A DNA stretch of 64,000 nucleotides from Acidicapsa acidisoli. GTDB lineage: Bacteria; Acidobacteriota; Terriglobia; Terriglobales; Acidobacteriaceae. Location of the stretch: NCBI RefSeq assembly GCF_025685625.1, contig NZ_JAGSYI010000006.1:1-64000 (forward strand). Direction: 5' to 3'. The position numbers and the translations under genes were made by a program. Below the pieces are notes generated by a model. That model did no database searches and was not told the DNA's origin. It was given only the letters and a program-made list of their open reading frames with translations. Positions 1 to 64,000 of the stretch are shown here, in pieces; position 1 is the stretch's first letter; every line of letters begins with the position of its first letter.

Positions 1-1
1 A

Positions 2-181
2 CTTACTGAGAATCAACTGGCCGCCACTAGCACATTGCCGGAAAAGCGAGGCGTGCTCGTGGCTAGGAAGCATCATCTCCTGGTGCGATGGAGTCATTGG
101 CTCAATGTGCCGCTCCTTCTCGGCCTCATCCTGAAACGCGGCACCCACGGTACAACAGAAGGATGGCGACACGATGAATAG
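2..181 (+). pseudogene. 5' fragment of a cytochrome b561-type membrane subunit gene
   Basis: The frame is open from the window edge to a TAG at 179-181. It reads KHHLLVRWSHWLNVPLLLGLIL near its middle, which looks like the first haem-ligand helix (His in a W-x-H-W-L-N context) of cytochrome b561 or hydrogenase-type cytochrome b subunits. These normally have four or more membrane helices in 180-250 residues. Here similarity stops after the first helix and the frame ends inside the start of the next gene, so the rest is missing. The true start is unclear and may be left of the window. Family call is by eye. Confidence 0.5.
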
Positions 182-707
182 AGTCCTCCGAACATGTGCG
201 GTCTTCGGTAGTTACGTTGGGCTATGTCTGTCGCTGGCAACAGCCGCAGCACAGACAATCATTCCTGTCGATCGGCGCCTGCCGCCACCCAAAGGCTTTG
301 ATTTTCGCGGACAGTGGAGTTGCGGCCATGGCCCGTCGGCAGCGCACCTGGATGTGCGAGAGCAGCAGAATCCGGATTCAGAGCAGGCTCTCTCTGGAAG
401 TTGGACGAAACTTCAGGAAAGCCAGCAGGAATTCAGCGGGCGTTATTTCATTGGGTACGACCAGGATAAACGAGAGTTTCTCATGATCGATGCGGACGAC
501 CCCGCGTCTGTCTCGTATGTTACCGATGGCTGGCACGGGACAAAGCTCACGCTGATTTCGACCGATCACAAAGATCAGCTAATGCCTCCCAACCGCATCG
601 TTTACGAAGTGATAGACCCTCAGCAGTTCACGGTTACCTGGGAGACGCTCGATGATGGAGAGTGGCAGAAAGACCCGCGCTTCACATGCGTCAAAGTCGG
701 CGACTAA
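174..707 (+). CDS. Secreted protein of unknown function (177 aa)
   Basis: I do not recognise the family. The first 27 residues form a signal peptide ending AAAQ. The mature part is a single small domain with regularly spaced aromatics and an 'SWTKLQES' to 'FIGYDQDKREFLMI' to 'YEVIDPQQFTVTWE' pattern, resembling small periplasmic beta-barrels (DUF1579 or lipocalin-like). Two cysteines, one in the 'WSCGH' segment and one near the end, could form a disulfide. An AAGGA ribosome-binding site lies about 10 bases before the ATG. It follows a broken cytochrome b fragment and stands alone. Confidence 0.6.
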   Translation: MNRVLRTCAVFGSYVGLCLSLATAAAQTIIPVDRRLPPPKGFDFRGQWSCGHGPSAAHLDVREQQNPDSEQALSGSWTKLQESQQEFSGRYFIGYDQDKREFLMIDADDPASVSYVTDGWHGTKLTLISTDHKDQLMPPNRIVYEVIDPQQFTVTWETLDDGEWQKDPRFTCVKVGD

Positions 708-858
708 CGATCTGCTTTCGATTCAGAGATGCAAAGGCGCAGATAATAACCTATTCCCATCTAGCTAGCAGCCGGCGCCCCGCGCAACTGCAGCGATTGG
801 CGATGTCGCAATGAACTGGTTGCGACAGTTTCAGATATGACGGCGGTACGAATGAGGA

Positions 859-1253
859 TCGCCTTGAACCGCGGCATTCCCTTCGGATCCAATCCCGACA
901 CGGGCCTGGTCCGCGCTGCCCCAATGGCTCTCCGCCGCCGGCATTTCGGAAGGTCCGGTCTTCCGTTCGGTCGGCCGATATGGAGATGCATTCCGGCACG
1001 GTCTGCAAAGGACTCGATCGGAAAAATCCTGAAACGAAATGCTGTGCGGCACGGGTTGAAAGCAGATTCAATCGGCGGCCATAGCCTCCGCGCTGGATGC
1101 GTGACGCAGGCTGCTGTAAACGGTGACCGCGAGTTTATCATCATGCGGCAGATCATCCCCCGGGCGGTGGCGACATTGTGGCGGTAGATCCTCTCGGGCG
1201 AGATCTTCCGAGAGATCGTGGCAATGGACCTCGGAGTTTGGGCACACCCCTAG
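859..1253 (+). pseudogene. Decayed tyrosine recombinase (phage-type integrase), C-terminal part
   Basis: Pieces of a tyrosine recombinase catalytic domain can be read in two frames. They are GIPFGSNPDT (870-900), then WLSAAGISEGPVFR in another frame (about 925-970), then back to the first frame with KILKRNAVRHGLKADSIGG, GHSLRAG (the H-x-L-R box, about 1078-1098) and FIIMRQ. After that, the residues where family members have T-G-H read I-I-P, losing the second catalytic His. At 1185-1187 a TAG sits exactly where the catalytic Tyr codon is expected, and the reading resumes as GEIFRE and AMDLG up to the stop at 1251-1253. At least two frameshifts, a His-to-Pro change and a Tyr-to-stop change make it inactive. 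It points toward the tRNA-derived repeat at 1499-1637. Confidence 0.8.
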
Positions 1254-1498
1254 GGTCCGGCAAATTTCTCTTCATGTGCCTTGAATTCCCTCCCTCACCT
1301 ACTTCATCTCCTCAGCAAGTGCTTGTTCTCCCCTTCACCCGTCCCAATACATAACTTTCCCCATCCACCACAGCCGCGCCCGAGCGTACCGCGCGTCGAT
1401 TACAACCTCGGTCATGAATCGCGCGCCGCCAAAGCTTGCTTGTCGCCACTGACCAGGTATCACGCAGGGCTTCTGATGTAGACATTCAGCTCTGAAAT

Positions 1499-1637
1499 TT
1501 GGGTCCAATTACTGCCGAAAACCATGTATCTGGGACTACTCAGACGCGCTACCAGCCCAAAAGAATCAATAACTTAGTGCATCGGTTGTTATTTCGGGAC
1601 CAGGGGGTCGGAGGTTCGAATCCTCTCTCCCCGACCA
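1499..1637 (+). repeat. 139-bp tRNA-derived direct repeat, copy 1
   Basis: This block recurs in the same orientation at 33602-33740 with no gaps and 13 mismatches in 139 positions, about 91% identity. Its last 45 bases are the 3' half of a tRNA-Pro gene and the first 94 are not part of that tRNA. Together with the recombinase remnant just upstream, this suggests integration end sites bounding the 32-kb block between the copies. A dispersed repeat family is an alternative, since the shared sequence runs well beyond the tRNA segment. Confidence 0.85.
1593..1637 (+). pseudogene. 3' half of a tRNA-Pro gene (anticodon loop CGG to CCA)
   Basis: The sequence begins with an anticodon loop TTCGGGA. 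It continues through a variable loop and a good T-arm (GGAGG-TTCGAAT-CCTCT), then an acceptor 3' strand CTCCCCG, discriminator A and encoded CCA at 1637. The 5' half is absent: the five bases before the loop do not pair with those after it. Such 3' tRNA halves typically mark attachment sites of tyrosine-recombinase elements. Confidence 0.75.
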
Positions 1638-1875
1638 AAATTTTTAGAATAAGCAGTTTAGACTTGATTTATTCCATCTTCTCGTCCGACACTTATCCAC
1701 TATCGCAAAGACTCATCCCTTTATTTTCAATGATCTTGGGAGAGTTTCGCATCGAGTGCCGATATTGATATCCAGAGTTAAACGGTATTGGGACCTCGGT
1801 CGGCAGCCACGCAAAGCACAGAGGAATTCGCAATCATAGCGGCTTGCCAGCAGGTTCCACTTCGGCGCGAGTCCG

Positions 1876-2766
1876 TCACTTGTTGAGAGAAGCGACCTCG
1901 GCCTGAGGTTTGGAGAACAATGATGCTTCGAACTTGGGATTAACCAACACTCTTTCGATCAGTATTCTCTCGGCAGGGATCGGGTTCTCCTTGACTCGCG
2001 ATGCGGGATTGGGCAGCGGAAGAACTTTTGTCTCCAGCAGGTATGGTATTTCCAAGCCGCTCGTTGGGCGGTAATCCCGATAGTAGATCTCGACTGGATG
2101 ATCTATACCATCCAATCTTCGAGGCTGTCCCTCAATCTTGGTCTCGAGGAATGTCTTGGAATCGATCCAGAGATGAATTGACTGCCCATTCTTCATGGTC
2201 AGCTTGAGCCTGTAGGTGTCGCGATCCTCTACTTCCTCCATCCCTTCAACGTCGACACGAGTCCCCTTAGCTACATAATCAATGAGCGGACCATCGAGCT
2301 CAGCTTGCATCGATGCGGCTTTTGCTTCGTCGGCGGTGAATGGCTCGACTTCGCGACGGTTAAGATAGGGCCTCAGCTTCCAGCCATTTTCTCCGTCGTA
2401 GACCTGTAACGCGGCTTGACCCCTGAATTGCAGTTCGAAACGTACCTTGTGCGGGCGTTGCATCTCCATCACAAACGGCAATAAGACCTCTTCCTTCGGC
2501 CGCGGATCCGTGGGAAGCGCAGCAGCTTTCTTGTCCGGAAGCGAAGCAGGAAGAGTAGTCCGCTGATTGCCTCCCGCGCCCAGCTTACCCTGGAACGTCA
2601 TGGATTGAACGGAGCGCCACGCCTGTAACCCACCACGTGCGGCAACGTTTTTATTGACGATTTCAGCTGCGGTAAGACTCGATCTGGGTGTGGTCGTATC
2701 TGCAGCCATTGCGGCGGCAACGGCGCATGCGAGCGTCATACCAACTATCAGCTTGATTCGGAGCAT
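1876..2766 (-). CDS. Secreted LolA-like (outer-membrane lipoprotein-sorting fold) protein
   Basis: The protein has 296 residues with a signal peptide (MLRIKLIVGMTLACAVAAAMA). The start is set at the ATG preceded by AGGAA rather than 25 codons further out. The body begins with the 'LTAAEIVNKNVAARGGLQAWRSVQ' helix typical of periplasmic LolA/LppX-like proteins. It carries alternating strands (MTFQGKLGAG, PHKVRFELQFRG, DTYRLKLTMKNG, IHLWIDSKTFLETKIE, IEIYYRDYRP). These folds bind lipids or lipoproteins in the periplasm; the ligand here is unknown. It is the last gene of the minus-strand cupredoxin cluster, about 100 bases after its neighbour. Confidence 0.7.
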   Translation of the reverse strand: MLRIKLIVGMTLACAVAAAMAADTTTPRSSLTAAEIVNKNVAARGGLQAWRSVQSMTFQGKLGAGGNQRTTLPASLPDKKAAALPTDPRPKEEVLLPFVMEMQRPHKVRFELQFRGQAALQVYDGENGWKLRPYLNRREVEPFTADEAKAASMQAELDGPLIDYVAKGTRVDVEGMEEVEDRDTYRLKLTMKNGQSIHLWIDSKTFLETKIEGQPRRLDGIDHPVEIYYRDYRPTSGLEIPYLLETKVLPLPNPASRVKENPIPAERILIERVLVNPKFEASLFSKPQAEVASLNK

Positions 2767-2868
2767 ATTGGATTTCCTCGTTCCAAGAGTTTCAAGTACA
2801 TCTACACGGATGATCCTGATGCATCGCTGTCCCGGGCCCAAATAAATCGCAGGCTTTCAATGTGGCAG

Positions 2869-3402
2869 TCATTCGACGATTAAGCCTTCTGCGCGAAAGC
2901 TTCCGATCACCACATCGACACGATCTCCACGCTTGACCGTTCTTTGCGGATTCGAGAATGCCATCCAGTAGGACTTCCCTGCTTCCGGCGTGCTGCTTTG
3001 CCTTAGCTGGCCAACTTTTTCGAGGGATGGAATGATCAGCTTTACGTGGCCTTCGGGATAGATCAATGCCGGTTCAAGCTTCTTGTCATTGAGCAATTTG
3101 GATTTCTCCTGATCTACGACCTGGTAGGTGAATCGGATCAATTCGCCCGACTCGACTGCCCTTACGCTCAGCGAATCTACTCCCCAGACGGACTCGTAAT
3201 AGGCTGTTTCTCTCCTGGATGTCCGGTTGGGCTGGTAGCGCGTTGGAGTGCCAGTTCCCTTCTGAGGAGAAGGAGCGACAGCGGGCGCCACCTGCCCCTT
3301 AGTGGCCGGCACCTGTGCGAAGATCGCCGGACTCGCCAGGCTCGCCAGAAATGCCGCACGAATGAGCAGTGTTGCGTTGGCTGGGGCTAACATCCTGAAC
3401 AT
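2869..3402 (-). CDS. Secreted protein of unknown function (177 aa)
   Basis: I do not recognise the family. The chosen ATG has GAGGGAA six bases upstream. An ATG 12 bases further out has no usable spacing. Residues 1-29 are a signal peptide (..FLASLASPAIFAQ), then a Pro/Ala-rich linker of about 30 residues. A beta domain follows, starting at TAYYESVWGVDSLSVRAVESGELIRF and closing with RGDRVDVVIGSFRAEGLIVE. It lies 137 bases after the giant protein gene in the same orientation, so it is probably co-expressed with the cupredoxin cluster. Confidence 0.65.
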   Translation of the reverse strand: MFRMLAPANATLLIRAAFLASLASPAIFAQVPATKGQVAPAVAPSPQKGTGTPTRYQPNRTSRRETAYYESVWGVDSLSVRAVESGELIRFTYQVVDQEKSKLLNDKKLEPALIYPEGHVKLIIPSLEKVGQLRQSSTPEAGKSYWMAFSNPQRTVKRGDRVDVVIGSFRAEGLIVE

Positions 3403-3538
3403 TTGTTCCCTCATCCCTGCGATTCGATGACCGGCGGCTGGTAGACCGCCGGCCCGAGTGATTCGCGACTGAGCGTTGGAGTTCCGACAAAGCTGCCCGC
3501 TGCTATCCCGCGAACAGCTTTGCGTTGGTTGTCTGGGA

Positions 3539-6500
3539 TCATCGTGCGGTTCCAGACAAGGTCGATGTCAACGTTGGGAAGCCGCTGGTATTCGTGATAA
3601 CAAGCGATCCTGTCTGAGCCGAATTTGCAGCATCGGTTAACGGAGGCCGGAACTGTACTTCGACATTGCAGGTCGTACCCGCATTCAGAGTTGCACCGCA
3701 ACTGGTAAGGCCGGCGATCACATAGTAGTTCGTTCCGATGGCCGAATTGACGGTTGTCGTGATGCCCGTCATTGCGACATTCCCGGTGTTGGAGAGGGTG
3801 AACGCCTGGCAAGGTCCGGCGTTGGCCCCGAGGCAGAGGATGCCCTGCGTAGCGCCCCTGGTGATTGTTCCATAGTTGTGTGTGGCGGGCGTAAGGGTTG
3901 CTGTCTTGCTGACAGCGACTCCAGTTCCTGTAAGTGCCACGGGAGAACCCGTGATGGCAACATTTCCGGTGATCGTTGCATTGCCGGTTGCGGCCCCAGG
4001 CGTTGTCGGTGAGAAGACGATGTTAATGGTGCAGGTGGCTCCAGCATTCAGCGTTGCTCCGCAGGTGCCGCCCGATTGCGAGAACGGTGTGGTAACCGCG
4101 ATGGCGATGCCCGTCAGCGTACCTGTACCGGTGTTGTGGAGGGTGAGCGTCCGCGCAGCGCTGGTGGTAGTGTCAACGACGTTGCCGAAGTTGAGCGGTC
4201 CACCGGTTACGCTGCCGATTGCCAGCGTTGCGCCTACGAATTCGACTGCGCCCGCGTCGACGGCGTTATTTGTCTTTCTCGGAGTGCCATAGTAGTCGAG
4301 AGATGGAGCCGCGCCATAAGTCGGCGCAGTGCTGGGGATGTAGTTAATGACGGAGGAGCTTGAAGACGGGCCATAGTTGCCGAGCGTCGTGTTGGTAACA
4401 GGACCGGTTTCGGAAAGCGGACCCCAGCTGATGTTGATCCAGTTGTTGCCTTCGTCCACGGTTGCGGATGGAGACAGGTTGAAGATGGGGTTGGGAACCG
4501 TGGCGTCAGAGATGCCGGGCGGCACCTGGTATCCGCCGGAGGCGTATTCCGGTGGAGTCCTGGCGCCGTTGCAATATTGACTGATCATATTTGGGTTCGA
4601 TCCCGTGTTGTGCAGCGCCGCCGTACTGTAGTCGGCGATGTCGGTAATGACCGAGTATGTGGGCGACAAGGCGATGCCCGTGGCGTGGTTCGAGGGTCCA
4701 GAATCCCCACGAACGCCGATGTCCCAGTAGCTGGCGCCTGGCGTGCACGCTCCTGTGCCACCTGTGATCATCGAGCCTGTCCCGAGAGGCGTCGTGGCGT
4801 CGGCTGAGGGCTGGCTTGCTGCCGCTGTGCCAGGGGTGCTGTTGAAGGAAGCGTTGTACAGGCTGACGATGTTCTGCTGGTATTGAGAGCTCAAAGCGCC
4901 CACACCAATGTAGAAGGAACGATTCTGCCAGAACACGTCGTTGGCCAGATACGGATTCGATATGGTCGTGCAGTGTGGGTTTCTGGTCGGGCATGTCACC
5001 GGAGTGTTCCCCAGTGACATGGTCAGGTTAGAGCTGTTGGGCATGGTGACCAGGCCCGCCGGCTGCGGGGCCGAGGTTGTGGGCGAGGTGGTCTGATTAC
5101 CGGCGCCTGGGGCGCTGGCATCCGGAGCGCCAAGGGTATTGAAGAGCACTCCGGCCGAGGCCGTTGTGTCGTTGGACGCGACCGTGTTGTTGATGAAGTC
5201 TACGCTCAGAGCATCCTGAAGCGACACGCCGGCGCCGTCCCATCCGGCTACATTGTTGTTGATGATGTTGTTGGTGATGGTGACATGGTTCCAATCCGCT
5301 GGGTTCCTGGGAAATAGAGATACCTCGGTGCCGTTGACAGACTGGAGGCGCAAGCCGCCGCCGCTGCCGCTCTCTGCTGCGTTACCCATAAGCAGGTTGG
5401 CGTTGATGGTCAGGCCAGGACCGGTGCCATCCGGCAGACCCGGCGGGCAATCAGCATCAGCTACGGTGCTACCGCACTCGACGCCAGCCGCGGTCATGCC
5501 ATCTGGAGCGGCTCCCATCACAATCAATCCGCCGCCGTTGGTTGAAATCGTCGGATTGGTGCTCTGGTTGAAGATGATGGTGTTGTGCTCGATGTCGCCG
5601 TTGTAGCTGAAGCCGATATGCGCTACGCCGCCGCCATCGCCTGTGCTCTGGTTGCCGCAAATCCAGTTGTACTGGAAGTTGTAGTAGTCGGCGCCGGTGC
5701 AGAAGCTTACGCCGCCTGCGCCCGCAGGTGTGCCGGAGAAGAGTTCATCGCCGATCGACGTGTTCGACGTGACCATATTGTGATGAACGTTGACGTGCAG
5801 GTTGAAGCAATAAGGCAACTGTTGGTTGGTATAGCTGCCTACCTGGCACGAACCAGGATCGGTGTCCGATGTCTGTCCAGCCAGGTAGGCGTCCGGAGAC
5901 TCACCCTGACCGATGTTGATGCCACCCGAGAGAGTGCCGATATTGCCATAGATTCGATTGTTGGCGATCTCAAGATTATGCGCCCAGGCATGAGCGAAGA
6001 TACCGCCGCCGCCCTGAGAGCTGTCTGTGATCGTCAATCCATCGATGCGGGACGGATTGCACTGGAAGTTGCTGGGATAAGGATTCTTCTCAACGGTCTT
6101 TCCGAGCAATGAGAATCCGCAATCCAATGCAGAGCCTGTGAGCACTGTGGTGCCTGTCGGGAATGCGGCTTCGTTCCCGCTACCGTAATAGCCAGCCGCG
6201 CCATGAGAATTGACCCCCTTGGAGAGGATCGTGATGCCTGCTCCCTCATAGGCGCCGAGCAGAGTTGGCTCCTGAAGGAGCTGTGCCAGGTTGCCGTTTG
6301 TGGTCGTGTCCCAGCCGACGATACCTTCCAGTGGGAGACGATCGACCTGAGGATTGTTCGTCGTCCCGCTGAAGTAGTTCATGTTGCCGGGGCAGCTTGC
6401 TCCCTGCGTCGGGTTGTTGGTCGGGTCGGCCGGATTGTACGGGTTAGTAGGAGTGATCGGCGTGCCATTGAGCGCCAGGCCGAAGAGGCAGACAATCTGT

Positions 6501-9500
6501 TGACGCCATGGATCCAGCTTGCCCGCAGGCTGCGTGTTCGCGTCGATGATGGTCGAGGCAGCACCTACGCCCTGGAGCCGAACCGGCTTCCACATGATGA
6601 GCATCTCGCTGTACGTGCCCGGAGGAATCATGATCAGATCGCCGGGCGCGGCCGCGTCGATTGCCTGCTGAATCGATCCCGGACCGGATTGAGAGAGTGG
6701 CACATTCCCGCTTACGTACGTCGGAGCCTTGCCGCCAATGGTGACAGTCACCGCATCGATCGACTGCTTGCCGGCAGCTGTGGTCACCACAACCTCGCCG
6801 CAAGATGCCGTGCTGCCGCCGTACTGCACCTGTTGCTGCATCGCGCAGGCAGGTACTCCGTTCGGTACGGTCACCGTAATCGTCGAGTCACTCCAGCTCT
6901 TGATCGGAGCTGAGACGCCGCCTATCGTGACAGATCCCTGACCTCCAAATCCGTAATGCCGGGTTGTCGTCTTCTGGTTGAAGGGCGCCGTGGTGGCTGC
7001 GGGACCCGAATATGCGTAGTCCTGCACAACTGAGTTACCCAATGCGGTAATCGTGAGAGTCTTGCCCGGCGCGCTTACCCATGGGCCTTTGCCGTCACCG
7101 TCAACTTCGCTGATGGCAGGCGTTGCGTCCGGATAAGCGCAGTCCGGGTGATTGTAGCCCGCGGAAAACGCAGACGTAGGCACGACCGGCGTATCGAGGT
7201 ACTGGGTTTGCCCTGGCATATACGGCAGCTCGTAGCAGAAATTGCTGTATCCAGGGTTGTACAACGGATCCGGAGTCGATAGCGGATTCAACGCTGCGCT
7301 TCCGGTTCCGGGATCGTTCATGCAGAAGACCATCATCGTCGGGGAATATCCGGTCGGGTTGGGCGGATTCACCTCCCATGTGGAATAGGTCATGCCGTCA
7401 TACGTGCCCCACTGGTCGGTGTAGACGCGGCTGATTTCTGCGCCAGTCCAGTCCTTGACTGAAACTGGCATGTTAGGTGGAGAGAACTTCTCACCGAACT
7501 GCGGCGAGAAGGGATCAAATTCAGAGGTGAAATCGTCCGTGATATCGCCGGTGAACTTCGATGCGATGTGGGTCGAGGTATAGATGTAGAACTTGGCGAT
7601 CGCGGCGGTCTGATCGGAAAGGGTAACTTCCTTGCGATCGCACAGATTGCGTGTAGCACCGGCGAACGGCGCCACCTGGGTCGACTGTGGGAACAGGCTG
7701 ATGTAGTCGGGAACCACGCGCGCCTCACCTACACAAGGCCAGGTCGGCTCGGGAACAAAGCCCGGAACAATCCCATTGTTCGGATTGGCGCCAAGACTCG
7801 TTGTCGAATTTTGCGCGTTGTTTTCGTTGTAGTACGCGGCTACCTGGGCCTGATCGGGCATGATGAAGATATCGCCCAACCCGCCAAACTCCTGAGTAAC
7901 CGGAGCGATGAAGTTATCGCCGATGAGGATGTTCTTATCCTCTTCCTTGACGATCTCGTAGCCGGCCGGCGGAACGACTTCCACCACATACTTTCCGGCA
8001 GGCAACATCGGAGTGCCGTAGTACAGATCGCTCTGCGGCACTGCGGTGTTCGGCTTGCATATCGTGCAGGCGGATGCGGTCGGCTTCCCCGTGGCGTCCG
8101 TGGCGGTTACGCTGGGGAACTTGTACATGCCATCGTAAGGAGCCGGCTGTATCTGGTTCCAGTTGTGCATACCGTCATAGCACTTGTACTGCGAATTGTC
8201 TGGGAGCTGCGGCGCGGCTGGGCCACCGTGCAGGCTGTCGTAAACATTGAGATAGTTCGGCTGGTTATACAGCGTGAAGTAGAAGAGGTCCGCCTTGGAC
8301 TGCCCCGGGCAATTCATATTTGGGGTCACTCCATCGGCCCGGAAACCCTGCGCGTAGTCATCCCAACTGCTGGTCTGCGTGGTGTCGACGAGGGTCAGAG
8401 ACTGAGTTCCATCCGGAGCAGTGCCCTCCTGGTAGAGGTTGATGGTGACGTGAGGCACCAGAGGCTCCCATTGCGTCTGGACGAGCATCTGAGGATCATC
8501 GAAAGGCCGGGTTGAAGCATAAACTACGTGGCCTTTGATGCCGCCGGTCTCACCGGGTACATAGGGCTCTTTACCGAATTCGATGAAGTTGTTTTGTCCT
8601 GAGAATCCCTGCCAACCCTCTACGCCCCCGGTCCATGGCGAATCGACTCTTCCAGTCGATCCCCCCGGGCCGCCACCGGTCGGATTGGTAAAGAGATTAA
8701 CATCCGTGCAGTCCGCCACACCACAGTACACCGAGCCTGGCACTTGCAGATTTGCAGGCACCGGATTGGGTTCGTCGGTGTTGGCAAGGAACGCGCCGAT
8801 CGTCGATTTTCCGCATGCCGGGTAGCCGGGCTGTCCGCAGGATGCAGAACCGTCCGCAGGACCGCCGGAATCATACACCACATGCGTACCCGTGTTCTTG
8901 TACCGGGTAGTATCGGTTTCCACGACGTACCAGTTGAAGAGCGGGAAAGTCTCATTGAAATTCGCTGTGCCGTCAAAGTCCGTGCTGAGGCCGTTGGCCA
9001 GACTGCCGTCGCGATATCGGACCGCGACTGGAACCAGCGGAATGCCGCCTTCGCTGGCCTGCGAAACGCCATCCTTGTTGTCGTCAATGAACGTGCGGGT
9101 ATAGACATTGGCCTGCCATTGGTTCATGGCAATGTCTCCGAGATTGGCGGTACTTCCCGTGGAAGTATTCGCCAAGCCAACGGGTGTGGAAAGACCGTCG
9201 ACCAACATGTCGTTCCACTGATCGAAGACGGTGACTCTCCAGTCGCCGGGAGGGATGCCAGTGAAGGAGAAATGGCCCTTCTCATCGCACTTGGTAAAGG
9301 CGAAGTCCTCGCCGTCCGGATCGCCAAGGCTTACGTAGCATTGGGTCCAATAGAAGCTGTCGTGCGAGCCGCTGCTGTAGAGCCGCTCGTCTGGTGTCCT
9401 GCTCATGCGTTCGGTAGTGACGTTGCCCGTCACGGTGTTATTGCACGAGCTTCCGGCGGGCAGGCTCAGAAACGCATCCGTGCCCGCGCATACGCCGGCG

Positions 9501-12500
9501 AGACGACCTTGAATGATCGCCGGGTTGGCGAAGCCGATGGTTACGTGATAGCCGGCTGGCCCGAATTCCTGGAAGAAACTCGGCTCGCCAATTCGTATGA
9601 AGGAATCATGCGCCTTCTGTCCGTCAAGAGTATTAGTCTGATGCCACTCCTCGCCTCTCGCAATTCTGTCGGCAGCAGGAGTCGCGATTACTCCCCACCT
9701 GCCGGGCATCAGGTTGTCGATGAGTGCCTGGCCGGCCAGAGGCGACAGAACGGACGTAACCTGGCCATTCTTGACTTCGTACTTTGGGCACGTGACGATC
9801 ATTCCCGTTATGTTCTGGGTCTCTTCCTGAGATATGTAACAGGTGTCGTTTCCGGTCACGGGATCTATCGTTCCCTGCAAGCTGTTCGTCAGTGGCTGGT
9901 TGAACATGTCGTAGGTCATCTGGCCGGTGAAGTCGCCGTTGCCACCCATGGCATCCCAAAGATGAATCTGGAAACCGCCAAGACCAGGCTCATTGGTGGC
10001 CAGCACATCGACACCGCCTCCTGCGTCTTGCTCACCGTTGAGCGGGAAGTCATCTTCAAACACAAAGACAGAGAGTTTACCCGGCGGATACGGACTGGGT
10101 TGAGTAATCACTGTGACCGAGGTTTGGCCCGCAGCGATCGAAGCGCCGCCCATGCCATGTCCGATCTTGCCACCGCCGACGCAACCAGGCGTTGAGCAGC
10201 CGCTGGTGAAGGGGTCTGCTGCGTCACCCGGGAGAACCGAGATGTAGTAGCGCTTGGTTGGATCAAGATAGACCTGGCTAGGAAGCGTCGGAGTCTGGCC
10301 TTGGCCGGTTGTATCCGGCCGGCACTTGCCGTTGCCCAAATCGCAGACTGCGGGCACGTGCTGGCCCGCTGTAGGACTGCATCCAGCCGGTACACCCGCT
10401 GAGGTGCAGGGAGTGCCCGAGTCGAAGACTGTCTGGCCCGCCTCGCAGGACTTCGGACCAGTGCAGCCCTGCGCGACAAATGGCATGTTGCTGGTATGGA
10501 AATTGGTTCCGTAGGTCGGGACAATCGTGTTGCCGCCCGTATTCGTGGTCTTGGTCGGATCTACGTAGAACGTCTTGTCTTCCTCAATGATCCAGCGATA
10601 ATCCTGGCCTGCGAGCGGAACCTTGGTGGCTCCATCCACTACACTCACGGCGAGATTGCTTGGTCGAGGGAACGTTAATGTGACAGTTGCGGAGGCCGCG
10701 CTCACCGTACCTTGAGAATTCTGTGCATTGTAAGTGAAGGTGTAGATTCCGGGGCTCGGAACAGACGCGATAAAGCCCCCCTTCGCGTCCATCTGAACGG
10801 TCAAGCCAGATCCAGAAGGAATCGTGACCGACGATGCAACCACGGTCAGGGGATAGCCACTGGTGTCCTTGTCCGCCAGCAGCACGCCTGGCGACGGTAT
10901 CTTGATGAAGGTCGCAATCCTGGACGTGAAGGTGCTGTTATTCATGACGATATTAGCGGCAGACTCAATCGTCGCGGCGTTCAGAGTTACAGTAGCGATT
11001 GGCCCGTTCCCGTTCGCCTGATATTGGAATGAGTCTCCTCCAGACCAGCCGCTGTTCGGAACGTAGGTAAAGGTGCCATTTGCGTTCAGCGTTAACGTGC
11101 CTTGTGCAGGCGGTGTTGAGACCTTCACTCCATAGACATTGACATCGTTTGCGATGACACCCTTGCCTGGATCCGAGATTGTAAGGGTTTCGGTGGGAAC
11201 GACTAGGTAGCTATCCGGGTTGGCCACTGCAGGCTTGATTGCAGTGGCCGGTGGCAGTCTGCTGCCGTTGATGCTGATGTACGCAAGCATACCGGCATCG
11301 CGTCCAATGGCGTTCGCGGAGAGACTTAGCTCGCGATCATAGACAGCGAGCGCAGGAGGCAGAGGCGTGGTGGGCGCCGAGGCGTTGATCATCACGTCAT
11401 AGGTCTTACCTGCAGACATGAAGACTTCACTTTGCACGCGAGGAATTCCGGGAAGAGGATTGCCGTCTTCGGCGATCAGGGAGAAGCCGGACGGCGGCGC
11501 AGTAGACGTACCGGAAGCAACTCCGGTTTGGGAACCAACGATCGATGGCACATGCATGCGCGCACCGGCATTGACCATGCGCACCAGCACCGATCCGGTC
11601 GCACCGGAGGGCGCGAGTGTCGACGGGGTTACCGGGAACAGTGAAGCCGTCGCGCTCGTCTTATTGAAGGCAACTCCGTTGATCAGGTAATAGAGGGGCG
11701 TGTAGTTGACGATCGGCGGGTAACACTTGTGATATGCCGCGTTCCCGGGTGTCGGATCGCCGCATCCTCCGGGCTGGCCTGACCACACCATCGTTTCGCT
11801 GAATCCAGCGGTGTTGATGGCCGTCGTGACTGCAGTGTTCTGAACCGGATCGATTTCACTGAAGATCAACGGAACCTCTGCATCGTAACTGACCGCCGGA
11901 GAGCTGCCGGCCGCGGGATAGGCCGTGCCTGGGGTGACCTCGTTGCCAGAGTTCGATGTCGGAGCGGTAGTTACGACTACAATTCCATACAAACCCATTG
12001 TGCCCTGAACGGATGGGTGGGTACCGGATTCCAGTAGATATGTCCCGGGCCGAAGGGACGACCAGATCAACGGCGTTGTAGCTCCAGCTGCAACCTCAGT
12101 ACCGAAGGATTGAACACGAGGGCCCTGAGCCGGTGGAGTAAAGGTGGCGCTGCCCCCACCGGGACTGCCTGCTACCGGCCATGTCACGCCCAGATCCGGA
12201 TGGACCGGACTGGCAACCGTGGTCGGCTTACCGAGACCGCCACCAAGCTGGCCTACGATCGTGAGCGATGTCGGCACCGAATTGCCATTCGCAAACGTAA
12301 GGTTATTGGTCAGGTTGATTGTCAGGCTGGTACCTGTCGGCACAGTGATCACAACCGGAGACCATCCACCGCCTGCATTGGGATTCAATGCGCTGCAAGT
12401 GGGTCCGGGAGTGCTCGTCACGGGTCCGCATGTGTAGCCCCACATCGGCACCGAGGAGCCATCAGGCAATGTCGCCGCCGTCGGGGCCGCCGTCAGACTG

Positions 12501-12592
12501 ACCTGCCCGAGCGCAACGCCTGTCGGCAACAAGAGAGGAGTCGCAACGAGTATCGCAATCTTCCAACATTTCTTGAGATAGTTGACTTGCAT
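3539..12592 (-). CDS. Giant secreted multidomain protein (3017 aa): dead cupredoxins, beta-solenoid, two ASH domains
   Basis: The start is the ATG with AGGAG eight bases upstream. A signal peptide covers about residues 1-30. Residues 30-225 and 245-460 resemble the cupredoxin domains of MofA/MnxG-type oxidases, but where a copper His-x-His would sit the text is GTYLLESGTHPSVQ, so ligands are lost. About 460-550 is a cadherin-like repeat, and near 1150-1230 an SdrD-B-like segment (FIDDNKDGVSQASEGGIPLV). About 1880-1950 is an IPT/TIG-like domain. About 1965-2780 is a right-handed beta-helix starting SIQQAIDAAAPGDLIMIPPG. Residues 2790-3017 are two choice-of-anchor D domains ending LTSTLSGTAR. 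It is probably extracellular or surface-anchored. It lies 16 bases after the multicopper oxidase gene, so the three genes are likely one operon. Long open frames on the opposite strand are by-products of its Gly/Thr-rich codons. Confidence 0.85.
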   Translation of the reverse strand: MQVNYLKKCWKIAILVATPLLLPTGVALGQVSLTAAPTAATLPDGSSVPMWGYTCGPVTSTPGPTCSALNPNAGGGWSPVVITVPTGTSLTINLTNNLTFANGNSVPTSLTIVGQLGGGLGKPTTVASPVHPDLGVTWPVAGSPGGGSATFTPPAQGPRVQSFGTEVAAGATTPLIWSSLRPGTYLLESGTHPSVQGTMGLYGIVVVTTAPTSNSGNEVTPGTAYPAAGSSPAVSYDAEVPLIFSEIDPVQNTAVTTAINTAGFSETMVWSGQPGGCGDPTPGNAAYHKCYPPIVNYTPLYYLINGVAFNKTSATASLFPVTPSTLAPSGATGSVLVRMVNAGARMHVPSIVGSQTGVASGTSTAPPSGFSLIAEDGNPLPGIPRVQSEVFMSAGKTYDVMINASAPTTPLPPALAVYDRELSLSANAIGRDAGMLAYISINGSRLPPATAIKPAVANPDSYLVVPTETLTISDPGKGVIANDVNVYGVKVSTPPAQGTLTLNANGTFTYVPNSGWSGGDSFQYQANGNGPIATVTLNAATIESAANIVMNNSTFTSRIATFIKIPSPGVLLADKDTSGYPLTVVASSVTIPSGSGLTVQMDAKGGFIASVPSPGIYTFTYNAQNSQGTVSAASATVTLTFPRPSNLAVSVVDGATKVPLAGQDYRWIIEEDKTFYVDPTKTTNTGGNTIVPTYGTNFHTSNMPFVAQGCTGPKSCEAGQTVFDSGTPCTSAGVPAGCSPTAGQHVPAVCDLGNGKCRPDTTGQGQTPTLPSQVYLDPTKRYYISVLPGDAADPFTSGCSTPGCVGGGKIGHGMGGASIAAGQTSVTVITQPSPYPPGKLSVFVFEDDFPLNGEQDAGGGVDVLATNEPGLGGFQIHLWDAMGGNGDFTGQMTYDMFNQPLTNSLQGTIDPVTGNDTCYISQEETQNITGMIVTCPKYEVKNGQVTSVLSPLAGQALIDNLMPGRWGVIATPAADRIARGEEWHQTNTLDGQKAHDSFIRIGEPSFFQEFGPAGYHVTIGFANPAIIQGRLAGVCAGTDAFLSLPAGSSCNNTVTGNVTTERMSRTPDERLYSSGSHDSFYWTQCYVSLGDPDGEDFAFTKCDEKGHFSFTGIPPGDWRVTVFDQWNDMLVDGLSTPVGLANTSTGSTANLGDIAMNQWQANVYTRTFIDDNKDGVSQASEGGIPLVPVAVRYRDGSLANGLSTDFDGTANFNETFPLFNWYVVETDTTRYKNTGTHVVYDSGGPADGSASCGQPGYPACGKSTIGAFLANTDEPNPVPANLQVPGSVYCGVADCTDVNLFTNPTGGGPGGSTGRVDSPWTGGVEGWQGFSGQNNFIEFGKEPYVPGETGGIKGHVVYASTRPFDDPQMLVQTQWEPLVPHVTINLYQEGTAPDGTQSLTLVDTTQTSSWDDYAQGFRADGVTPNMNCPGQSKADLFYFTLYNQPNYLNVYDSLHGGPAAPQLPDNSQYKCYDGMHNWNQIQPAPYDGMYKFPSVTATDATGKPTASACTICKPNTAVPQSDLYYGTPMLPAGKYVVEVVPPAGYEIVKEEDKNILIGDNFIAPVTQEFGGLGDIFIMPDQAQVAAYYNENNAQNSTTSLGANPNNGIVPGFVPEPTWPCVGEARVVPDYISLFPQSTQVAPFAGATRNLCDRKEVTLSDQTAAIAKFYIYTSTHIASKFTGDITDDFTSEFDPFSPQFGEKFSPPNMPVSVKDWTGAEISRVYTDQWGTYDGMTYSTWEVNPPNPTGYSPTMMVFCMNDPGTGSAALNPLSTPDPLYNPGYSNFCYELPYMPGQTQYLDTPVVPTSAFSAGYNHPDCAYPDATPAISEVDGDGKGPWVSAPGKTLTITALGNSVVQDYAYSGPAATTAPFNQKTTTRHYGFGGQGSVTIGGVSAPIKSWSDSTITVTVPNGVPACAMQQQVQYGGSTASCGEVVVTTAAGKQSIDAVTVTIGGKAPTYVSGNVPLSQSGPGSIQQAIDAAAPGDLIMIPPGTYSEMLIMWKPVRLQGVGAASTIIDANTQPAGKLDPWRQQIVCLFGLALNGTPITPTNPYNPADPTNNPTQGASCPGNMNYFSGTTNNPQVDRLPLEGIVGWDTTTNGNLAQLLQEPTLLGAYEGAGITILSKGVNSHGAAGYYGSGNEAAFPTGTTVLTGSALDCGFSLLGKTVEKNPYPSNFQCNPSRIDGLTITDSSQGGGGIFAHAWAHNLEIANNRIYGNIGTLSGGINIGQGESPDAYLAGQTSDTDPGSCQVGSYTNQQLPYCFNLHVNVHHNMVTSNTSIGDELFSGTPAGAGGVSFCTGADYYNFQYNWICGNQSTGDGGGVAHIGFSYNGDIEHNTIIFNQSTNPTISTNGGGLIVMGAAPDGMTAAGVECGSTVADADCPPGLPDGTGPGLTINANLLMGNAAESGSGGGLRLQSVNGTEVSLFPRNPADWNHVTITNNIINNNVAGWDGAGVSLQDALSVDFINNTVASNDTTASAGVLFNTLGAPDASAPGAGNQTTSPTTSAPQPAGLVTMPNSSNLTMSLGNTPVTCPTRNPHCTTISNPYLANDVFWQNRSFYIGVGALSSQYQQNIVSLYNASFNSTPGTAAASQPSADATTPLGTGSMITGGTGACTPGASYWDIGVRGDSGPSNHATGIALSPTYSVITDIADYSTAALHNTGSNPNMISQYCNGARTPPEYASGGYQVPPGISDATVPNPIFNLSPSATVDEGNNWINISWGPLSETGPVTNTTLGNYGPSSSSSVINYIPSTAPTYGAAPSLDYYGTPRKTNNAVDAGAVEFVGATLAIGSVTGGPLNFGNVVDTTTSAARTLTLHNTGTGTLTGIAIAVTTPFSQSGGTCGATLNAGATCTINIVFSPTTPGAATGNATITGNVAITGSPVALTGTGVAVSKTATLTPATHNYGTITRGATQGILCLGANAGPCQAFTLSNTGNVAMTGITTTVNSAIGTNYYVIAGLTSCGATLNAGTTCNVEVQFRPPLTDAANSAQTGSLVITNTSGFPTLTSTLSGTAR

Positions 12593-12608
12593 TGTGGATC
12601 TCCTCTTG

Positions 12609-14246
12609 CTAGTTGGATTCGTCGATAACAAATTCGCGGGAATCGACGAGCAGCATCATCATCATTCCGCCTGGGAAGACATTGTTGGTGGTGATCTCTC
12701 GTTCGTTGTGCGAGTGCCACATGAACGCGAAACCGCGCTCATTGGAGGGGTTGGCCTGGGTATTCGCAGGTTGAAAGGCACTGTTCGGTCCGGTCGCGCG
12801 GCTCGTCGCGTCTGGACCCAGATATGGACTGCCACCAAACCAGTTACCATTGGTAAGAATGTTTGGGTCAGGCAGCGTAACGGGACCACCGCTTGCTACG
12901 TCTCCGAAAGGCGCCACTTCAAGCGGCTTATTGTGATCCGCACACCATTCGTAGTAGTTGACTGCCGACCAAACTTCTTGATGGGTGAGCGCGCCAGAGG
13001 TTGGATCGTATCCGGTGTTGTAACCATTGGCATCGGGGTAACATGGCGGGTCCTGGTTGGCTGCGACGACGTCCGGATCGGGACGGTCCGTTCTGGGAGT
13101 ATGTGCATACATATCCCAGTTCAATCCGCGACCGGTGTAGTAGAAGATTCCATCCATAGCCAGACCGGGCGTTGTGGTGGTAGTGAAAAGAGCCGGGCCG
13201 GCCAGACTCTCTGGATCGGTCTGACTTAGGATCAGGTTTCCATCACGCGCAAGAATGCGAACATGATTGGCGTGCTCGTGAAATGGATGTTGCCATCTCC
13301 CTTGTCCAATGATGCGCAACAGAAGTTGTTCGCCGGGATGCACATGCGGATTTCCGTTGTAGGGTTGATGCGGATACTCCACTTCATAGTTTCCATCCAT
13401 GTCATCCGGCATCGAACGTCCGTTGATCATGAAAAAGGCCGGATGATAAGGCTCGGTCGGCACCTCGAGACTGCAGCCGGGAGAGCCAGCCGTACAGCCC
13501 GCCTTCGCCGTAACCTGGGCCAATGCTGTGTTATGAATGTTGGGGTCCATCTCGGAAAATTGAAAGAGATATTCGCGGTCATAGCATGTTTTGTCATGGT
13601 CGTAGGCCGCGTGCGCCAGCCGGAAATCCAACTCGTTGTGAGTGGCGGCAGCTCCTCTGTTCGCCGCATGAACGCCTGCGTCGCACGCGGCCGGAACATG
13701 CGCAGGAAGTACGATCACCGCCCCATACATGCCCATCTCAACCTGCAGATCGCTTTGCGTTCCGCTATAGTAGGCCCGCGTTCCTGGCGATGAAGCCGTA
13801 AATGTGTAGGTGACCGATCCGCCCGGCACTGCCTCTTGAGCAAGCAGACCAGATACGCCGCCCGTGGCGCTTACCTGAAATCCAGGAAACAGGATCGAAG
13901 TATTACCCGCCGGTGTCGGAAGGTTGTTGGTCAGTGTCACCGAAACGGCCTGGCCTTCCGTGACGATCAGAGTAGGGCCAGGAATCTGCATCGACGGACA
14001 AGTCGCCGTTGTGATTGCAGCAGGTGCAAAGCCAGTCGGTGCACCGTTGCATCCATAGCCCCACGAATACACCGACGATCCGTCCGGTTGATTGAGGTAA
14101 GCGGTCTGCGCCACCAGATTGAATGTCGGACCAGTGATACCCGGAGCCGCAGCGTGAGATATCCCCGACCCAACCAACACCACGCATCCCGCAGCTGTCG
14201 GCATACTCACCTTGATGAACTCTCGTATCCTGTGCATGAGCCTCAT
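12609..14246 (-). CDS. Multicopper oxidase-like protein B (545 aa), carries HPxHxH and HSH motifs
   Basis: A secreted cupredoxin-fold protein; an AGGAGG site precedes the ATG. The N-terminal domain (about 40-182) keeps the fold (MGMYGAVIVLP) but has YYSGTQSD where a His pair would be. The central part has HPFHEHANH (His 320, 323, 325, 328). The C-terminus has FMWHSH (His 511 and 513) followed by FPGGMMMM. The type 1 copper Cys of the usual HCH motif is replaced by Ser 512, so this chain alone lacks the electron-entry site. The two missing His pairs and a full type 1 motif are present in the upstream neighbour, 10 bases away. Together the two chains hold the four His-pair motifs of one multicopper oxidase. 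Substrate unknown; Mn(II) or Fe(II) oxidation is inferred only from resemblance to MofA/MnxG proteins. Confidence 0.8.
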   Translation of the reverse strand: MRLMHRIREFIKVSMPTAAGCVVLVGSGISHAAAPGITGPTFNLVAQTAYLNQPDGSSVYSWGYGCNGAPTGFAPAAITTATCPSMQIPGPTLIVTEGQAVSVTLTNNLPTPAGNTSILFPGFQVSATGGVSGLLAQEAVPGGSVTYTFTASSPGTRAYYSGTQSDLQVEMGMYGAVIVLPAHVPAACDAGVHAANRGAAATHNELDFRLAHAAYDHDKTCYDREYLFQFSEMDPNIHNTALAQVTAKAGCTAGSPGCSLEVPTEPYHPAFFMINGRSMPDDMDGNYEVEYPHQPYNGNPHVHPGEQLLLRIIGQGRWQHPFHEHANHVRILARDGNLILSQTDPESLAGPALFTTTTTPGLAMDGIFYYTGRGLNWDMYAHTPRTDRPDPDVVAANQDPPCYPDANGYNTGYDPTSGALTHQEVWSAVNYYEWCADHNKPLEVAPFGDVASGGPVTLPDPNILTNGNWFGGSPYLGPDATSRATGPNSAFQPANTQANPSNERGFAFMWHSHNEREITTNNVFPGGMMMMLLVDSREFVIDESN

Positions 14247-14256
14247 TGCTGCCCTC

Positions 14257-15876
14257 CTAATTGATGTGAACCTCGGTCATGAGACCGCCAAAGTTCTCGG
14301 CGTCGTTCGAAAGATGGTCGAGTTGCGGAGTGTAGAGGTAGAAAACACTGCCGGGCGGGTAGAGGGACGTGTTGCTCGCATCGAGAATCACGTCGAGCGA
14401 CTCACCGCCGGCGAGGGTAATCGAGTTCGTGTTGTAGTACATGTTGTTGCCGGCCTGGTCGCGTAGCAGTTTAGCGTTATATCCGATCACCTGCATCGGA
14501 ATCCCCAACGAAGCGAGAGTCTGATATTCCGTTACGTCCAGGTCGGATATACGCAGGAGGGCCTTCTGACCGGCGGCGATATTGATGATTGAAGGCAGCG
14601 GCTGCGAGAAATGGCTTCTGCCATCGGATGTCTCGGTTTGCATCGGGCCGGGTGTGACTGTATCTGGATAGCTTCGCCCATTCAGAAGGAAATACTTGTC
14701 CTTCATATCCACGAATGCTTCGGGATTGAAGGTCATGCCCACAAAGTGGAAGTTCGGGTCGAACCCGTGAATCTGAATTGGATACTCAACGTCGTAGTAC
14801 GTAGAACCATCTCCGTCGTTGTAAGCAAACTTCTTGGTTGCCGTGCCGCCCGTGAATCCACCAGTTACGCCGTTATCGCCCTTTTGGGGAAGCGGATTGC
14901 TGCATAGAATGTCTGAATTGGGATTGCATGCTGTGCGAAGGTCCTGTTGTTGTGCCTGCAGAGCAGCGTAAAGATGGGTTGAGGAGGGCACACGATTTTG
15001 CCGTGGACGCACGAATATCTGGCCCACCATGCCCATCTGCAGGTGTTCCGGTGGGGTGATATGGCAGTGCCAGAAATAAGTACCAGCGTCCGGCGCAAGG
15101 TAGTAATAGGTAAAGCTACCGCCGATATTGATGGCGACGGAGGCATCTGGCACGCCGTCGTAGAAGGAGGATGCGTTTGGATATCCGTGGAAATGTACCG
15201 TGTGCTGTTCGAACAAGTCTGGCCTCATGATCATGCCGACATTGCTCAGCGTGAGAAAGAACTCATCATCCTCGTCCATGGCCATCAGCGGAGCGGGAAT
15301 GTTCCCGTTCATTACGCCTACATCCATGATCTGCCGGGGGTCGACATGGCCATCGAGGCAAGGGGCTTTGCACCCATTGTCGTTCTCCGCGTCAAGGTCA
15401 GGCGCGAGTCCCACTGCACCGTTATAAGTAAAGTTGCCAAGCGTAGTGGGAGCCGCACCATCAGTGGTTGCCGGATCGCCTGGCTGCAATGTGCCCGGGA
15501 ACACCGTATTGAAAACATTTGGATATTCAGAACCCGGCTGTCCTGCTGCAATATCAGCGAGTCCCGACAGCGGTCCAAACGAGAACATGAAAGTCTGCGT
15601 ACCGTCTGCCATAGTGGCGAAACCATCGCCGCCCGAGATCTGCTGGCACTTGATTGCCCCATTAACGTTGGCCATTGGAGTTAGAAATCCACCACCACCG
15701 AGTGTCATCGTCGTAGGCCCGGTGAACGCCGGCTCAGAATTATTGTTCGCAGCATTCGGATGTGTGATTGTGCTGGTCGGGCATTGCACCCGAAAGGACT
15801 GTGAGATTGCGGATTGTGACGTATACAGCGTGAGTCCGCACACAATCAGAAAGGTCCACACGTTTCTCTTCGACAT
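14257..15876 (-). CDS. Multicopper oxidase-like protein A (539 aa), carries HxxHxHG and HCH-type 1 copper motifs
   Basis: Residues 1-26 are a signal peptide. The copper ligands lie in the first half: HTVHFHG (His 225, 228, 230) and FWHCHITPPEHLQMGM (His 270, Cys 271, His 272, His 278, Met 283). So the type 1 site and one half of a trinuclear-type cluster sit in one cupredoxin domain. The second domain (from about 380; KYFLLNGRSYPD and ALLRISDLDVTE) shows no His pair and ends without the usual C-terminal HCH. The complementary HPFHEH and HSH motifs are in the next gene. First gene of the minus-strand cluster, with a Crp/Fnr-type palindrome 92-107 bases before the ATG. It probably acts outside the inner membrane in oxidation of a metal or phenol; the substrate is not shown. 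Confidence 0.85.
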   Translation of the reverse strand: MSKRNVWTFLIVCGLTLYTSQSAISQSFRVQCPTSTITHPNAANNNSEPAFTGPTTMTLGGGGFLTPMANVNGAIKCQQISGGDGFATMADGTQTFMFSFGPLSGLADIAAGQPGSEYPNVFNTVFPGTLQPGDPATTDGAAPTTLGNFTYNGAVGLAPDLDAENDNGCKAPCLDGHVDPRQIMDVGVMNGNIPAPLMAMDEDDEFFLTLSNVGMIMRPDLFEQHTVHFHGYPNASSFYDGVPDASVAINIGGSFTYYYLAPDAGTYFWHCHITPPEHLQMGMVGQIFVRPRQNRVPSSTHLYAALQAQQQDLRTACNPNSDILCSNPLPQKGDNGVTGGFTGGTATKKFAYNDGDGSTYYDVEYPIQIHGFDPNFHFVGMTFNPEAFVDMKDKYFLLNGRSYPDTVTPGPMQTETSDGRSHFSQPLPSIINIAAGQKALLRISDLDVTEYQTLASLGIPMQVIGYNAKLLRDQAGNNMYYNTNSITLAGGESLDVILDASNTSLYPPGSVFYLYTPQLDHLSNDAENFGGLMTEVHIN

Positions 15877-15967
15877 GCACTCTCCTTCGCACCAGGCACG
15901 CGGTCAGTTCTCGTTGGCGTGTGTTTTGTTGCTGGCAAGGAGTATTGACACGGGATCGATATGCTGC

Positions 15968-15983
15968 TTTGCTCAAGCGCAAA
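15968..15983 (-). promoter_or_regulatory. Crp/Fnr-type palindrome A before the multicopper oxidase cluster
   Basis: The sequence TTTGCTCAAGCGCAAA fits TTTGNNC-NN-GNNCAAA, the shape bound by Crp/Fnr dimers. Its right half pairs with a second half at 15999-16009, making a perfect 11-bp inverted repeat (TCAAGCGCAAA, 15973-15983, against TTTGCGCTTGA). It lies 92 bases before the start of the oxidase A gene. Three more palindromes of this form lie in intergenic DNA at 17432, 25187 and 28072. Confidence 0.6.
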
Positions 15984-16269
15984 GAACGTCATGTTTTGTT
16001 TGCGCTTGACTTAGACCGCTGTAAATCGCCAATTCAAAAAGGCCACCTCGGCTCGGTCACAACGGCCGGTTGCAAATAGCTTGATCAAGATGTGCCGCGT
16101 TATTCCGAACAGACAAAAGGCTAAGGGCTGCATTGCTCGCAGGAGAGCGCAGGCGTTCTTCAATATCTATGTCGCGATAGAGGGAATCGATGTCTCAACT
16201 GGATGCGCGCCCTCACTTTCTGCCATTGGTTCACCGACAGAATAGAAATCCTATGAAGGCTGACTTCCG
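15984..16269. other. Intergenic DNA between the cupredoxin cluster and its likely regulator
   Basis: Part of a 393-base gap. Besides the second half of the 11-bp inverted repeat (15999-16009), it holds a 10-bp palindrome CTTGATCAAG at 16080-16089 that resembles an Fnr core without the usual 4-base spacer. No coding frame is convincing. Confidence 0.5.
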
Positions 16270-17076
16270 TTAGTCTCCGTCCTCACTGATCTTCGCAAGG
16301 AGGTCGACGTTCAATATGACGACTGCTTCTCTACGCGGTGTGACGATTTCCATTTCGCTCCACTTCGACATCAGTCTGCTGATCGTGAAGAGGGTTGTAC
16401 CCGTAAGCTGCGCGAGTTCTTCTCGCGATAAGAACACCTCGACGCCGCTGCTTCTGGCTTGCCCGACCTGCTTTCCGATCCTTAGTAACGCAAGGGCGAC
16501 ACGACGCGAGACTCTTTCCGTCGCGACCTCGCGAAATCGTTCCTCCAGTTCACCAAGTCTCTCAGACAGGATTCTTCCTAGATTGCGTTTGATCTTGACA
16601 GCCGCAGGGAATCCCCGCTCCAGAGTAGACCAATCCCACATCATGACTCGGGTCGTCAGGACAGCGCGGGCGGAGCACGTGTGCAGACTGCCTGAGACGC
16701 TCCCGGTGAGTCCAACAGCTTCACCTACCCCGTGCAGCCAAAGAATGACTTCGCTGCCGCCGTGACTGAGTTGTGTGAGCTTGACGCTTCCGGATTCAAT
16801 GAGAACGATCTGCCTCACCGGTTGACCTTGTTCGAAGAGGCTGTCCCGGCGATCAAAACACTTGGTCCGCGCCAGTGCGGCCAATTCCACCGTCTCTGCG
16901 TCAGACATGCCTGCGCATATTGCGGAACTGTGCATCAAATTTAATCGCCGGTTCAGATGCACGTAAGGTGCAAAAATTCGTTCTGAACTTTCATGTGTGA
17001 AACATGGATCTGTGGCCACTTGCACGCCCCCGCCCTGAACCAAAAGAACCTGGTCATCAGTCTCGTCTCCAGGCAC
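16270..17076 (-). CDS. Crp/Fnr-family transcription regulator
   Basis: The cyclic-nucleotide-binding-like barrel is visible (SLFEQGQPVRQIVLIESGSVKL, HGGSEVILWLHGVGEAVGLTG). A long dimer helix follows, then a Crp-type winged helix (FLSREELAQLTGTTLFTISRLMSKWSEMEIV). There is no N-terminal cysteine cluster like that of oxygen-sensing Fnr. The printed start is a GTG without a clear ribosome-binding site. An ATG at 16935 would give 221 residues, closer to the family norm, and the first 47 residues have no obvious match. It sits between the oxidase cluster and the RND pump operon and is the natural candidate to bind the four TTTGNNC-NN-GNNCAAA sites in this block. Confidence 0.85.
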   Translation of the reverse strand: MPGDETDDQVLLVQGGGVQVATDPCFTHESSERIFAPYVHLNRRLNLMHSSAICAGMSDAETVELAALARTKCFDRRDSLFEQGQPVRQIVLIESGSVKLTQLSHGGSEVILWLHGVGEAVGLTGSVSGSLHTCSARAVLTTRVMMWDWSTLERGFPAAVKIKRNLGRILSERLGELEERFREVATERVSRRVALALLRIGKQVGQARSSGVEVFLSREELAQLTGTTLFTISRLMSKWSEMEIVTPRREAVVILNVDLLAKISEDGD

Positions 17077-17431
17077 GGCGAGCGCTGATGCCCGATCAAT
17101 AGGCGGCGCAGAGGGTCCGGTTAAACCTCAGATCGGGAAGGAATAACAATTGGGATACTGACACAAGAGTTACCGCTCTCGAAACCATGCCCGGTAACTC
17201 TGTGGCTACCGGGTCAGATTCTCGAAAGCCGTGGTCGATCTGCGGTTAGGGGGTACCGGATGATCCGACCGAAGGCTAGCATTCGTTTCATTCGATGTCA
17301 AAAGTATTCTCTCTGAAGATCAATACATGCTTGAATGCCGTTCTGATCCCTCAGAGGAAAAGGCTTAGACTTCAGACATCAGACTCACAAAATCAATGTT
17401 AAGACGATTACCAGCGCCATCCGCCGCGCAC
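17077..17431. other. Intergenic DNA upstream of the RND pump operon
   Basis: First part of a 508-base gap without a convincing gene. An 8-bp inverted repeat, GAGTTACC (17167-17174) and GGTAACTC (17193-17200), with an 18-base loop, is the only structure I noticed. Confidence 0.4.
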
Positions 17432-17447
17432 TTTGCGCTAGATCAAA
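17432..17447 (+). promoter_or_regulatory. Crp/Fnr-type palindrome B before the RND pump operon
   Basis: TTTGCGCTAGATCAAA fits TTTGNNC-NN-GNNCAAA. It lies about 140 bases before the pump adaptor start, in the divergent region between the Crp/Fnr gene and the pump. The right half (GATCAAA) is the closest of the set to a classic Fnr half-site. Confidence 0.6.
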
Positions 17448-17584
17448 GACAGCCCCAGAATCCTTCAAGATGATCGGTTGCACTTGTGCTAAGTGAGGGT
17501 TGGCTCTTGACCGGGCCTAAAACAGGGTCAGCGGATTGTCCTGTATTCGCCGCGCAGGTCCCATCTGGCCACCCCTGAAGCGAC

Positions 17585-18946
17585 GTGAATCACTCGAAGA
17601 GATCGCTGCCCGGCGTTCAATTCGCAAGTGAGGTGAAGGGTCTTGTGAAAAGTCCGGTTCTCATTGCTCTGTTGCTCGCGGCCATCGCCGTGGGATTCTT
17701 CGCTGGACGCTTCCGCTCTCCTTCCAGAACAGCGTCCGCCCGTGAGATCCTCTATTACGTTGACCCGATGCACCCGTCGTACCGCTCGTCCAAACCAGGT
17801 GTCGCTCCGGACTGCGGCATGGACCTTGTACCGGTTTACTCCGACGCCTCACACGCTTCTACTGCATTCGAAGTTCGAGACGCCAGGCAATCGATTCACA
17901 TCAATGGGGTGACCCAGGGGCTTTACGGAATTCAGGTAACGAAGGTGCAAAGGACCCAGGGTGTACGAACGATACGAGGTTTTGGGAAGGTCGTCGCAGA
18001 CGAGACGCGGGTGTTTCGAATCAATCTTGGCACCGACGGCTATGTCAAGACCACGACGTCAGATGCGGTTGGAACTCACATTACGCAGAACCAGCGCCTC
18101 GCGGTCGTCTATTCGCCGGAGTTTCTTTCTGTCTCTGGCGGCTACCTCTCCGCCAATGAACGGTCGCCCACTGCATCGGGTAAGGACGCCAACGCGTCGG
18201 CCCAAAACTCCGCAAGTGCACAGGCGCGCGCAGATCGCTTACGCAATCTTGGAATGAGCGATACGCAAATTGAAGAGATCGGCATTTCGCGGAAGATTCC
18301 TGAGGACGTGTACGTTGTTTCCCCAGTGGATGGTTTTATTCTCTCCCGGAACATCTCTCCTGGCCTGCGCTTTGAAAGAAACACAGATCTCTACACGATT
18401 GCTGATCTACGTCATGTCTGGGTCGTTGCCGAGATATTTGGCGTCGATGCAGATGCGTTTCATGCTGGAGCGAGTATTCGTGTCACGCTGGCAGACACGA
18501 ACGAGGAGTTCAAGGCTCGCGTCTCAAGCGTTCTCCCTGAGGTGGATCCCGTATCGCATAGTCTGAAGGTAAGGTTCGAGGCCGACAATCCAAATTTCAA
18601 ACTGCGACCAGAGATGCTAGTCAGCGTCGAACTGGTCACAGCGGCACCCACAGGGCTAAGCGTCCCGGCCGCCGCCATCCTCGACTCCGGCGTATCGAAG
18701 CGAGTCTTTGTTGAGGCGCCGGCGGGGTATTTCACTCCCCGCGAAGTTCAGACCGGCCTTCGCTTCGATGATCGCATTGAGATCGTGAAGGGCCTGAATG
18801 AAGGCGAATTGATTGCATCGGAGGGCACGTTCCTGATTGACTCGGAAAGCAGGCTGGAAGCGGCCACGACTTCGGATAAGACCGGCCCATCCAGTAAACC
18901 CAGCGAGATGGCGCTTGGGACGCCTCACGTAGAGACCCATCCATGA
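17585..18946 (+). CDS. cusB: CusB-type periplasmic adaptor of an RND heavy-metal efflux pump
   Basis: A membrane fusion protein that links the inner-membrane pump to an outer-membrane channel. One N-terminal hydrophobic segment (SPVLIALLLAAIAVGFFAG) anchors or exports it. Residues about 57-85 are a heavy-metal-binding domain (YYVDPMHP, then CGMDLVPVY), typical of CusB-like proteins. Barrel-sandwich and beta-barrel parts follow (DVYVVSPVDGFILSRNI, LRHVWVVAEIF, LRPEMLVSVELV). The GTG at 17585 has a weak ribosome-binding site; a GTG at 17645 preceded by AAGGG is an equal choice. It overlaps the pump gene by four bases (ATGA). No outer-membrane factor is next to it; copper or silver is the likely substrate, but this is inferred. 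Confidence 0.85.
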   Translation: MNHSKRSLPGVQFASEVKGLVKSPVLIALLLAAIAVGFFAGRFRSPSRTASAREILYYVDPMHPSYRSSKPGVAPDCGMDLVPVYSDASHASTAFEVRDARQSIHINGVTQGLYGIQVTKVQRTQGVRTIRGFGKVVADETRVFRINLGTDGYVKTTTSDAVGTHITQNQRLAVVYSPEFLSVSGGYLSANERSPTASGKDANASAQNSASAQARADRLRNLGMSDTQIEEIGISRKIPEDVYVVSPVDGFILSRNISPGLRFERNTDLYTIADLRHVWVVAEIFGVDADAFHAGASIRVTLADTNEEFKARVSSVLPEVDPVSHSLKVRFEADNPNFKLRPEMLVSVELVTAAPTGLSVPAAAILDSGVSKRVFVEAPAGYFTPREVQTGLRFDDRIEIVKGLNEGELIASEGTFLIDSESRLEAATTSDKTGPSSKPSEMALGTPHVETHP

Positions 18947-21900
18947 TCGAACGCCTGATCGACCTCTCAGTACGTCATAAGTATGTCGTCTTCCTTGCAA
19001 CTGCAATTGCGTGTTTCGCTGGGTATTGGTCCATGACCAAAATGCGCCTCGACGCGATCCCAGACCTCGGTCCAACCCAGGTGATTATCTACTCGCGCTG
19101 GGAACGAAGCCCCGAGATGATCGAGAGTCAAGTGACATACCCCATCGTTACCACGATGCTCGGCACCCCGCACGTGAAGACGGTCCGTGGGATCACGGAC
19201 TTTGGGTATTCGTTCGTTTACGTAATCTTCGACAATGACACGGACCTCTATTGGGCACGCTCTCGAACACTTGAATATCTGTCTTCCATCCGCACTAACC
19301 TGCCCGACGGAGTCGTCACAGAAATAGGCTCGGACGCCAGTAGTCTCGGCTGGGTCTTTCAATACGCGCTCGTCGATACGACGAAGCATCATAGCCTTAC
19401 GGAATTGCGCTCGTACCAGGACTGGTATCTCCGCTACCACCTTCAGTCGGTTCCAGGAGTCGCGGAGGTGGCATCGATTGGTGGATTCGCCCGTCAGTAT
19501 CAGGTCAACGTTGATCCGAACCGCCTGGAAGCCTATGGACTTCCCTTGTCGCGCGTGGTGAATGCAGTCCGCGAAGGAAATACCGAATCTTCAGGAAGAG
19601 TGCTCGAGTTGGGCGGCACAGAATACATGATCCGTGGCCGCGGATACGCAAAGTCACTGGATGATTTTGCGAATATCGTTGTGGCCACGCCCAGCGATGG
19701 AGTGCCAGTGCGCGTCAAGGACCTTGGCAACGTCAGTTTTGGCCCCGACATGCGTCGCGGCATTTCTGACTTGAACGGGCAAGGCGATGTCGTCTCCGGC
19801 ATAGTGATCATGCGGAACGGAGAGAACGCTCTGCAAGTGATCGATGGCGTCAAGGCCAGACTGGCCGAGGTTGCGGCTAGTACGCCACCAGGCGTCAAGG
19901 TAGTCCCCGTCTATGATCGATCCAAGTTGATCCACGAAACGGTCGACAACGCTACCTACACGATCATCCAGATTATCGTCACGGTTGTGCTTATCATCCT
20001 TATCTTCTTGTGGCACTTTCCGAGCGCCGTCATTCCCATCGTCACAATGCCGGTAGCCATCCTCGTTTCGTTCATCCCGCTCAGGATGATGGGCATCAGC
20101 ATCAATGTCATGTCCCTTGCCGGGATAGCGATTGCATTCGGCGAACTCATTGATGCATCCATCGTGGTTGTCGAGCAGACCCATAAGAGGCTTGAACAGT
20201 GGGAGCGAGCGGGGGCGCCTGGCCGACAGGCTGATATCGTGCTTTCGGCCGTCAAGGAAGTGGCCGGCCCTACCTTCTTCGCTCTGCTGGTGATTGCAGT
20301 ATCATTCCTTCCCGTGCTGTTGCTGGAGGCAGAGGAAGGCAAGATGTTCAAACCTCTTGCGTATGCCAAGACAATGGCCATGGTCGCGGCCGCTATCCTG
20401 GCTGTAACTCTCGACCCGGCGTTACGGCTCTTCTTGACCAATATTAGGCGTCGGCAGGGAGGCCCTTCCTGGTTCCGCGGATTTACGAATTCATTTCTCG
20501 TGGGCCGCATCTGGCCGGAAGAGCGCAATCCGATTAGTACTTTCCTCATAATGATCTATGACCCGGCGGTTCGCTGGACACTCCGCTGGAAATGGTTTGT
20601 CTTCGGTGCTGCTCTCCTCCTTGTGCTAGCTACGATTCCCGCGTATCTGTCCCTCGGCTCCGAGTTCATTCCACCCATGGATGAAGGCACTCTCCTATAT
20701 ATGCCGACAGGAGCTCCCGGCATCTCAATAACCCAGGCGGAACGCGTGTTGCAAGCCACGGATAAGATCCTGGCAAGCTTCCCTGAGGTGGAACAGGTGC
20801 TTGGTAAATCAGGACGAGTAGAAACCTCCACGGACCCCGCGCCTCTCTCTATGCTTGAAACTCTGATCATTCTCAAGCCACGCAGTCAGTGGCGTCGCAT
20901 CGATAACTGGTATTCTTCGTGGGCGCCTGAGGGGATCAGGCCCTTTTTGCGTCACTTCACGCCAGACACAATCTCGTCGGAAGAACTATTGCGTGAGATG
21001 GATGCAGCCTTGAAAGTGCCCGGCATGAGCAACGCATGGACCATGCCCATCAAGGGGCGTATCGACATGCTGACAAGTGGGATTCGAACCCCTGTCGGAT
21101 TAAAAATCACCGGCCCCAGTCTCGCGACGATCGAAACAATCGGCGCCCAGGTAGAGTCGGTTCTACCATCCGTGCCAGGAACACGTGGAGTTTTTGCAGA
21201 GAGCACCAATCAAGGTCATTTCGTGGACGTGAACTGGAAGCGAGACGAACTCTCTCGATATGGGATCAGTCTAGAGCAGGCACAGCAGTTCATCACCAAT
21301 GCGATTGGCGGAGATCGTGTTACGACTGTGGTCAACGGACCGGAACGCTATCCCGTCAGTGTCCGATACATGCGGGACTATCGCGACTCTCTGGACGCTA
21401 TAGGCAAGATCCTCGTGATGGGCGACAGCAAGCATCCGGTTCCGATACAAGAGTTGGCGACCATCCGGTTTGCTACTGGACCTGCCATGATCCGGGACGA
21501 GAACGGTCTTCTAACTGGTTACGTCTACATCGATCTGGATGGCCGTGATCCTGGCAGTTACATCGCGGAAGCTAACGGGATACTGCACCAGAAGGTCAAT
21601 ATTCCGCCCACTTATAACCTCTCCTGGAGTGGTCAATTTGATGCCATGCAGCGTGTCTCTAAAAGACTGAAGCTAGCCGTCCCGTTGACAATTGGCGTCA
21701 TACTTTTACTGATATATCTCAGCACGCGATCGATGATCAAGACCGCAATCGTCATGCTGGCGGTTCCATTCTCTGCAATCGGGGCGATATGGTTTTTATC
21801 TCTTCTTCATTACAACCTGAGTATCGCGGTATGGGTGGGGATTATCGGGCTTTTGAGCATTGACGCGGAGACAGGGGTGTTTATGCTCCTGTATCTTGAT

Positions 21901-22260
21901 CTCGCTTATGACGACGCAAAGCGACTTGGCCGGCTCAACTCGGTTGAAGAACTGCATACTGCCATCAGAAATGGCGCAGCCAGGCGTCTGCGGCCCAAGT
22001 TCATGACCTTTGCGACCACTTGTATAGGGCTCCTCCCAATCCTGTGGTCGATCGGTCCCGGCTCCGATGTGATGAAGCGGATTGCTGCGCCAATGGTGGG
22101 TGGCATCTTCACATCGTTTGTTCTCGAACTGATCGTTTACCCTGCGATTTACGAAGTGTGGAAGAACAAACTCCTTCCGAAGAAGCCGCTGGATTTCGCC
22201 GGTAACTCCCCTGATAATCGACAGAGTCCAGAGCTGGTGCTTTCAGGTGGAGGCGACTAG
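18943..22260 (+). CDS. cusA: CusA/CzcA-family RND heavy-metal efflux pump
   Basis: At 1105 residues it is of typical HME-RND length. It shows the usual start (a membrane helix, then DAIPDLGPTQVIIYSRW), porter domains, and two sets of membrane helices. The proton-relay Asp is in GIAIAFGELIDASIVVVEQ of the first set, and GIIGLLSIDAETGVFMLLYL lies in the second. It exports metal ions by proton antiport across both membranes with the adaptor upstream. Translationally coupled to the adaptor. The family name is firm; metal specificity cannot be read from the text. Confidence 0.9.
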   Translation: MIERLIDLSVRHKYVVFLATAIACFAGYWSMTKMRLDAIPDLGPTQVIIYSRWERSPEMIESQVTYPIVTTMLGTPHVKTVRGITDFGYSFVYVIFDNDTDLYWARSRTLEYLSSIRTNLPDGVVTEIGSDASSLGWVFQYALVDTTKHHSLTELRSYQDWYLRYHLQSVPGVAEVASIGGFARQYQVNVDPNRLEAYGLPLSRVVNAVREGNTESSGRVLELGGTEYMIRGRGYAKSLDDFANIVVATPSDGVPVRVKDLGNVSFGPDMRRGISDLNGQGDVVSGIVIMRNGENALQVIDGVKARLAEVAASTPPGVKVVPVYDRSKLIHETVDNATYTIIQIIVTVVLIILIFLWHFPSAVIPIVTMPVAILVSFIPLRMMGISINVMSLAGIAIAFGELIDASIVVVEQTHKRLEQWERAGAPGRQADIVLSAVKEVAGPTFFALLVIAVSFLPVLLLEAEEGKMFKPLAYAKTMAMVAAAILAVTLDPALRLFLTNIRRRQGGPSWFRGFTNSFLVGRIWPEERNPISTFLIMIYDPAVRWTLRWKWFVFGAALLLVLATIPAYLSLGSEFIPPMDEGTLLYMPTGAPGISITQAERVLQATDKILASFPEVEQVLGKSGRVETSTDPAPLSMLETLIILKPRSQWRRIDNWYSSWAPEGIRPFLRHFTPDTISSEELLREMDAALKVPGMSNAWTMPIKGRIDMLTSGIRTPVGLKITGPSLATIETIGAQVESVLPSVPGTRGVFAESTNQGHFVDVNWKRDELSRYGISLEQAQQFITNAIGGDRVTTVVNGPERYPVSVRYMRDYRDSLDAIGKILVMGDSKHPVPIQELATIRFATGPAMIRDENGLLTGYVYIDLDGRDPGSYIAEANGILHQKVNIPPTYNLSWSGQFDAMQRVSKRLKLAVPLTIGVILLLIYLSTRSMIKTAIVMLAVPFSAIGAIWFLSLLHYNLSIAVWVGIIGLLSIDAETGVFMLLYLDLAYDDAKRLGRLNSVEELHTAIRNGAARRLRPKFMTFATTCIGLLPILWSIGPGSDVMKRIAAPMVGGIFTSFVLELIVYPAIYEVWKNKLLPKKPLDFAGNSPDNRQSPELVLSGGGD

Positions 22261-22317
22261 CAGCATCTTGTTTATTTCTTCAAGCGCTGAACGATAGTCA
22301 GAATAGTTGAGGTGCAA

Positions 22318-23268
22318 ATGTCTTGCAGGAGATTTTTTTTGCTGCTCTCTTCGACTGGCGCCTTCGCACTTGCTCTCGGATCCGCATATGCGCAGACCCA
22401 GACCTCGACTCCGCCAACCGATCCCGCCGGAGATACGGTCGTCAAGCCGTCATCTGCGACCACGCAACGGCTGCCGGCAGAGATGCCGGCGACGCCGCCT
22501 AAGGTGACCTGCACCGGCGGCCAGCTCACCATCGTTGCCGATAACTCAACCATGTCCAGCGTCTTCGCTGCTATCCACGGATGTATAGGAGCCGCGATCG
22601 ATCTGCCGCCGGGAGCATCTTCAACTCGCATGTTTGCCGACCTCGGCCCCGGACCGGTCAATCAAGTCTTGCAGTCGCTGCTGAGTTCAACCGATCTGGA
22701 CTACGTCATCCAGCTCTCAAGCTCTGATTCAAGCAAGATTCAAGCTGTTCTCTTAACTGCCCGAGTAGACGATAAAGATTCCATGGGTACTCCTGCGCTT
22801 GCGTCAACACCGGCACGCAGAGCGTGGCTCGAGACTCGGCGCAATGCAAGGCACAACCAGGAAGAAAGTGACGGTTCCTCGTCAACCGATTCGCAGATTA
22901 GTGCAACCGATACATCCGACCCCACGCCAGTTGCCACGCCTATCCAGGACGCTCCGGTGGTCGCTGGGGATGCCAAGCCAGAAGCGGCGGCAAGCGCCCC
23001 TGTGGCTCAGCCTGGTGCGCCATTACCGGCAGGAGCGGCCGGTGATACGCCTGGCAACAACGTTACTCCCGCCAACAATGCGAATACTTCGCCTGCCGAT
23101 CCAAATGCGACGCCGGCGGCAGATTCGAACGCTGCGGTTCCGCCCGATCCGAGCACGGTCTCTCCGGCTGACAAGGAGACGCAAGACAAGATCACGAATA
23201 TGGAACAGCTGTTTGAGAAGCGAAAGCAGATGATCGAAACGCAGTCCTCAACACCGAAACTGCAGTAA
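22318..23268 (+). CDS. Secreted STN-like domain protein with a long Pro/Ala/Asn-rich tail
   Basis: The start is the ATG six bases after GAGG (a GTG six bases earlier overlaps that site). Signal peptide about 1-24. Residues about 60-120 resemble the short N-terminal domain of secretins and TonB receptors (VTCTGGQLTIVADNSTMSSV, MFADLGPGPVNQVLQSLL). The remaining two thirds are low complexity, rich in Pro, Ala, Asn and Thr, with a final coiled-coil-like helix (NMEQLFEKRKQMIE). It follows the pump gene by 57 bases and faces the secretin gene tail to tail. Such proteins may assist secretin-type channels; the role here is inferred. Confidence 0.65.
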   Translation: MSCRRFFLLLSSTGAFALALGSAYAQTQTSTPPTDPAGDTVVKPSSATTQRLPAEMPATPPKVTCTGGQLTIVADNSTMSSVFAAIHGCIGAAIDLPPGASSTRMFADLGPGPVNQVLQSLLSSTDLDYVIQLSSSDSSKIQAVLLTARVDDKDSMGTPALASTPARRAWLETRRNARHNQEESDGSSSTDSQISATDTSDPTPVATPIQDAPVVAGDAKPEAAASAPVAQPGAPLPAGAAGDTPGNNVTPANNANTSPADPNATPAADSNAAVPPDPSTVSPADKETQDKITNMEQLFEKRKQMIETQSSTPKLQ

Positions 23269-23299
23269 AGCGGGGCTCCAGCTTTGTGTGAGTAAGGTG

Positions 23300-25123
23300 C
23301 TATAACGTTGGGGAATGCAAGGCAGGCGGCGCCTGCGCGGGAACAGCCGGCCGGCCATCAGGCGTTTGCGGAGCCACAACCGGCTTGGGTGTGGTGCTGA
23401 CTGCGTCTCCTGGGCGATAGGTCACAGAGTTCGCCGTGCCGACATCTACCATTTTCACGTTGTCCTCGGTAATCTCATTCGACCGAATGATGTGGGGAGT
23501 GATCGCAAAGATGATTTCATTCTGCTGCCTCTCTTTGTTTTCCTGACCGAAGAGGTACTTTAACAGTGGAATTTTTGTAAGCCACGGGTAGCCACTGAGA
23601 GACTTGCTCTCAGTATCCTCGAGAATACCTCCGATAAGGTTGACCTCGCCATCCGCCAGGCGTGCCTGATGCTCAATACGCCGTTGGCCGATGGTTGGCT
23701 CGGTGACGCCATCAATCGTCTCTTCTCCGGTTACAGAAGAAATCTCCAGCGCCATCTTGAGGGTGACGTCGTTGTTTCCGTGCACGTATGGAGTGATATC
23801 GATATTGACGCCGACATCGATGTATTGAAACTGCGTATTTACGCCGTTACTTACGCCGCTCTGGTACGATCCAGTGGCAATCGGAATGCGATCGCCTATC
23901 TTCAGTGTAGCCTTTTCACTGTCCATCGCTCTTATCTGCGGCTTTTGGATAACCTTGGTGTTGCTGTCGGACATGAGAAACGAAAGCGACGCTCCGGGGA
24001 TCGATATCTGCACATTATTGGCAGTAATAGCGGCGAGAGAATTCAGCGTGAAGCCCGAGCCGCTGGAGGTTCCGGTTCCGGTCGTCGAGTTTGTGCCGCC
24101 CGGCACAAGAGTAGCCGAAACGCTGGTCGGTGGGTTTATGCCGATGGTACGGATTTTGTCGCGGCTGACTTCAAGGACTGCGACCTCAATCATCACTTCA
24201 GCTTTGGGCTTGTCGATGTCTGTGAGCAGTTTTTGTGCAAGCACCATTTGATCTGGCGTACCGCGAATCGTCAGCGACCTCTGGTCAGGCGTTGTCTGGA
24301 TACGTGAAATATCGAGAATGCTCTTGAGCGTAGCGGCAGCCTGCTGCAAATCAGCCGGTGTTGCGGCGTTCTGCAGATAAAACGTCATCATGACGTTCTG
24401 TTCAAACTCTTTGCGCTTGCCTCCATTATCGGGCGAGACCATGATGGTATTCGGCGACATTGGCTGCCAAAACGTCTTCGATTGCATGGCAATCATTCCC
24501 AATGCCTCGCCGACACTCACGTCCTTCAATTCGAAGTTGACTTTTTGCGGCTTGTAATCGGGATCAATCAAGACGTTGAGACCCGCGATTTTGCCAATCG
24601 TCTTGTAGATTACATCCGCAGTGGAGATCAGATGCATGGAGATTGGCGTGGCAGGATTGTAGTTCAGGACGATCGGTCCGCCCGCGTTGGCCGCGGCTTT
24701 CTGAATCGCGGACGCTTCTGCTTTTTGCCGAGGAGGCTGTTCACTTTCGACCGTTTGCTTCTGAATTTGGTCGGCAGTTCGACGCAAATCCTGCTGTGCC
24801 GCGTAGTTGCTGCCGTCGATTTGAACCGCAAGCCGAAACTCCGCGAGCGCTTCCTGCAACTTGCTGAAGTCCCGGAATTCCTCCCCTGCTTCAACATGCT
24901 TCGCCGCGGCAATCGCGCGAACCCTGAGGTACGCGGCCATGTATTTAGGATCGGACGGCTTCTTTTCATGCGCCTGTTTATACGCTTCAAAGGCCGCATC
25001 GAGATTCCTTTTTGCCTCGGCGCGAACGCCCTTCCTGTAGCTGGACTCGGGGCTCTCGGCCAGAAGAGGATGAGCCAATACTCCAAGCAGCACCACGCAC
25101 AACAACAATCGAATACGGAACAT
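23300..25123 (-). CDS. Secretin (GspD/PilQ superfamily) outer-membrane channel
   Basis: Signal peptide 1-22, then TPR-like helices (about 28-120; AAFEAYKQAHEKKPSDPKYM). An N0/STN domain follows (INVLIDPDYKPQKVNFELKDVSVGEALGMI), then an N1 domain (ISRIQTTPDQRSLTIRGTPDQ). The secretin core covers about 320-560 with IEVAVLEVSRDKIRTIGI, VIQKPQIRAMDSEKATLKIG and the closing signature SLSGYPWLTKIPLLKYLFG. No ATPase, pilin or other secretion gene is adjacent, so the system it serves lies elsewhere. No clear ribosome-binding site is visible. A Crp/Fnr-type palindrome lies 64 bases upstream. Confidence 0.85.
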   Translation of the reverse strand: MFRIRLLLCVVLLGVLAHPLLAESPESSYRKGVRAEAKRNLDAAFEAYKQAHEKKPSDPKYMAAYLRVRAIAAAKHVEAGEEFRDFSKLQEALAEFRLAVQIDGSNYAAQQDLRRTADQIQKQTVESEQPPRQKAEASAIQKAAANAGGPIVLNYNPATPISMHLISTADVIYKTIGKIAGLNVLIDPDYKPQKVNFELKDVSVGEALGMIAMQSKTFWQPMSPNTIMVSPDNGGKRKEFEQNVMMTFYLQNAATPADLQQAAATLKSILDISRIQTTPDQRSLTIRGTPDQMVLAQKLLTDIDKPKAEVMIEVAVLEVSRDKIRTIGINPPTSVSATLVPGGTNSTTGTGTSSGSGFTLNSLAAITANNVQISIPGASLSFLMSDSNTKVIQKPQIRAMDSEKATLKIGDRIPIATGSYQSGVSNGVNTQFQYIDVGVNIDITPYVHGNNDVTLKMALEISSVTGEETIDGVTEPTIGQRRIEHQARLADGEVNLIGGILEDTESKSLSGYPWLTKIPLLKYLFGQENKERQQNEIIFAITPHIIRSNEITEDNVKMVDVGTANSVTYRPGDAVSTTPKPVVAPQTPDGRPAVPAQAPPALHSPTL

Positions 25124-25186
25124 GGTATGCAGAATGATTCACCGTCGAAGTTCAAGCGGACTATAGATCAACGATGAGAAATTTGA

Positions 25187-25202
25187 TTTGCGCCAGCGCA
25201 AA
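25187..25202 (-). promoter_or_regulatory. Crp/Fnr-type palindrome C before the secretin gene
   Basis: TTTGCGCCAGCGCAAA is a perfect palindrome of the TTTGNNC-NN-GNNCAAA type, 64 bases before the secretin start, in a 138-base gap. It is the most symmetric of the four sites. Confidence 0.65.
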
Positions 25203-25261
25203 GAAGGCGGCGACGACTTTTCCTTCTGGCAGTTGCGACTCCTTTCAAGCGGCCAAAGTGC

Positions 25262-27898
25262 TCAATTGCCGTTGACTACAGATTGCCCCGTAATCGTGGC
25301 CACAATCTTAGCGCCACTCCCTTCAATGACCGTGAACGTCCCGCTGAAGGAGAGAGCAACGCTGCTCGGCACAAATTGGATGGTGACGCTGCAGCTCCCC
25401 AACCCGGCGAGTATCGCAGGGCAGGTATTGTGCGTCAGCGTCAACCCGCCCGTAGCGGTAAGTGCGCTCGATTGAATCGCGGTAGGCAGACCAGAGGTGT
25501 TCGTGACTGTGACTGTCTGCGAAACATCCTCTCCAACGGCGACCGGACCAAAGTTGACTGCAGATGGGGTGAACTTCAGCACAGCCCCTTTACCTGCAGA
25601 GCTTCCGGTTCCGGACAGAGTGATTGAAAGAGTGGGCTGCCCAGCGATAGGCAGGGTGAGCGCTCCGGCAATCGCGCCTGTAACCTGAGGTGCGAAGGAC
25701 ACGCTGAACGCGCAGCTTGCTCCTTTGGCCAGCGTCGCTCCACAGGTGCTTGTAACCTTGAATTCGGTCGGGAAGGTGGGCTTGCCAAGGGTCAACGCGG
25801 CCGTGGACACGTTCGTGAGAGTAATGACCTGCTTAACGCTCGTGGTTCCAATTTCCTGATCGGGAAATTGCAGACTCTCCGGCGACAGGCCAACGGACGG
25901 CGGCCCTCCAATTCCGGTCCCAGATAGACTTATCACCTGATGCGCACCTGTAGAAACCGCGTCATCGGAGATCGTCAACAGGCCGGCATCGGCGCCCACT
26001 GTTGTGGGCTTGAAGCTCACATTGATTGTGCACCCACCCCCCGCCGTCAGGGTTTTTCCGCAGTTGTTGGTCTCTGCGAACTGGCCGCTTACTGCAATCG
26101 AGGTGATGGTGAGCGGCCCCGATCCTGTATTCGACAGGGTTACTTCGGATGCTCCGCTGCTACTTCCGAGCTGCTGTGAGATGAAAAGCAGCGATGCCGG
26201 CAGAACAACCGCCGTGGGCGTTGTTCCAACTCCGCTCAGAGCGACGTCCAATGAGGGATGTACACCACTCGAAGTCAGCACCAGTTCGCTCGGCCGCGGG
26301 CCGGTGGCTTTTGGATCAAACTGGACAGCGACGGGGCACGAGGCGCCTCCCGCCAAACTGGCGGGGCAATTCTTGGCCAGTGGGAAATCTGCACTTGCCG
26401 AAATGGAATCGATTGTCAACGCAGTGGCACCCAGGTTGGCGAGACCCAGCACGTATGGGGCGCTCGGTTCGCCGACGTTGCGGTTTCCGAAATTAAGCGC
26501 AGACGCAGAAAATAGTGGCGCTGCAGGCGGCGGAGTTGTTGAAGGCCGGGCATACACAGGTCCCGACCGCGGAACCGCGCCGCCTAGTGCAGAACCGAAG
26601 TAGCCGGTTGCCGCCGCATCGTTGATCTGTGCCAGCCCCGGAGTGAACTCTCCCGCAACGTAGATGGTTCCGGCCCTGTCCAGGCTGATCGAAGTGATGG
26701 GATTACTCCACGTACTTATGGTTGAACCAGCACGCGAAGGAAAGGACGTTTCAATCAGAGAAGGACTGGTTCCACCGAGCGCAATGTAGACATTGCCTCC
26801 AGGACCGACGGCGACGGCCTTGGGAGTAGTCAGCAGGTAGGCGGTGGTTCCGCTCAATACCTCGGAAAGACTGGCCCAGTTTGTACCCTTGAGATCGCTG
26901 AACCGAACAACGCGATTATTCCCTGCATCGGCTACATAAATCATCCCCTGAGCGTCGAGGGCAATGTCGATTGGATTTATGAATTGATTCTTGCCGCTGC
27001 CGGCGCTGCCGAACGACGTCCAATTTGTTCCCAGCATGTCGTCAAAGCGGACGATGCGGTTATTACCGGAGTCCGCCACCCAGATCTTGCCTGCAGCGTC
27101 GACAGCCAATCCTGACGGAGCGTTGAAATGATCTGCTCCGATCCCATAGCCGCCAATCTCGACCCAGTTCTTGCCGGTGAGATCATCTATCCGTACAACC
27201 CTGTCTACCACGGAATCGAGGATATATATGCGTCCACTGGGATCCTCGGCAATCCCGGAGATGGCCGTAAACTGGCCGGTGGCCCGCCCCATGCTTCCAT
27301 AGGCCGTTAGATTCGCCCCCGTAATGTTGTCGCTTGCCACGACGCGCCCCTTGGTGTTGTCTCCGACCAAAAGAGGGCTGTAGGCAGAGTTCCAACCAAA
27401 GCTGCCGCTGGTGACCGGAGCACCGGCCAGACCAACAATCGAGCCTGATTGCACCAACTGCTCTACAGAGCCGTAGGATCTCTGCGTTACACCGTTTGCC
27501 GTCACGATTCCGCTGAACTCTCCGGCAAACCTGTAGGACTCGGTGAGACGGCTGCCTCGGCCTCCACCGGTTGCAGTCAATTCCATCGAGCCCGAAACGA
27601 ACTGCCCCGTAAAGGAAAGAGATTTGTCTTGGGTAACGATCGATATGGCCCCACCCTGGCAGGTCCAGTTCACTTGATAAGTACCCGCTCCATACGTCGT
27701 AATTGGACAAGAAAACGCAAGGACTGCTCCGCTTGATGAGAGAGGAGCACCCTTGACCGCAATAGTCTGGCCCACCGCGGTTCCAGCGACGAAAGTTCCT
27801 CCCGAGAGCGTATAGGTACGATTGTCCGCGCGAAGAACCAGTGGAAGAAAGACGAGAATAGTGGCGACGGCGGGCAGGACAGGCGTCATTTTACGCAT
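25262..27898 (-). CDS. Secreted NHL-repeat protein with choice-of-anchor D (ASH) domains
   Basis: 878 residues from an ATG preceded by GAGGGA (an upstream extension of 42 codons lacks such a site). After a signal peptide comes a beta domain, then NHL propeller blades (about 220-390; for example GLAVDAAGKIWVADSGNNRIVRFD and IALDAQGMIYVADAGNNRVVRF). Four ASH/choice-of-anchor D domains follow (about 460-870), each with the 'LNFGNRNVG ... C.A.L..GASC...V.F.P' pattern. Likely extracellular or surface-bound. Common in Acidobacteriota; ligand unknown. Confidence 0.8.
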   Translation of the reverse strand: MRKMTPVLPAVATILVFLPLVLRADNRTYTLSGGTFVAGTAVGQTIAVKGAPLSSSGAVLAFSCPITTYGAGTYQVNWTCQGGAISIVTQDKSLSFTGQFVSGSMELTATGGGRGSRLTESYRFAGEFSGIVTANGVTQRSYGSVEQLVQSGSIVGLAGAPVTSGSFGWNSAYSPLLVGDNTKGRVVASDNITGANLTAYGSMGRATGQFTAISGIAEDPSGRIYILDSVVDRVVRIDDLTGKNWVEIGGYGIGADHFNAPSGLAVDAAGKIWVADSGNNRIVRFDDMLGTNWTSFGSAGSGKNQFINPIDIALDAQGMIYVADAGNNRVVRFSDLKGTNWASLSEVLSGTTAYLLTTPKAVAVGPGGNVYIALGGTSPSLIETSFPSRAGSTISTWSNPITSISLDRAGTIYVAGEFTPGLAQINDAAATGYFGSALGGAVPRSGPVYARPSTTPPPAAPLFSASALNFGNRNVGEPSAPYVLGLANLGATALTIDSISASADFPLAKNCPASLAGGASCPVAVQFDPKATGPRPSELVLTSSGVHPSLDVALSGVGTTPTAVVLPASLLFISQQLGSSSGASEVTLSNTGSGPLTITSIAVSGQFAETNNCGKTLTAGGGCTINVSFKPTTVGADAGLLTISDDAVSTGAHQVISLSGTGIGGPPSVGLSPESLQFPDQEIGTTSVKQVITLTNVSTAALTLGKPTFPTEFKVTSTCGATLAKGASCAFSVSFAPQVTGAIAGALTLPIAGQPTLSITLSGTGSSAGKGAVLKFTPSAVNFGPVAVGEDVSQTVTVTNTSGLPTAIQSSALTATGGLTLTHNTCPAILAGLGSCSVTIQFVPSSVALSFSGTFTVIEGSGAKIVATITGQSVVNGN

Positions 27899-28071
27899 CC
27901 GGATTCCCTCACGAGAGCAAAGTCTGTTCCAGGCTTCGATAAATCGAATCGCCGGGACTGTAAATCGAGAAAGGCAATCAAGGAGCGAAGGCCGGCGGTC
28001 GTGCCCTAAGTTCTTCAGTGCCACGCTAAGCAGTTGCTCTGGACCTTATACAAGGTCTTCGCCGGGCGGAG

Positions 28072-28087
28072 TTTGATCAAGAGCAAA
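28072..28087 (-). promoter_or_regulatory. Crp/Fnr-type palindrome D before the NHL/ASH protein gene
   Basis: TTTGATCAAGAGCAAA fits TTTGNNC-NN-GNNCAAA. It lies 174 bases before the NHL protein start, within a 358-base gap (27899-28256) that otherwise shows no gene. Distance to the start is greater than for sites A and C. Confidence 0.5.
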
Positions 28088-28256
28088 GAAGGGCTCATTT
28101 GCATGCGAAAGCTGCCCTCTTCTCGTCTTTACATCTTTTTACAGCGCAGTTCTTTGCGAAGGTGGTCTTATATGACGCAGGGTAAGGGCTCCATGCACGG
28201 TCAGGAATTTCAACTGACACCTTCCTCGGTGATGGTCGGCGCCCTGAGTAATCGCA

Positions 28257-28502
28257 ATGGGAGGTAAATTGAAAATTTCCGAACTTAGCAATGTGCATAC
28301 AATGGCGGAGGAGTCTGCTCTCATCGCGGATATACATCCGCTGACTGCGAAGGAAGCGCTGGCGGAGTTGATCGAGTTGCTCGAAGACTACGCGCCAAGC
28401 TGGTACACGGAAGAACATCATAAGCGAGCCTTGGCAGCGTTGCAGGGCGCAAGCAAACCGTCTTATGTTGCGCGGGTTGGAGTCCGCTCAGTTCACGCTT
28501 GA
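28257..28502 (+). CDS. Small conserved-looking helical protein (81 aa)
   Basis: No known function recognised. The core ITAKEAL-like stretch (LTAKEALAELIELLEDYAPSWYTEEHHKRALAAL) has the composition of a real helical protein. The start is uncertain: GGAGG at 28260-28264 could serve the TTG at 28269, and an ATG at 28302 is possible. It ends 10 bases inside the tail of the convergent response regulator gene. Confidence 0.5.
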   Translation: MGGKLKISELSNVHTMAEESALIADIHPLTAKEALAELIELLEDYAPSWYTEEHHKRALAALQGASKPSYVARVGVRSVHA

Positions 28503-29191
28503 AATCGGTAACCGGCTCCGGGAACTGTAAGAATAAGCTCGGGTTTTTTGGGAAACGGCTCCAGCTTCTGACGCAGGCTGGCGACATGGACATCGACGGT
28601 TCGAGTCAATGTTCCGGACTTGTGACCCCACACTTCCCGTAGCAGTTCTTCCCGAGACAGGGTTACTCTGGGATGTTTCGCGAAGTAATGCAACAGACGA
28701 AATTCACGATCTGTTAGATCGACAGATTTGCCGTCTTGAGTGACCTTGGTACTCTGAATATCTATTACTATCTGGCCGAATCGATAGATATTTTGCCCTC
28801 TTCTGGGCTCAATCTCATTTCTGAATGGAGCTCGACGTAAGAGGACCTCAATACGAGCCATCAGTTCAGACGTATCGAAGGGCTTGGTGACATAATCATC
28901 CGCGCCTATCTTCAATCCCGCTATCTTGTCGATTGTCTGGCTGCGCGCTGTCAAAAGCAAAATCGGAGTCGATAATCCGCGTTGGCGGAGTTCGGCGCAC
29001 ACATCCAGTCCGCTGCGGAGCGGTAGCATGATATCCAGGATAATGAGATGAAAGGGCAGTCGAGTTGCCTTTTCGAGGCCGGCCTGGCCATCGCCGGCAA
29101 ATTCCACTGAGTATCCTTCGCTCCGCAGGCGGTCCCCGAGCGTGAGGCATAATTCTTCTTCATCTTCGACGATCAGAATGCTCTCGTTCAT
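28493..29191 (-). CDS. OmpR-family response regulator
   Basis: 232 residues: receiver domain with acidic pocket (VEDEEE), phosphoacceptor Asp 53 (LIILDIMLP) and Lys in YVTKPF. A winged-helix DNA-binding domain follows (about 130-230; VDLTDREFRLLHYFAKHPRVTLSREELLREVWG). It overlaps the histidine kinase gene by four bases (ATGA), so the two are a pair. Output genes are unknown; the porin and PstS-like genes upstream are likely targets or sensors. Confidence 0.9.
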   Translation of the reverse strand: MNESILIVEDEEELCLTLGDRLRSEGYSVEFAGDGQAGLEKATRLPFHLIILDIMLPLRSGLDVCAELRQRGLSTPILLLTARSQTIDKIAGLKIGADDYVTKPFDTSELMARIEVLLRRAPFRNEIEPRRGQNIYRFGQIVIDIQSTKVTQDGKSVDLTDREFRLLHYFAKHPRVTLSREELLREVWGHKSGTLTRTVDVHVASLRQKLEPFPKKPELILTVPGAGYRFQA

Positions 29192-30669
29192 GACGGTGAC
29201 GACGTTTGCTGGCCTCCGGCAGGAGCCAAATGCAGTTCCGCCCCTTTCGCAATTTGAAGGTGCAACGTAAACGTTGTTCCCACATTCGCGGTGCTTACCA
29301 CGGTGATCCTGCCTCCCATCGCTTCCGCGATCCGTTGCGCCAACGAGAGTCCCAAGCCTGTTCCGTGAATCTGGCGGGCTGTAACCCTGGGACTGCGATA
29401 AAACGGTTCAAAAATGCGCCCGATTTCCGACGCTTCGATACCGATTCCACGATCGGCGACGGCAATGCATATCTCCCGGCTTGCAGTGTACCCCGAAGGC
29501 GCAAGAAAGGCTTCTATAGATATCCATCGTTCGTCGCCACCATACTTCAATGCGTTGCCGATGAGATTGTGAAGGCACTGAGAGATTCCTCCGAAGTCGC
29601 CCATCACGAGTGGCAGATCCGGTTCGATCTTGCGATCCAGGATGAAGTTCCTGTCTCGAATCAGCCCCTCCGAATTGGAAATAACTGAGTCGATTACCTG
29701 GGCAACTTGAATTGGCTGCAGCACGTATCGCTGACTCCGGTCCTCGGTGGAGGCGAAGAGCAATATCTCGTCAATCAGTGCGCCCATGCGGCGACTCTGA
29801 TTCTGGAGCACGCCCCCGTATTTCCTGAGAGACGCCTTATCATGTACCAGCCCATCGGCGATATTGTCTGCCGCCGAACTGAGCACGGCCAGCGGCGTTC
29901 GCAACTCATGGGATACAGAGGCGACAAACTCCATCTGTAGTTTTGCAAGTTGGATCGCGCTCATCGTCTTGCTTTTCTGGATGGCCCAAGCCGCTGCACA
30001 GGAGGTCAGAAATGCGATGCTAAATACCGCAATCAGCCTTACCGTCGAGCGGCGTGAGGATGCTACCAGATTAGCCCGGCGCGCCGCTGCTTCTTCATCG
30101 TAAAGTTGTTTGAATTCCTTAAGATCGCTATGAACTCGTTCAAACGCCTGCACCCCTCCCACAAGATCAAGGCTGACCGCCTCCTTTGTGCTACCTTCGA
30201 GAATCGAGGCAAGTACTTCATCGCGAATGTTGAGATACTGGGTCCAATCACGGGTCAAGCGGTCGCCGATTGCTATCTCAACAGGCTGTTTCGCTTGTAG
30301 CTGATATTCTGCAATCCCCTCTTTCACGCGCTGGTCTGCATTGCGGGACTGGTCCGCATATTCAATCTGGAGATTACTGTCGCTGGTCGTCAAAGCATAC
30401 AAAGTAGCACGCCGCGTCTCTTGAGTGTCGTACTGTAATTCGCCGATCCGCTGGAGCCCGTGAACCGAGCCGGTATACATATCCTGGGCCTCACGGTTTG
30501 CTGCCTGCAGGTCACGAATCACAAAGATGCCAACCGTGCCAACAACACAGGATATAAGTAGCAACAGGAGCGAAGCGCTGTGACGCGAGACGAAACTGAC
30601 CAGTCTCGCCACAAACAGATACACAAATCCGGATGGGCGCTTGGTATCGAGTTTGAGGTCGTCGCTCAT
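29188..30669 (-). CDS. Membrane sensor histidine kinase
   Basis: 493 residues. Membrane helix at about 34-56, a periplasmic four-helix-bundle sensor (about 57-225, helical, chemoreceptor-like), and a second helix STVRLIAVFSIAFLTSCAAAW. HisKA has the phosphoacceptor in VSHELRTPLAVL. The ATPase domain has N box NLIGNALKYGG, DRGIGIEASEIGRIFEPFYR and GTGLGLSLAQ. Coupled to the regulator downstream. It begins two bases after the PstS-like gene ends, suggesting that the binding protein supplies its signal. Confidence 0.9.
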   Translation of the reverse strand: MSDDLKLDTKRPSGFVYLFVARLVSFVSRHSASLLLLLISCVVGTVGIFVIRDLQAANREAQDMYTGSVHGLQRIGELQYDTQETRRATLYALTTSDSNLQIEYADQSRNADQRVKEGIAEYQLQAKQPVEIAIGDRLTRDWTQYLNIRDEVLASILEGSTKEAVSLDLVGGVQAFERVHSDLKEFKQLYDEEAAARRANLVASSRRSTVRLIAVFSIAFLTSCAAAWAIQKSKTMSAIQLAKLQMEFVASVSHELRTPLAVLSSAADNIADGLVHDKASLRKYGGVLQNQSRRMGALIDEILLFASTEDRSQRYVLQPIQVAQVIDSVISNSEGLIRDRNFILDRKIEPDLPLVMGDFGGISQCLHNLIGNALKYGGDERWISIEAFLAPSGYTASREICIAVADRGIGIEASEIGRIFEPFYRSPRVTARQIHGTGLGLSLAQRIAEAMGGRITVVSTANVGTTFTLHLQIAKGAELHLAPAGGQQTSSPS

Positions 30670-30670
30670 T

Positions 30671-31213
30671 TCAATTGCCAGCCTCAGCTCTTATACGGAG
30701 CCTGTAGCCTCTATCTTCGGGGAGTAGTTTGTCAACGCGCACAACTTTTATAGTTGCGTCGACGTCGCTCATCCGCAGGTAGCCTATCGCTCCCGGCACA
30801 TTGAAGACAAATTTTCGGACACCGGAGGGTGCTGCAAGGATCTTGGGAGACACCAAGATATCGCCTGTAAACAGGCCGCCAAGTAAGTGCGTCTTGAACT
30901 GCGCTTCGTTCATAGTACAGACTTCACGAAGGATTGTCCGTCGTTCCGGTTCTCCCGGTTCGCGCATGACAACCGTGATTCGCCGCCCGTTTGACCAGTG
31001 ACTGCGTTCTCCCAAGAACACTCGGCGCAGTTCAACAAACGAGAGCTCGTCAATCGGATTCGATTTGTTCACTACGATCGCCAGCGATTCGGACGGAGTA
31101 CTACGATCGTCTGAAGACGTCTCGGAATCCTTTGGCCCCAGCGTCATGCCTCCCTCGGGCCGCGATAGCACAGCCAGAAGCAACAGGGCGACGATTGAGG
31201 TTCTGGGCTTCAT
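30671..31213 (-). CDS. PstS-like (phosphate-type) periplasmic binding-domain protein
   Basis: 180 residues from the ATG 16 bases after the porin gene; a TTG 33 bases earlier would overlap the porin. A signal peptide (TSIVALLLLAVLSR) precedes a short PBP-like domain with IVVNKSNPIDELSFVELRRVFLGERSHW, RTILREVCTMNEAQF and VPGAIGYLRMSDVD, the signatures of the small PstS-like family. It is about half the length of true PstS transport proteins, and no ABC permease is nearby. A sensory role with the adjacent kinase fits better than transport. Confidence 0.75.
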   Translation of the reverse strand: MKPRTSIVALLLLAVLSRPEGGMTLGPKDSETSSDDRSTPSESLAIVVNKSNPIDELSFVELRRVFLGERSHWSNGRRITVVMREPGEPERRTILREVCTMNEAQFKTHLLGGLFTGDILVSPKILAAPSGVRKFVFNVPGAIGYLRMSDVDATIKVVRVDKLLPEDRGYRLRIRAEAGN

Positions 31214-31229
31214 TCTCAGAGGAGTCTCG

Positions 31230-32660
31230 TTAAAAGGTGAAGCCAAGTTGGAGAGTCAGGCCTTTGACTGCCGGTTGGTCGCGCAGCATGGTGTAGTCAT
31301 ATTGGAACTTCAATGCGACTGACTCGCTGGCGTCGTAACGGATGCCCAGAGACGGACCTTGCCGCAATCCGACGTCTGGGTACACCGGCTCCTTGCGGGG
31401 AACGTTCACATATTGGTAGCGAACATAGGGGCGGAAAGAGCCGAACTGTCTCGATGTCTGCGTGTAAAAGCCGACTGTGTTAAAGACTTCGGGTCCCGAA
31501 ACAAGTGCGTGGCGATCCAGCAACACCTCATTCAACCATTCATACCTGGGTCGAATCAGCACGGCATGTGCTGCGAGGATGGTCTCATGGATGGCGCTTT
31601 GGTTGGCGGGAACCAGAAGATCGCGATAAACGGAGAAGCCGGTCTGGAGTCCCCGCACCGCGTCTGGCCGCGCGAACATCGCAAGATTGACGGCCTTATG
31701 GTTTGCATCGGAGACTTCATTCTGCACCGGTTCGTCCACAAGTGGATAGCGGGATTCCCGCCCGTTGCCTATCTCGGCGATATAGTGCAATCCCAGGGAA
31801 CCTGAAGGAATCAGACCTGAAACGGTCGCGCCAACAGTGTGAATTGGCAGAATCCCTCCGCTATCTTCGAAGGCGAAGAGGAACGGCCTATCGGTAGTCG
31901 TCTGCAGCCATGTGCTGTGATGATAGGCGGTGTTGTAATATCCGATCGCAGTATGGCCCCTACCGGCCGAGATATTCAGGTAGTCGTTCTGGGAGTAGCG
32001 CACCAGGTAACGTTCCAAATCCACACTAAAGCTGTTCCTCTGAGACTGAATTACGCCAAGGTAGTTGTCTGGGCCGCCCTCGAAGACTATCTCGCTGAGA
32101 AACTTGAATTTATCCGAGATATCGGATGTTACGAAGAGATCTAGCTCTCCCAAAGAAAAAGATGTTGTATCTCCCTTCTGGGTGTCGCCATGAAGGTCGA
32201 CGTCCCCAAACCCACGAATACGCAAGAGGGTCTTGCTCATATCCATGCGCTCAGCCATGGCGCTTTCGCCTTGCATCGGCTCCTGCTCTGCGGGAGTGTG
32301 CGCTACGGGCGGTGCGATTGGGGGTGCGACCGGCAGAGCGGGTTTTGACGACTCAGCCGTGGCAACGGCTGGCTCTGTTGGGCGAACTAGGTCTGGCGGC
32401 CCGCTGTGAGGCAGAGCAGTCCGGTCAGGTAGCGGCGCGATTCCAACGTTTCCGCCCTGTTGTCTCTCTGCTTCGAGTTGCTGAACTCTTGCCTCCAGCT
32501 GATCGATACGCTTCAGCAAAATTTCAAGGGTAACGGGATCGCTGGCGGCCTGGCCACTGGCCTGTTGCCCGCAAAGAGATGGACTCATCAACGTAGCCAG
32601 GAGCCCAATTGCCAGGAATTGCCTCGGCGGACACCTCAGATTCATCAAAAACGAATACAT
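31230..32660 (-). CDS. Outer-membrane porin, OprO/OprP-like
   Basis: 476 residues: signal peptide ending about residue 31, then a coiled-coil trimerisation segment (LEILLKRIDQLEARVQQLEAE) and a Pro-rich linker. A 16-18-stranded barrel follows with alternating strands and a C-terminal Phe (LQLGFTF), as required for barrel assembly. AAAGGGA precedes the ATG. First gene of a four-gene unit with the PstS-like protein, kinase and regulator. Phosphate or another anion is a plausible substrate, not proven. Confidence 0.75.
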   Translation of the reverse strand: MYSFLMNLRCPPRQFLAIGLLATLMSPSLCGQQASGQAASDPVTLEILLKRIDQLEARVQQLEAERQQGGNVGIAPLPDRTALPHSGPPDLVRPTEPAVATAESSKPALPVAPPIAPPVAHTPAEQEPMQGESAMAERMDMSKTLLRIRGFGDVDLHGDTQKGDTTSFSLGELDLFVTSDISDKFKFLSEIVFEGGPDNYLGVIQSQRNSFSVDLERYLVRYSQNDYLNISAGRGHTAIGYYNTAYHHSTWLQTTTDRPFLFAFEDSGGILPIHTVGATVSGLIPSGSLGLHYIAEIGNGRESRYPLVDEPVQNEVSDANHKAVNLAMFARPDAVRGLQTGFSVYRDLLVPANQSAIHETILAAHAVLIRPRYEWLNEVLLDRHALVSGPEVFNTVGFYTQTSRQFGSFRPYVRYQYVNVPRKEPVYPDVGLRQGPSLGIRYDASESVALKFQYDYTMLRDQPAVKGLTLQLGFTF

Positions 32661-33019
32661 TGCATCCCTTTCCTGGCCGAAGAACGGAGCAAAAAGCTGC
32701 CCTTTCGAACCCGGCCTTAGGTTCTAATCGCCGATCGAGACGAAACACACTGCAAGCTGAATGTCGTTGAATAACGTTTTACCCACTCTACAACCGCAAG
32801 GCGTAGATGTCCCCAAAAGTTGCCATGAGCGACGCGGGTTGAAATTCTCGCACGCCGAACTCCGCCGATCAACATAGATCCGACGGCGCTCAATTGTGTG
32901 TATTCCGAGGACCGCGGATCGGGACGCGGAACATGCGTCGGATGCAACGGGAACCATCGTGTCGGGACGGAATGAAAATGCGAAAGGAATTTGAAAAATC
33001 CCTTTCGCATCTTGGGTAA
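32661..33019. other. Intergenic DNA left of the tetR remnant
   Basis: It contains the promoter side of the porin operon and a 10-bp perfect inverted repeat, ATGCGAAAGG (32978-32987) and CCTTTCGCAT (33001-33010), with a 13-base AT-rich loop. No T-run follows, so it is not a clear terminator. No gene seen. Confidence 0.4.
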
Positions 33020-33361
33020 TCCAGCGCGCTGGGAGTTCGAAAGACCCTTATCTATCGCGAGTTCGGGGGCAACGAGGGGCTTTTCCTGGCGGCGGTGCAG
33101 TATCTCTGCGCGGAGGTGCAGCAGCCAATCCAAACGCTGGACGTGTCGGAGTTGCCGTTCGGGGCTGGGCTGCTGCAGCAGTCACAGGTGCTGAAGCGAA
33201 TGTTGCAGACCGATCGGCACTTGGCGCTGCAGCGACTGATGTTCGCGAAGGTGTCGCGGTTTCAGAAGGCCGGGGAGATCTGATTCGCGGGAGGGCCGAA
33301 GGCGACGCACAGATTCTTCAGACGCCTTGTTGCGCAGGCGATGCAGGCGGGGCTGCTATGA
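33020..33361 (+). pseudogene. TetR-family regulator remnant
   Basis: The frame starts inside the helix-turn-helix (ALGVRKTLIYREFGGNEGLFLAAV). It runs through a TetR C-terminal domain (LQTDRHLALQRLMFAKV), hits an in-frame TGA at 33281-33283 and continues as HRFFRRLVAQAMQAGLL to a TGA at 33359. The first helix and start are missing and a stop (33017) precedes the remnant, so it is truncated and interrupted. Part of the gene graveyard around the second tRNA-derived repeat. Confidence 0.7.
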
Positions 33362-33408
33362 ATTTTGCCCACATGGGCAAAGCCCCCATCCAATCTAATG
33401 AGCACTTC

Positions 33409-33570
33409 CTACCGGATGAATGTTCGGTTCTGCAGCCCCATTATCGCCTGCCGTAGCTCCATCTGCGTGTTCATCACGATCGGTCCATGCCACGCCAGCG
33501 GCTCCTCGATCAGCTTGCCCGAGACCAGAAGGAAGCGAATCTCTAACGGCCCGGCCCGCGCCACGGTATC
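33409..33570 (-). pseudogene. Pirin C-terminal fragment
   Basis: The minus strand reads RFLLVSGKLIEEPLAWHGPIVMNTQ and LQNRTFIR, the C-terminal end of pirin-family cupins (about 230-300 residues when whole). The 5' part is absent; similarity ends about 30 bases before the repeat at 33602. The breakpoint suggests that insertion or recombination at the repeat cut the gene. Confidence 0.75.
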
Positions 33571-33601
33571 TTGAAACGCAGATCGGAAGCTTGGGTCCAA
33601 C

Positions 33602-33740
33602 TTGGGTCCAATTGCTGCCGAAAACCATGTATTTGGGACTGCTCAGACGCAACACCAGCCCCAAAGAATCAACAACTTAGTACATCGGTTGTTATTTCGG
33701 GACCAGGGGGTAGGAGGTTCGAATCATTTCTCCCCGACCG
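33602..33740 (+). repeat. 139-bp tRNA-derived direct repeat, copy 2
   Basis: Ungapped match to 1499-1637 with 13 differences. The tRNA-Pro 3' half (33696-33740) is more decayed here: the T-stem 3' arm is CATTT instead of CCTCT and the end is CCG instead of CCA. An 11-base duplication (CTTGGGTCCAA) lies at its left edge (33590-33600). It separates a pirin fragment from an alpha/beta-hydrolase fragment. Confidence 0.85.
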
Positions 33741-33969
33741 TCTAAAGCCTGCCGCCTTCCACGAGTACTTCCGAAAGTTTACTCCCCCACTGCTGGTAAT
33801 CTGGGGCAAGCACGATCCATATTTTGTCCCGGCCGGCGCGGAGGCATTCCGCCGGGACATTCCAGGCGTTACGGTTCAGTTTCTCGACACAGGGCATTTC
33901 GCTCTTGAGACGCATGTGGAAGAGGTCGCTGCCGCAATGAGAGATTTCCTTGGGAAGACTCTCGGCTGA
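33741..33969 (+). pseudogene. Alpha/beta-hydrolase C-terminal fragment
   Basis: Starting right at the end of the repeat, the frame reads FHEYFRKFTPPLLVIWGKHDP, then FLDTGHFALETHVEEVAAAM. This is the last third of an alpha/beta hydrolase, with the catalytic acid (GKHDP) and His (TGHFALE). The nucleophile half is missing, so it is inactive. It abuts the repeat directly, marking a breakpoint. Confidence 0.75.
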
Positions 33970-34032
33970 ATCTCCGTCGCGTCCGCATAATTGCAGTTGA
34001 CTTTCGTTCAAGTTTGGGAGGAGATCGCTTCC

Positions 34033-34644
34033 GTGATTCACGCCACCAAAGAAATCCCAGGGTATGCCTACGGCAGCAAAGACATTCAACTCTCGCCGGT
34101 CTCGATGCAGGAACTGGAAGAGCTAAAGGTCACGGTAGGGTGGACGGATGATGATCCCATCTATCTGCGTCTCGCGGGAGAAGTGCTCGAAGACCAGACA
34201 AAGCAAATCGTCGACCACTGGCGCAACGGCATCATCGCGAGTATTCCCGATCTTGCGCGCCACTCTCAGACGCCCGAAGGCGATCGTATTCCCGCATATG
34301 TTGCCAACAGCGGCGAGCGTTTTGAGCAGTGGATATTGGACACTTGCCGGCGGCCTTATGACCAGGACTGGCTCAACTATCAGCTGGAAATTGCCCGCAG
34401 ACATACTTCGGCAAGTAAGAACAAGGTTGACGGAGTGCGTTCGACCCCCTATGTTCCTTTGCGCGACATCCTGGCCTTCATCGTGGTCATCAACGAAACC
34501 ATCAAACCGTATCTTGCTGCCAAGGGACATTCCGCTGAAGATGTTGCTAAGATGCACCTCGCCTGGTGTAAGTCTCTGCAGCTTCAAACTGCGCTTTGGA
34601 CAAAGCTCTATATGGACACGGCCCACACGCCAAGTGAGTGGTGA
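34033..34644 (+). CDS. Protoglobin (haem-binding single-domain globin)
   Basis: 203 residues from a GTG nine bases after GGGAGGAG; a longer TTG start at 33991 has no such site. The text IPGYAYGSKDIQLSPVSMQELEELK, DDPIYLRLAGEVLEDQ and LEIARRHTSASKNKVDGV matches the protoglobin family. The His in EIARRHT is the expected proximal haem ligand. Protoglobins bind O2, CO or NO; the role here is not shown. It stands alone between pseudogenes and looks intact. Confidence 0.85.
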   Translation: MIHATKEIPGYAYGSKDIQLSPVSMQELEELKVTVGWTDDDPIYLRLAGEVLEDQTKQIVDHWRNGIIASIPDLARHSQTPEGDRIPAYVANSGERFEQWILDTCRRPYDQDWLNYQLEIARRHTSASKNKVDGVRSTPYVPLRDILAFIVVINETIKPYLAAKGHSAEDVAKMHLAWCKSLQLQTALWTKLYMDTAHTPSEW

Positions 34645-34805
34645 TCGATCCTCTGCGACCCCACGAGATGGAGGTCGAGTAACGAGGAGTGTGACCGTCT
34701 CTTTGTTTTCGATCCTCGGGTGAGCCGTAAGGAAGGAAACAAGATGCATGACGCGCACCTATCCCGTTATTCTTAGACACAACAGATTTGTGACTCGGAG
34801 GCAGC

Positions 34806-35525
34806 TTGAATATCAACTTTGTCGGACGCACGGTTGTAGTCGCTGGCGGTACAGGTGGCCTGGGAAAATCAGTAACTCAGGCCTTTCTCGAAGAGGGCGC
34901 GAAAGTGGTAGTCACTTATCGCAGAGAAGAATAGTTCGTCGCTCTGAAGCTTGCTGCCGATTCGCATTCGTCTTCACTTGAAGGCCGGCAAGTCGATGTC
35001 ACCGACGAAGCGGAGACAGCACACTTCATCGATGAAGTGCTCTCGCTCCACGGCGCTCTCGATGTGCTCGTGAACACGGTGGGGGGATACACCGGCGGCA
35101 TGAAGCTATGGGAGATAACGACAAAGACCCTTGAACAGATGCTGGCTCTAAATCTCCGTTCAGGGTTCACTCTTGCGCGCGCTGCCATGCCCGCGATGTT
35201 GAAGGCGGGTCGCGGCTCCATCATAAACATCGCGTCAAAGGCAGCGATCGATCATGGAGCGGGCGCCGCCGCGTATTCCGCCTCAAAAGCCGCTGCCGTG
35301 GCTCTCATGGACTCGCTCGCCGCGGACGCCATGGGTTCAGGAGTGCGAGTGAACTCGATTCTCCCAAGCATAATCGACACTCCGGCAAATCGGGCAGCCA
35401 TGCCGCAAGCGGACTTCGCGACCTGGCCCAAGCCCGAGGACATTGCCCAGGTCATTTTGTTCCTGTCCAGCGAACACGCAAAGACAATTCACGGCGCGGC
35501 CGTGCCGGTCTATGGCAATGCTTGA
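34806..35525 (+). pseudogene. SDR oxidoreductase interrupted by an in-frame TAG
   Basis: From a TTG four bases after GGAGG, the frame encodes a short-chain dehydrogenase: GGTGGLG cofactor loop, NTVGGYTGG, and the catalytic Ser-Tyr-Lys set in IINIASKAA and AAYSASKAA. A TAG at 34932-34934, after CGC AGA GAA GAA, stops translation after 42 codons; the same frame then continues for 197 codons. A single change from CAG or GAG would explain it. The part after the stop lacks the cofactor-binding loop, so the gene is probably dead unless this is a sequencing error. Confidence 0.75.
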
Positions 35526-35553
35526 TTTGCCGGCCGGTTATGCTCAGCCTACG

Positions 35554-35703
35554 GGTCAGCGTGAACGCAGCTTCTACGATCTCCCGTTCCGGGCCCTGCG
35601 TGTGCTCATCCAGTGCGCCGGCGAAATAGCGACGCGCGAAGAGACTACACGAAAGCTAAGGCCGAACGGTACGATTGTCGATTTTGACCACAGCATCAAT
35701 TAG
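35554..35703 (+). pseudogene. Winged-helix (CadC/OmpR-type) regulator fragment
   Basis: The segment FRALRVLIQCAGEIATREETTRKLRP to DFDHSIN matches the DNA-binding domain of large Acidobacteriota CadC-type regulators, where the following text is usually an '...TAINKLREAL' helix. It ends at a stop directly after HSIN and has no start. Remnant only. Confidence 0.65.
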
Positions 35704-35935
35704 GCACTAGTTCCCTGTCAGGTTTGGGCACGGAATGGAGCTATCGTGTACGGTAGATTCACTCTGCGCTAAGAGAAGAGTCAGTAGGCACAGAGGTGTC
35801 CGTTCGCAGCAATAGGCCTGCCATACGCTTCTCGTGTCCAGTGTCTCTCTTGCTCCCTGGCACAATTCAAGCCAAGTACGGCACTGGACAGTCTCTATGG
35901 CCGTCGATATTCCAGACCGCCGATGCCTATACGAA
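35704..35935. other. Intergenic DNA before composite promoter copy 1
   Basis: First part of a 605-base gap between the winged-helix remnant and the carbonic anhydrase gene. No convincing gene or RNA seen. Confidence 0.4.
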
Positions 35936-35993
35936 GGTATTGGCCGATACTATCGTCCAATTGATCCAAGCTGGCATCTCTGGCTTAATCACG
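35936..35993 (+). promoter_or_regulatory. Composite operator/promoter element, copy 1 (before carbonic anhydrase)
   Basis: Elements in order: 16-bp imperfect palindrome GGTATTGGCCGATACT (35936-35951), ATCG, TCCAAT (35956-35961), 20 bases, then GGCTTAATC (35982-35990). The same parts with identical spacing occur at 44193, 54393 and, on the minus strand, 52528. This copy is 315 bases before the carbonic anhydrase start and is the least symmetric. Confidence 0.65.
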
Positions 35994-36308
35994 CTATCGG
36001 CGCTGCGGCCACGGTGAATCTCCATGAAAGTCGAGCCGGACCCTGTAGCGCCCCATGCAGGAGAAAGAACACGTGCGTGACATTTGTTGACAACGCAGGC
36101 ATCGCTTGCTGCGGAGCCTACAGGTGCGCGGACTGAGACTCCTCACATGCTCCGGTTTCAATGCACAACTCTTGAGTTCATCCTCTCTGGAGCTTTGACA
36201 ACAGACTGCGGAGCCCGTACGAGAGGGTTCGATCCGCATAGACAACATCCAACCACGCGTAGTCGCAAACCGAATCCCGGACTTGCAACGCGATTCAGGA
36301 GAATCCAA

Positions 36309-36836
36309 ATGAGCTTGATCGATCACGCGATTGCGGCCAACCGCAAGAATGCACAGCACCATGATCCTTCGCTGGCAAACAAGCCTGCTCCTAAGATTGC
36401 AATCCTCACGTGTATGGACCCTCGCGTGAACCAACTGCTCGAATGGCTAGACATCAAACCCGCTGACGCGGATGTGATTCGGAACGTCGGAACGGCAGCA
36501 ACGGAAGATGTTGTGCGGTCTCTCATGTTTTCAATTCACGTTCTCGGCGTGCGGGAAATCATGATCGTCGGGCACACTGGCTGCGGAATGGAAATCTTTT
36601 CGGAAGAAGCGTTTGAGAACCACATTCACACACTAACCGGCGTGTACGCAGTATCTCCCGATAAATTCCATTGCTATTCCGACGTGAATCTGGTTACGCA
36701 AAAGCAGGTACTAAAACTCAGGTCGCACCCGTGGATTCCCTCGGACATTGTGATTCGTGGATTTGTTTTTGATTTGTCGACAGGCGAACTGAGAGAAGTA
36801 ACGCCGAAGGACGCAAATAATCTAGTGGCTGTCTGA
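36309..36836 (+). CDS. Beta-class carbonic anhydrase
   Basis: 175 residues from an ATG seven bases after AGGAG. It converts CO2 and water to bicarbonate in the cytoplasm. Zinc ligands are visible: Cys 35 with Asp 37 and Arg 39 in CMDPR, and His 89 and Cys 92 in GHTGCG. It is shorter than plant-type enzymes, matching the small bacterial beta-CA subgroup. Open frame upstream of the ATG lacks coding character. Preceded by a composite promoter element shared with three other units. Confidence 0.88.
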   Translation: MSLIDHAIAANRKNAQHHDPSLANKPAPKIAILTCMDPRVNQLLEWLDIKPADADVIRNVGTAATEDVVRSLMFSIHVLGVREIMIVGHTGCGMEIFSEEAFENHIHTLTGVYAVSPDKFHCYSDVNLVTQKQVLKLRSHPWIPSDIVIRGFVFDLSTGELREVTPKDANNLVAV

Positions 36837-37047
36837 ACATTCGCCACATGCGACGTGACACGCACCGCAGAGATCATCGCGTCTCTGCGGCTGTGTGATC
36901 GCCATATTACCAGGGATCGTCAAGCAAAATAGAGACGCCGCAATACTTTGCGGAGGTGCGTCCTAAGGCATGAAACGGCGGTATCGTCATGCTGCCCTTT
37001 CCGCAACAAAAGAGGTCGGCTGGAGCTCCGTCGAAAGGCAAAGCATC

Positions 37048-38811
37048 GTGCATTCGCTTATCTCTGTGAACGTCGGTCTTCCACGCGACATTGCCTGGCA
37101 AGGCAGGATAGTGCACACCGCTGTCTGGAAACGATCCGTGGCAGGCAGGGTGATGGCGCGGCGACTGAATCTCGATGGCGATGGACAGGGCGATCTAGCG
37201 GGGCACGGTGGAGAGCATCGCGCCGTCATGGTGTATCAGCTCGACTCTTATCGCCACTGGGAGGCGTATCTCCGAAGACACGACTTTGAGTATGGCCAGT
37301 TCGGCGAAAACCTGACAGTCGATGGTCTGCCAGATAACGAGGTTTGTATCGGAGATCGCTACAGGATCGGTGGCGCGCTGTTTGAAGTAACTCAGCCGCG
37401 CGTCACCTGTTATCGCGTCGGCATACGAATGAAGAACCCGGCGATGCCAGCGCTGCTGGTTTCGCATCGGAGACCGGGCTTTTATTTCCGAGTCATCGAA
37501 GAAGGGGAAATTGGTGCGGGAGACGAGATCGTGAAGGTCGTCGACGGACCAGAGCATGTCACTGTCCAGGAAATCGATAGACTGCTTTACCTGCCCGGCC
37601 GCACGCCGGATCAACTGCAACGTGCTCTGCGCATCCCAGCACTCAGCGCGGGTTGGAAGAGCTCGTTCCAATCGCTGGTCGCGGCCGAAGAGAAACACGA
37701 CCGGGGTGGAAATGCGAGCTTTGCTCCGTCTTCCGCGCCACCTGAGATGTGGCGCGGGTTTCGCTCACTGCGAGTTGCGGCGGTACAACGCGAGAGTGGT
37801 GACGTGCTCTCGTTTGTTTTGGAGTCAGAAAACCGCAGCCCATTACCGGCGCCTCTTCCCGGTCAATTTCTCGTTTTCAAACTCGAACTGGAAAAGGATT
37901 CAGATCTAATCCTGCGAAGCTATTCGATGTCCGGTCCGCCGGGGACGGGAACGTATCGCATCAGCGTGAAGCGTGCCGCTGGCGCAGGGAGTCGCTACTT
38001 TCATGACCGGGTTCGGGCTGGCGATCTGCTACAGGTGAGCGCGCCGAGAGGCAGCTTCACACTTGCTCCGGGCAACAGGCCTGTTGCCTTGCTCAGCGCC
38101 GGTATCGGGGTGACCGCGGTTCTCTCAATGCTTCACTCGCTTGCGGATGGCGCCGCAAACTCAACGCGAGAAGTCTGGTGGTGTTACGGTACTCGAAATC
38201 GCACGGAGCACCCATTTGCCGCAGAGGCGCGAGCCCTTCTCCTCGGTCTTCCCCAGAATCATTCCTTCGTCGCATATAGCAAGCCGGAAGTTGGAGATCA
38301 GTCAGGTAAGGATTACGATATCTGCGGACACCTGAATCTCTCATCCTTGCAACAGCTCCGGGTACCGAAGGAAGCGGACTTCTATCTCTGTGGACCGGCT
38401 GCTTTCCTTCGCGACTTTACCGCTGACTTGAAGTCGTGGGGTGTCCCTGTCTCCTGTATCCATTCCGAGGTATTCGGCGCTGAATCGTCGAAAACACCCG
38501 GAATCGCGAGCGCCACGTCCGTTTCTCCGCATCCGCCCGTCGAAAACGTTGGCACCGGACCGAAGGTTTCCTTCACACGCAGCGGTCTCACAGTGCCGTG
38601 GAACTCGCGGTATGAAAGCCTCCTCGAATTCGCGGAAGCCTGCGATGTTCCCGTCAGGTGGGCCTGCCGGACGGGTGTCTGCCACAATTGCGAGTGCGGG
38701 TTGATCGATGGAAGGATCAGCTACGCGCCCGAGCCGCTCGATCGGCCAGCCGAAGGGAACATTTTGATCTGTTGCTCAACTCCGCTGACCGCGGTCGAAC
38801 TCGATCTCTGA
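37048..38811 (+). CDS. MOSC domain / FAD-NAD(P)H reductase / 2Fe-2S ferredoxin fusion (YiiM plus reductase type)
   Basis: The MOSC part covers about residues 1-165 (DGDGQGDLAGHGGEHRAVMVY, FGENLTVDGL). A short helical linker (EIDRLLYLPGRTPDQLQRAL) follows. The flavin domain contains LRSYSMSGPP, the nucleotide domain LLSAGIGVTAVLSML and FYLCGP, and a C-terminal plant-type 2Fe-2S domain has CRTGVCHNC and a later Cys. Such fusions pass electrons from NAD(P)H to a molybdenum-site substrate, often N-hydroxylated compounds or nitro groups. The start is chosen at a GTG after AAAGG; an ATG at 36970 gives 26 extra residues without a good ribosome site. It stands alone. Confidence 0.82.
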   Translation: MHSLISVNVGLPRDIAWQGRIVHTAVWKRSVAGRVMARRLNLDGDGQGDLAGHGGEHRAVMVYQLDSYRHWEAYLRRHDFEYGQFGENLTVDGLPDNEVCIGDRYRIGGALFEVTQPRVTCYRVGIRMKNPAMPALLVSHRRPGFYFRVIEEGEIGAGDEIVKVVDGPEHVTVQEIDRLLYLPGRTPDQLQRALRIPALSAGWKSSFQSLVAAEEKHDRGGNASFAPSSAPPEMWRGFRSLRVAAVQRESGDVLSFVLESENRSPLPAPLPGQFLVFKLELEKDSDLILRSYSMSGPPGTGTYRISVKRAAGAGSRYFHDRVRAGDLLQVSAPRGSFTLAPGNRPVALLSAGIGVTAVLSMLHSLADGAANSTREVWWCYGTRNRTEHPFAAEARALLLGLPQNHSFVAYSKPEVGDQSGKDYDICGHLNLSSLQQLRVPKEADFYLCGPAAFLRDFTADLKSWGVPVSCIHSEVFGAESSKTPGIASATSVSPHPPVENVGTGPKVSFTRSGLTVPWNSRYESLLEFAEACDVPVRWACRTGVCHNCECGLIDGRISYAPEPLDRPAEGNILICCSTPLTAVELDL

Positions 38812-39157
38812 TCGTCAGACTCTTCAAGGGTGCGACGTCATAATTCTTTACGTCGTTCGCGGCTGCGGCAACCTCGCGACGCGTGTTTGCTCCGAAATCG
38901 ACAGGACAAAGAGTTTTTTAGTCGACGAAGGTTGTCGCCGTTATAGAATTGCTTGTACCTTACGCAGCATATGCAAGCCTTTTCGCGTAGGTCACCATGG
39001 TCCCCGGTCCCCGCGATTCCCGACTATCGATCTCTGCTTTGTTCTTTTGCGATGAAGAGTGAAATCGCTGATAAGTCAGGCACTTTTGCTCGGGAAATTC
39101 ACCCGCGCTGGTAGTTCTTGCCGTTCGCGAAGCGACTCCCAACGGGAGGACTTGCAA
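38812..39157. other. Intergenic DNA before the MEDS gene
   Basis: A 346-base gap. Just after the fusion gene is a weak hairpin, CGACGT and ACGTCG around 38833-38854, possibly a terminator without a clear T-run. No gene seen. Confidence 0.35.
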
Positions 39158-39751
39158 ATGAAGCGCCCTCTGCAGCCAATTTCTCTCGCTGGCTCTCTAC
39201 TCGGTGAAGTGCGCCACGTCTGCGCATTTTTCGCGAACGACGATGAAGAATATCGCGTATTACTTCCCTTCATCCGGGAGGGTCTGTCCTGCGGAGACAA
39301 AGCCATACAAGTCATCAATCCCGAGGCGCGCCAAAAGCATCTGCAGCGTCTAGCTGAGGTGGGCATCGACTCGACCGCTCATCAGCAAAGCGGACAGCTT
39401 CAGATCCGAAACAATACCGAAGTCTATCTACGAGATGGACAATTCGATCAAGACCGGATGCTTGCAGCATTCGAAGAGATGGCGGCTTCTGCCAGGAGTG
39501 CAGAAGGATTCCGACTGAGTCGCATCGTGTGCCGGATGGATTGGGCGTCGGGAGATCAATCTCATATCGAGGATGTGATCGAGTTTGAATCGCGTGTGAA
39601 CGATGTTTGGCGCCGATATGACGACGCAGTTATCTGCACTTACCATCTCGCTAAGCTCAGCGGAGATGCCGTAATTGACATCATGCGGACGCACCCGATG
39701 GTCATTATTGGGGGGGCATCTCCAACAAAACCCCTTTTTCACGCGTCCTGA
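39158..39751 (+). CDS. MEDS (DcmR-type sensory) domain protein, C-terminus frameshifted at a G7 tract
   Basis: The ATG follows GGGAGGA by seven bases. The text is a MEDS domain (HVCAFFANDDEEYRVLLPFI, GDKAIQVINPE, CRMDWASGD, VICTYHLAKLSGD, MRTHPMVIIGG). These soluble proteins are usually linked to histidine kinases or sense small molecules. After MVIIGG the frame runs through seven Gs (39710-39716) and ends with an unrelated ASPTKPLFHAS. Removing one G restores HLQQNPFFTRPEEFLGEFK, the family's normal tail, up to a TAG at 39804-39806, only 12 bases before the next ATG. Either a sequencing error, a real mutation or slippage at the tract. Confidence 0.8.
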   Translation: MKRPLQPISLAGSLLGEVRHVCAFFANDDEEYRVLLPFIREGLSCGDKAIQVINPEARQKHLQRLAEVGIDSTAHQQSGQLQIRNNTEVYLRDGQFDQDRMLAAFEEMAASARSAEGFRLSRIVCRMDWASGDQSHIEDVIEFESRVNDVWRRYDDAVICTYHLAKLSGDAVIDIMRTHPMVIIGGASPTKPLFHAS

Positions 39752-39818
39752 GGAGTTTCTCGGCGAATTTAAAAGACGGCGGTCTGGACGAACAAATCCC
39801 CAGTAGCGGCGGGCTAGT

Positions 39819-42800
39819 ATGCACCAGCAACCAACAGATCCTGCGACTGAAGTAAAACGGCTGCAGCGCTGCATGAGCGATCTGGTCAGCGTCCTTGCAC
39901 TTCCAGCTGTCTGGAGTGGCAGCGAGCCAAGTCGAATCCTGGATACCTTTCTCGATGCCCTTCTTGTGATGCTGGACCTTGATTTCCTCTATGCGCGAGT
40001 ACGGCTTGACTCGCACGGAACCTCAACCGACGCGCTTAAGACTGCTCAGCTCTCCGGAACGAGCTATAGCGGGGAGGAGATTGGTCAGGCTCTCAAGCAC
40101 TGGTTTGGAGAAGATCCGCAGCGATGGCCGGAAGAAGTACTTAGGAATCTGGGAGAGCAGGAGGTTTCGGCCTTTCCCATCAGAATGGGCATAGAAGGCG
40201 AGCTCGGACTCATCGTGGCGGGATCTCAGAGGCTCGGCTTTCCGGAACAAACCGAGAGGCTGGTGCTTGGAGTAGCTGCGAATCAGGTAGCTATCGGGTT
40301 GCAGCATGCACTTCTGCTGAATGAGCAGAAACAGGTTGCAAGTGAACTCGATAAACGAGTCGCGGAACGAACAAGGAAGCTTGCCGAAACCAACGAAGAG
40401 CTGCAACTCCAAGTTGGACTACTGCAGCATATTCCTGTAGCCGCCTGGACGCTCAAGCCCGATGGGACACCGGACTTCCTGAATCAAGTCTGGCTTGAAT
40501 ACACCGGTCAGACCCTCGCTTTTGTCCGATCGCATCCCGAGGCCTGGATGAGTGCGGTCCACCCTGACGATCTGGAAAAAACATCGACGAGCTTTTGGGA
40601 CGGAGTTCGCTCGGGCCAGGGTTTCGCAATGGAAACCCGTTTTCTCCGCGCAGAGGACGGGACCTATCGCTGGCATCTCAATCGAGCCGTGGTCTTGTGC
40701 GATGCAGAAGGAAAAGTCCTCAAATTTGTCGGTACGTCCACCGACATCGATGATCGGAAACGTGCCGAAGAGGAGCTGCGAGCGAGTGAAAGCAATTTCC
40801 GTCACATTCTTGACAACATTCCTGGATATGTCTGTGCTGTGAATTCCACTGGCGAGATCGAGTTTGTCAATCGGCAATTCCTTGAGGACTACGACAAGAC
40901 GCTCGAAGAAGTGAAAGGTTGGGCAACCAACGACTTCGTTCATCCAGATGACTTCCCTCGCGTGATAGCCGCGTATACGAACTCGATCACAAGCGGACCT
41001 CCTTTCGTCGATGAGTACCGATATCGCCGGGCCGATGGCGTTTATCGATGGTTCCACGTTCGCTCTCTTCCCGTGCGAGACAAAGATCGTCGGATAACCG
41101 GGTGGTACATTCTCTCAACCGATATTGAAGATCGGAAGCGGGTGGAGGACGAACTCAGGCGAAGCGAAGCTAGATACCGGGTTGTGGTTGAAACAGCCAG
41201 CGACGCGGTAATCAGTATCGACGAAAGCGGCGCGATCATTCTTGCGAATCCCGCAACAAAGCGGATATTTGGATACAACCTGGAAGAGCTTATCGGCAAA
41301 CCTCTCACGCTTCTCATGCCGGAAGCAATGCGTAACCTCCATGAGACAGGTTTCAAACGATATCTGGAAACCGGCGCGAGACATCTGAACTGGCAGGGAA
41401 CCGAGGTGACTGCGCTGCGGGCTAACGGTGAGGAATTTCCTGTAGAAGTTTCATTCGGAGAGATGGCCGCGGATCAGCGAAAGGTATTCACCGGATTCAT
41501 TCGAGATATCTCCGAAAAGAAGCGCTCTGAAGAAGCGATCCTTGCAAGTGAGCGAAACCTGAGCCTGATCATCAATACGATGCCCGTTCTTGCATGGTCC
41601 GCTCTTCCAGACGGCACTGTCGAATTCTTCAACCAGCGGTGGCTGGACTACACGGGTTTATTACTTGAGCAGGCACAGGGGCGAGGATGGACTGACGCAA
41701 TTCACCCTGACGATCTCGGCCAGATGTCAGAGTACTGGCAATCCATCATTCTCTCGCGAGGACCGGGCGAAATTGAAGCACGTCTTCGACGCTTTGACGG
41801 AAATTATCGATGGTTTCTGTTCCGCGCAGACCCAATGCGCGATGACTCAGGTGCAATCCTCAAATGGTATGGCACAAATACCGATATCGACGATCGGAGG
41901 CGAGCAGAAGAGGCGCTACGCATACGGGAGTTAAACCTGCTCCAGATAACAGAAACCATACCCGAGATGCTTTGGAGTGCTTCGCCCGATGGAGCGATTG
42001 ACTACTGCAATGGCCGCTTGCATGATTACACCGGCTTTAGCCCCGAACAAGTTAGGAGCGGTGGCTGGATGAACCTTCTGCATCCCGATGATGTCGAACC
42101 GACAGCGGAAGTCTGGAAATCATGTGTGAAAAGCGGCACTCCCTATAGCGTCGAAGTTCGTACGTTTCACGCTGCCGACCACACATACCGTTGGTGTATG
42201 ACGAGAGCGCTGCCATTACTTGACCAAGAAGGGCGCATAGTAAGGTGGCACGGCACAGTTGTGGACATGCACGATTGGAAGCAGGCACAAGAAGAATTAC
42301 GCAATACTCAGGCGGAACTTGCAAGAATGATGCGCGTTATGACGATCGGACAACTGACCGCTTCGATCGCACATGAGGTTAGTCAGCCCCTGTCTGGGAT
42401 TATCACGAACGCGAACACCTGCTTGCGAATGTTGAATAGCGAACCTCCAAATGTCGACGGTGCGCGCGAGACTGCGCAACGCACAATACGCGATGGTAAT
42501 CGCGCTACGGATGTGATCACCCGTTTACGCACACTCATCAGCAAGAAGCAAATCAACATCGAACAGGTAAACCTGAATGAGGCGGTTCGGGAAGTAATCG
42601 CGCTGTCATTGAGCGAATTGCAGAAAAACCGCGTGATCGTGCAAAACCAGTTCAACGACAATTTGCCGCCGGTCAAGGGTGATCGGGTTCAGCTTCAGCA
42701 GGTCCTTCTGAATCTCCTCCGCAACGCTTCTGACGCTATGGTCACGATCACCGATCGGCCGAGGCAGCTATTCATACGGACAGATGCAGATGGTGGTCAC

Positions 42801-43019
42801 GCTACTGTTTTTGTTCAGGATTCTGGAGTTGGTTTCGATCCCGAGACTACTGACCGGCTTTTCGAGTCGTTTTTTACCACGAAACAAGAGGGGATGGGCA
42901 TCGGACTCTCGCTGAGTCGCTCCATCGTCGAGGCCCATCGCGGCCATCTATGGGCCACCAGAAACGATGGCCCAGGTGCGACCTTTGCTTTTTCTATTCC
43001 TTGTGATTCCGGGCTTTAG
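39819..43019 (+). CDS. Multi-PAS sensor histidine kinase (FixL-like, cytoplasmic)
   Basis: 1066 residues without membrane helices: a GAF-like N-terminal domain (about 20-175), then a coiled coil (ASELDKRVAERTRKLAE). Five PAS domains in series follow (about 200-830), several of the DGTPDFLNQ...YTGQ type with PAC motifs such as GTSTDIDDRKRAEE. HisKA comes next (SIAHEVSQPLSGI, His phosphoacceptor), and a HATPase with NLLRNASDAM, DSGVGFDPE and GMGIGLSLSRSI. It follows the MEDS gene and precedes a receiver gene. It is a good partner for the receiver at 43284 and the FixJ-type regulator at 52785. Confidence 0.9.
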   Translation: MHQQPTDPATEVKRLQRCMSDLVSVLALPAVWSGSEPSRILDTFLDALLVMLDLDFLYARVRLDSHGTSTDALKTAQLSGTSYSGEEIGQALKHWFGEDPQRWPEEVLRNLGEQEVSAFPIRMGIEGELGLIVAGSQRLGFPEQTERLVLGVAANQVAIGLQHALLLNEQKQVASELDKRVAERTRKLAETNEELQLQVGLLQHIPVAAWTLKPDGTPDFLNQVWLEYTGQTLAFVRSHPEAWMSAVHPDDLEKTSTSFWDGVRSGQGFAMETRFLRAEDGTYRWHLNRAVVLCDAEGKVLKFVGTSTDIDDRKRAEEELRASESNFRHILDNIPGYVCAVNSTGEIEFVNRQFLEDYDKTLEEVKGWATNDFVHPDDFPRVIAAYTNSITSGPPFVDEYRYRRADGVYRWFHVRSLPVRDKDRRITGWYILSTDIEDRKRVEDELRRSEARYRVVVETASDAVISIDESGAIILANPATKRIFGYNLEELIGKPLTLLMPEAMRNLHETGFKRYLETGARHLNWQGTEVTALRANGEEFPVEVSFGEMAADQRKVFTGFIRDISEKKRSEEAILASERNLSLIINTMPVLAWSALPDGTVEFFNQRWLDYTGLLLEQAQGRGWTDAIHPDDLGQMSEYWQSIILSRGPGEIEARLRRFDGNYRWFLFRADPMRDDSGAILKWYGTNTDIDDRRRAEEALRIRELNLLQITETIPEMLWSASPDGAIDYCNGRLHDYTGFSPEQVRSGGWMNLLHPDDVEPTAEVWKSCVKSGTPYSVEVRTFHAADHTYRWCMTRALPLLDQEGRIVRWHGTVVDMHDWKQAQEELRNTQAELARMMRVMTIGQLTASIAHEVSQPLSGIITNANTCLRMLNSEPPNVDGARETAQRTIRDGNRATDVITRLRTLISKKQINIEQVNLNEAVREVIALSLSELQKNRVIVQNQFNDNLPPVKGDRVQLQQVLLNLLRNASDAMVTITDRPRQLFIRTDADGGHATVFVQDSGVGFDPETTDRLFESFFTTKQEGMGIGLSLSRSIVEAHRGHLWATRNDGPGATFAFSIPCDSGL

Positions 43020-43283
43020 ATGGACAGCACATCATGACAGACGCACGATTCCCTCGTGTAAAGGCAAAAACCAATACCAAAGTGCAATAGAGATTTTCGC
43101 GTGGTTCGGGCATTCTTTCTATCAGAGTGTCACACAAACAGGACTTTATCGAAAAATTCGGCTGCGTGATCGATCTCTTTCCTAGATCAACCTTTAGCGC
43201 GCACTCTCGGAATACATCGACTTCCTGGATAAGCTGTTGGGCAAAGCGTTCTAGGTGTTAATTAGGCACGAAATGGGAACTCC

Positions 43284-43658
43284 ATGACGGATACACGTTT
43301 GTTGGTATCGGTAGTTGATGATGATGAATCGGTGCGCGAATCTTTACCTGATCTGCTGAAAGAATTGGGGTTTACGGCCCGTGCTTTTTCCTCGGCAGAA
43401 GAGTTTCTTGAATCCGACATAGTTCTACGGACCAGATGCTTGATCCTCGACATTGCAATGCCAGGCATGAGCGGCCCGGAACTTCAACGCGAGTTAAAGC
43501 TTCGCCGGATACAGACGCCAATCATCTTCATCACCGCTCATCAGGATGAGGCAGTGCGGAGAGAGACTATCGATCAAGGAGCGGTGGAATGTTTGCTTAA
43601 GCCTTTCACTGATACGGCTGTGCTCAATGCGTTGAATGCAGCGCTTCGAACCAATTGA
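43284..43658 (+). CDS. Single-domain response regulator (receiver only, FixJ-type)
   Basis: 124 residues with the acidic pair (VDDDESVRES), phosphoacceptor Asp 56 (CLILDIAMPGMSG), Thr in FITAHQD and Lys in LLKPF. It has no DNA-binding domain. Closest in text to FixJ receivers. It lies 264 bases after the PAS kinase in the same direction, so it may act as a phosphate relay or sink for it. The gap 43020-43283 shows nothing else. Confidence 0.85.
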   Translation: MTDTRLLVSVVDDDESVRESLPDLLKELGFTARAFSSAEEFLESDIVLRTRCLILDIAMPGMSGPELQRELKLRRIQTPIIFITAHQDEAVRRETIDQGAVECLLKPFTDTAVLNALNAALRTN

Positions 43659-43726
43659 GGTCTGACTGGCGATTCGACTCGTTATGCGGAAGTGCAACGA
43701 TTTCCGCGAGTGGATATGGCTCTCAA

Positions 43727-44057
43727 ATGATCCCGCGCCTCGTTTCGCGCACACCGCCCATCGTGTTCGTTGTCGATAACGATATCTCCGTTCTAGAATC
43801 GCTTCAAATATTGATTCGCCTCGAAGGCCTGGAGGTCGAGACGTTCAGATCGGCACGGGGATTCCTTGCGCATCCTCTTACATCCGCACCAAGTTGTATG
43901 GTCCTGGAGGTTTCTCTTCCTGGCTTGAATGGCCTCGTAGCAGTGGCAATCACTACAAGAGGAATCTCGGGCTTCCCTCAATCCTGTGGAGGAGGAAGTT
44001 GTCAGCAATGGTGTTGCTCGCAGGAGGTGTGTCCGTCTCCTCAAGCCTGACTTTTAA
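43727..44057 (+). pseudogene. Decayed FixJ-type response regulator
   Basis: The frame begins as a receiver very like the one at 52785-53429 (IVFVVDNDISVLESLQILIRLEGLE, PSCMVLEVSLPGLNGL). The phosphoacceptor Asp is now Glu (LEVSLP). After NGL the text loses similarity; another frame then gives NPVEEEVVSNGVARRRCVRLLKP and ends at 44055-44057. The effector domain is missing. Probably an inactive duplicate. Confidence 0.6.
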
Positions 44058-44192
44058 GCCAAATCTGTCGGCCCTTTCAAAAAGTGCCTGCTAAGAAATA
44101 CTTGTCCTTCGGATGCTCTCGCATATGCCGTCATGCGAGCTTATTGAGTCTTAGGAACTCATGTAAACCGGTTCTTGCCGACCCCATACCAA

Positions 44193-44250
44193 GGTATTGA
44201 TCGATACCAACGTCCAATAGATAGCTCTCCCCTTTTCTGGCTTAATCGCA
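44193..44250 (+). promoter_or_regulatory. Composite operator/promoter element, copy 2 (before the efflux operon)
   Basis: Palindrome GGTATTGATCGATACC (44193-44208, one mismatch), AACG, TCCAAT (44213-44218), 20 bases, GGCTTAATCGCA (44239-44250). It lies in the 354-base gap between the decayed receiver gene and the OMF gene, which holds no other feature I can support. The palindrome centre is about 43 bases before the CTTAAT centre, fitting an activator site just upstream of the polymerase. Confidence 0.7.
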
Positions 44251-44411
44251 AATGTGTATTGGATCTGAATTTCTCCATGAGCCGATCGTGGCCTGTCAGG
44301 CTCGACGAAGCGCTGTGTTGCGTGAACGACCCGATAAGCTTCTCGACGAAATGCAGAATACAGCAAATTTGTACAAGACCCACAGTCAATCAGTGATGGA
44401 AAGTTGTTGAT

Positions 44412-45890
44412 ATGAGATCTCGTCATCAGGCAAAGCAAACTCCGACGCTGGTAGTAGTCTCAAGGCTATTTGCGCTTGGTATGGCGATGACATCTCTCCT
44501 GTCGGTCGGGGCTTGGGGTCAAAGAGCTCCGACGACGCCGAACGTGCCTTGGCTACCAGACCACCACTCATTGGAACGCCACACTACCGCTGTCGCCACT
44601 CATGAAGCGCCGATCGATGAAGAACACGTTTACAGTCTGGGCGAGCTGATCGACATTGCAGAATCAAACAGCCCTACGACACAAGCTGCATGGAATCGAG
44701 CTAAGATGACTGCCGCATCGGTCGGGATCGCAAAAAGCGAATTGTATCCGACAATCATTGCTGCGGTGTCCGGAACAACGTATCTCAACCCACAACTCTT
44801 CGGTCCAACCTTTGTCCTGCAAGATTGGGCTATTTTTGACACGGAGATCCATCTGGCTTACACGCTTGTGGATTTTGGTGCGCGGCGTACCGAGATCAGT
44901 GCAGCTCAAGCGCGGCTTGTTGCTGCAAATCTGTCGTTCAACAATGAACATCTGATCCTCATTCGGCAAGTCAGCCAAGCCTATTTCAGCCTACTCAGGG
45001 CAAGAGGATTGCGAGAAGCAGCAGAGGTTTCGCTTAACGACGCCAGGACAACGGAGACCGCTGCGCAAGAACGACGTAAAAACGGGCTTGCTACCGTGCC
45101 GGAGGTGCTGGAGGCTAAGGCTGCGACTGCAAAAGCAGCCTATGATTTGCAGAGTGCGATCGGAGCTGAACAGGTCGAAATAGGAAATCTCGCCAGGGTT
45201 ATTACCGCGAATCCGGTGAAACCGTTGAAAGTGGAACCACTCGATCAACTGAGAATTCCAGACAAGCTGGATCAATCAGTCGAGGATGCCATAAACACGG
45301 CGTTCAAAGATCGCCCCGACCTGCAAGCTGACCAGGCCCGGGTTCGTGCCGCACAGGCTGAAGTAAAACATGCTCACGCCGCCTATTATCCATCGTTGAC
45401 ATTCGACGGTTCGAAAGGTTGGATCCGCGGCTTTGGAGAGCAATATGACTCGCCTGGCACTTATGCAAAGACTTTTACCTACGGTGCGACACTCGCTCTG
45501 AAATGGACAGTTTTCGATGGATTCCGTCGCGAAAACAGCATCAGCAACGCGAAAGCAGAGGAGAAGGTAGCGACGGAGGAGGTTCGCGATCGTCAGGACG
45601 AGATTACAAATCAAGTCTGGAACGACTACGCCAATGCAGCGACAGCGTTAGAGCAAAGACAGGCGGCGGCAGCCTTATTAAGTGCTTCTTCCGAGTCGTA
45701 CTCGGCGGCGCTGGAGTCGTACAAGGATGGCGTCCGCAACTTCCTGGATGTGCTGGCGGCGGAAGATGCTCTGGCGCAAGCCCGCGCAATCGACGTCATT
45801 GCTCGCACTCAAGTGCTTCAAACCTTCACCGATCTTGACTTCCGAACAGGCGACTTACTGACAAATCATCCGAAAGGCAAGAATCCATGA
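44412..45890 (+). CDS. TolC-family outer-membrane efflux protein
   Basis: 492 residues with an N-terminal export signal (VSRLFALGMAMTSLLSVGAWG). Two OEP repeats are visible: LGELIDIAESNSPTTQAAWNRAK to RQVSQAYFSLLRARGLRE, and INTAFKDRPDLQADQARVRAAQAEV to QVWNDYANAATALEQRQAAA. It forms the outer-membrane channel for the adaptor and FUSC protein encoded downstream. Overlaps the next gene by four bases (ATGA). Under composite promoter element copy 2. Confidence 0.88.
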   Translation: MRSRHQAKQTPTLVVVSRLFALGMAMTSLLSVGAWGQRAPTTPNVPWLPDHHSLERHTTAVATHEAPIDEEHVYSLGELIDIAESNSPTTQAAWNRAKMTAASVGIAKSELYPTIIAAVSGTTYLNPQLFGPTFVLQDWAIFDTEIHLAYTLVDFGARRTEISAAQARLVAANLSFNNEHLILIRQVSQAYFSLLRARGLREAAEVSLNDARTTETAAQERRKNGLATVPEVLEAKAATAKAAYDLQSAIGAEQVEIGNLARVITANPVKPLKVEPLDQLRIPDKLDQSVEDAINTAFKDRPDLQADQARVRAAQAEVKHAHAAYYPSLTFDGSKGWIRGFGEQYDSPGTYAKTFTYGATLALKWTVFDGFRRENSISNAKAEEKVATEEVRDRQDEITNQVWNDYANAATALEQRQAAAALLSASSESYSAALESYKDGVRNFLDVLAAEDALAQARAIDVIARTQVLQTFTDLDFRTGDLLTNHPKGKNP

Positions 45891-46186
45891 GCACGAATCA
45901 CCAATCATTTAATCGCTCCAGCACACGTCGATTGTGGACAAGTTTTGTGACGAGTCTGTTTGTGCTGGCTATTGCCGGGTGCTCCGGATCGCCCGTGTTC
46001 AACATCCTGGGCTCGTATTTCCCGTCGTGGCTTGTATGTCTGGGCATCTCGATAGGATTGACGTTTCTGGCTCACCTGTTGGTTACGACGAAGAAGCTTG
46101 CGGAGCAGCTTTGGCCTTTACCGATCATATATTCAGCGCTTGTATGTTTCTTCAGCTGCACTCTTTGGATGATCTTTTTCGAGTAG
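45887..46186 (+). CDS. YtcA-family small membrane lipoprotein
   Basis: 99 residues with a lipobox (LAIAGCSG), then two membrane helices (PSWLVCLGISIGLTFLAHLL and PLPIIYSALVCFFSCTLWM). The pattern fits the YtcA family, found in efflux operons of the HlyD-FUSC type. It overlaps the OMF gene and precedes the adaptor by 12 bases. Role unknown; a small accessory subunit comparable to AaeX is the likely position. Confidence 0.75.
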   Translation: MSTNHQSFNRSSTRRLWTSFVTSLFVLAIAGCSGSPVFNILGSYFPSWLVCLGISIGLTFLAHLLVTTKKLAEQLWPLPIIYSALVCFFSCTLWMIFFE

Positions 46187-46198
46187 GAGGAAACTACA

Positions 46199-47416
46199 TT
46201 GCGAATTTCAGAAACGCTTAGACGCAAAGGATCGATCATCAGTGTCTGTATTGTTGTCGGCGCACTTATCTCGGCCGGACTGGTGCTTCGGGCCGTGGTG
46301 TTGTTCCCGCGTACTGATGACGCTGAAGTGACAGCCAACTTCATTGGTATAGCGCCTGTCGTTGAAGGTCCCGTCGTGCAACTACCTATTCATGACAACG
46401 ACCTTGTCAAAAAGGGTGACCTGCTGTACAAGATTGATGATCGACCCTATCTGTACGCATTGCAAAATGCACTCGCTGCTCAAGCGGAGCTCGAAGGCGA
46501 AATTGAGAATGAATCCCGTAGGATATCCTCTCAGGTCAACGGCGTTGATGTGGCGAACGCAGGCGAGCAAAGCGCCTTGGCGAATGAGAGCAAGGCCACC
46601 GATGAAATCGAGGTCGCGGAAGCGGCGATTGCGCGATCGGAAGCTGCAGTCAAGCAAGCGCAGGCTGATGAAAGTTATGCTATAGGCAATTTTCATCGTA
46701 TCGAGCCGCTCCTCGCGAAAGGCTTCGTGACTGAGGATGATGTCCATAAAGCTCGATCTCTGGCCGATGCGAGGACGGCAGCAGTGGAACAGGCAAAGTC
46801 TCAATTGCAGCTGGCGAAAGCGAGCCTGCTTTCAGCTTCTGCCCAAAAGCAGCAAGCCACGGCGCAGATTACACAGAGCCGAGCTCAAGTCAAAGAATCG
46901 ACACATTCGGTTCTGGTTTTAGCGCCTTTGCTTGCGCAGCGCGACAGCAGGGCTGCAGCGGTTCGATTGGCTCGATACAACTATGAGCAGTGCAACGTGG
47001 TGGCGCCATTCGATGCCCGCGTAACCAATCTCACCACATCCGAGGGGCAATACGTGAAGGTGGGCAAGCAATTGTTCATCCTTATCGACAATCGGACTTG
47101 GTGGGTACTCGCAAATTTCAGAGAAACCCAAATTTCACATACTCGGCCAGGAACGCCGGTTGACGTGTTCCTCGTATCCGATTCAACCACGAAATATCAT
47201 GGCGTTGTCGAGAGCGCGAGCTTTGGTGTCACACCCGATCCTGATGTAGTGGGAAAACTTTCGGAGGGATTACCCGAAGTACAGCGTACGCTGAATTGGG
47301 TGCGTCTGGCGTCACGATACCCGGTACGCGTTAGGATTATTGACCCACCCCCGGCCACACTTCGTGTAGGTCAGGTTGCAGTTGTCGTGATGCGACCTCT
47401 CCACCGAGATCACTGA
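46199..47416 (+). CDS. HlyD/EmrA-type periplasmic adaptor
   Basis: 405 residues from a TTG eight bases after TAGGAGG. One N-terminal membrane helix (IISVCIVVGALISAGLVLRAVVLF), then TDDAEVTANFIGIAPVVEGPVV (lipoyl half) and a long coiled coil (about 80-270). The barrel half follows (VVAPFDARVTNLTTSEGQYVKVGKQLF, WWVLANFRETQI). Links the FUSC pump to the TolC-like channel. Nine bases separate it from the pump gene. Confidence 0.88.
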   Translation: MRISETLRRKGSIISVCIVVGALISAGLVLRAVVLFPRTDDAEVTANFIGIAPVVEGPVVQLPIHDNDLVKKGDLLYKIDDRPYLYALQNALAAQAELEGEIENESRRISSQVNGVDVANAGEQSALANESKATDEIEVAEAAIARSEAAVKQAQADESYAIGNFHRIEPLLAKGFVTEDDVHKARSLADARTAAVEQAKSQLQLAKASLLSASAQKQQATAQITQSRAQVKESTHSVLVLAPLLAQRDSRAAAVRLARYNYEQCNVVAPFDARVTNLTTSEGQYVKVGKQLFILIDNRTWWVLANFRETQISHTRPGTPVDVFLVSDSTTKYHGVVESASFGVTPDPDVVGKLSEGLPEVQRTLNWVRLASRYPVRVRIIDPPPATLRVGQVAVVVMRPLHRDH

Positions 47417-47424
47417 GGCCAGCT

Positions 47425-49593
47425 ATGACCACGTATGGCAGGTCCAAGTCATCGCTTCGGAATCTTATCGAGATTTTGCGAACCGAACTTGCGTGGTACC
47501 CTGCCCGGCCCGCCTTAGTGGGAAGAATCGTACTCGCCTGTACGAGCGTAATGTTGCTCGCAGTAATCTTTCGAATTCCCGGCGCGGTATTGGGCGCCAG
47601 CTTCCCGATATTGATTTCGCGGGAAAATCCAAAGGCTACCCGAAAAAGTGCATTTCAGATTGGCCTTGCTTGTTCCATCGGAACCGCTGAAGTGATTGTT
47701 GGTGGAATGTTGACGGCAGGCTCACCATTTCTTCATGTGATATGGGTGATGGTGAGCCTCTTCGCAGTATTCTACGCAATCAGCTGCTTGAACTTTTCGA
47801 ATCCGTCTCTCACTGTTAGCGCAGTGCTCTCGCTTGGGATACGGACTTGGGATTATCCAATCTCTGCTGAAGAACGCGTGGAACGTACGCTTTACACGCT
47901 GCTCGCGATTCTATTAGCGTGTGTAATTTCCATCATAATTGAAACCATATTTGCGAAGAAGAACCCGCCGGACGCCGTGCTCGAGGGAATCTCTCGCCGC
48001 TTGAATCTCATACAAACGCTCTTGAGTGAAACATCCGAGGCAGAGTTTGCCTCCTCAACGTTGACGATTCAGCTCACTCGTTCTGCCACAAGAGGCGTAG
48101 ATGATTTGCGGGAACTCCTCACGCGTTCCAGGTATGACGAAGGCTTTCATGATTTGCTCGCAACGGTGATAGCTCTCACAAGACAGCTCACGGAGCTGGG
48201 CTCGAATCTTGTCGAATCAGCTCCAATCTTATCTATCGAGGACCAGGAACGTTGCAGAGCCATTGCGCGAAATCTAGGTTTGGTTCGTTCCAGCCTCACG
48301 CGCCTGGAGTGTCCGGCATGGATCGATCTTCCTTTCGCAAGTCAGCCGTCAAATCCGATATTGACAGAAATTGAGCGCACAATAACTTTAATAGCTCAGA
48401 GCTTTTGCGGTGAGAGTTTTCGTATCCATTGGCTCTTGCCAACATCGGCTTCGACACCGTCGATCAGTGAGTTTGTCGTTAACGCCCTTCGAGATCCGGA
48501 GCATATGAAGTTTGCCGTGCGTGGCACGCTCTCAGCTTTTCTCTGCTATCTGTTCTATATGAGCACAGGCTGGATGGGTCTTGCTGCGTCATCGATTTTA
48601 ACGTGTACCCTTACTTCTCGTCGATTGATAGGCGCGGGCCGGCATAGACAGAGTCTCCGATTTGCGGGCTTCCTCTTGGGGGCAGGCGTTATCGGATGGG
48701 GAACCGAGGTGTTCATTCTCCCTCAGCTAAACACGATCGCGGAGTACGCTGTGTTATTCGCGTCGGTCGTCTGGATTGGCTCCTGGGTAGCGACATCCGG
48801 TCCGCGGATAGCATTCTTGGGGCTTCAGATCGTCCTATCCTACAACCTGGTGAACCTCAACAGGTTCACGATCAATACTTCCCTTGTGCCCTCTCGCGAC
48901 ACGGTTCTGGGTGTCGTACTTGGGATTGTTGCAATGTGGCTAGTGTTTGACCATCTCTGGGCTCAGACGTCCAGTGCATCTGTCCGCAGCCTATTCCTCG
49001 GAACGTTGCGTAACGTAGCGAACTTCAAAGCGGTCTCGGCTGGATCTTCTAGAGAGACAAATCAGCTGTTGACTGCGGAGAGTTCGAAAATCAACCGGGA
49101 TTTCGATAAGCTGCGAGATCTTGCTGATTTTTACGCCTTTGAATCTTTCCCGAAGAAGCCGCACGAAAGCCTGGTAAACCGGAGCATTCAAACGCTCCTG
49201 CCGGAATTGCGCGCGTTCCTGCTCGTGAAGACGGGACTTCTGCAGCAAAGAAGCCTGGCGGTAGGCGAGGTGGAAGAGGGGCTGATTCAGGAGGTGGAAG
49301 AGAGAGCATCCAGTGTGCTTCATCGATTGGCGAATGCAATCGAAGGAGAATCACCTGAACAGCTCTCGCTGTGGAGTATGAGTGCCGAGGAGCTTCGCGC
49401 GAAGGTATCAATAGAAGAGGCAAGATCAAGAGACGGAAACAACCTGTCGAAGTACACCGAAATGCGGTTATGTGCTTCCCTCTTGGATATGGCTTCTGAT
49501 CTTGAGCGGCAAGCTAGATTGAACTTTATGCCAGAAACTGGCGTTGTAAAAGCAATTGACAATTGGTCTGTTGGGACAATCGCCGAGACCTAG
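47425..49593 (+). CDS. FUSC-family (AaeB-like) inner-membrane transporter
   Basis: 722 residues with two sets of about six membrane helices (about 30-185 and 380-510) and cytoplasmic helical parts between and after them. This is the layout of FUSC / aromatic-acid exporter proteins. The first set starts GRIVLACTSVMLLAVIFRIPGAVLGASFP. The set OMF-YtcA-HlyD-FUSC resembles the E. coli aaeXAB locus, which exports hydroxylated aromatic acids; substrate here is inferred. Confidence 0.82.
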   Translation: MTTYGRSKSSLRNLIEILRTELAWYPARPALVGRIVLACTSVMLLAVIFRIPGAVLGASFPILISRENPKATRKSAFQIGLACSIGTAEVIVGGMLTAGSPFLHVIWVMVSLFAVFYAISCLNFSNPSLTVSAVLSLGIRTWDYPISAEERVERTLYTLLAILLACVISIIIETIFAKKNPPDAVLEGISRRLNLIQTLLSETSEAEFASSTLTIQLTRSATRGVDDLRELLTRSRYDEGFHDLLATVIALTRQLTELGSNLVESAPILSIEDQERCRAIARNLGLVRSSLTRLECPAWIDLPFASQPSNPILTEIERTITLIAQSFCGESFRIHWLLPTSASTPSISEFVVNALRDPEHMKFAVRGTLSAFLCYLFYMSTGWMGLAASSILTCTLTSRRLIGAGRHRQSLRFAGFLLGAGVIGWGTEVFILPQLNTIAEYAVLFASVVWIGSWVATSGPRIAFLGLQIVLSYNLVNLNRFTINTSLVPSRDTVLGVVLGIVAMWLVFDHLWAQTSSASVRSLFLGTLRNVANFKAVSAGSSRETNQLLTAESSKINRDFDKLRDLADFYAFESFPKKPHESLVNRSIQTLLPELRAFLLVKTGLLQQRSLAVGEVEEGLIQEVEERASSVLHRLANAIEGESPEQLSLWSMSAEELRAKVSIEEARSRDGNNLSKYTEMRLCASLLDMASDLERQARLNFMPETGVVKAIDNWSVGTIAET

Positions 49594-49613
49594 TAGATCG
49601 TCTCTTGCATTGA

Positions 49614-49862
49614 TTGAAGACGCTGGAGAAATACGCCGCATGGTACTCGGCATGGCTTCTGACGCCGGTTCGGGCGGAGCGAGCAAAGCAGATTTTGCGT
49701 CTCGGCAACACGATCTCGGACATCGCGTTGGACACAGGCTTCGTCGATCAGGCTCATTTCATGCGACGATTCAAAGCGATCATGGAAGTCACACCATGGC
49801 AATATATGCAACGTCGGATGCTGGGAATGATCGCGGAAGATCAGGGGCGCAGGTTGGTTTGA
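49614..49862 (+). pseudogene. AraC-family regulator C-terminal fragment
   Basis: The text VRAERAKQILRLGNTISDIALDTGFVDQAHFMRRFKAIMEVTPWQYMQRR is split here as AERAKQILRLGNTISDIAL and GFVDQAHFMRRFKAIMEVTP. It is the second helix-turn-helix half of an AraC regulator. The first helix-turn-helix and the sensor domain (usually 180 or more residues) are missing. Remnant directly after the efflux operon, perhaps of its former regulator or of another gene. Confidence 0.7.
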
Positions 49863-49884
49863 GTGTGACCGGGGTTGCCTCGAC

Positions 49885-51033
49885 TCATGGAGTTCGATGG
49901 CCAGAGCGGCGTTCGCGGTTCCAATGAAGAATTGGACCGGCAACATCTTTAATCTCGGATACTAATGTCTGAAGCAACACGTTCGCATCGCGCTCTCGAG
50001 AGAGGCTTGCGCTCTGTCCGGCCCAGAGCGGAAGCAACTCAGGTCTCGCTGCCTTCTCGGCAGGGATGGAGAGATTCTTCACCAGGAAGCGCTGCAATGG
50101 ATATGGAAGAATCTCCACTCCTGGGCCATTGAGTTCGTCGAGCAAGTGGTTGCGAATTCCGCGAGCAAGCCGTCCAGTAAAGCCCTTGGTCAACGCGGTG
50201 TTTTGAGCCTTTCCGCTGAGCAGCGCATTGCGATGATGCAGGCTTGCACCGGAATCTTCACTCGCTAGAAAGGCGGTGCCGATCTGTACACCCTCGGCTC
50301 CGAGGGCCAAAGCCGCCAGGATTCCTCGAGCATCAGCGATGCCTCCGGCGGCAACTACCGGAAGCGAAACAGCATCTACAACTTGAGGCGTCAGCGAAAA
50401 GGTTCCAGTGAGTGACTCCTCGGCGGAGAGCAGAAAAGATCCGCGATGGCCGCCCGCTTCAAAGCCGGAAGCGACAATGACATTGACCCCGGCCTGTTCA
50501 AGAGCAATGGCTTCGGATGGTGTGGTGGCTGTTCCGATCGTAACGATGCCTTGAGCGCGGCATTCGTCGAGGATCTCTTTTGGTGGAATTCCGACGATGA
50601 AGCTGAAGATGGGCACCTTCGCGTCGAGCAAAACGCGCGCCTGGTCTTCAAACCTTTTGGGAACGTAAGGCTTGTACTCCGGGAGTGGGACGCCCAAGGC
50701 CTCGATATGCTTGGCCAAGTGGGCAAGACTTCGCTGAAATTCTGCTCTGCCGGAAGTGCCTGCGCCCTCATCTTCCATCGAGACCCACAGATTGATGGCG
50801 AAAGGTTTGGCAGTCAGTTCACGAATCTCAGCGATGACATCTCTGATTGCTGACGGAGTCAAGCCATGCGCCCCAAACGAACCCAGACCACCGAAGTTCG
50901 AGACTGTTGCGGTTAATCGCTGCGTCGACAGCCCACCCAGTGGACCTTGAATGATGGGGTACTCAATTCCCAGGCTCGATGTAACACGGGTCTTATTCCA
51001 CGGTGCAGGCGAGTTAGTAGACCGCTCCTTCAT
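49885..51033 (-). CDS. Nitronate monooxygenase (2-nitropropane dioxygenase family)
   Basis: 382 residues; AAAGGA precedes the ATG. FMN-dependent TIM barrel: YPIIQGPLGGLSTQ near the start, then ASGFEAGGHRGSFLLS with the catalytic His, VVAAGGIADARGI and GAEGVQIGTAFLASEDS for phosphate binding. It oxidises alkyl nitronates to carbonyls and nitrite; homologues also act on other substrates. Last gene of the SDR-RidA-NMO minus-strand operon, 53 bases after the RidA gene. Confidence 0.87.
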   Translation of the reverse strand: MKERSTNSPAPWNKTRVTSSLGIEYPIIQGPLGGLSTQRLTATVSNFGGLGSFGAHGLTPSAIRDVIAEIRELTAKPFAINLWVSMEDEGAGTSGRAEFQRSLAHLAKHIEALGVPLPEYKPYVPKRFEDQARVLLDAKVPIFSFIVGIPPKEILDECRAQGIVTIGTATTPSEAIALEQAGVNVIVASGFEAGGHRGSFLLSAEESLTGTFSLTPQVVDAVSLPVVAAGGIADARGILAALALGAEGVQIGTAFLASEDSGASLHHRNALLSGKAQNTALTKGFTGRLARGIRNHLLDELNGPGVEILPYPLQRFLVKNLSIPAEKAARPELLPLWAGQSASLSRERDANVLLQTLVSEIKDVAGPILHWNRERRSGHRTP

Positions 51034-51086
51034 GGCTATCCTTTGGATGCAAAAGGGAGAAACTGTTTGGTCTCTACCCGAACTTC

Positions 51087-51575
51087 TTACTCGCCAACCT
51101 CGAAGATGACTTCAAGCTCAATCGGCATCCCGAGAGGAAGGCTGGCAACGCCGATAACGAGCCTAACAGATGTCTTCTCGATTCCGAAGACATCCCGAAA
51201 CAGGTCCGATACTGCATCCGCAACCCTGGGTTGATCGAAAAAGTCACCGGAGGTTGCCATAAACACTCCGAGCCGGACAACGCGACTCACACGATCGAGA
51301 GATCCCAAGTACTGCTTGGCCGCGGCGAGAGCGCTCAATGCCGCGGTATAAGCGGCATCCCGTCCTGCGTCGACATCGAGTTCTTTTCCAAGCCGGCCCA
51401 GATATTTCGGCTTGTGATCGACAACTGGGAGCATGCCGGTCAGGAAGAGAAGATTGCCCGTCTGCAGCGCCTCAACGTATGTGCCGAACGGCGTCGGGGC
51501 CGCTGGGAGTTGAATGCCAAGTTCCTGCAGCCGCCGCTCTGCACTGACAGACAGCGAGCTGTTACCGTCTACCAC
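51087..51575 (-). CDS. RidA/YjgF-family protein
   Basis: 162 residues from a GTG start overlapping the SDR gene end by seven bases. The text (FGTYVEALQTGNLLFLTGMLPV, RDAAYTAALSALAAAKQYLGSLDRV, SVRLVIGVASLPLGMPIELEVIFEV) is a RidA trimer fold. About 30 residues are added at the N-terminus compared with classic RidA. RidA proteins hydrolyse reactive imines or enamines. Its company with an SDR and a nitronate monooxygenase suggests detoxification of a nitrogen compound. Confidence 0.83.
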   Translation of the reverse strand: MVDGNSSLSVSAERRLQELGIQLPAAPTPFGTYVEALQTGNLLFLTGMLPVVDHKPKYLGRLGKELDVDAGRDAAYTAALSALAAAKQYLGSLDRVSRVVRLGVFMATSGDFFDQPRVADAVSDLFRDVFGIEKTSVRLVIGVASLPLGMPIELEVIFEVGE

Positions 51576-52294
51576 CGGCCCACGTGCGCACCGCCGTCCA
51601 CGTGCAGCACCTCCCCTGTGACGTAACGAGCTTCCGTCAGGTAAACGACAGCGTCGGCAATGTCCTTCGCCTCAGCGATCACGCCCATCGGCGACAGTGT
51701 CTTGAGAAAGTCCTTCGGATCGGTTACGTGCATCGGTGTATCTACGATGCCGGGCGCGACGGCGTTGAAGCGAATGTGATCCTTCGCGTATTCGCTCGCC
51801 AGGTTGAGTGTCACGGCCTCAAGGCCGCCTTTGGTGATCATTGGCACGGATGCCGTGACGCCAGCAATGGGATTAACCACGAGCGACGTTGTGATAGTTA
51901 CAACGCTGCCGCCTGACTTCTGCGAGAGCATCTGCTTTACCGCGCCCTGCGTGACATAAAGGAAGCCTTCGAGGTTGACGGAAGAAAGGGCTTTGAAATC
52001 CTCGGCGGTGTACTCTGGGAACGCTTTTGTGAAGAAAATGCCTGCGTTATTCACGAGCCCATCGATCGACCCAAACTTGGTGATGGCCGTTTCGACGATC
52101 TTCGCGGCTACCGCACTCTCGCCGATATTGCCGTCGACGAGGGCGAGTTGGTCCGACGCATTGAATGCTTCCGACTTGCTGATGTTGCGTGAATTCGCGA
52201 CCACGTTGTAACCGCGATCCAGAAATGTCTGAGTTACGGCTGCACCGATGCCTTGTGAGGCTCCTGTAACAATGACCGTCTGTTTGGTTGCCAT
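51569..52294 (-). CDS. Short-chain dehydrogenase/reductase
   Basis: 241 residues from the ATG with AGGAGAT upstream; the frame is open for 52 more codons but without a start site of comparable quality. Rossmann motif TGASQGIG, NNAG in LVNNAGIF, catalytic Ser in VTITTSLVV and C-terminal PGIVDTPM. The usual Tyr-x-x-x-Lys position reads VPMITKGGLEA: the Lys is kept but Tyr is replaced by Met, so normal SDR catalysis is doubtful. First gene of the SDR-RidA-NMO operon behind composite element copy 4. Confidence 0.8.
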   Translation of the reverse strand: MATKQTVIVTGASQGIGAAVTQTFLDRGYNVVANSRNISKSEAFNASDQLALVDGNIGESAVAAKIVETAITKFGSIDGLVNNAGIFFTKAFPEYTAEDFKALSSVNLEGFLYVTQGAVKQMLSQKSGGSVVTITTSLVVNPIAGVTASVPMITKGGLEAVTLNLASEYAKDHIRFNAVAPGIVDTPMHVTDPKDFLKTLSPMGVIAEAKDIADAVVYLTEARYVTGEVLHVDGGAHVGRW

Positions 52295-52470
52295 GCCTAT
52301 CTCCTGTTGTTGTGCAACGGGGTTACTATGCCCCTTAACGGTTACTGATTTCCGGGGAATATTGTGAGGAGGCCACAGTGAAACCGCATCCATGGAGATC
52401 ATCTGATCCAGACTTGCCTTCAAACCGAATCGCAGGATCGCGTGCGCCATCCATTCGGGCTGCTCGATGT

Positions 52471-52528
52471 TCTGATTAAGCCACGGCAGAAGAAATGATC
52501 CTATTGGACGAAGGTATCGATCGATACC
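52471..52528 (-). promoter_or_regulatory. Composite operator/promoter element, copy 4 (before the SDR operon)
   Basis: Read on the minus strand: perfect 16-bp palindrome GGTATCGATCGATACC (52528 to 52513), TTCG, TCCAAT (52508-52503), 20 bases, GGCTTAATC (52482-52474). The SDR gene start is about 180 bases downstream. The element lies in a 490-base gap (52295-52784). Confidence 0.7.
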
Positions 52529-52784
52529 TTCGTATTAGATGATGCAAAGCATTGGCTCACTTGAACCACCACGGTGCGCCGCTTGGAATAACTCAATCCG
52601 GCGAACTCTCCCATCTATCTTTCGAAGTCACAGATCCGAGCGCATGCGGATTCATTTGATGGGGCGCTCGCATACGCCAATTGCTCAAACGCCCATCGTA
52701 GATTGGTAGGAGTGCTGTTTGAGAGGCGAACGAATAAGCTGACCTACGGCATTCCGACTGAACGCTGGTGGTAGTTCAGGAACA
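52529..52784. other. Intergenic DNA between the SDR operon promoter and the FixJ-type gene
   Basis: No gene supported. A plus-strand stretch near 52700-52775 reads LVGVLFERRTNKLTYGIP before a stop, which looks weakly like a coding remnant, but I cannot name it. Confidence 0.3.
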
Positions 52785-53429
52785 TTAGGCCATAGGCGCA
52801 GCGACTTCGGAAGCGCGCGTAAGGCGGAGCTTCCCGGCCATCTTAACCAGGTCGGCGATGGAATCGGCATTCATCTTTTCCATGACCCTGCCTCGGTGCG
52901 CCTTCACTGTAATCTCGCTGATGCCTAGTTCGCTGCCCACCACCTTATTCGGTTTGCCGGAGGCTACCAATGCCATTACCTGGCGTTCGCGACCCGTGAG
53001 CGATGCGAAGCGATGTTTGAGCGACTGAATCTCCATCTCGCGGCCGAGCGCGATGCGGCTACGTTCGAGCGCCTGTCGAATGGCGGCCAATAGCACATCG
53101 TCGCTGAATGGCTTTGTCAGGAACTCTTGCGCGCCGGCCTTCATGGCGCGGACCGTCATCGGGACATCGCCGTGGCCAGTAATGAAAATGATAGGCATCT
53201 CAGTCCGTTCGGTGGCCACTTGCTTTTGCAGATCAAGTCCGTTGAGGCCCGGAAGGGAAACGTCAAGTATCAGGCAGCTCGGCGTCTGGACGCGTGGACG
53301 CGCGAGGAATTCCGATGCCGCTGCGTAGGTCTCGGGCTGCCAACCTTCGCAGCGAATGAGCATTTCCAGAGATTCACGTACTGAAACGTCATCATCGACA
53401 ACAAATACGATTGGAGTGGCTTGCGACAT
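52785..53429 (-). CDS. FixJ-type response regulator (receiver plus LuxR HTH)
   Basis: 214 residues: receiver with VDDDVS, phosphoacceptor Asp 56 (CLILDVSLPGLNGL), Thr in FITGHGD and Lys in LTKPF. A LuxR/FixJ helix-turn-helix follows (about 138-200; LTGRERQVMALVASGKPNKVVG, ISEITVKAHRGRVMEKM). It is the only intact response regulator with a LuxR-type DNA-binding domain in the window. It lies next to element copy 4, making it the leading candidate to bind the composite elements. Confidence 0.9.
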   Translation of the reverse strand: MSQATPIVFVVDDDVSVRESLEMLIRCEGWQPETYAAASEFLARPRVQTPSCLILDVSLPGLNGLDLQKQVATERTEMPIIFITGHGDVPMTVRAMKAGAQEFLTKPFSDDVLLAAIRQALERSRIALGREMEIQSLKHRFASLTGRERQVMALVASGKPNKVVGSELGISEITVKAHRGRVMEKMNADSIADLVKMAGKLRLTRASEVAAPMA

Positions 53430-53627
53430 AAGTGATTACCTCATCTCAGGATCACGTTGCTCGCTAGATAGAAGTATATTCTTCGGAATTCGGAAAATCA
53501 CTGATTTCTTCATTCCGCTGAACGTGTAGCGTCGTAATAAATGGAAATGAAGAAATTTGGCCGTCGAGCGGTATGTGGCCGGATCGCACAGAAATCGAAT
53601 CCGGATCAGGCCAGTGAGGTGATGCGG

Positions 53628-54247
53628 TGGATCAAATGAGGAATTCGCGGCCCCTTATTTGTCTTCGGAGACGCCAGTGCGCAGATAACTCTCACCTCGC
53701 CGAATGGCTGGCAGCACTCGATCGATCCAAAGAGCGATCTGCTGGAGAATCAAACAGACGCGATGTCGCGTTCTAAGAAGGACCAGAAGGCACAAGCGGC
53801 TCTATCTGAGACTGTCAAACTCGCGGATGTGAAATCGGAAGATTTCGACACTATCTTCTACGTGGGCGGTCATGGTCCTATGTGGGATCTTGCCGATAAT
53901 CCGGATTCAATTGCGCTGATCGAGTCCTTCTACAAGTCAGGCAAGCCCGTTGCAGCACTCTGCCATGCGCCGGCTGTGTTCCATGTTACATACAACGGGG
54001 AGGCCATTGTGAGGGGCAAACGCGTCACCGGCCTTGCTGACAGCGAAGAGGAAGCCGTACCGCTGCCCATGTTGTTCCGTTCCTCGTCGAGGACGAACTC
54101 AAGCGTGTTGGTGGCCTCTATGAGAAGGCACCCGATTGGCAGAGCTTTGCGATTACTGATGGTCGCCTGATTACCGGACAGAATCCACCATCTTCGACCG
54201 CCGCAGCGCGGGCGCTTCTGAAGCTATTCGCAGAAGTGGCTACCTAA
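53628..54247 (+). pseudogene. DJ-1/PfpI-family protein, frameshifted
   Basis: Pieces in different frames together make a DJ-1/PfpI glyoxalase-III-type protein: EEFAAPY (53638), GDASAQITLTSPNGWQ and SIDPKSDLLENQTDAM. A long intact part has FYVGGHGPMWDLADNPDSIA and AALCHAPAVF with the catalytic Cys. After DSEEEAV another frame gives VPFLVEDELKRVGGLYEK and ITDGRLITGQNPPSS to the stop at 54245. At least two frameshifts (about 53655 and 54073), and no start is visible. Such proteins normally have about 230 residues. Confidence 0.75.
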
Positions 54248-54392
54248 TTCTCAACAGCACAAACGAGCATGTCTGCTCGGCGATGCCCATCTGGCCGACC
54301 ATGCGAAGCGCCTAACGATGGCCGGCGAGTTCCACAGTACCGGCTGAATTCAAGCTCCTCGACAGAAGGCCCATCGCGTTCCGTGATACCTA

Positions 54393-54450
54393 GGTATCGG
54401 TCGATACTTTCGTCCAATGGATTACCCTCCGATCTTCTGTCTTAATCGCA
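54393..54450 (+). promoter_or_regulatory. Composite operator/promoter element, copy 3 (before the truncated epoxide hydrolase)
   Basis: GGTATCGGTCGATACT (54393-54408), TTCG, TCCAAT (54413-54418), 20 bases plus G/T, CTTAATCGCA (54441-54450). The next start, a GTG at 54512, is 62 bases on, the shortest distance of the four copies, so the CTTAAT box may be the -10 region. Confidence 0.7.
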
Positions 54451-54511
54451 ATGTAACGTAGTCAAATTCTTTCCACATTGCCGATCAACCTTTCTTTCAG
54501 GGGGTATTCAC

Positions 54512-54934
54512 GTGATCCAGGATGAAATAACTCCACATATACGAATGATGTTGTCACAGTCAAAGCGCAACCTGCTTGCCGTAATAAGTGCGGCCGTCTT
54601 TGGTCCGATTGTTTTTATTTCCTACAGTCACGCTCAAACCAAATCGGCAGTCGATGTAGAGGTCTCTGATGCGAGCGCGGCTTCTGTAGTACAGACTGGC
54701 GGAGTTGCAGGCGATTCAAGACGGCCTTTTCGCATCAATATTCCAGAAGAGGCACTCATCGACCTGCATCGTCGATTGGCGGCGACACAGTGGCCAGAGA
54801 AGGAGGCAATCACTTTGCCGCGTGGGAGCAACCTCAACTCTTCTCGAAGAGATCCGGGTGGCATTTCGATCACTGCGCTGAGTAAGGTGCACAGAATCAG
54901 AAAGAATAGCAGCCTCGAAAAGCTCGCACCGTAA
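54512..54934 (+). pseudogene. Secreted epoxide hydrolase, N-terminal fragment
   Basis: GTG start after GGGGG. Signal peptide (NLLAVISAAVFGPIVFISYSHA), then RPFRINIPEEALIDLHRRLAATQWPEKE, the start of the epoxide-hydrolase N-terminal domain. After about 105 residues the text becomes unrelated (LNSSRRDPGG...) and ends; the whole alpha/beta hydrolase core is missing. Whether the short product is made is unknown, but it cannot be an enzyme. Confidence 0.65.
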
Positions 54935-55025
54935 CCTTAGCCGTGCGTCTCAAGACAGCAGATCCATGTCAATGATTTGTTTTCTTTGCAAGATCACACC
55001 ACATCGCGCTGAAAAGGAGCAATCC

Positions 55026-55697
55026 ATGAATGTTACAGATGAAGAAGTGGCAATTGATGTCGCTTGCCTACGCAGGAATCCACTTCAGAGTGAGCGCCTT
55101 ATTTCTGCGGCACGAGCGGGATCGTCTGCCGCGTTTGCCGAGCTCAGGGAGATTTATTCGCATCGAGTCTATAGGCGACTCCTCTCCATTACCAACAACC
55201 GAGAAGATGCCGAAGACGCTTTGCAGGATGCATTCTTGCGAGCATACTTGGCGATCCATACCTTCGAAGGAAGATCGAGCTTCTATACGTGGCTAACCCG
55301 CATCGCGATTAATTCCGCGCTGATGATTCTTCGCAAACGCCGAACCCGTCCTGAAATATCGTTTGACCATCCGAATGATGCGGAGGAGGATAACTCTGTC
55401 TTTCAATTCAAAGATGCCGCTCCCAGTCCGGAGCAAATCTGCGTTCACCGCCAGCGGTGCGCTCGTTTACTTAGATCCATCGGGAAACTCCAACCCAGGC
55501 TGCGCCAGGTCATTGAGTTACAGATGAAGCAAAGCTCTATCAGAGAGATTGCTCAAGCACTTAACATCTCTGAAGCCGCCGTCAAGTCCAGGCTCTTACG
55601 CGCACGTGCACGGCTGACAGCAGCGCGCACCTTCAGAGGTCTACATGTGGAGGCTCAGACAGGGGCCAGTTCGTTTCAAGAGGGAGACTCTGCCTAG
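55026..55697 (+). CDS. ECF-type RNA polymerase sigma factor
   Basis: 223 residues from the ATG after AAAAGGAG. Region 2 is visible (NNREDAEDALQDAFLRAYLA, FYTWLTRIAINSALMILRKRR), then a linker and region 4 (LQPRLRQVIELQMKQSSIREIAQALNISEAAVKSRLLRARARL). It has the length and text of the RpoE/ECF group. No anti-sigma gene is adjacent, which is unusual, so control may be elsewhere or transcriptional. Confidence 0.9.
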   Translation: MNVTDEEVAIDVACLRRNPLQSERLISAARAGSSAAFAELREIYSHRVYRRLLSITNNREDAEDALQDAFLRAYLAIHTFEGRSSFYTWLTRIAINSALMILRKRRTRPEISFDHPNDAEEDNSVFQFKDAAPSPEQICVHRQRCARLLRSIGKLQPRLRQVIELQMKQSSIREIAQALNISEAAVKSRLLRARARLTAARTFRGLHVEAQTGASSFQEGDSA

Positions 55698-56067
55698 TTC
55701 ATCCGGTACGACGTTCATAGCTGAATGGAGGCAAGATTGAATGAATAGGCTTTGGCGAATTGCTTTGGGAAAGCCGACGAAGAGCGTAACTAGGCGAGCA
55801 GAATCGAATTCAGAGGAGAGTTGACGATGATGCAATAGCGAAGAAGTCGGACACGATCTGCCTCGAAAAGCTCCGCACTCCGTTGCCCAAGCTGTGATTG
55901 ACGTTGATGAATTTTGATCGATTGAGCTCACTCGCAAGAAAGGTCTGCCGACAACTTATGACGGCGCTCTGCTGTGACCCATTAGTCTGATCTACATAAA
56001 GAATAATATGCAGAGAGTGCAGCATTCCATTCCTGTTCGGTAATGAACGTCATGAGGAGCTGGGAAA
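55698..56067. other. Intergenic DNA after the sigma factor gene
   Basis: A 370-base gap. A 27-codon frame starting at the ATG at 55741 follows GGAGG at ten bases, but has no support beyond that. No RNA or repeat recognised. Confidence 0.3.
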
Positions 56068-56604
56068 TTGACTACGTTGACAAACACTTCACATGGTTTG
56101 CAAGATATCCTAGCGCAGAATTTGCTCGTCGTATTCTGCGGTATCAATCCTGGCCTCAGATCGGCTGCGTTGGGTCATCATTTCGCAGGACGCGGAAACA
56201 GATTCTGGAAGACTATCCACCTCGCTGGTTTTACTATGGAAGAGATTGCTCCCGAAAATGGCGCATCAGTTTTGGCTTATAAATGCGGTCTTACGACTGC
56301 GGTTGAGAGGCCGACGGCTCGTGCGGATCAGCTATCGCGAGATGAATTTGAACGCGCGGCCTCGAGTTTGTCCGCAAAGATCGCACGCTACTCACCGGGG
56401 TATGTTGCGTTCCTCGGAAAGGCCGCCTTTGCGGCTATTTTCGATAGAAGGTCGGTATCCTGGGGCAAGCAAGACGTACTGCTTGGAGGATCGAAGACTT
56501 GGGTTCTGCCCAATCCCAGCGGACTGAATCGTTCCTTTGGCTTGGATCAATTGGTTCGTGCTTACACCGAACTTCGAATCGCACTTGACGGAGTTTCCAA
56601 CTGA
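56068..56604 (+). CDS. mug: G/U mismatch-specific uracil-DNA glycosylase (Mug)
   Basis: 178 residues from a TTG eight bases after GAGGAG. Motif 1 is FCGINPGLRS with the Asn of the Mug active site, followed by GHHFAGRGNRFWK. Motif 2 is LPNPSGLNRSF. It excises uracil or thymine mispaired with G, starting base-excision repair. Single gene, unrelated to its neighbours. Confidence 0.9.
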   Translation: MTTLTNTSHGLQDILAQNLLVVFCGINPGLRSAALGHHFAGRGNRFWKTIHLAGFTMEEIAPENGASVLAYKCGLTTAVERPTARADQLSRDEFERAASSLSAKIARYSPGYVAFLGKAAFAAIFDRRSVSWGKQDVLLGGSKTWVLPNPSGLNRSFGLDQLVRAYTELRIALDGVSN

Positions 56605-56766
56605 TAGCCGCAACATCGAATGGTCGAACAAGCTGGTGTTGCTCTTTCGGAAGGGAAAATCAAAACCATGGATGCTGCCAGAAAAATGCCCACAACCTCG
56701 CTGCCTATGAGAGGATGGGCTATCCGAACGGTGATGCTGGATACGTGATAGTGCCGAGGAGTCATC

Positions 56767-57711
56767 ATGATCGGATCTTCTGATTTTCGAAACACCAGAA
56801 TACCGCTCAACCATGGACGCGGTCAGATACCCGCACTGGGGTTTGGTACCCTGATTTCCGATGCAGCCGCGACGATAAGTGCTACCAGAAACGCGCTCGA
56901 AGCCGGATTTAGACACTTCGATTGTGCGGAGCGATACCGGAACGAACGTGAGGTGGGCGAGGCCTTGCAGGAAGGCCTTGCCGCTGGTGGGATAGCGCGC
57001 GAGGATCTCTTCGTAACAACAAAATTGTGGAACACCAATCATCGGCCTGAGCGCGTGCAACCGGCCTTCGAAGCGAGCCTGGACAGGCTCAGGCTCAATT
57101 ATCTGGATCTCTATCTCATTCACACTCCATTTGCGTTTCAACCGGGGGATGAGCAGGACCCACGGGATCAAAACGGCAATGTTCTTTACGACCGGGACGT
57201 GACTTTGCTCGACACATGGAGGGCGATGGAGAACCTTGTGGACGAGGGCAAATGCCGCGCTATCGGACTGTCTGACATCGCCTTGGACGGACTGTTGCCC
57301 ATCTACGAGGCGGCGAGAATCAAGCCGTCCGTGGTACAGGTCGAGTCACATCCGTACCTTCCGGGAACAGAGCTTCTGGAATTCTGCAAGGATAAGGGCA
57401 TTGTGTTGTTAGCCTTCGCGCCTTTGGGGCACGGAATGAGGCCAGGGCTGCTGGAAGATCCAGTAGTCTTGGCAATTGCTGCGCAAGTTGGAAAGACGCC
57501 GTCACAGGTACTGCTGGCCTGGGCGGTACAACGCGGCACGGCGTTGCTAACGACGGCCAAGACTGCAGATCGGGCAAGAGAGAATTTCAACATCTCCGCA
57601 CTTCCAGAAGATGCATTTGACGAGATCAATCGCATTCAGATCAGACAGAGACTCAATGACGTTGTGAATACCGGAACCCCGGGCTTCATCCCGCGAGTTA
57701 AATCAACATGA
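56767..57711 (+). CDS. Aldo/keto reductase
   Basis: 314 residues; GAGGAG precedes the ATG. Catalytic tetrad visible as Asp and Tyr in FDCAERYRNEREVG, Lys in TTKLW and His in LIHTPF. Cofactor-end motifs are VQVESHPYLPG and TTAKTADRARENF. NAD(P)H-dependent reduction of carbonyl compounds. Overlaps the next gene by four bases, so the pair is an operon. Confidence 0.9.
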   Translation: MIGSSDFRNTRIPLNHGRGQIPALGFGTLISDAAATISATRNALEAGFRHFDCAERYRNEREVGEALQEGLAAGGIAREDLFVTTKLWNTNHRPERVQPAFEASLDRLRLNYLDLYLIHTPFAFQPGDEQDPRDQNGNVLYDRDVTLLDTWRAMENLVDEGKCRAIGLSDIALDGLLPIYEAARIKPSVVQVESHPYLPGTELLEFCKDKGIVLLAFAPLGHGMRPGLLEDPVVLAIAAQVGKTPSQVLLAWAVQRGTALLTTAKTADRARENFNISALPEDAFDEINRIQIRQRLNDVVNTGTPGFIPRVKST

Positions 57712-58121
57712 AAGCCAAACAACATCTGGAGCGGCGAATGCAAGAGGAACAAATACAGGAAGCCTTGAACGCGCATTGGCAGGCGTCGGAAGCCGGCGAT
57801 GCAAACGCGGAGCACGACATTTACGATGACGATGCCATCTGCGATTATCCCCAGTCAGGAGAGCGAATCTTCGGGCGAAGCAATTTGCAGAGCTTGCGGA
57901 GCCATCATCCCGGCAAGCCATCAGGTTTCAACGTCAGGCGAATTCTCGGAGAGAGAGACTTGTGGATCACGGAATACACAATCGACTACCAAGGGCGACC
58001 AGCATATACAGTGAGCATTATGGAGTTCCGCAACGGTAAGGTCGTGCATGAGACACAGTATTTTGCGGATCCCTTTGAGGCGCCGGCCTGGCGGAGCCAA
58101 TGGGTTCAGCGGATCGCGTGA
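57708..58121 (+). CDS. SnoaL-like (NTF2-fold) protein
   Basis: 137 residues; a second ATG at 57738 is also possible. The text ALNAHWQASEAGDANAEHDIYDDDAICDYPQSGERIFG to GRPAYTVSIMEFRNGKVVHETQYFADPFEAPAWR has the NTF2-fold pattern of SnoaL-like proteins with a conserved 'EY' strand. Enzymatic role unknown. Translationally coupled to the aldo/keto reductase (ATGA). Confidence 0.78.
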   Translation: MKAKQHLERRMQEEQIQEALNAHWQASEAGDANAEHDIYDDDAICDYPQSGERIFGRSNLQSLRSHHPGKPSGFNVRRILGERDLWITEYTIDYQGRPAYTVSIMEFRNGKVVHETQYFADPFEAPAWRSQWVQRIA

Positions 58122-58248
58122 TGCCGCGTTGAGGCGATATCCGGTTTTGTCAGAGAATGCGTGACCACTGCAATGCAGTCACCTTCCAGAACCGCACCAA
58201 ATTAATCTCAGTTCTGCAGCGGGTCGTGTTGAGACCCGGCCCGCGCAG

Positions 58249-59598
58249 CTACTCCTGGGTTTTCAGAGCCGTCGGAATCTCCAGTGGGACAAGGAAGTTG
58301 CTGGCGAGGACATAGTCGTAAAGGTGATCGAGCGGCGGTGGAGGATGGAGCTCGCGGGCAGAGACCCATCCGTTTGTATCGGTCCACTGCCAGTGGGTGG
58401 CTGAGATGCTTTGAAGCGCTCGGTGGAGGTCCTTTGATTTCATCGGATAGGCGTAAATGCGAACGTTTCGCGGCAAGAGGCGAGACAAAGCTTCAAGGAA
58501 GCTGCCGGGGAGATCATTGTAGCGATATTCCCATACCCGAATCAGCAGAGACAGGCCCAAAGCGAAGCGGATGGGTTGCATGGTGTAGCGGTTAACGAAA
58601 GCGGTCATGCTGTAGAGTTCGCGATCACGGAACAGCAAGACATCCCCGCAATGCGCGTGAAGCGCATCAATCCTTTCCAGCAGTTCAGAGATTCCCGGAG
58701 GGGGATCCGCTTCCCTGAGCGGCATCGCGGAAAAGCAAAAGTAACCGACAGGCGCGGGATCTTTATCAGCTAATTCTTCACGGAGTTGTTGGATTCCTGC
58801 GGCCAGCAGTTGATTATGGATTGCCGCATGATCGGAATCTACGTGTTCGAACGATCCTGGCGCGAGCACGGTAGCTTTCTTGTGGAGGACTTCCATCGGC
58901 GGCACGGGCGGCCCACTGCATGGAAAACAGACGGCTTCAGCAAGACCTGCGCAAACCAGGTGAGCTAGAATCGCGCGCTGGTCCCATCCCTCGAAGGCTG
59001 CGCCACGCACTTCCACATAGTCGATTTCAATACGTTTCTCGACGTCCTGGGCAATATTCTCAAAGAAGGATTCCTTCGTCTCCAATTGATAGAAGACAGC
59101 ATAGATAAGGTTCACGCCCAGGATGCCGATAGCCTCTTGCTCGAGGGGGTTGGAAGGATCGCGCAGGTTGATATGGAGAAGTATGTCGTTCGGCTGCCCG
59201 CCAGGTTGCAGTTGGAACCGCAGGCCAACCCAACCGTGAGGCTCATTTGTTCCGGCGTAGTTGCGGGCGGAGATGGTATCAACAAAGGAAAAGAAGCGAG
59301 CGTTCGATCCACGGCTCTTGTTCAATTGATTGATGAGTTGAGTCCACTCGCTATCCAGCATGGTTTGGAGGCGTTCTCCGGAAACGTAGCGCGCACCAGC
59401 ACCGTACAAATCGTCACTGACTTCCTTGTCATACGCAGAGATTGATTTAGCAACTGTCCCGGAGGCCCCTCCTACAACCAGGAACCATCGCACGACTTCC
59501 TGGCCAGCGCCAATTTCGGCAAAGGAGCCGTAGCTGGTCGGGTCGAGATTGACGCGGAGCGCTTTCTGATGAGTGTTAAGCCTTTCCATGGACGCCAT
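58249..59598 (-). CDS. Conserved protein of unknown function (449 aa)
   Basis: I recognise the text (MERLNTHQKALRVNL, YGSFAEIGAGQEVVRWF, GTVAKSISAYD, HGWVGLRF) as a widespread bacterial family that databases label as 'TonB-dependent receptor' or nucleotidyltransferase without visible basis. No signal peptide, barrel strands or nucleotidyltransferase motif is seen; it looks cytoplasmic and globular. AAGGAGAGG precedes the ATG. Stands alone. The gap downstream (58122-58248) has a short GGGTC/GACCC hairpin near 58220. Confidence 0.75.
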   Translation of the reverse strand: MASMERLNTHQKALRVNLDPTSYGSFAEIGAGQEVVRWFLVVGGASGTVAKSISAYDKEVSDDLYGAGARYVSGERLQTMLDSEWTQLINQLNKSRGSNARFFSFVDTISARNYAGTNEPHGWVGLRFQLQPGGQPNDILLHINLRDPSNPLEQEAIGILGVNLIYAVFYQLETKESFFENIAQDVEKRIEIDYVEVRGAAFEGWDQRAILAHLVCAGLAEAVCFPCSGPPVPPMEVLHKKATVLAPGSFEHVDSDHAAIHNQLLAAGIQQLREELADKDPAPVGYFCFSAMPLREADPPPGISELLERIDALHAHCGDVLLFRDRELYSMTAFVNRYTMQPIRFALGLSLLIRVWEYRYNDLPGSFLEALSRLLPRNVRIYAYPMKSKDLHRALQSISATHWQWTDTNGWVSARELHPPPPLDHLYDYVLASNFLVPLEIPTALKTQE

Positions 59599-59828
59599 AG
59601 AACCTCTCCTTAGTCGTTGAGTGATTGAGAGTTCATCGAACCTTGTCGGGCTGGCAAGCGATCACTGAAAGCTTAAGACAAAAACACACTGCCTTGCATC
59701 AATCTCACCTTACCGCACCTGAGATACATGCTCTTTTCATAAAAAAGAAGCAATTGCACTTGAGAGCAATACACAGCACGGCGCCAGGAAACAACTGCTG
59801 TAACCACGTCTGACTCTCTTGCTCTGGC

Positions 59829-60467
59829 CTATTGAGACTGTTCTCGGTCACGTTCGAACCGTTGGAGACACTCAACGAGCATCGTGGTCGTACAAGACTC
59901 TCCCATCTCGGTATTGAACATTGCGTGGTACAGGTGGCGTTCCGGCCATTTTAGCCCGAGATACTGCCGGACGAACGCAGCTCGTGCTTCGTCCGTTGTG
60001 TCAATCAGATCAATTGCTCTGTCCTGACTCTCGCCCCTGGAGATAAGTCTGCGGATCTTGTGATCGCGAGACGCATAGAGAAACACATGGAAGACATCTT
60101 TACGATTGCGTAAGAAATACTGAGCACCACGACCGACAATTACCGACGGGCCGCTGGACAGTGCGGTCTTGACAGCTGTTTGTGAAACAGTCGCGATCCG
60201 GCGCGCATCGAGCAAGTGCAACCGGTTGGCGGACGGCAGGCCGCCCTCAAACGCACCACGAAGGAAGTCCTGGAAGATCCTGTACACGACGGGATCAGTT
60301 CGCCATTCTCTCTGCTCGACCGCCTCTGGCGTACTCTCGGTGAGTCGCGCAATTTCCTGTGTCAACCGTTCGTCCCACAGACTCCATCCAAGACGATCAG
60401 CGACCAAACTGGCAATTTCGGATGCTCCGCATCCGAACTCGCGCTCAATTGTTATAGCTTGAACCAT
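59829..60467 (-). CDS. Cytidylate-kinase-like protein
   Basis: 212 residues. Begins AITIEREFGCGASEIASLVADRLGW, a variant P-loop of the cytidylate-kinase-like family (a normal Walker A Gly-Lys is absent). VIVGRGAQYFLRN follows, then an Arg-rich lid (RDHKIRRLISRGES). Substrate unknown. It begins 11 bases after the EmrB-type gene ends and is probably the last gene of that operon. Confidence 0.75.
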   Translation of the reverse strand: MVQAITIEREFGCGASEIASLVADRLGWSLWDERLTQEIARLTESTPEAVEQREWRTDPVVYRIFQDFLRGAFEGGLPSANRLHLLDARRIATVSQTAVKTALSSGPSVIVGRGAQYFLRNRKDVFHVFLYASRDHKIRRLISRGESQDRAIDLIDTTDEARAAFVRQYLGLKWPERHLYHAMFNTEMGESCTTTMLVECLQRFERDREQSQ

Positions 60468-60478
60468 TGCATTTATCC

Positions 60479-62080
60479 TCAGCCCACCGCGATATCTCCG
60501 CCCGCTCCTGGATCATTCTTCTTCAAGAAAAACGCAAGAACGAACATGATGGAGCAGAGCGCGCCCAGGACCCAAAAGATGTCCATGTAAGACAGTGCGC
60601 CGCCTTGTTGATGCACCAATTCGTAGAATCTTGCAATTGCCTGGTCGTGAGCGTCCGCTGCCCGAAGCCCGGAGTGCCCGATTTTTGAGCCAAGTGCATG
60701 GAGTGCCGAACGGTATGCAGGGGAATCGGGAGTGATATGGCCGACGAGAATCTGCTGGTGATACTGAGCCCGTCGGGCAATCATCGTGGTCACGACGGAA
60801 GTTCCGATACTGCCGCCGATATTGCGCATGAAGTTGATCATGCCGGAGACGCTATTGCCTTTCTCTGGAGGAACTCCGATGTAACCCGCGGCCGTGATAG
60901 GGACAAATAGAAATCCAATTCCCACCACTTGGGCTACACGCAACCACATCGCAAAATTAAAGCTGACGAATAAATCAATCTGGTTCGCGCAATAGAACAG
61001 CCCAATGGCAAGGCAGAGCCATCCAGTCGCAATCAGCCATCGGGCTTGAATCTTTGATGTAAGCCGGCCGACAATGGGCATCATCACCAACAAGATAACT
61101 CCGCCACCGGACAGAACGAGACCTGCAAGCTCTGCTGTGTAACCCATCAGCGTCTGCAAAAACTCGGGAATCAACACGAGGGTACTGAAGAGCATGAAGC
61201 CCATCATGAACATCATTAAGTTCGCTGCCGCGAAGTTGAAGCTCTTGAACATGCGGACATCGATGATCGGCTCTTTGCGGAACCATTCCCAGATGACCAG
61301 CGAGATCAGGCAAACCGATGCGGTTATCGCCAGGGTCGTGATGAAATGCGAGCCGAACCAATCGTCTTCCTGCCCCTTGTCCAGAACTACCTGCAGCGAA
61401 CCCACTCCCAACGTCAACATGGATATTCCAATGTAGTCCACCCGAATACCCCCTCTCTTCAAGCGACGGAGAAACGGCGGATCTTCGACCAAGGTGTGCG
61501 TCAAATAAAGAGCCAGAAGCACCACGGGCAGCGTGATGAAAAATATCCAGCGCCATGAATAGTTATCAGTAATCCAGCCTCCCAGCATCGGCCCGACTGT
61601 AGGGGCGAGAACTGCAGTAATGCCGTAGACAGCAAACGCGGAGCCGCGCTGCTCCGGAGGAAACGTATCGTTGAGAATGGCTTGTGCCATCGGTTGCAGT
61701 CCGCCGCCGCCGATGCCCTGCACAGCTCGAAACAACAGCAATAGTGGCAGGTTAGGCGCTAACCCGCAAAGCAGTGAACTCACAGTGAAAATGGCTAGCG
61801 ACATCATGAAGTACCGCTTGCGGCCCATCAACTCCGCGAGCCATCCGCTGATGGGTAAGACGATAGCGTTCGCAGCAAGGTAGGAGGTGAGTACCCAGGT
61901 GCTGTCGTCGTAGCTGGCTCCCAGGCCTCCGGCGATGTAAGGCAATGCAACGTTGGCAACGCTCGTATCCAGCACCTCGATAAACGCCGCCATCGACACA
62001 GTGGCGGCAATCGCCCAAGGATTTACCTTAGGGCGCCAGACGACCTGATCGGACGGAAGAGTCAGCGCTGTGGCACTCAT
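60479..62080 (-). CDS. DHA2-family (EmrB/QacA-type) drug efflux transporter
   Basis: 533 residues with about 14 membrane helices. Motifs include LDTSVANVALPYI (antiporter motif D1), WVLTSYLAANAIVLPISGWLA and LFRAVQGIGGGGLQPM (motif C-like). It extrudes hydrophobic compounds by proton antiport with the adaptor upstream and the outer-membrane factor. Overlaps the adaptor gene by four bases. Confidence 0.9.
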   Translation of the reverse strand: MSATALTLPSDQVVWRPKVNPWAIAATVSMAAFIEVLDTSVANVALPYIAGGLGASYDDSTWVLTSYLAANAIVLPISGWLAELMGRKRYFMMSLAIFTVSSLLCGLAPNLPLLLLFRAVQGIGGGGLQPMAQAILNDTFPPEQRGSAFAVYGITAVLAPTVGPMLGGWITDNYSWRWIFFITLPVVLLALYLTHTLVEDPPFLRRLKRGGIRVDYIGISMLTLGVGSLQVVLDKGQEDDWFGSHFITTLAITASVCLISLVIWEWFRKEPIIDVRMFKSFNFAAANLMMFMMGFMLFSTLVLIPEFLQTLMGYTAELAGLVLSGGGVILLVMMPIVGRLTSKIQARWLIATGWLCLAIGLFYCANQIDLFVSFNFAMWLRVAQVVGIGFLFVPITAAGYIGVPPEKGNSVSGMINFMRNIGGSIGTSVVTTMIARRAQYHQQILVGHITPDSPAYRSALHALGSKIGHSGLRAADAHDQAIARFYELVHQQGGALSYMDIFWVLGALCSIMFVLAFFLKKNDPGAGGDIAVG

Positions 62081-63351
62081 CTCAGGTACACTTTCGCTTC
62101 GACGCTCTCACCGGGCCGAAGCTGGTGATCGCGATTTTCGCCAGGCTCGAGAACGATCTTTACGGGAACACGCTGAACGATTTTCACGTAGTTGCCAGTT
62201 GCGTTTTCGGGTGGCAGCAAGCTGTAAATGGGGCCCGTTCCTCCCGCAATGCTGTCGACATGAGCGTGGTATGTGCGGCCGTTCGAGTCGAGCTCAATCG
62301 TCGCTTTCTGGCCCACGCGCATATGCTTAAGCTGCGTCTCTTTAAAGTTTGCCGTAACCCACACCTGGTCGAGAGGAGTGACAGTGAGCAACTGTTCCCC
62401 CGGATCGACATTCAATCCGACGACAACTTTCTTTGTGATTTCGCCGGCTACAGGCGCAAATATTTTGGTGTATCCGAGGTTCAACTGCGCTTGCTCGACA
62501 GCAGCCCTTTTCTGGTTTACATCTGCCGTGGCAGAAAGGGCTTTGGCGCGCGTTGAGCCAACGCGCTGCGGGCCGGCCTGGGCATCTTCGTAGCGCGCCT
62601 CAGCTTCGGTCAGGCGGCTGCGCGCTTCGACAACAGCCTGTTGGGCTGCGGCCTCGTCAGCTTCTGCCGCAGCTATGGCGGCGACATCCGTCGCTGCAGC
62701 GGCATAAGCATGGTCGTATACTTGCTTCGGTACCTCCTCCTTTGCGAGCAGCGAGTGATAGCGGGCGACGTCATCTTGCGCCTTTACATTTTCTGCTTGC
62801 GCTTCCAAAACGCGGGCATGTGCGGCAGCAGCTTGCTTTTCTGCGGCCTGGATTGCCGCCTCTGCATTCTTAATATCGGAGGACGTGAATTTCAATTGGC
62901 TTGAGGTATCAACGGAAGATATCGGCACATCGATATTCGAACTTTTCGCCGCAGCCTCTGAAGTGTCGAGCGTTGCCTGGGCTCTTGCTAACGCCACTTC
63001 ATAGTCTTTTGGGTCGATTTCCACGAGTGTGGAACCTTGATCGACCCATTGGTTGTCGTCTACGTTGACTTTCTGGATGTATCCAGGGACGCGAGCGCTG
63101 ACAGGGTAAAGATGGACGTCCACCTGCGCATCGTCAGTAGATTCGAAGCCGGAAAGATAGCGCCAGAGGAAGGCGCCCCCAACGGCCAGAACAACAAGTG
63201 CGGTAAGAATTATCCAACGCTTGTGAGAGCGTCTCCTCGGATAAGCGGAGATCGACTGGTCAGCTGAGCCGCCGTTGTCCGCTGGTGCGCTTTGCTCTGG
63301 CGGAATCGCTTGCGATGTATTCATTACTGGATTTTGCTCAGCCGTACTCAT
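62077..63351 (-). CDS. EmrA-type periplasmic adaptor (HlyD family)
   Basis: 424 residues: Pro-rich cytosolic start, one membrane helix (WIILTALVVLAVGGAFLWRYL), then TDDAQVDVHLYPVSARVPGYI, a long coiled coil (about 110-250) and barrel part (FAPVAGEITKKVVVGLNVDPGEQLL, VWVTANFKETQL). It joins the transporter to the channel. ATGA overlaps on both sides show tight coupling of the three genes. Confidence 0.9.
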   Translation of the reverse strand: MSTAEQNPVMNTSQAIPPEQSAPADNGGSADQSISAYPRRRSHKRWIILTALVVLAVGGAFLWRYLSGFESTDDAQVDVHLYPVSARVPGYIQKVNVDDNQWVDQGSTLVEIDPKDYEVALARAQATLDTSEAAAKSSNIDVPISSVDTSSQLKFTSSDIKNAEAAIQAAEKQAAAAHARVLEAQAENVKAQDDVARYHSLLAKEEVPKQVYDHAYAAAATDVAAIAAAEADEAAAQQAVVEARSRLTEAEARYEDAQAGPQRVGSTRAKALSATADVNQKRAAVEQAQLNLGYTKIFAPVAGEITKKVVVGLNVDPGEQLLTVTPLDQVWVTANFKETQLKHMRVGQKATIELDSNGRTYHAHVDSIAGGTGPIYSLLPPENATGNYVKIVQRVPVKIVLEPGENRDHQLRPGESVEAKVYLR

Positions 63352-64000
63352 TTTCCCTCCACGTATTCAGCAAAGCGTGACTCCGCGACGCCGGTCGATC
63401 TCGCCAGAGATATTTTTGAAAGGTTGTAGCTGTAAAGACTGGCAATATAGGCGTCACTAGCGATTGCCAGCGCATCCTGCGCTTGAACGACTTCAATGTT
63501 GTCGGTAACTCCCGAAGTGAATCGATCGCGAGACTGTTCAAGGTTCCGAGTGGCCAACGTTACAGCGCTTTTCTCGACAGACACTTCTTGCGCAGCCGCA
63601 TCCAGATCGAGATAGGCGTCACGAACCTCCTGATCGATCCTGGCTCGTAAATCCTCCAGTCGCTGCCTTTCCCTTGTTAGCGAAGCGTCAGCCCGGAGAA
63701 CATCTCCGTGTACCCTGCCACCCTGAAAAATAGGGATGCGGAGCGTAGCAGCAGCATCAACAGTACCGTGCGACGAGCCTGGGTTGACTCCAGATAGACC
63801 GTAGTCGGCTTCTGCACCTAACGATGGATACCGCTCGGCAGAAGCGGCTTTTCTCTCGAGCTCAGCCGAACCGACCTGATTCATCTGGCTCTGAAAATCG
63901 GCGCGATCCGTGTACGCGCTCTGGATCGACTCATCGAGCCCCGAGGGGGTCAGCTCCTGGTAAGGGATCTGGGTGGTTATCTCGAATTTTTGGCCAGATG
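63348..64000 (-). CDS. TolC-family outer-membrane efflux protein (partial, 5' end outside window)
   Basis: The frame is open to the right edge, so the start lies beyond the window. The visible 217 codons are the last part of an OEP domain: LDESIQSAYTDRADFQSQMNQ, LRIPIFQGGRVHGDVLRADASL, EVRDAYLDLDAAAQEV, DNIEVVQAQDALAIASDAYIASLYSYNLSKISLARSTG. First gene of the OMF-EmrA-EmrB-kinase-like operon. Confidence 0.87.
   Translation of the reverse strand, partial: SGQKFEITTQIPYQELTPSGLDESIQSAYTDRADFQSQMNQVGSAELERKAASAERYPSLGAEADYGLSGVNPGSSHGTVDAAATLRIPIFQGGRVHGDVLRADASLTRERQRLEDLRARIDQEVRDAYLDLDAAAQEVSVEKSAVTLATRNLEQSRDRFTSGVTDNIEVVQAQDALAIASDAYIASLYSYNLSKISLARSTGVAESRFAEYVEGK

Follow-up and report, generated by a model that had tools for sequence, protein, structure and literature searches.

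The stretch of DNA analysed here, a window of 64,000 nucleotides from Acidicapsa acidisoli, raises the question of why one composite sequence recurs in it ahead of several different genes, and which protein reads it. A preliminary description had proposed a four-copy promoter element with fixed internal spacing. Copies at 35936 (+), 44193 (+), 52528 (-) and 54393 (+) each match GGTATNGNNCGATACYNNCGTCCAAT-N22-CTTAATC with 0 mismatches, and no copy was contained in any of 100 dinucleotide-shuffled controls (0/100); the four-copy element is real, and the analysis also supports the claim that it is a composite promoter element under selection. The spacing between TCCAAT and CTTAATC, originally given as 20 bases, had to be corrected to 22, the same length in all four copies, with letters that vary from copy to copy. 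A conserved ATAC half-site in front of the palindrome, and bases within the 22-base spacer that are conserved in relatives, were absent from that description. No published name for the motif or the system was found in the open-licence literature searched. On sequence evidence, the element is probably the operator and core promoter of a two-component regulon under the FixJ-type protein encoded at 52785-53429 (probability roughly 0.77).

A better parse of the four sites has a pair of 7-2-7 boxes (spaced by 17 or 18 bp), behind which come a weak -35 and then a hexamer resembling a -10:

Site A, 35927..35989 (+), upstream of the carbonic anhydrase and MOSC/ferredoxin-reductase genes: distal box half-sites 35927-35933 and 35936-35942; proximal box half-sites 35945-35951 and 35954-35960; -35-like hexamer 35961-35966; 17-nt spacer; -10-like CTTAAT 35984-35989.
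Site B, 44184..44246 (+), same anatomy, upstream of the OMF-YtcA-HlyD-FUSC efflux operon: half-site starts 44184, 44193, 44202 and 44211; -35-like 44218-44223; -10-like 44241-44246.
Site C, 52475..52537 (-), same anatomy read leftwards, upstream of SDR-RidA-NMO: half-site starts 52537, 52528, 52519 and 52510; -35-like 52503-52498; -10-like 52480-52475.
Site D, 54384..54446 (+), same anatomy, upstream of an epoxide hydrolase remnant and the ECF sigma factor gene: half-site starts 54384, 54393, 54402 and 54411; -35-like 54418-54423; -10-like 54441-54446.

The distal box reads TGATACC-NN-GGTATCG and the proximal box CGATACC-WT-CGTCCAA, 17 or 18 bp from centre to centre. The last half-site, CGTCCAA, resembles the other half-sites poorly, and the proximal box is therefore only half symmetric. 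The palindrome itself had been put forward as the binding unit, and the same regulator could bind the central GGTATCG-NN-CGATACC as one dimer near -52.5, with the flanking ATAC and CGTCCAAT as accessory sequences. Within this window, and in the genome as a whole, no other part of the element is as symmetric as the central palindrome. However, when a variable-gap pattern allowing box junctions of 0-14 nt was run on 398 family genomes, the junction was 3 or 4 nt in 52/52 rows, and the palindrome centre was one base shorter in 24 of the 52, as it also was in 13/27 separately read sites. Since the central spacing takes two values in relatives, two neighbouring boxes fit better, and the palindrome was set aside as the unit. 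ATRC was kept at the same place in 21 of 27 sites fetched without searching for the distal half-site, and at weak sites near regulator genes (L122, L134, L135) the proximal box and core promoter were better preserved than the distal half. The AC-N4-GT core of the StyR/TodT operator, as given in part of PMC5874301, fits the two outer boxes and not the centre. In the matches its 4-nt gap was constant (44/44 distal, 66/66 proximal), which is weaker evidence because most fetch patterns fixed one or both gaps. Taken with these observations, binding of a single central dimer appears unlikely.

The hexamers behind the two boxes are arranged as in a promoter. A 17-nt spacer, equal to the sigma-70-type spacing of about 17 bp, separates the -35-like sequence (TAGATT or TTGTTT) from the CTTAAT-like hexamer, and the distance from AAT to the -10-like hexamer was 22 nt in 55/64 matches in fetched loci. 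Both hexamers are poor matches to the housekeeping sigma-70 consensus. Only 5 of 108 sites had A as the second base of the -10-like hexamer (103 lacked it), the set being 137 distinct sites reduced to 109 by near-identity, less one odd 2-nt-gap match that was set aside. Absence of this A is unusual for a housekeeping sigma-70 promoter.

Throughout the 7.11-Mb genome, 10 copies were found with up to 3 mismatches and the CTTAATC part not required, against 0 for the reversed-pattern control. Seven of the ten cluster within 31 kb; six fall outside the window, and sites C1, C2 and C3 lie far from the gene island. The proposed -10-like position of CTTAAT is supported; the hexamer stood at the right distance in 7/10 copies and was absent there in 3/10. 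The right half alone (CGTCCAAT-N22-CTTAATC, at most 2 mismatches) is not distinctive, with 15 places versus 11 in the reversed control. A search for the proximal box together with GATT found 14 places, against 3 for the reversed control. Ten of the 14 were known sites; the remaining four, having no CTTAAT-like hexamer at the right distance, were rejected. No 17-bp-type site turned up in this genome even when as many as 3 mismatches were allowed.

The position of the sites is promoter-like. Frequent occurrence inside genes had been named as an observation that would speak against the element, and none of 44 distinct sites overlapped a called gene by more than 15 bases. Four of the 44 had no called gene after them; among the other 40, 36 were oriented towards the following gene and 29 lay within 340 bp of it, the gene calls coming from a crude custom script that missed short genes. 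In the window the genes after the four copies are as follows:

36309..36836 (+), carbonic anhydrase-family protein, first gene after site A (PF00484, partial match).
36970..38811 (+), MOSC (YiiM-like)/flavin reductase/2Fe-2S fusion, second gene after site A.
44412..49593 (+), efflux operon after site B: OMF 44412-45890, YtcA 45887-46186, HlyD 46199-47416, FUSC-like 47425-49593.
49885..52450 (-), operon after site C: SDR 51569-52450, RidA 51087-51575, nitronate monooxygenase 49885-51033.
54966..55697 (+), ECF sigma factor gene downstream of site D (TIGR02937, 93 bits against a cut-off of 42.9; Pfam).

The earlier gene assignments hold by Pfam and NCBIfam, with a partial match for the carbonic anhydrase and with two proteins below cut-offs: the FUSC-like protein, assigned only by similarity to MdtO (129.8 bits, cut-off 821) with no Pfam match, and the epoxide hydrolase remnant after site D, of which 30 residues of EHN scored 20.0 bits (cut-off 22.8). 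Several of these genes also follow sites in relatives. Copies of the carbonic anhydrase (87% identical) and, after it, of the MOSC fusion (82%) lie downstream of a site in L068; SDR, RidA and nitronate monooxygenase follow a site in the same order in L071; and a homologue of the ECF gene is the next gene after a site in L068, L075 and L085, and after a weak site in L126. Overall, the genes after sites encode oxidoreductases, epoxide hydrolases, carbonic anhydrase, OsmC, cytochrome P460, efflux proteins and the ECF sigma factor, and the regulon, judged by these genes, seems to answer small, reactive organic compounds.

The likely regulator of the element, as the preliminary description also held, is a protein encoded among these sites:

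52785..53429 (-), FixJ/StyR-type response regulator (receiver plus GerE/LuxR-type HTH), the proposed activator, assigned from Pfam, similarity to 1yio and co-occurrence with sites.

It has the receiver-HTH architecture of the FixJ/NarL family (PF00072, 93.6 bits at 8-118; PF00196, 73.6 bits at 143-198), and it scored 214.2 bits against FixJ proper (NCBIfam NF006900), under the curated cut-off of 255. Its best solved relative is 1yio (E 1.6e-57, residues 4-200), listed only as a response regulatory protein, which we take to be StyR. The motif ILDVSLPG aligns with VLDMRMPG of 1yio, and its aspartate is presumably the phosphoacceptor. In a 45-row tree of matches of at least 190 residues, with site labels set by hand from earlier site searches, all 20 regulators labelled as site-associated fell into one 26-member clade with 100/100 support. 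K-A-H occurred in the recognition helix of 24/26 clade members, the helix signature being mostly TVKAH. Six members were labelled as without a site; a 17-bp-type site was subsequently found in G047, which had been labelled site-less and whose rows fell partly within the clade and partly beyond it.

Sites and regulator also co-occur. With up to 3 mismatches, sites were present in 9/150 relatives, all nine among the 12 genomes with a regulator match of at least 258 bits, versus 0/138 relatives without a close homologue. The hypergeometric value for this is 2.7e-12, and 4.6e-7 at the search's own cut-off of 1e-50 (33/150 genomes); the 258-bit threshold was chosen once the results were in, as the weakest such match in a site-bearing genome, the regulator searches of this set and of the family genomes scored only 20 and 7 candidates per genome, respectively, and Fisher and hypergeometric values assume an independence of genomes or sites that does not apply here. 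In the 398 family genomes, a match of at least 258 bits was present in 30/36 genomes with an exact variable-gap site versus 23/362 without, and a match at 1e-60 in 33/36 versus 63/362. A regulator homologue or part of one was found in 14/29 loci detected by the DNA pattern alone; three of the 14 (L063, L065, L066) hold parts or separate pieces, and a receiver protein in L086, 29% identical, was left out. Site carriers among the relatives include Granulicella sp. L60 and Edaphobacter lichenicola X5P2.

The expectation that the pattern would be missing from genomes without the regulator thus stood among the 138 relatives but met exceptions in the wider sets. Six of the 36 site-bearing family genomes had no match of at least 258 bits: G312 carries an interrupted regulator copy beside its site, G329 and G393 have matches of 225-235 bits only, and G072, G340 and G451 gave no match at 1e-60. 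G001, with a 2-mismatch 17-bp-type site, had no regulator match at 1e-50. Conversely, no site was found in 8/53 family genomes with a match of at least 258 bits (G043, G164, G191, G212, G292, G296, G409, G419), seven of which were searched for 18-bp sites by exact match only. Some of the co-occurrence is linkage, the regulator and the sites being carried jointly on gene islands. The element is an operator-like sequence common to several operons and co-inherited with the regulator.

This linkage would also be expected if another island-borne regulator, or the ECF sigma factor (54966-55697), recognised the element and the FixJ-type gene were a mere neighbour. The ECF gene follows sites in several loci, and the -10-like hexamer without its usual A would be compatible with such recognition. 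However, among the loci fetched, matches to the ECF protein (at least 48% identity) occurred in only 5 outside this genome, compared with 14 of the 29 pattern-found loci for the regulator or part of it; sites C1, C2 and C3 are far from the island, and sites follow the regulator clade across genera. Recognition by another protein is accordingly doubtful. That the element is a spreading mobile repeat and not a functional promoter, as the clustering of seven copies within 31 kb might hint, is very improbable, considering that spacers differ between copies, that the copies precede unrelated genes and mostly point at the next one, and that the reversed control of the variable-gap pattern had no match in any of the 398 genomes.

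If the FixJ-type protein is the regulator, its signalling partners probably lie in a group of genes between sites A and B:

39059..39751 (+), MEDS-domain protein, proposed sensor partner (PF14417, 2.1e-43).
39819..43019 (+), PAS-repeat histidine kinase, proposed cognate kinase (PF08447 in 5 stretches, PF00512, PF02518).
43284..43658 (+), single-domain receiver (CheY-like) protein of the same gene group (PF00072).
43655..44050 (+), partial second regulator copy, receiver start only (60% identity over 65 residues), with no HTH match.

The MEDS protein scored 148.4 bits against a cut-off of 29.8, as a MEDS sensory protein should. Its homologues, and copies of the CheY-like protein (59-76% identical), occur in site-bearing loci of relatives, where clade regulators often adjoin MEDS, PAS-kinase and CheY-like genes. 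The kinase, MEDS and CheY-like proteins (39059-43658) probably serve the regulator at 52785-53429. We infer that the regulator, phosphorylated by the PAS kinase, would bind as two dimers on the two adjacent 7-2-7 boxes and activate rather than repress. If CTTAAT is the -10 hexamer, and start sites are placed from it, the boxes would be centred near -61.5 and -43.5, so that the proximal dimer would abut the weak -35 (TAGATT or TTGTTT); it could then recruit RNA polymerase and compensate for the poor -35 and -10. More tentatively, the system could be an undescribed stress regulon of Acidobacteriota. Its signal, sensed by the MEDS protein and PAS kinase, might be a small, reactive organic compound, either an epoxide or a comparable electrophile. 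The FixJ-type activator would then switch on the detoxification genes and the ECF sigma factor through tandem-box promoters of rigid geometry. In these promoters the -35 sequence (TTG-type or TAG-type) would be tied to the distance between the boxes (17 or 18 bp), with the regulator making up for the absent A of the -10.

DevR/DosR differs from the regulator here in operator sequence and subfamily. Its tandem Dev boxes (NarL subfamily) are likewise closely packed, with the start-proximal box at -35 and a primary and a secondary site bound cooperatively, according to part of PMC3029386. StyR/TodT-type regulators of styrene and toluene catabolism are said to bind ATAAAC-N4-GTTTAT, with StyR residues Lys175, Val176 and His179 facing DNA (PMC5874301, in part), and the letters of 1yio at these positions are K, V and H. 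The AC-N4-GT core appears to be common to both boxes here, and the essential StyR site STY2 at about -40 (PMC2442086, in part) is close to the -43.5 proposed for the proximal box. However, judged by those parts of the sources, the half-sites here are xGATAC and not ATAAAC, only the lysine of K, V and H is kept (the others being Ala and Gly), and the StyR/TodT definition by operator and residues does not fit. STY1 is protected at -110 to -90, well upstream of STY2 (PMC2442086, in part), unlike the two boxes here, which sit only 17-18 bp from each other. Furthermore, MEDS and CheY-like proteins accompany the kinase here, and the target genes do not form one catabolic operon. MEDS regulators (DcmR, EtnR2 and that of the Methylohalobius epoxyethane cluster) are likewise MEDS sensor proteins associated with gene regulation, there of genes for simple hydrocarbon derivatives and epoxides (PMC11507031, PMC8784404, both in part). 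In contrast, the MEDS protein here has no DNA-binding domain match and adjoins a PAS kinase, a CheY-like protein and a FixJ-type regulator.

Based on the results of this study, the locus provides a candidate regulator-operator pair with a precise operator grammar. To our knowledge, transcription control in Acidobacteriota has been little studied. The two box spacings, the proposed coupling of the -35 choice and the -10 without A would offer a test of how an activator replaces missing promoter elements, and the element pattern lets the regulon be read from related genomes.

The composite element is, at a probability of about three in four, the operator and core promoter of a predicted FixJ/StyR-type regulon built on two boxes. 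The preliminary description was right in taking it for a real regulatory element, binding being putative, and all four copies that it claimed are present at their positions with no mismatches when the spacer is set at 22 bases; the 20 bases given there were a miscount. The composite pattern was absent from all of 100 dinucleotide-shuffled versions of the window. The features concerned are:

35936, plus strand: site A
44193, plus strand: site B
52528, minus strand: site C
54393, plus strand: site D
64997, 66518 and 66573: copies beyond the window end, same contig
52785-53429, minus strand: regulator gene; product with a receiver and a LuxR-type HTH
39059-43658: genes for a MEDS protein, a PAS-repeat kinase and a CheY-like protein
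43655-44050: partial regulator copy directly after these genes (receiver start only, 60% identity over 65 residues)
54966-55697: ECF sigma gene downstream of site D, after an epoxide hydrolase remnant
58249-59598: gene for a 449-residue protein without Pfam match

When the palindrome plus CGTCCAAT was sought in the 7.11-Mb genome with at most 3 mismatches, 10 places were found (four in the window, three beyond its end and one on each of three other contigs, C1, C2 and C3), and the reversed control pattern gave 0. CTTAAT stood at the matching distance in seven of the ten, the exceptions being 64997, 66573 and the C3 copy. Taken by itself, the right half does not set the element apart: CGTCCAAT-N22-CTTAATC, with at most 2 mismatches, occurred at 15 places and its reversed control at 11.

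The preliminary description implies the palindrome GGTATCG-NN-CGATACC as the binding unit. However, ATAC, three bases ahead of it, also belongs to the element, which in full reads TGATACC-NN-GGTATCG-NN-CGATACC-WT-CGTCCAA, with a heptamer every 9 bp. Scanning 398 family genomes with a gap of 0-14 allowed between GGTATYG and ATACC returned 52 places in 36 genomes, and the reversed control found none in the same genomes. By hand count of the listed rows, 28 places had a gap of 4 nt and 24 one of 3 nt, with no other value (18 and 17 bp between box centers), and ATRC, outside the scan pattern, was kept at the same distance in 21 of 27 distinct sites, also counted by hand. The middle of the palindrome is therefore flexible by one base in relatives, and two packed boxes are the more likely predicted binding unit. 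The outer boxes keep AC-N4-GT wherever this could be checked. Internal gaps were constant in 44 of 44 and 66 of 66 matches of the collected loci, a constancy partly built in by the retrieval patterns; because it is less independent than first thought, confidence in the explanation is slightly lowered. By arithmetic from the putative start, the box centers would lie at -61.5 and -43.5 if the -10 occupies -12 to -7. The -35 sequence differs between the two spacing classes: TG follows CCAAT in 41 of 48 sites with a three-base gap versus 10 of 60 with a four-base gap (Fisher 3e-13, the sites not being independent). No copy of the 17-bp class was found in this genome.

The promoter part of the element was examined in 29 loci retrieved from 84,980 species genomes by a pattern that covers the boxes and leaves out the -10 region. 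Nearly all belong to Acidobacteriaceae, other Terriglobales or unplaced Acidobacteriota (e.g., Granulicella sp. L60 and Edaphobacter lichenicola X5P2); MAGs labeled Blastocatellia and Betaproteobacteria are also included. The hexamer in the place of CTTAAT, itself absent from the search pattern, had A fifth in 28 and T sixth in 27 of the 29. One base past CCAAT, G, A, T and T were found in 27, 25, 23 and 22 loci, respectively, which gives a -35-like TAGATT whose first base is the final T of CCAAT. A spacer of exactly 17 nt separates it from the -10-like hexamer; TGG precedes the latter, as in an extended -10. Over 64 matches in the collected loci, the distance from AAT to this hexamer was 22 nt in 55, 23 in four, 17 in four and 12 in one. 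The hexamer is otherwise sigma-70-like, yet no more than 5 of 108 sites in the collected loci have A as its second base. For the lack of A in the other 103, the only explanation that can be offered here is a strong dependence on an activator.

The solved structure closest to the regulator is 1yio, which we take to be StyR. Although the scan used DNA only and carried no protein information, a regulator homologue (at least 56% identity) or part of one was present in 14 of the 29 loci. Among 150 relatives, 12 had regulator matches of at least 258 bits and 9 had sites, all within the 12 (p 2.7e-12, with the 258-bit cut-off chosen after the fact); at the search's own cut-off (33 of 150 genomes) co-occurrence gave p = 4.6e-7. 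Matches of at least 258 bits occurred in 53 of the 398 family genomes, and exact variable-gap sites in 30 of these 53 versus 6 of the 345 others. Among the 23 regulator genomes without an exact site, 4 and 11 gained sites in other scans and 8 were left, in only one of which 18-bp sites with mismatches were sought. Sites of the 17-bp type were found in 12 of 24 regulator genomes versus 1 of 16 chosen as being without the regulator. Site-bearing genomes below 258 bits include G312, with an interrupted regulator copy adjoining the site, and G329 and G393, with matches of only 225-235 bits; a search at 1e-60 gave no regulator match in site genomes G072, G340 and G451. A same-genus genome without a regulator match at 1e-50 carries a 17-bp-type site with 2 mismatches (L223, G001:C13:411619).

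In a tree of 45 regulators, all 20 labeled as site-associated, labels that we assigned, fell into one fully supported clade of 26. The recognition helix reads K-A-H in 24 of these, K-T-H in one and K-M-H in one; among the other 19 tree members, the position of this A is taken by V, I or L in 18 and by M in one. The preliminary choice of this gene as the probable regulator was a good guess. A second regulator of the clade in this genome (G000:C1:157686-158297) is 62% identical with helix K-A-H-C; no site scoring above 14 was found in the 17 kb around it.

The element and regulator fall within the broad group of FixJ/StyR-type two-component regulons. Published StyR/TodT operators have an AC-N4-GT core (PMC5874301), which the outer boxes appear to share. 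Of three StyR residues thought to contact DNA, K is retained, and V is replaced by A and H by G, changes that fit the changed half-site. The operator and residue features defining the StyR/TodT class were tested and not found, and the regulator did not reach the curated FixJ cut-off.

The products of genes after sites include SDR, RidA and nitronate monooxygenase (NMO), carbonic anhydrase with a MOSC/reductase fusion, alcohol dehydrogenase, epoxide hydrolases, OsmC, a glyoxalase-fold protein, cytochrome P460 and efflux proteins. One copy outside the window precedes an outer-membrane efflux gene followed by apparent HlyD and transporter genes; others precede a zinc-type alcohol dehydrogenase, a cytochrome c/P460 protein, a protein without Pfam match and a malic enzyme, and the gene that the copy at 66573 points at lies on the other strand. 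Members of the cytochrome P460 family are encoded repeatedly at or near sites in relatives (L090:5619-6149, L129:7110-7718, L134:3230-3850, L127:334-999 and L013:8275-9393). The 449-residue protein shares 72% identity with L122:10877-12217, which directly follows a weak site in a different genome. Among loci of relatives, carbonic anhydrase followed by MOSC was seen again downstream of a site in L068, with an ECF gene ahead of both, and the SDR-RidA-NMO order in L071, where the ECF sigma gene comes after NMO. ECF relatives also come after sites in L068, L075 and L085 and after a weak site in L126, which suggests that a sigma factor may be under the regulator's control.

Many loci with sites combine the regulator with a MEDS protein, a PAS-repeat kinase and a CheY-like protein; in the window, the intact regulator lies 9 kb from these genes and the partial copy. 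MEDS proteins are tied to simple hydrocarbon derivatives and epoxide genes in the available parts of two papers (PMC11507031, PMC8784404), and because of these links it may be guessed that the signal is a reactive organic molecule.
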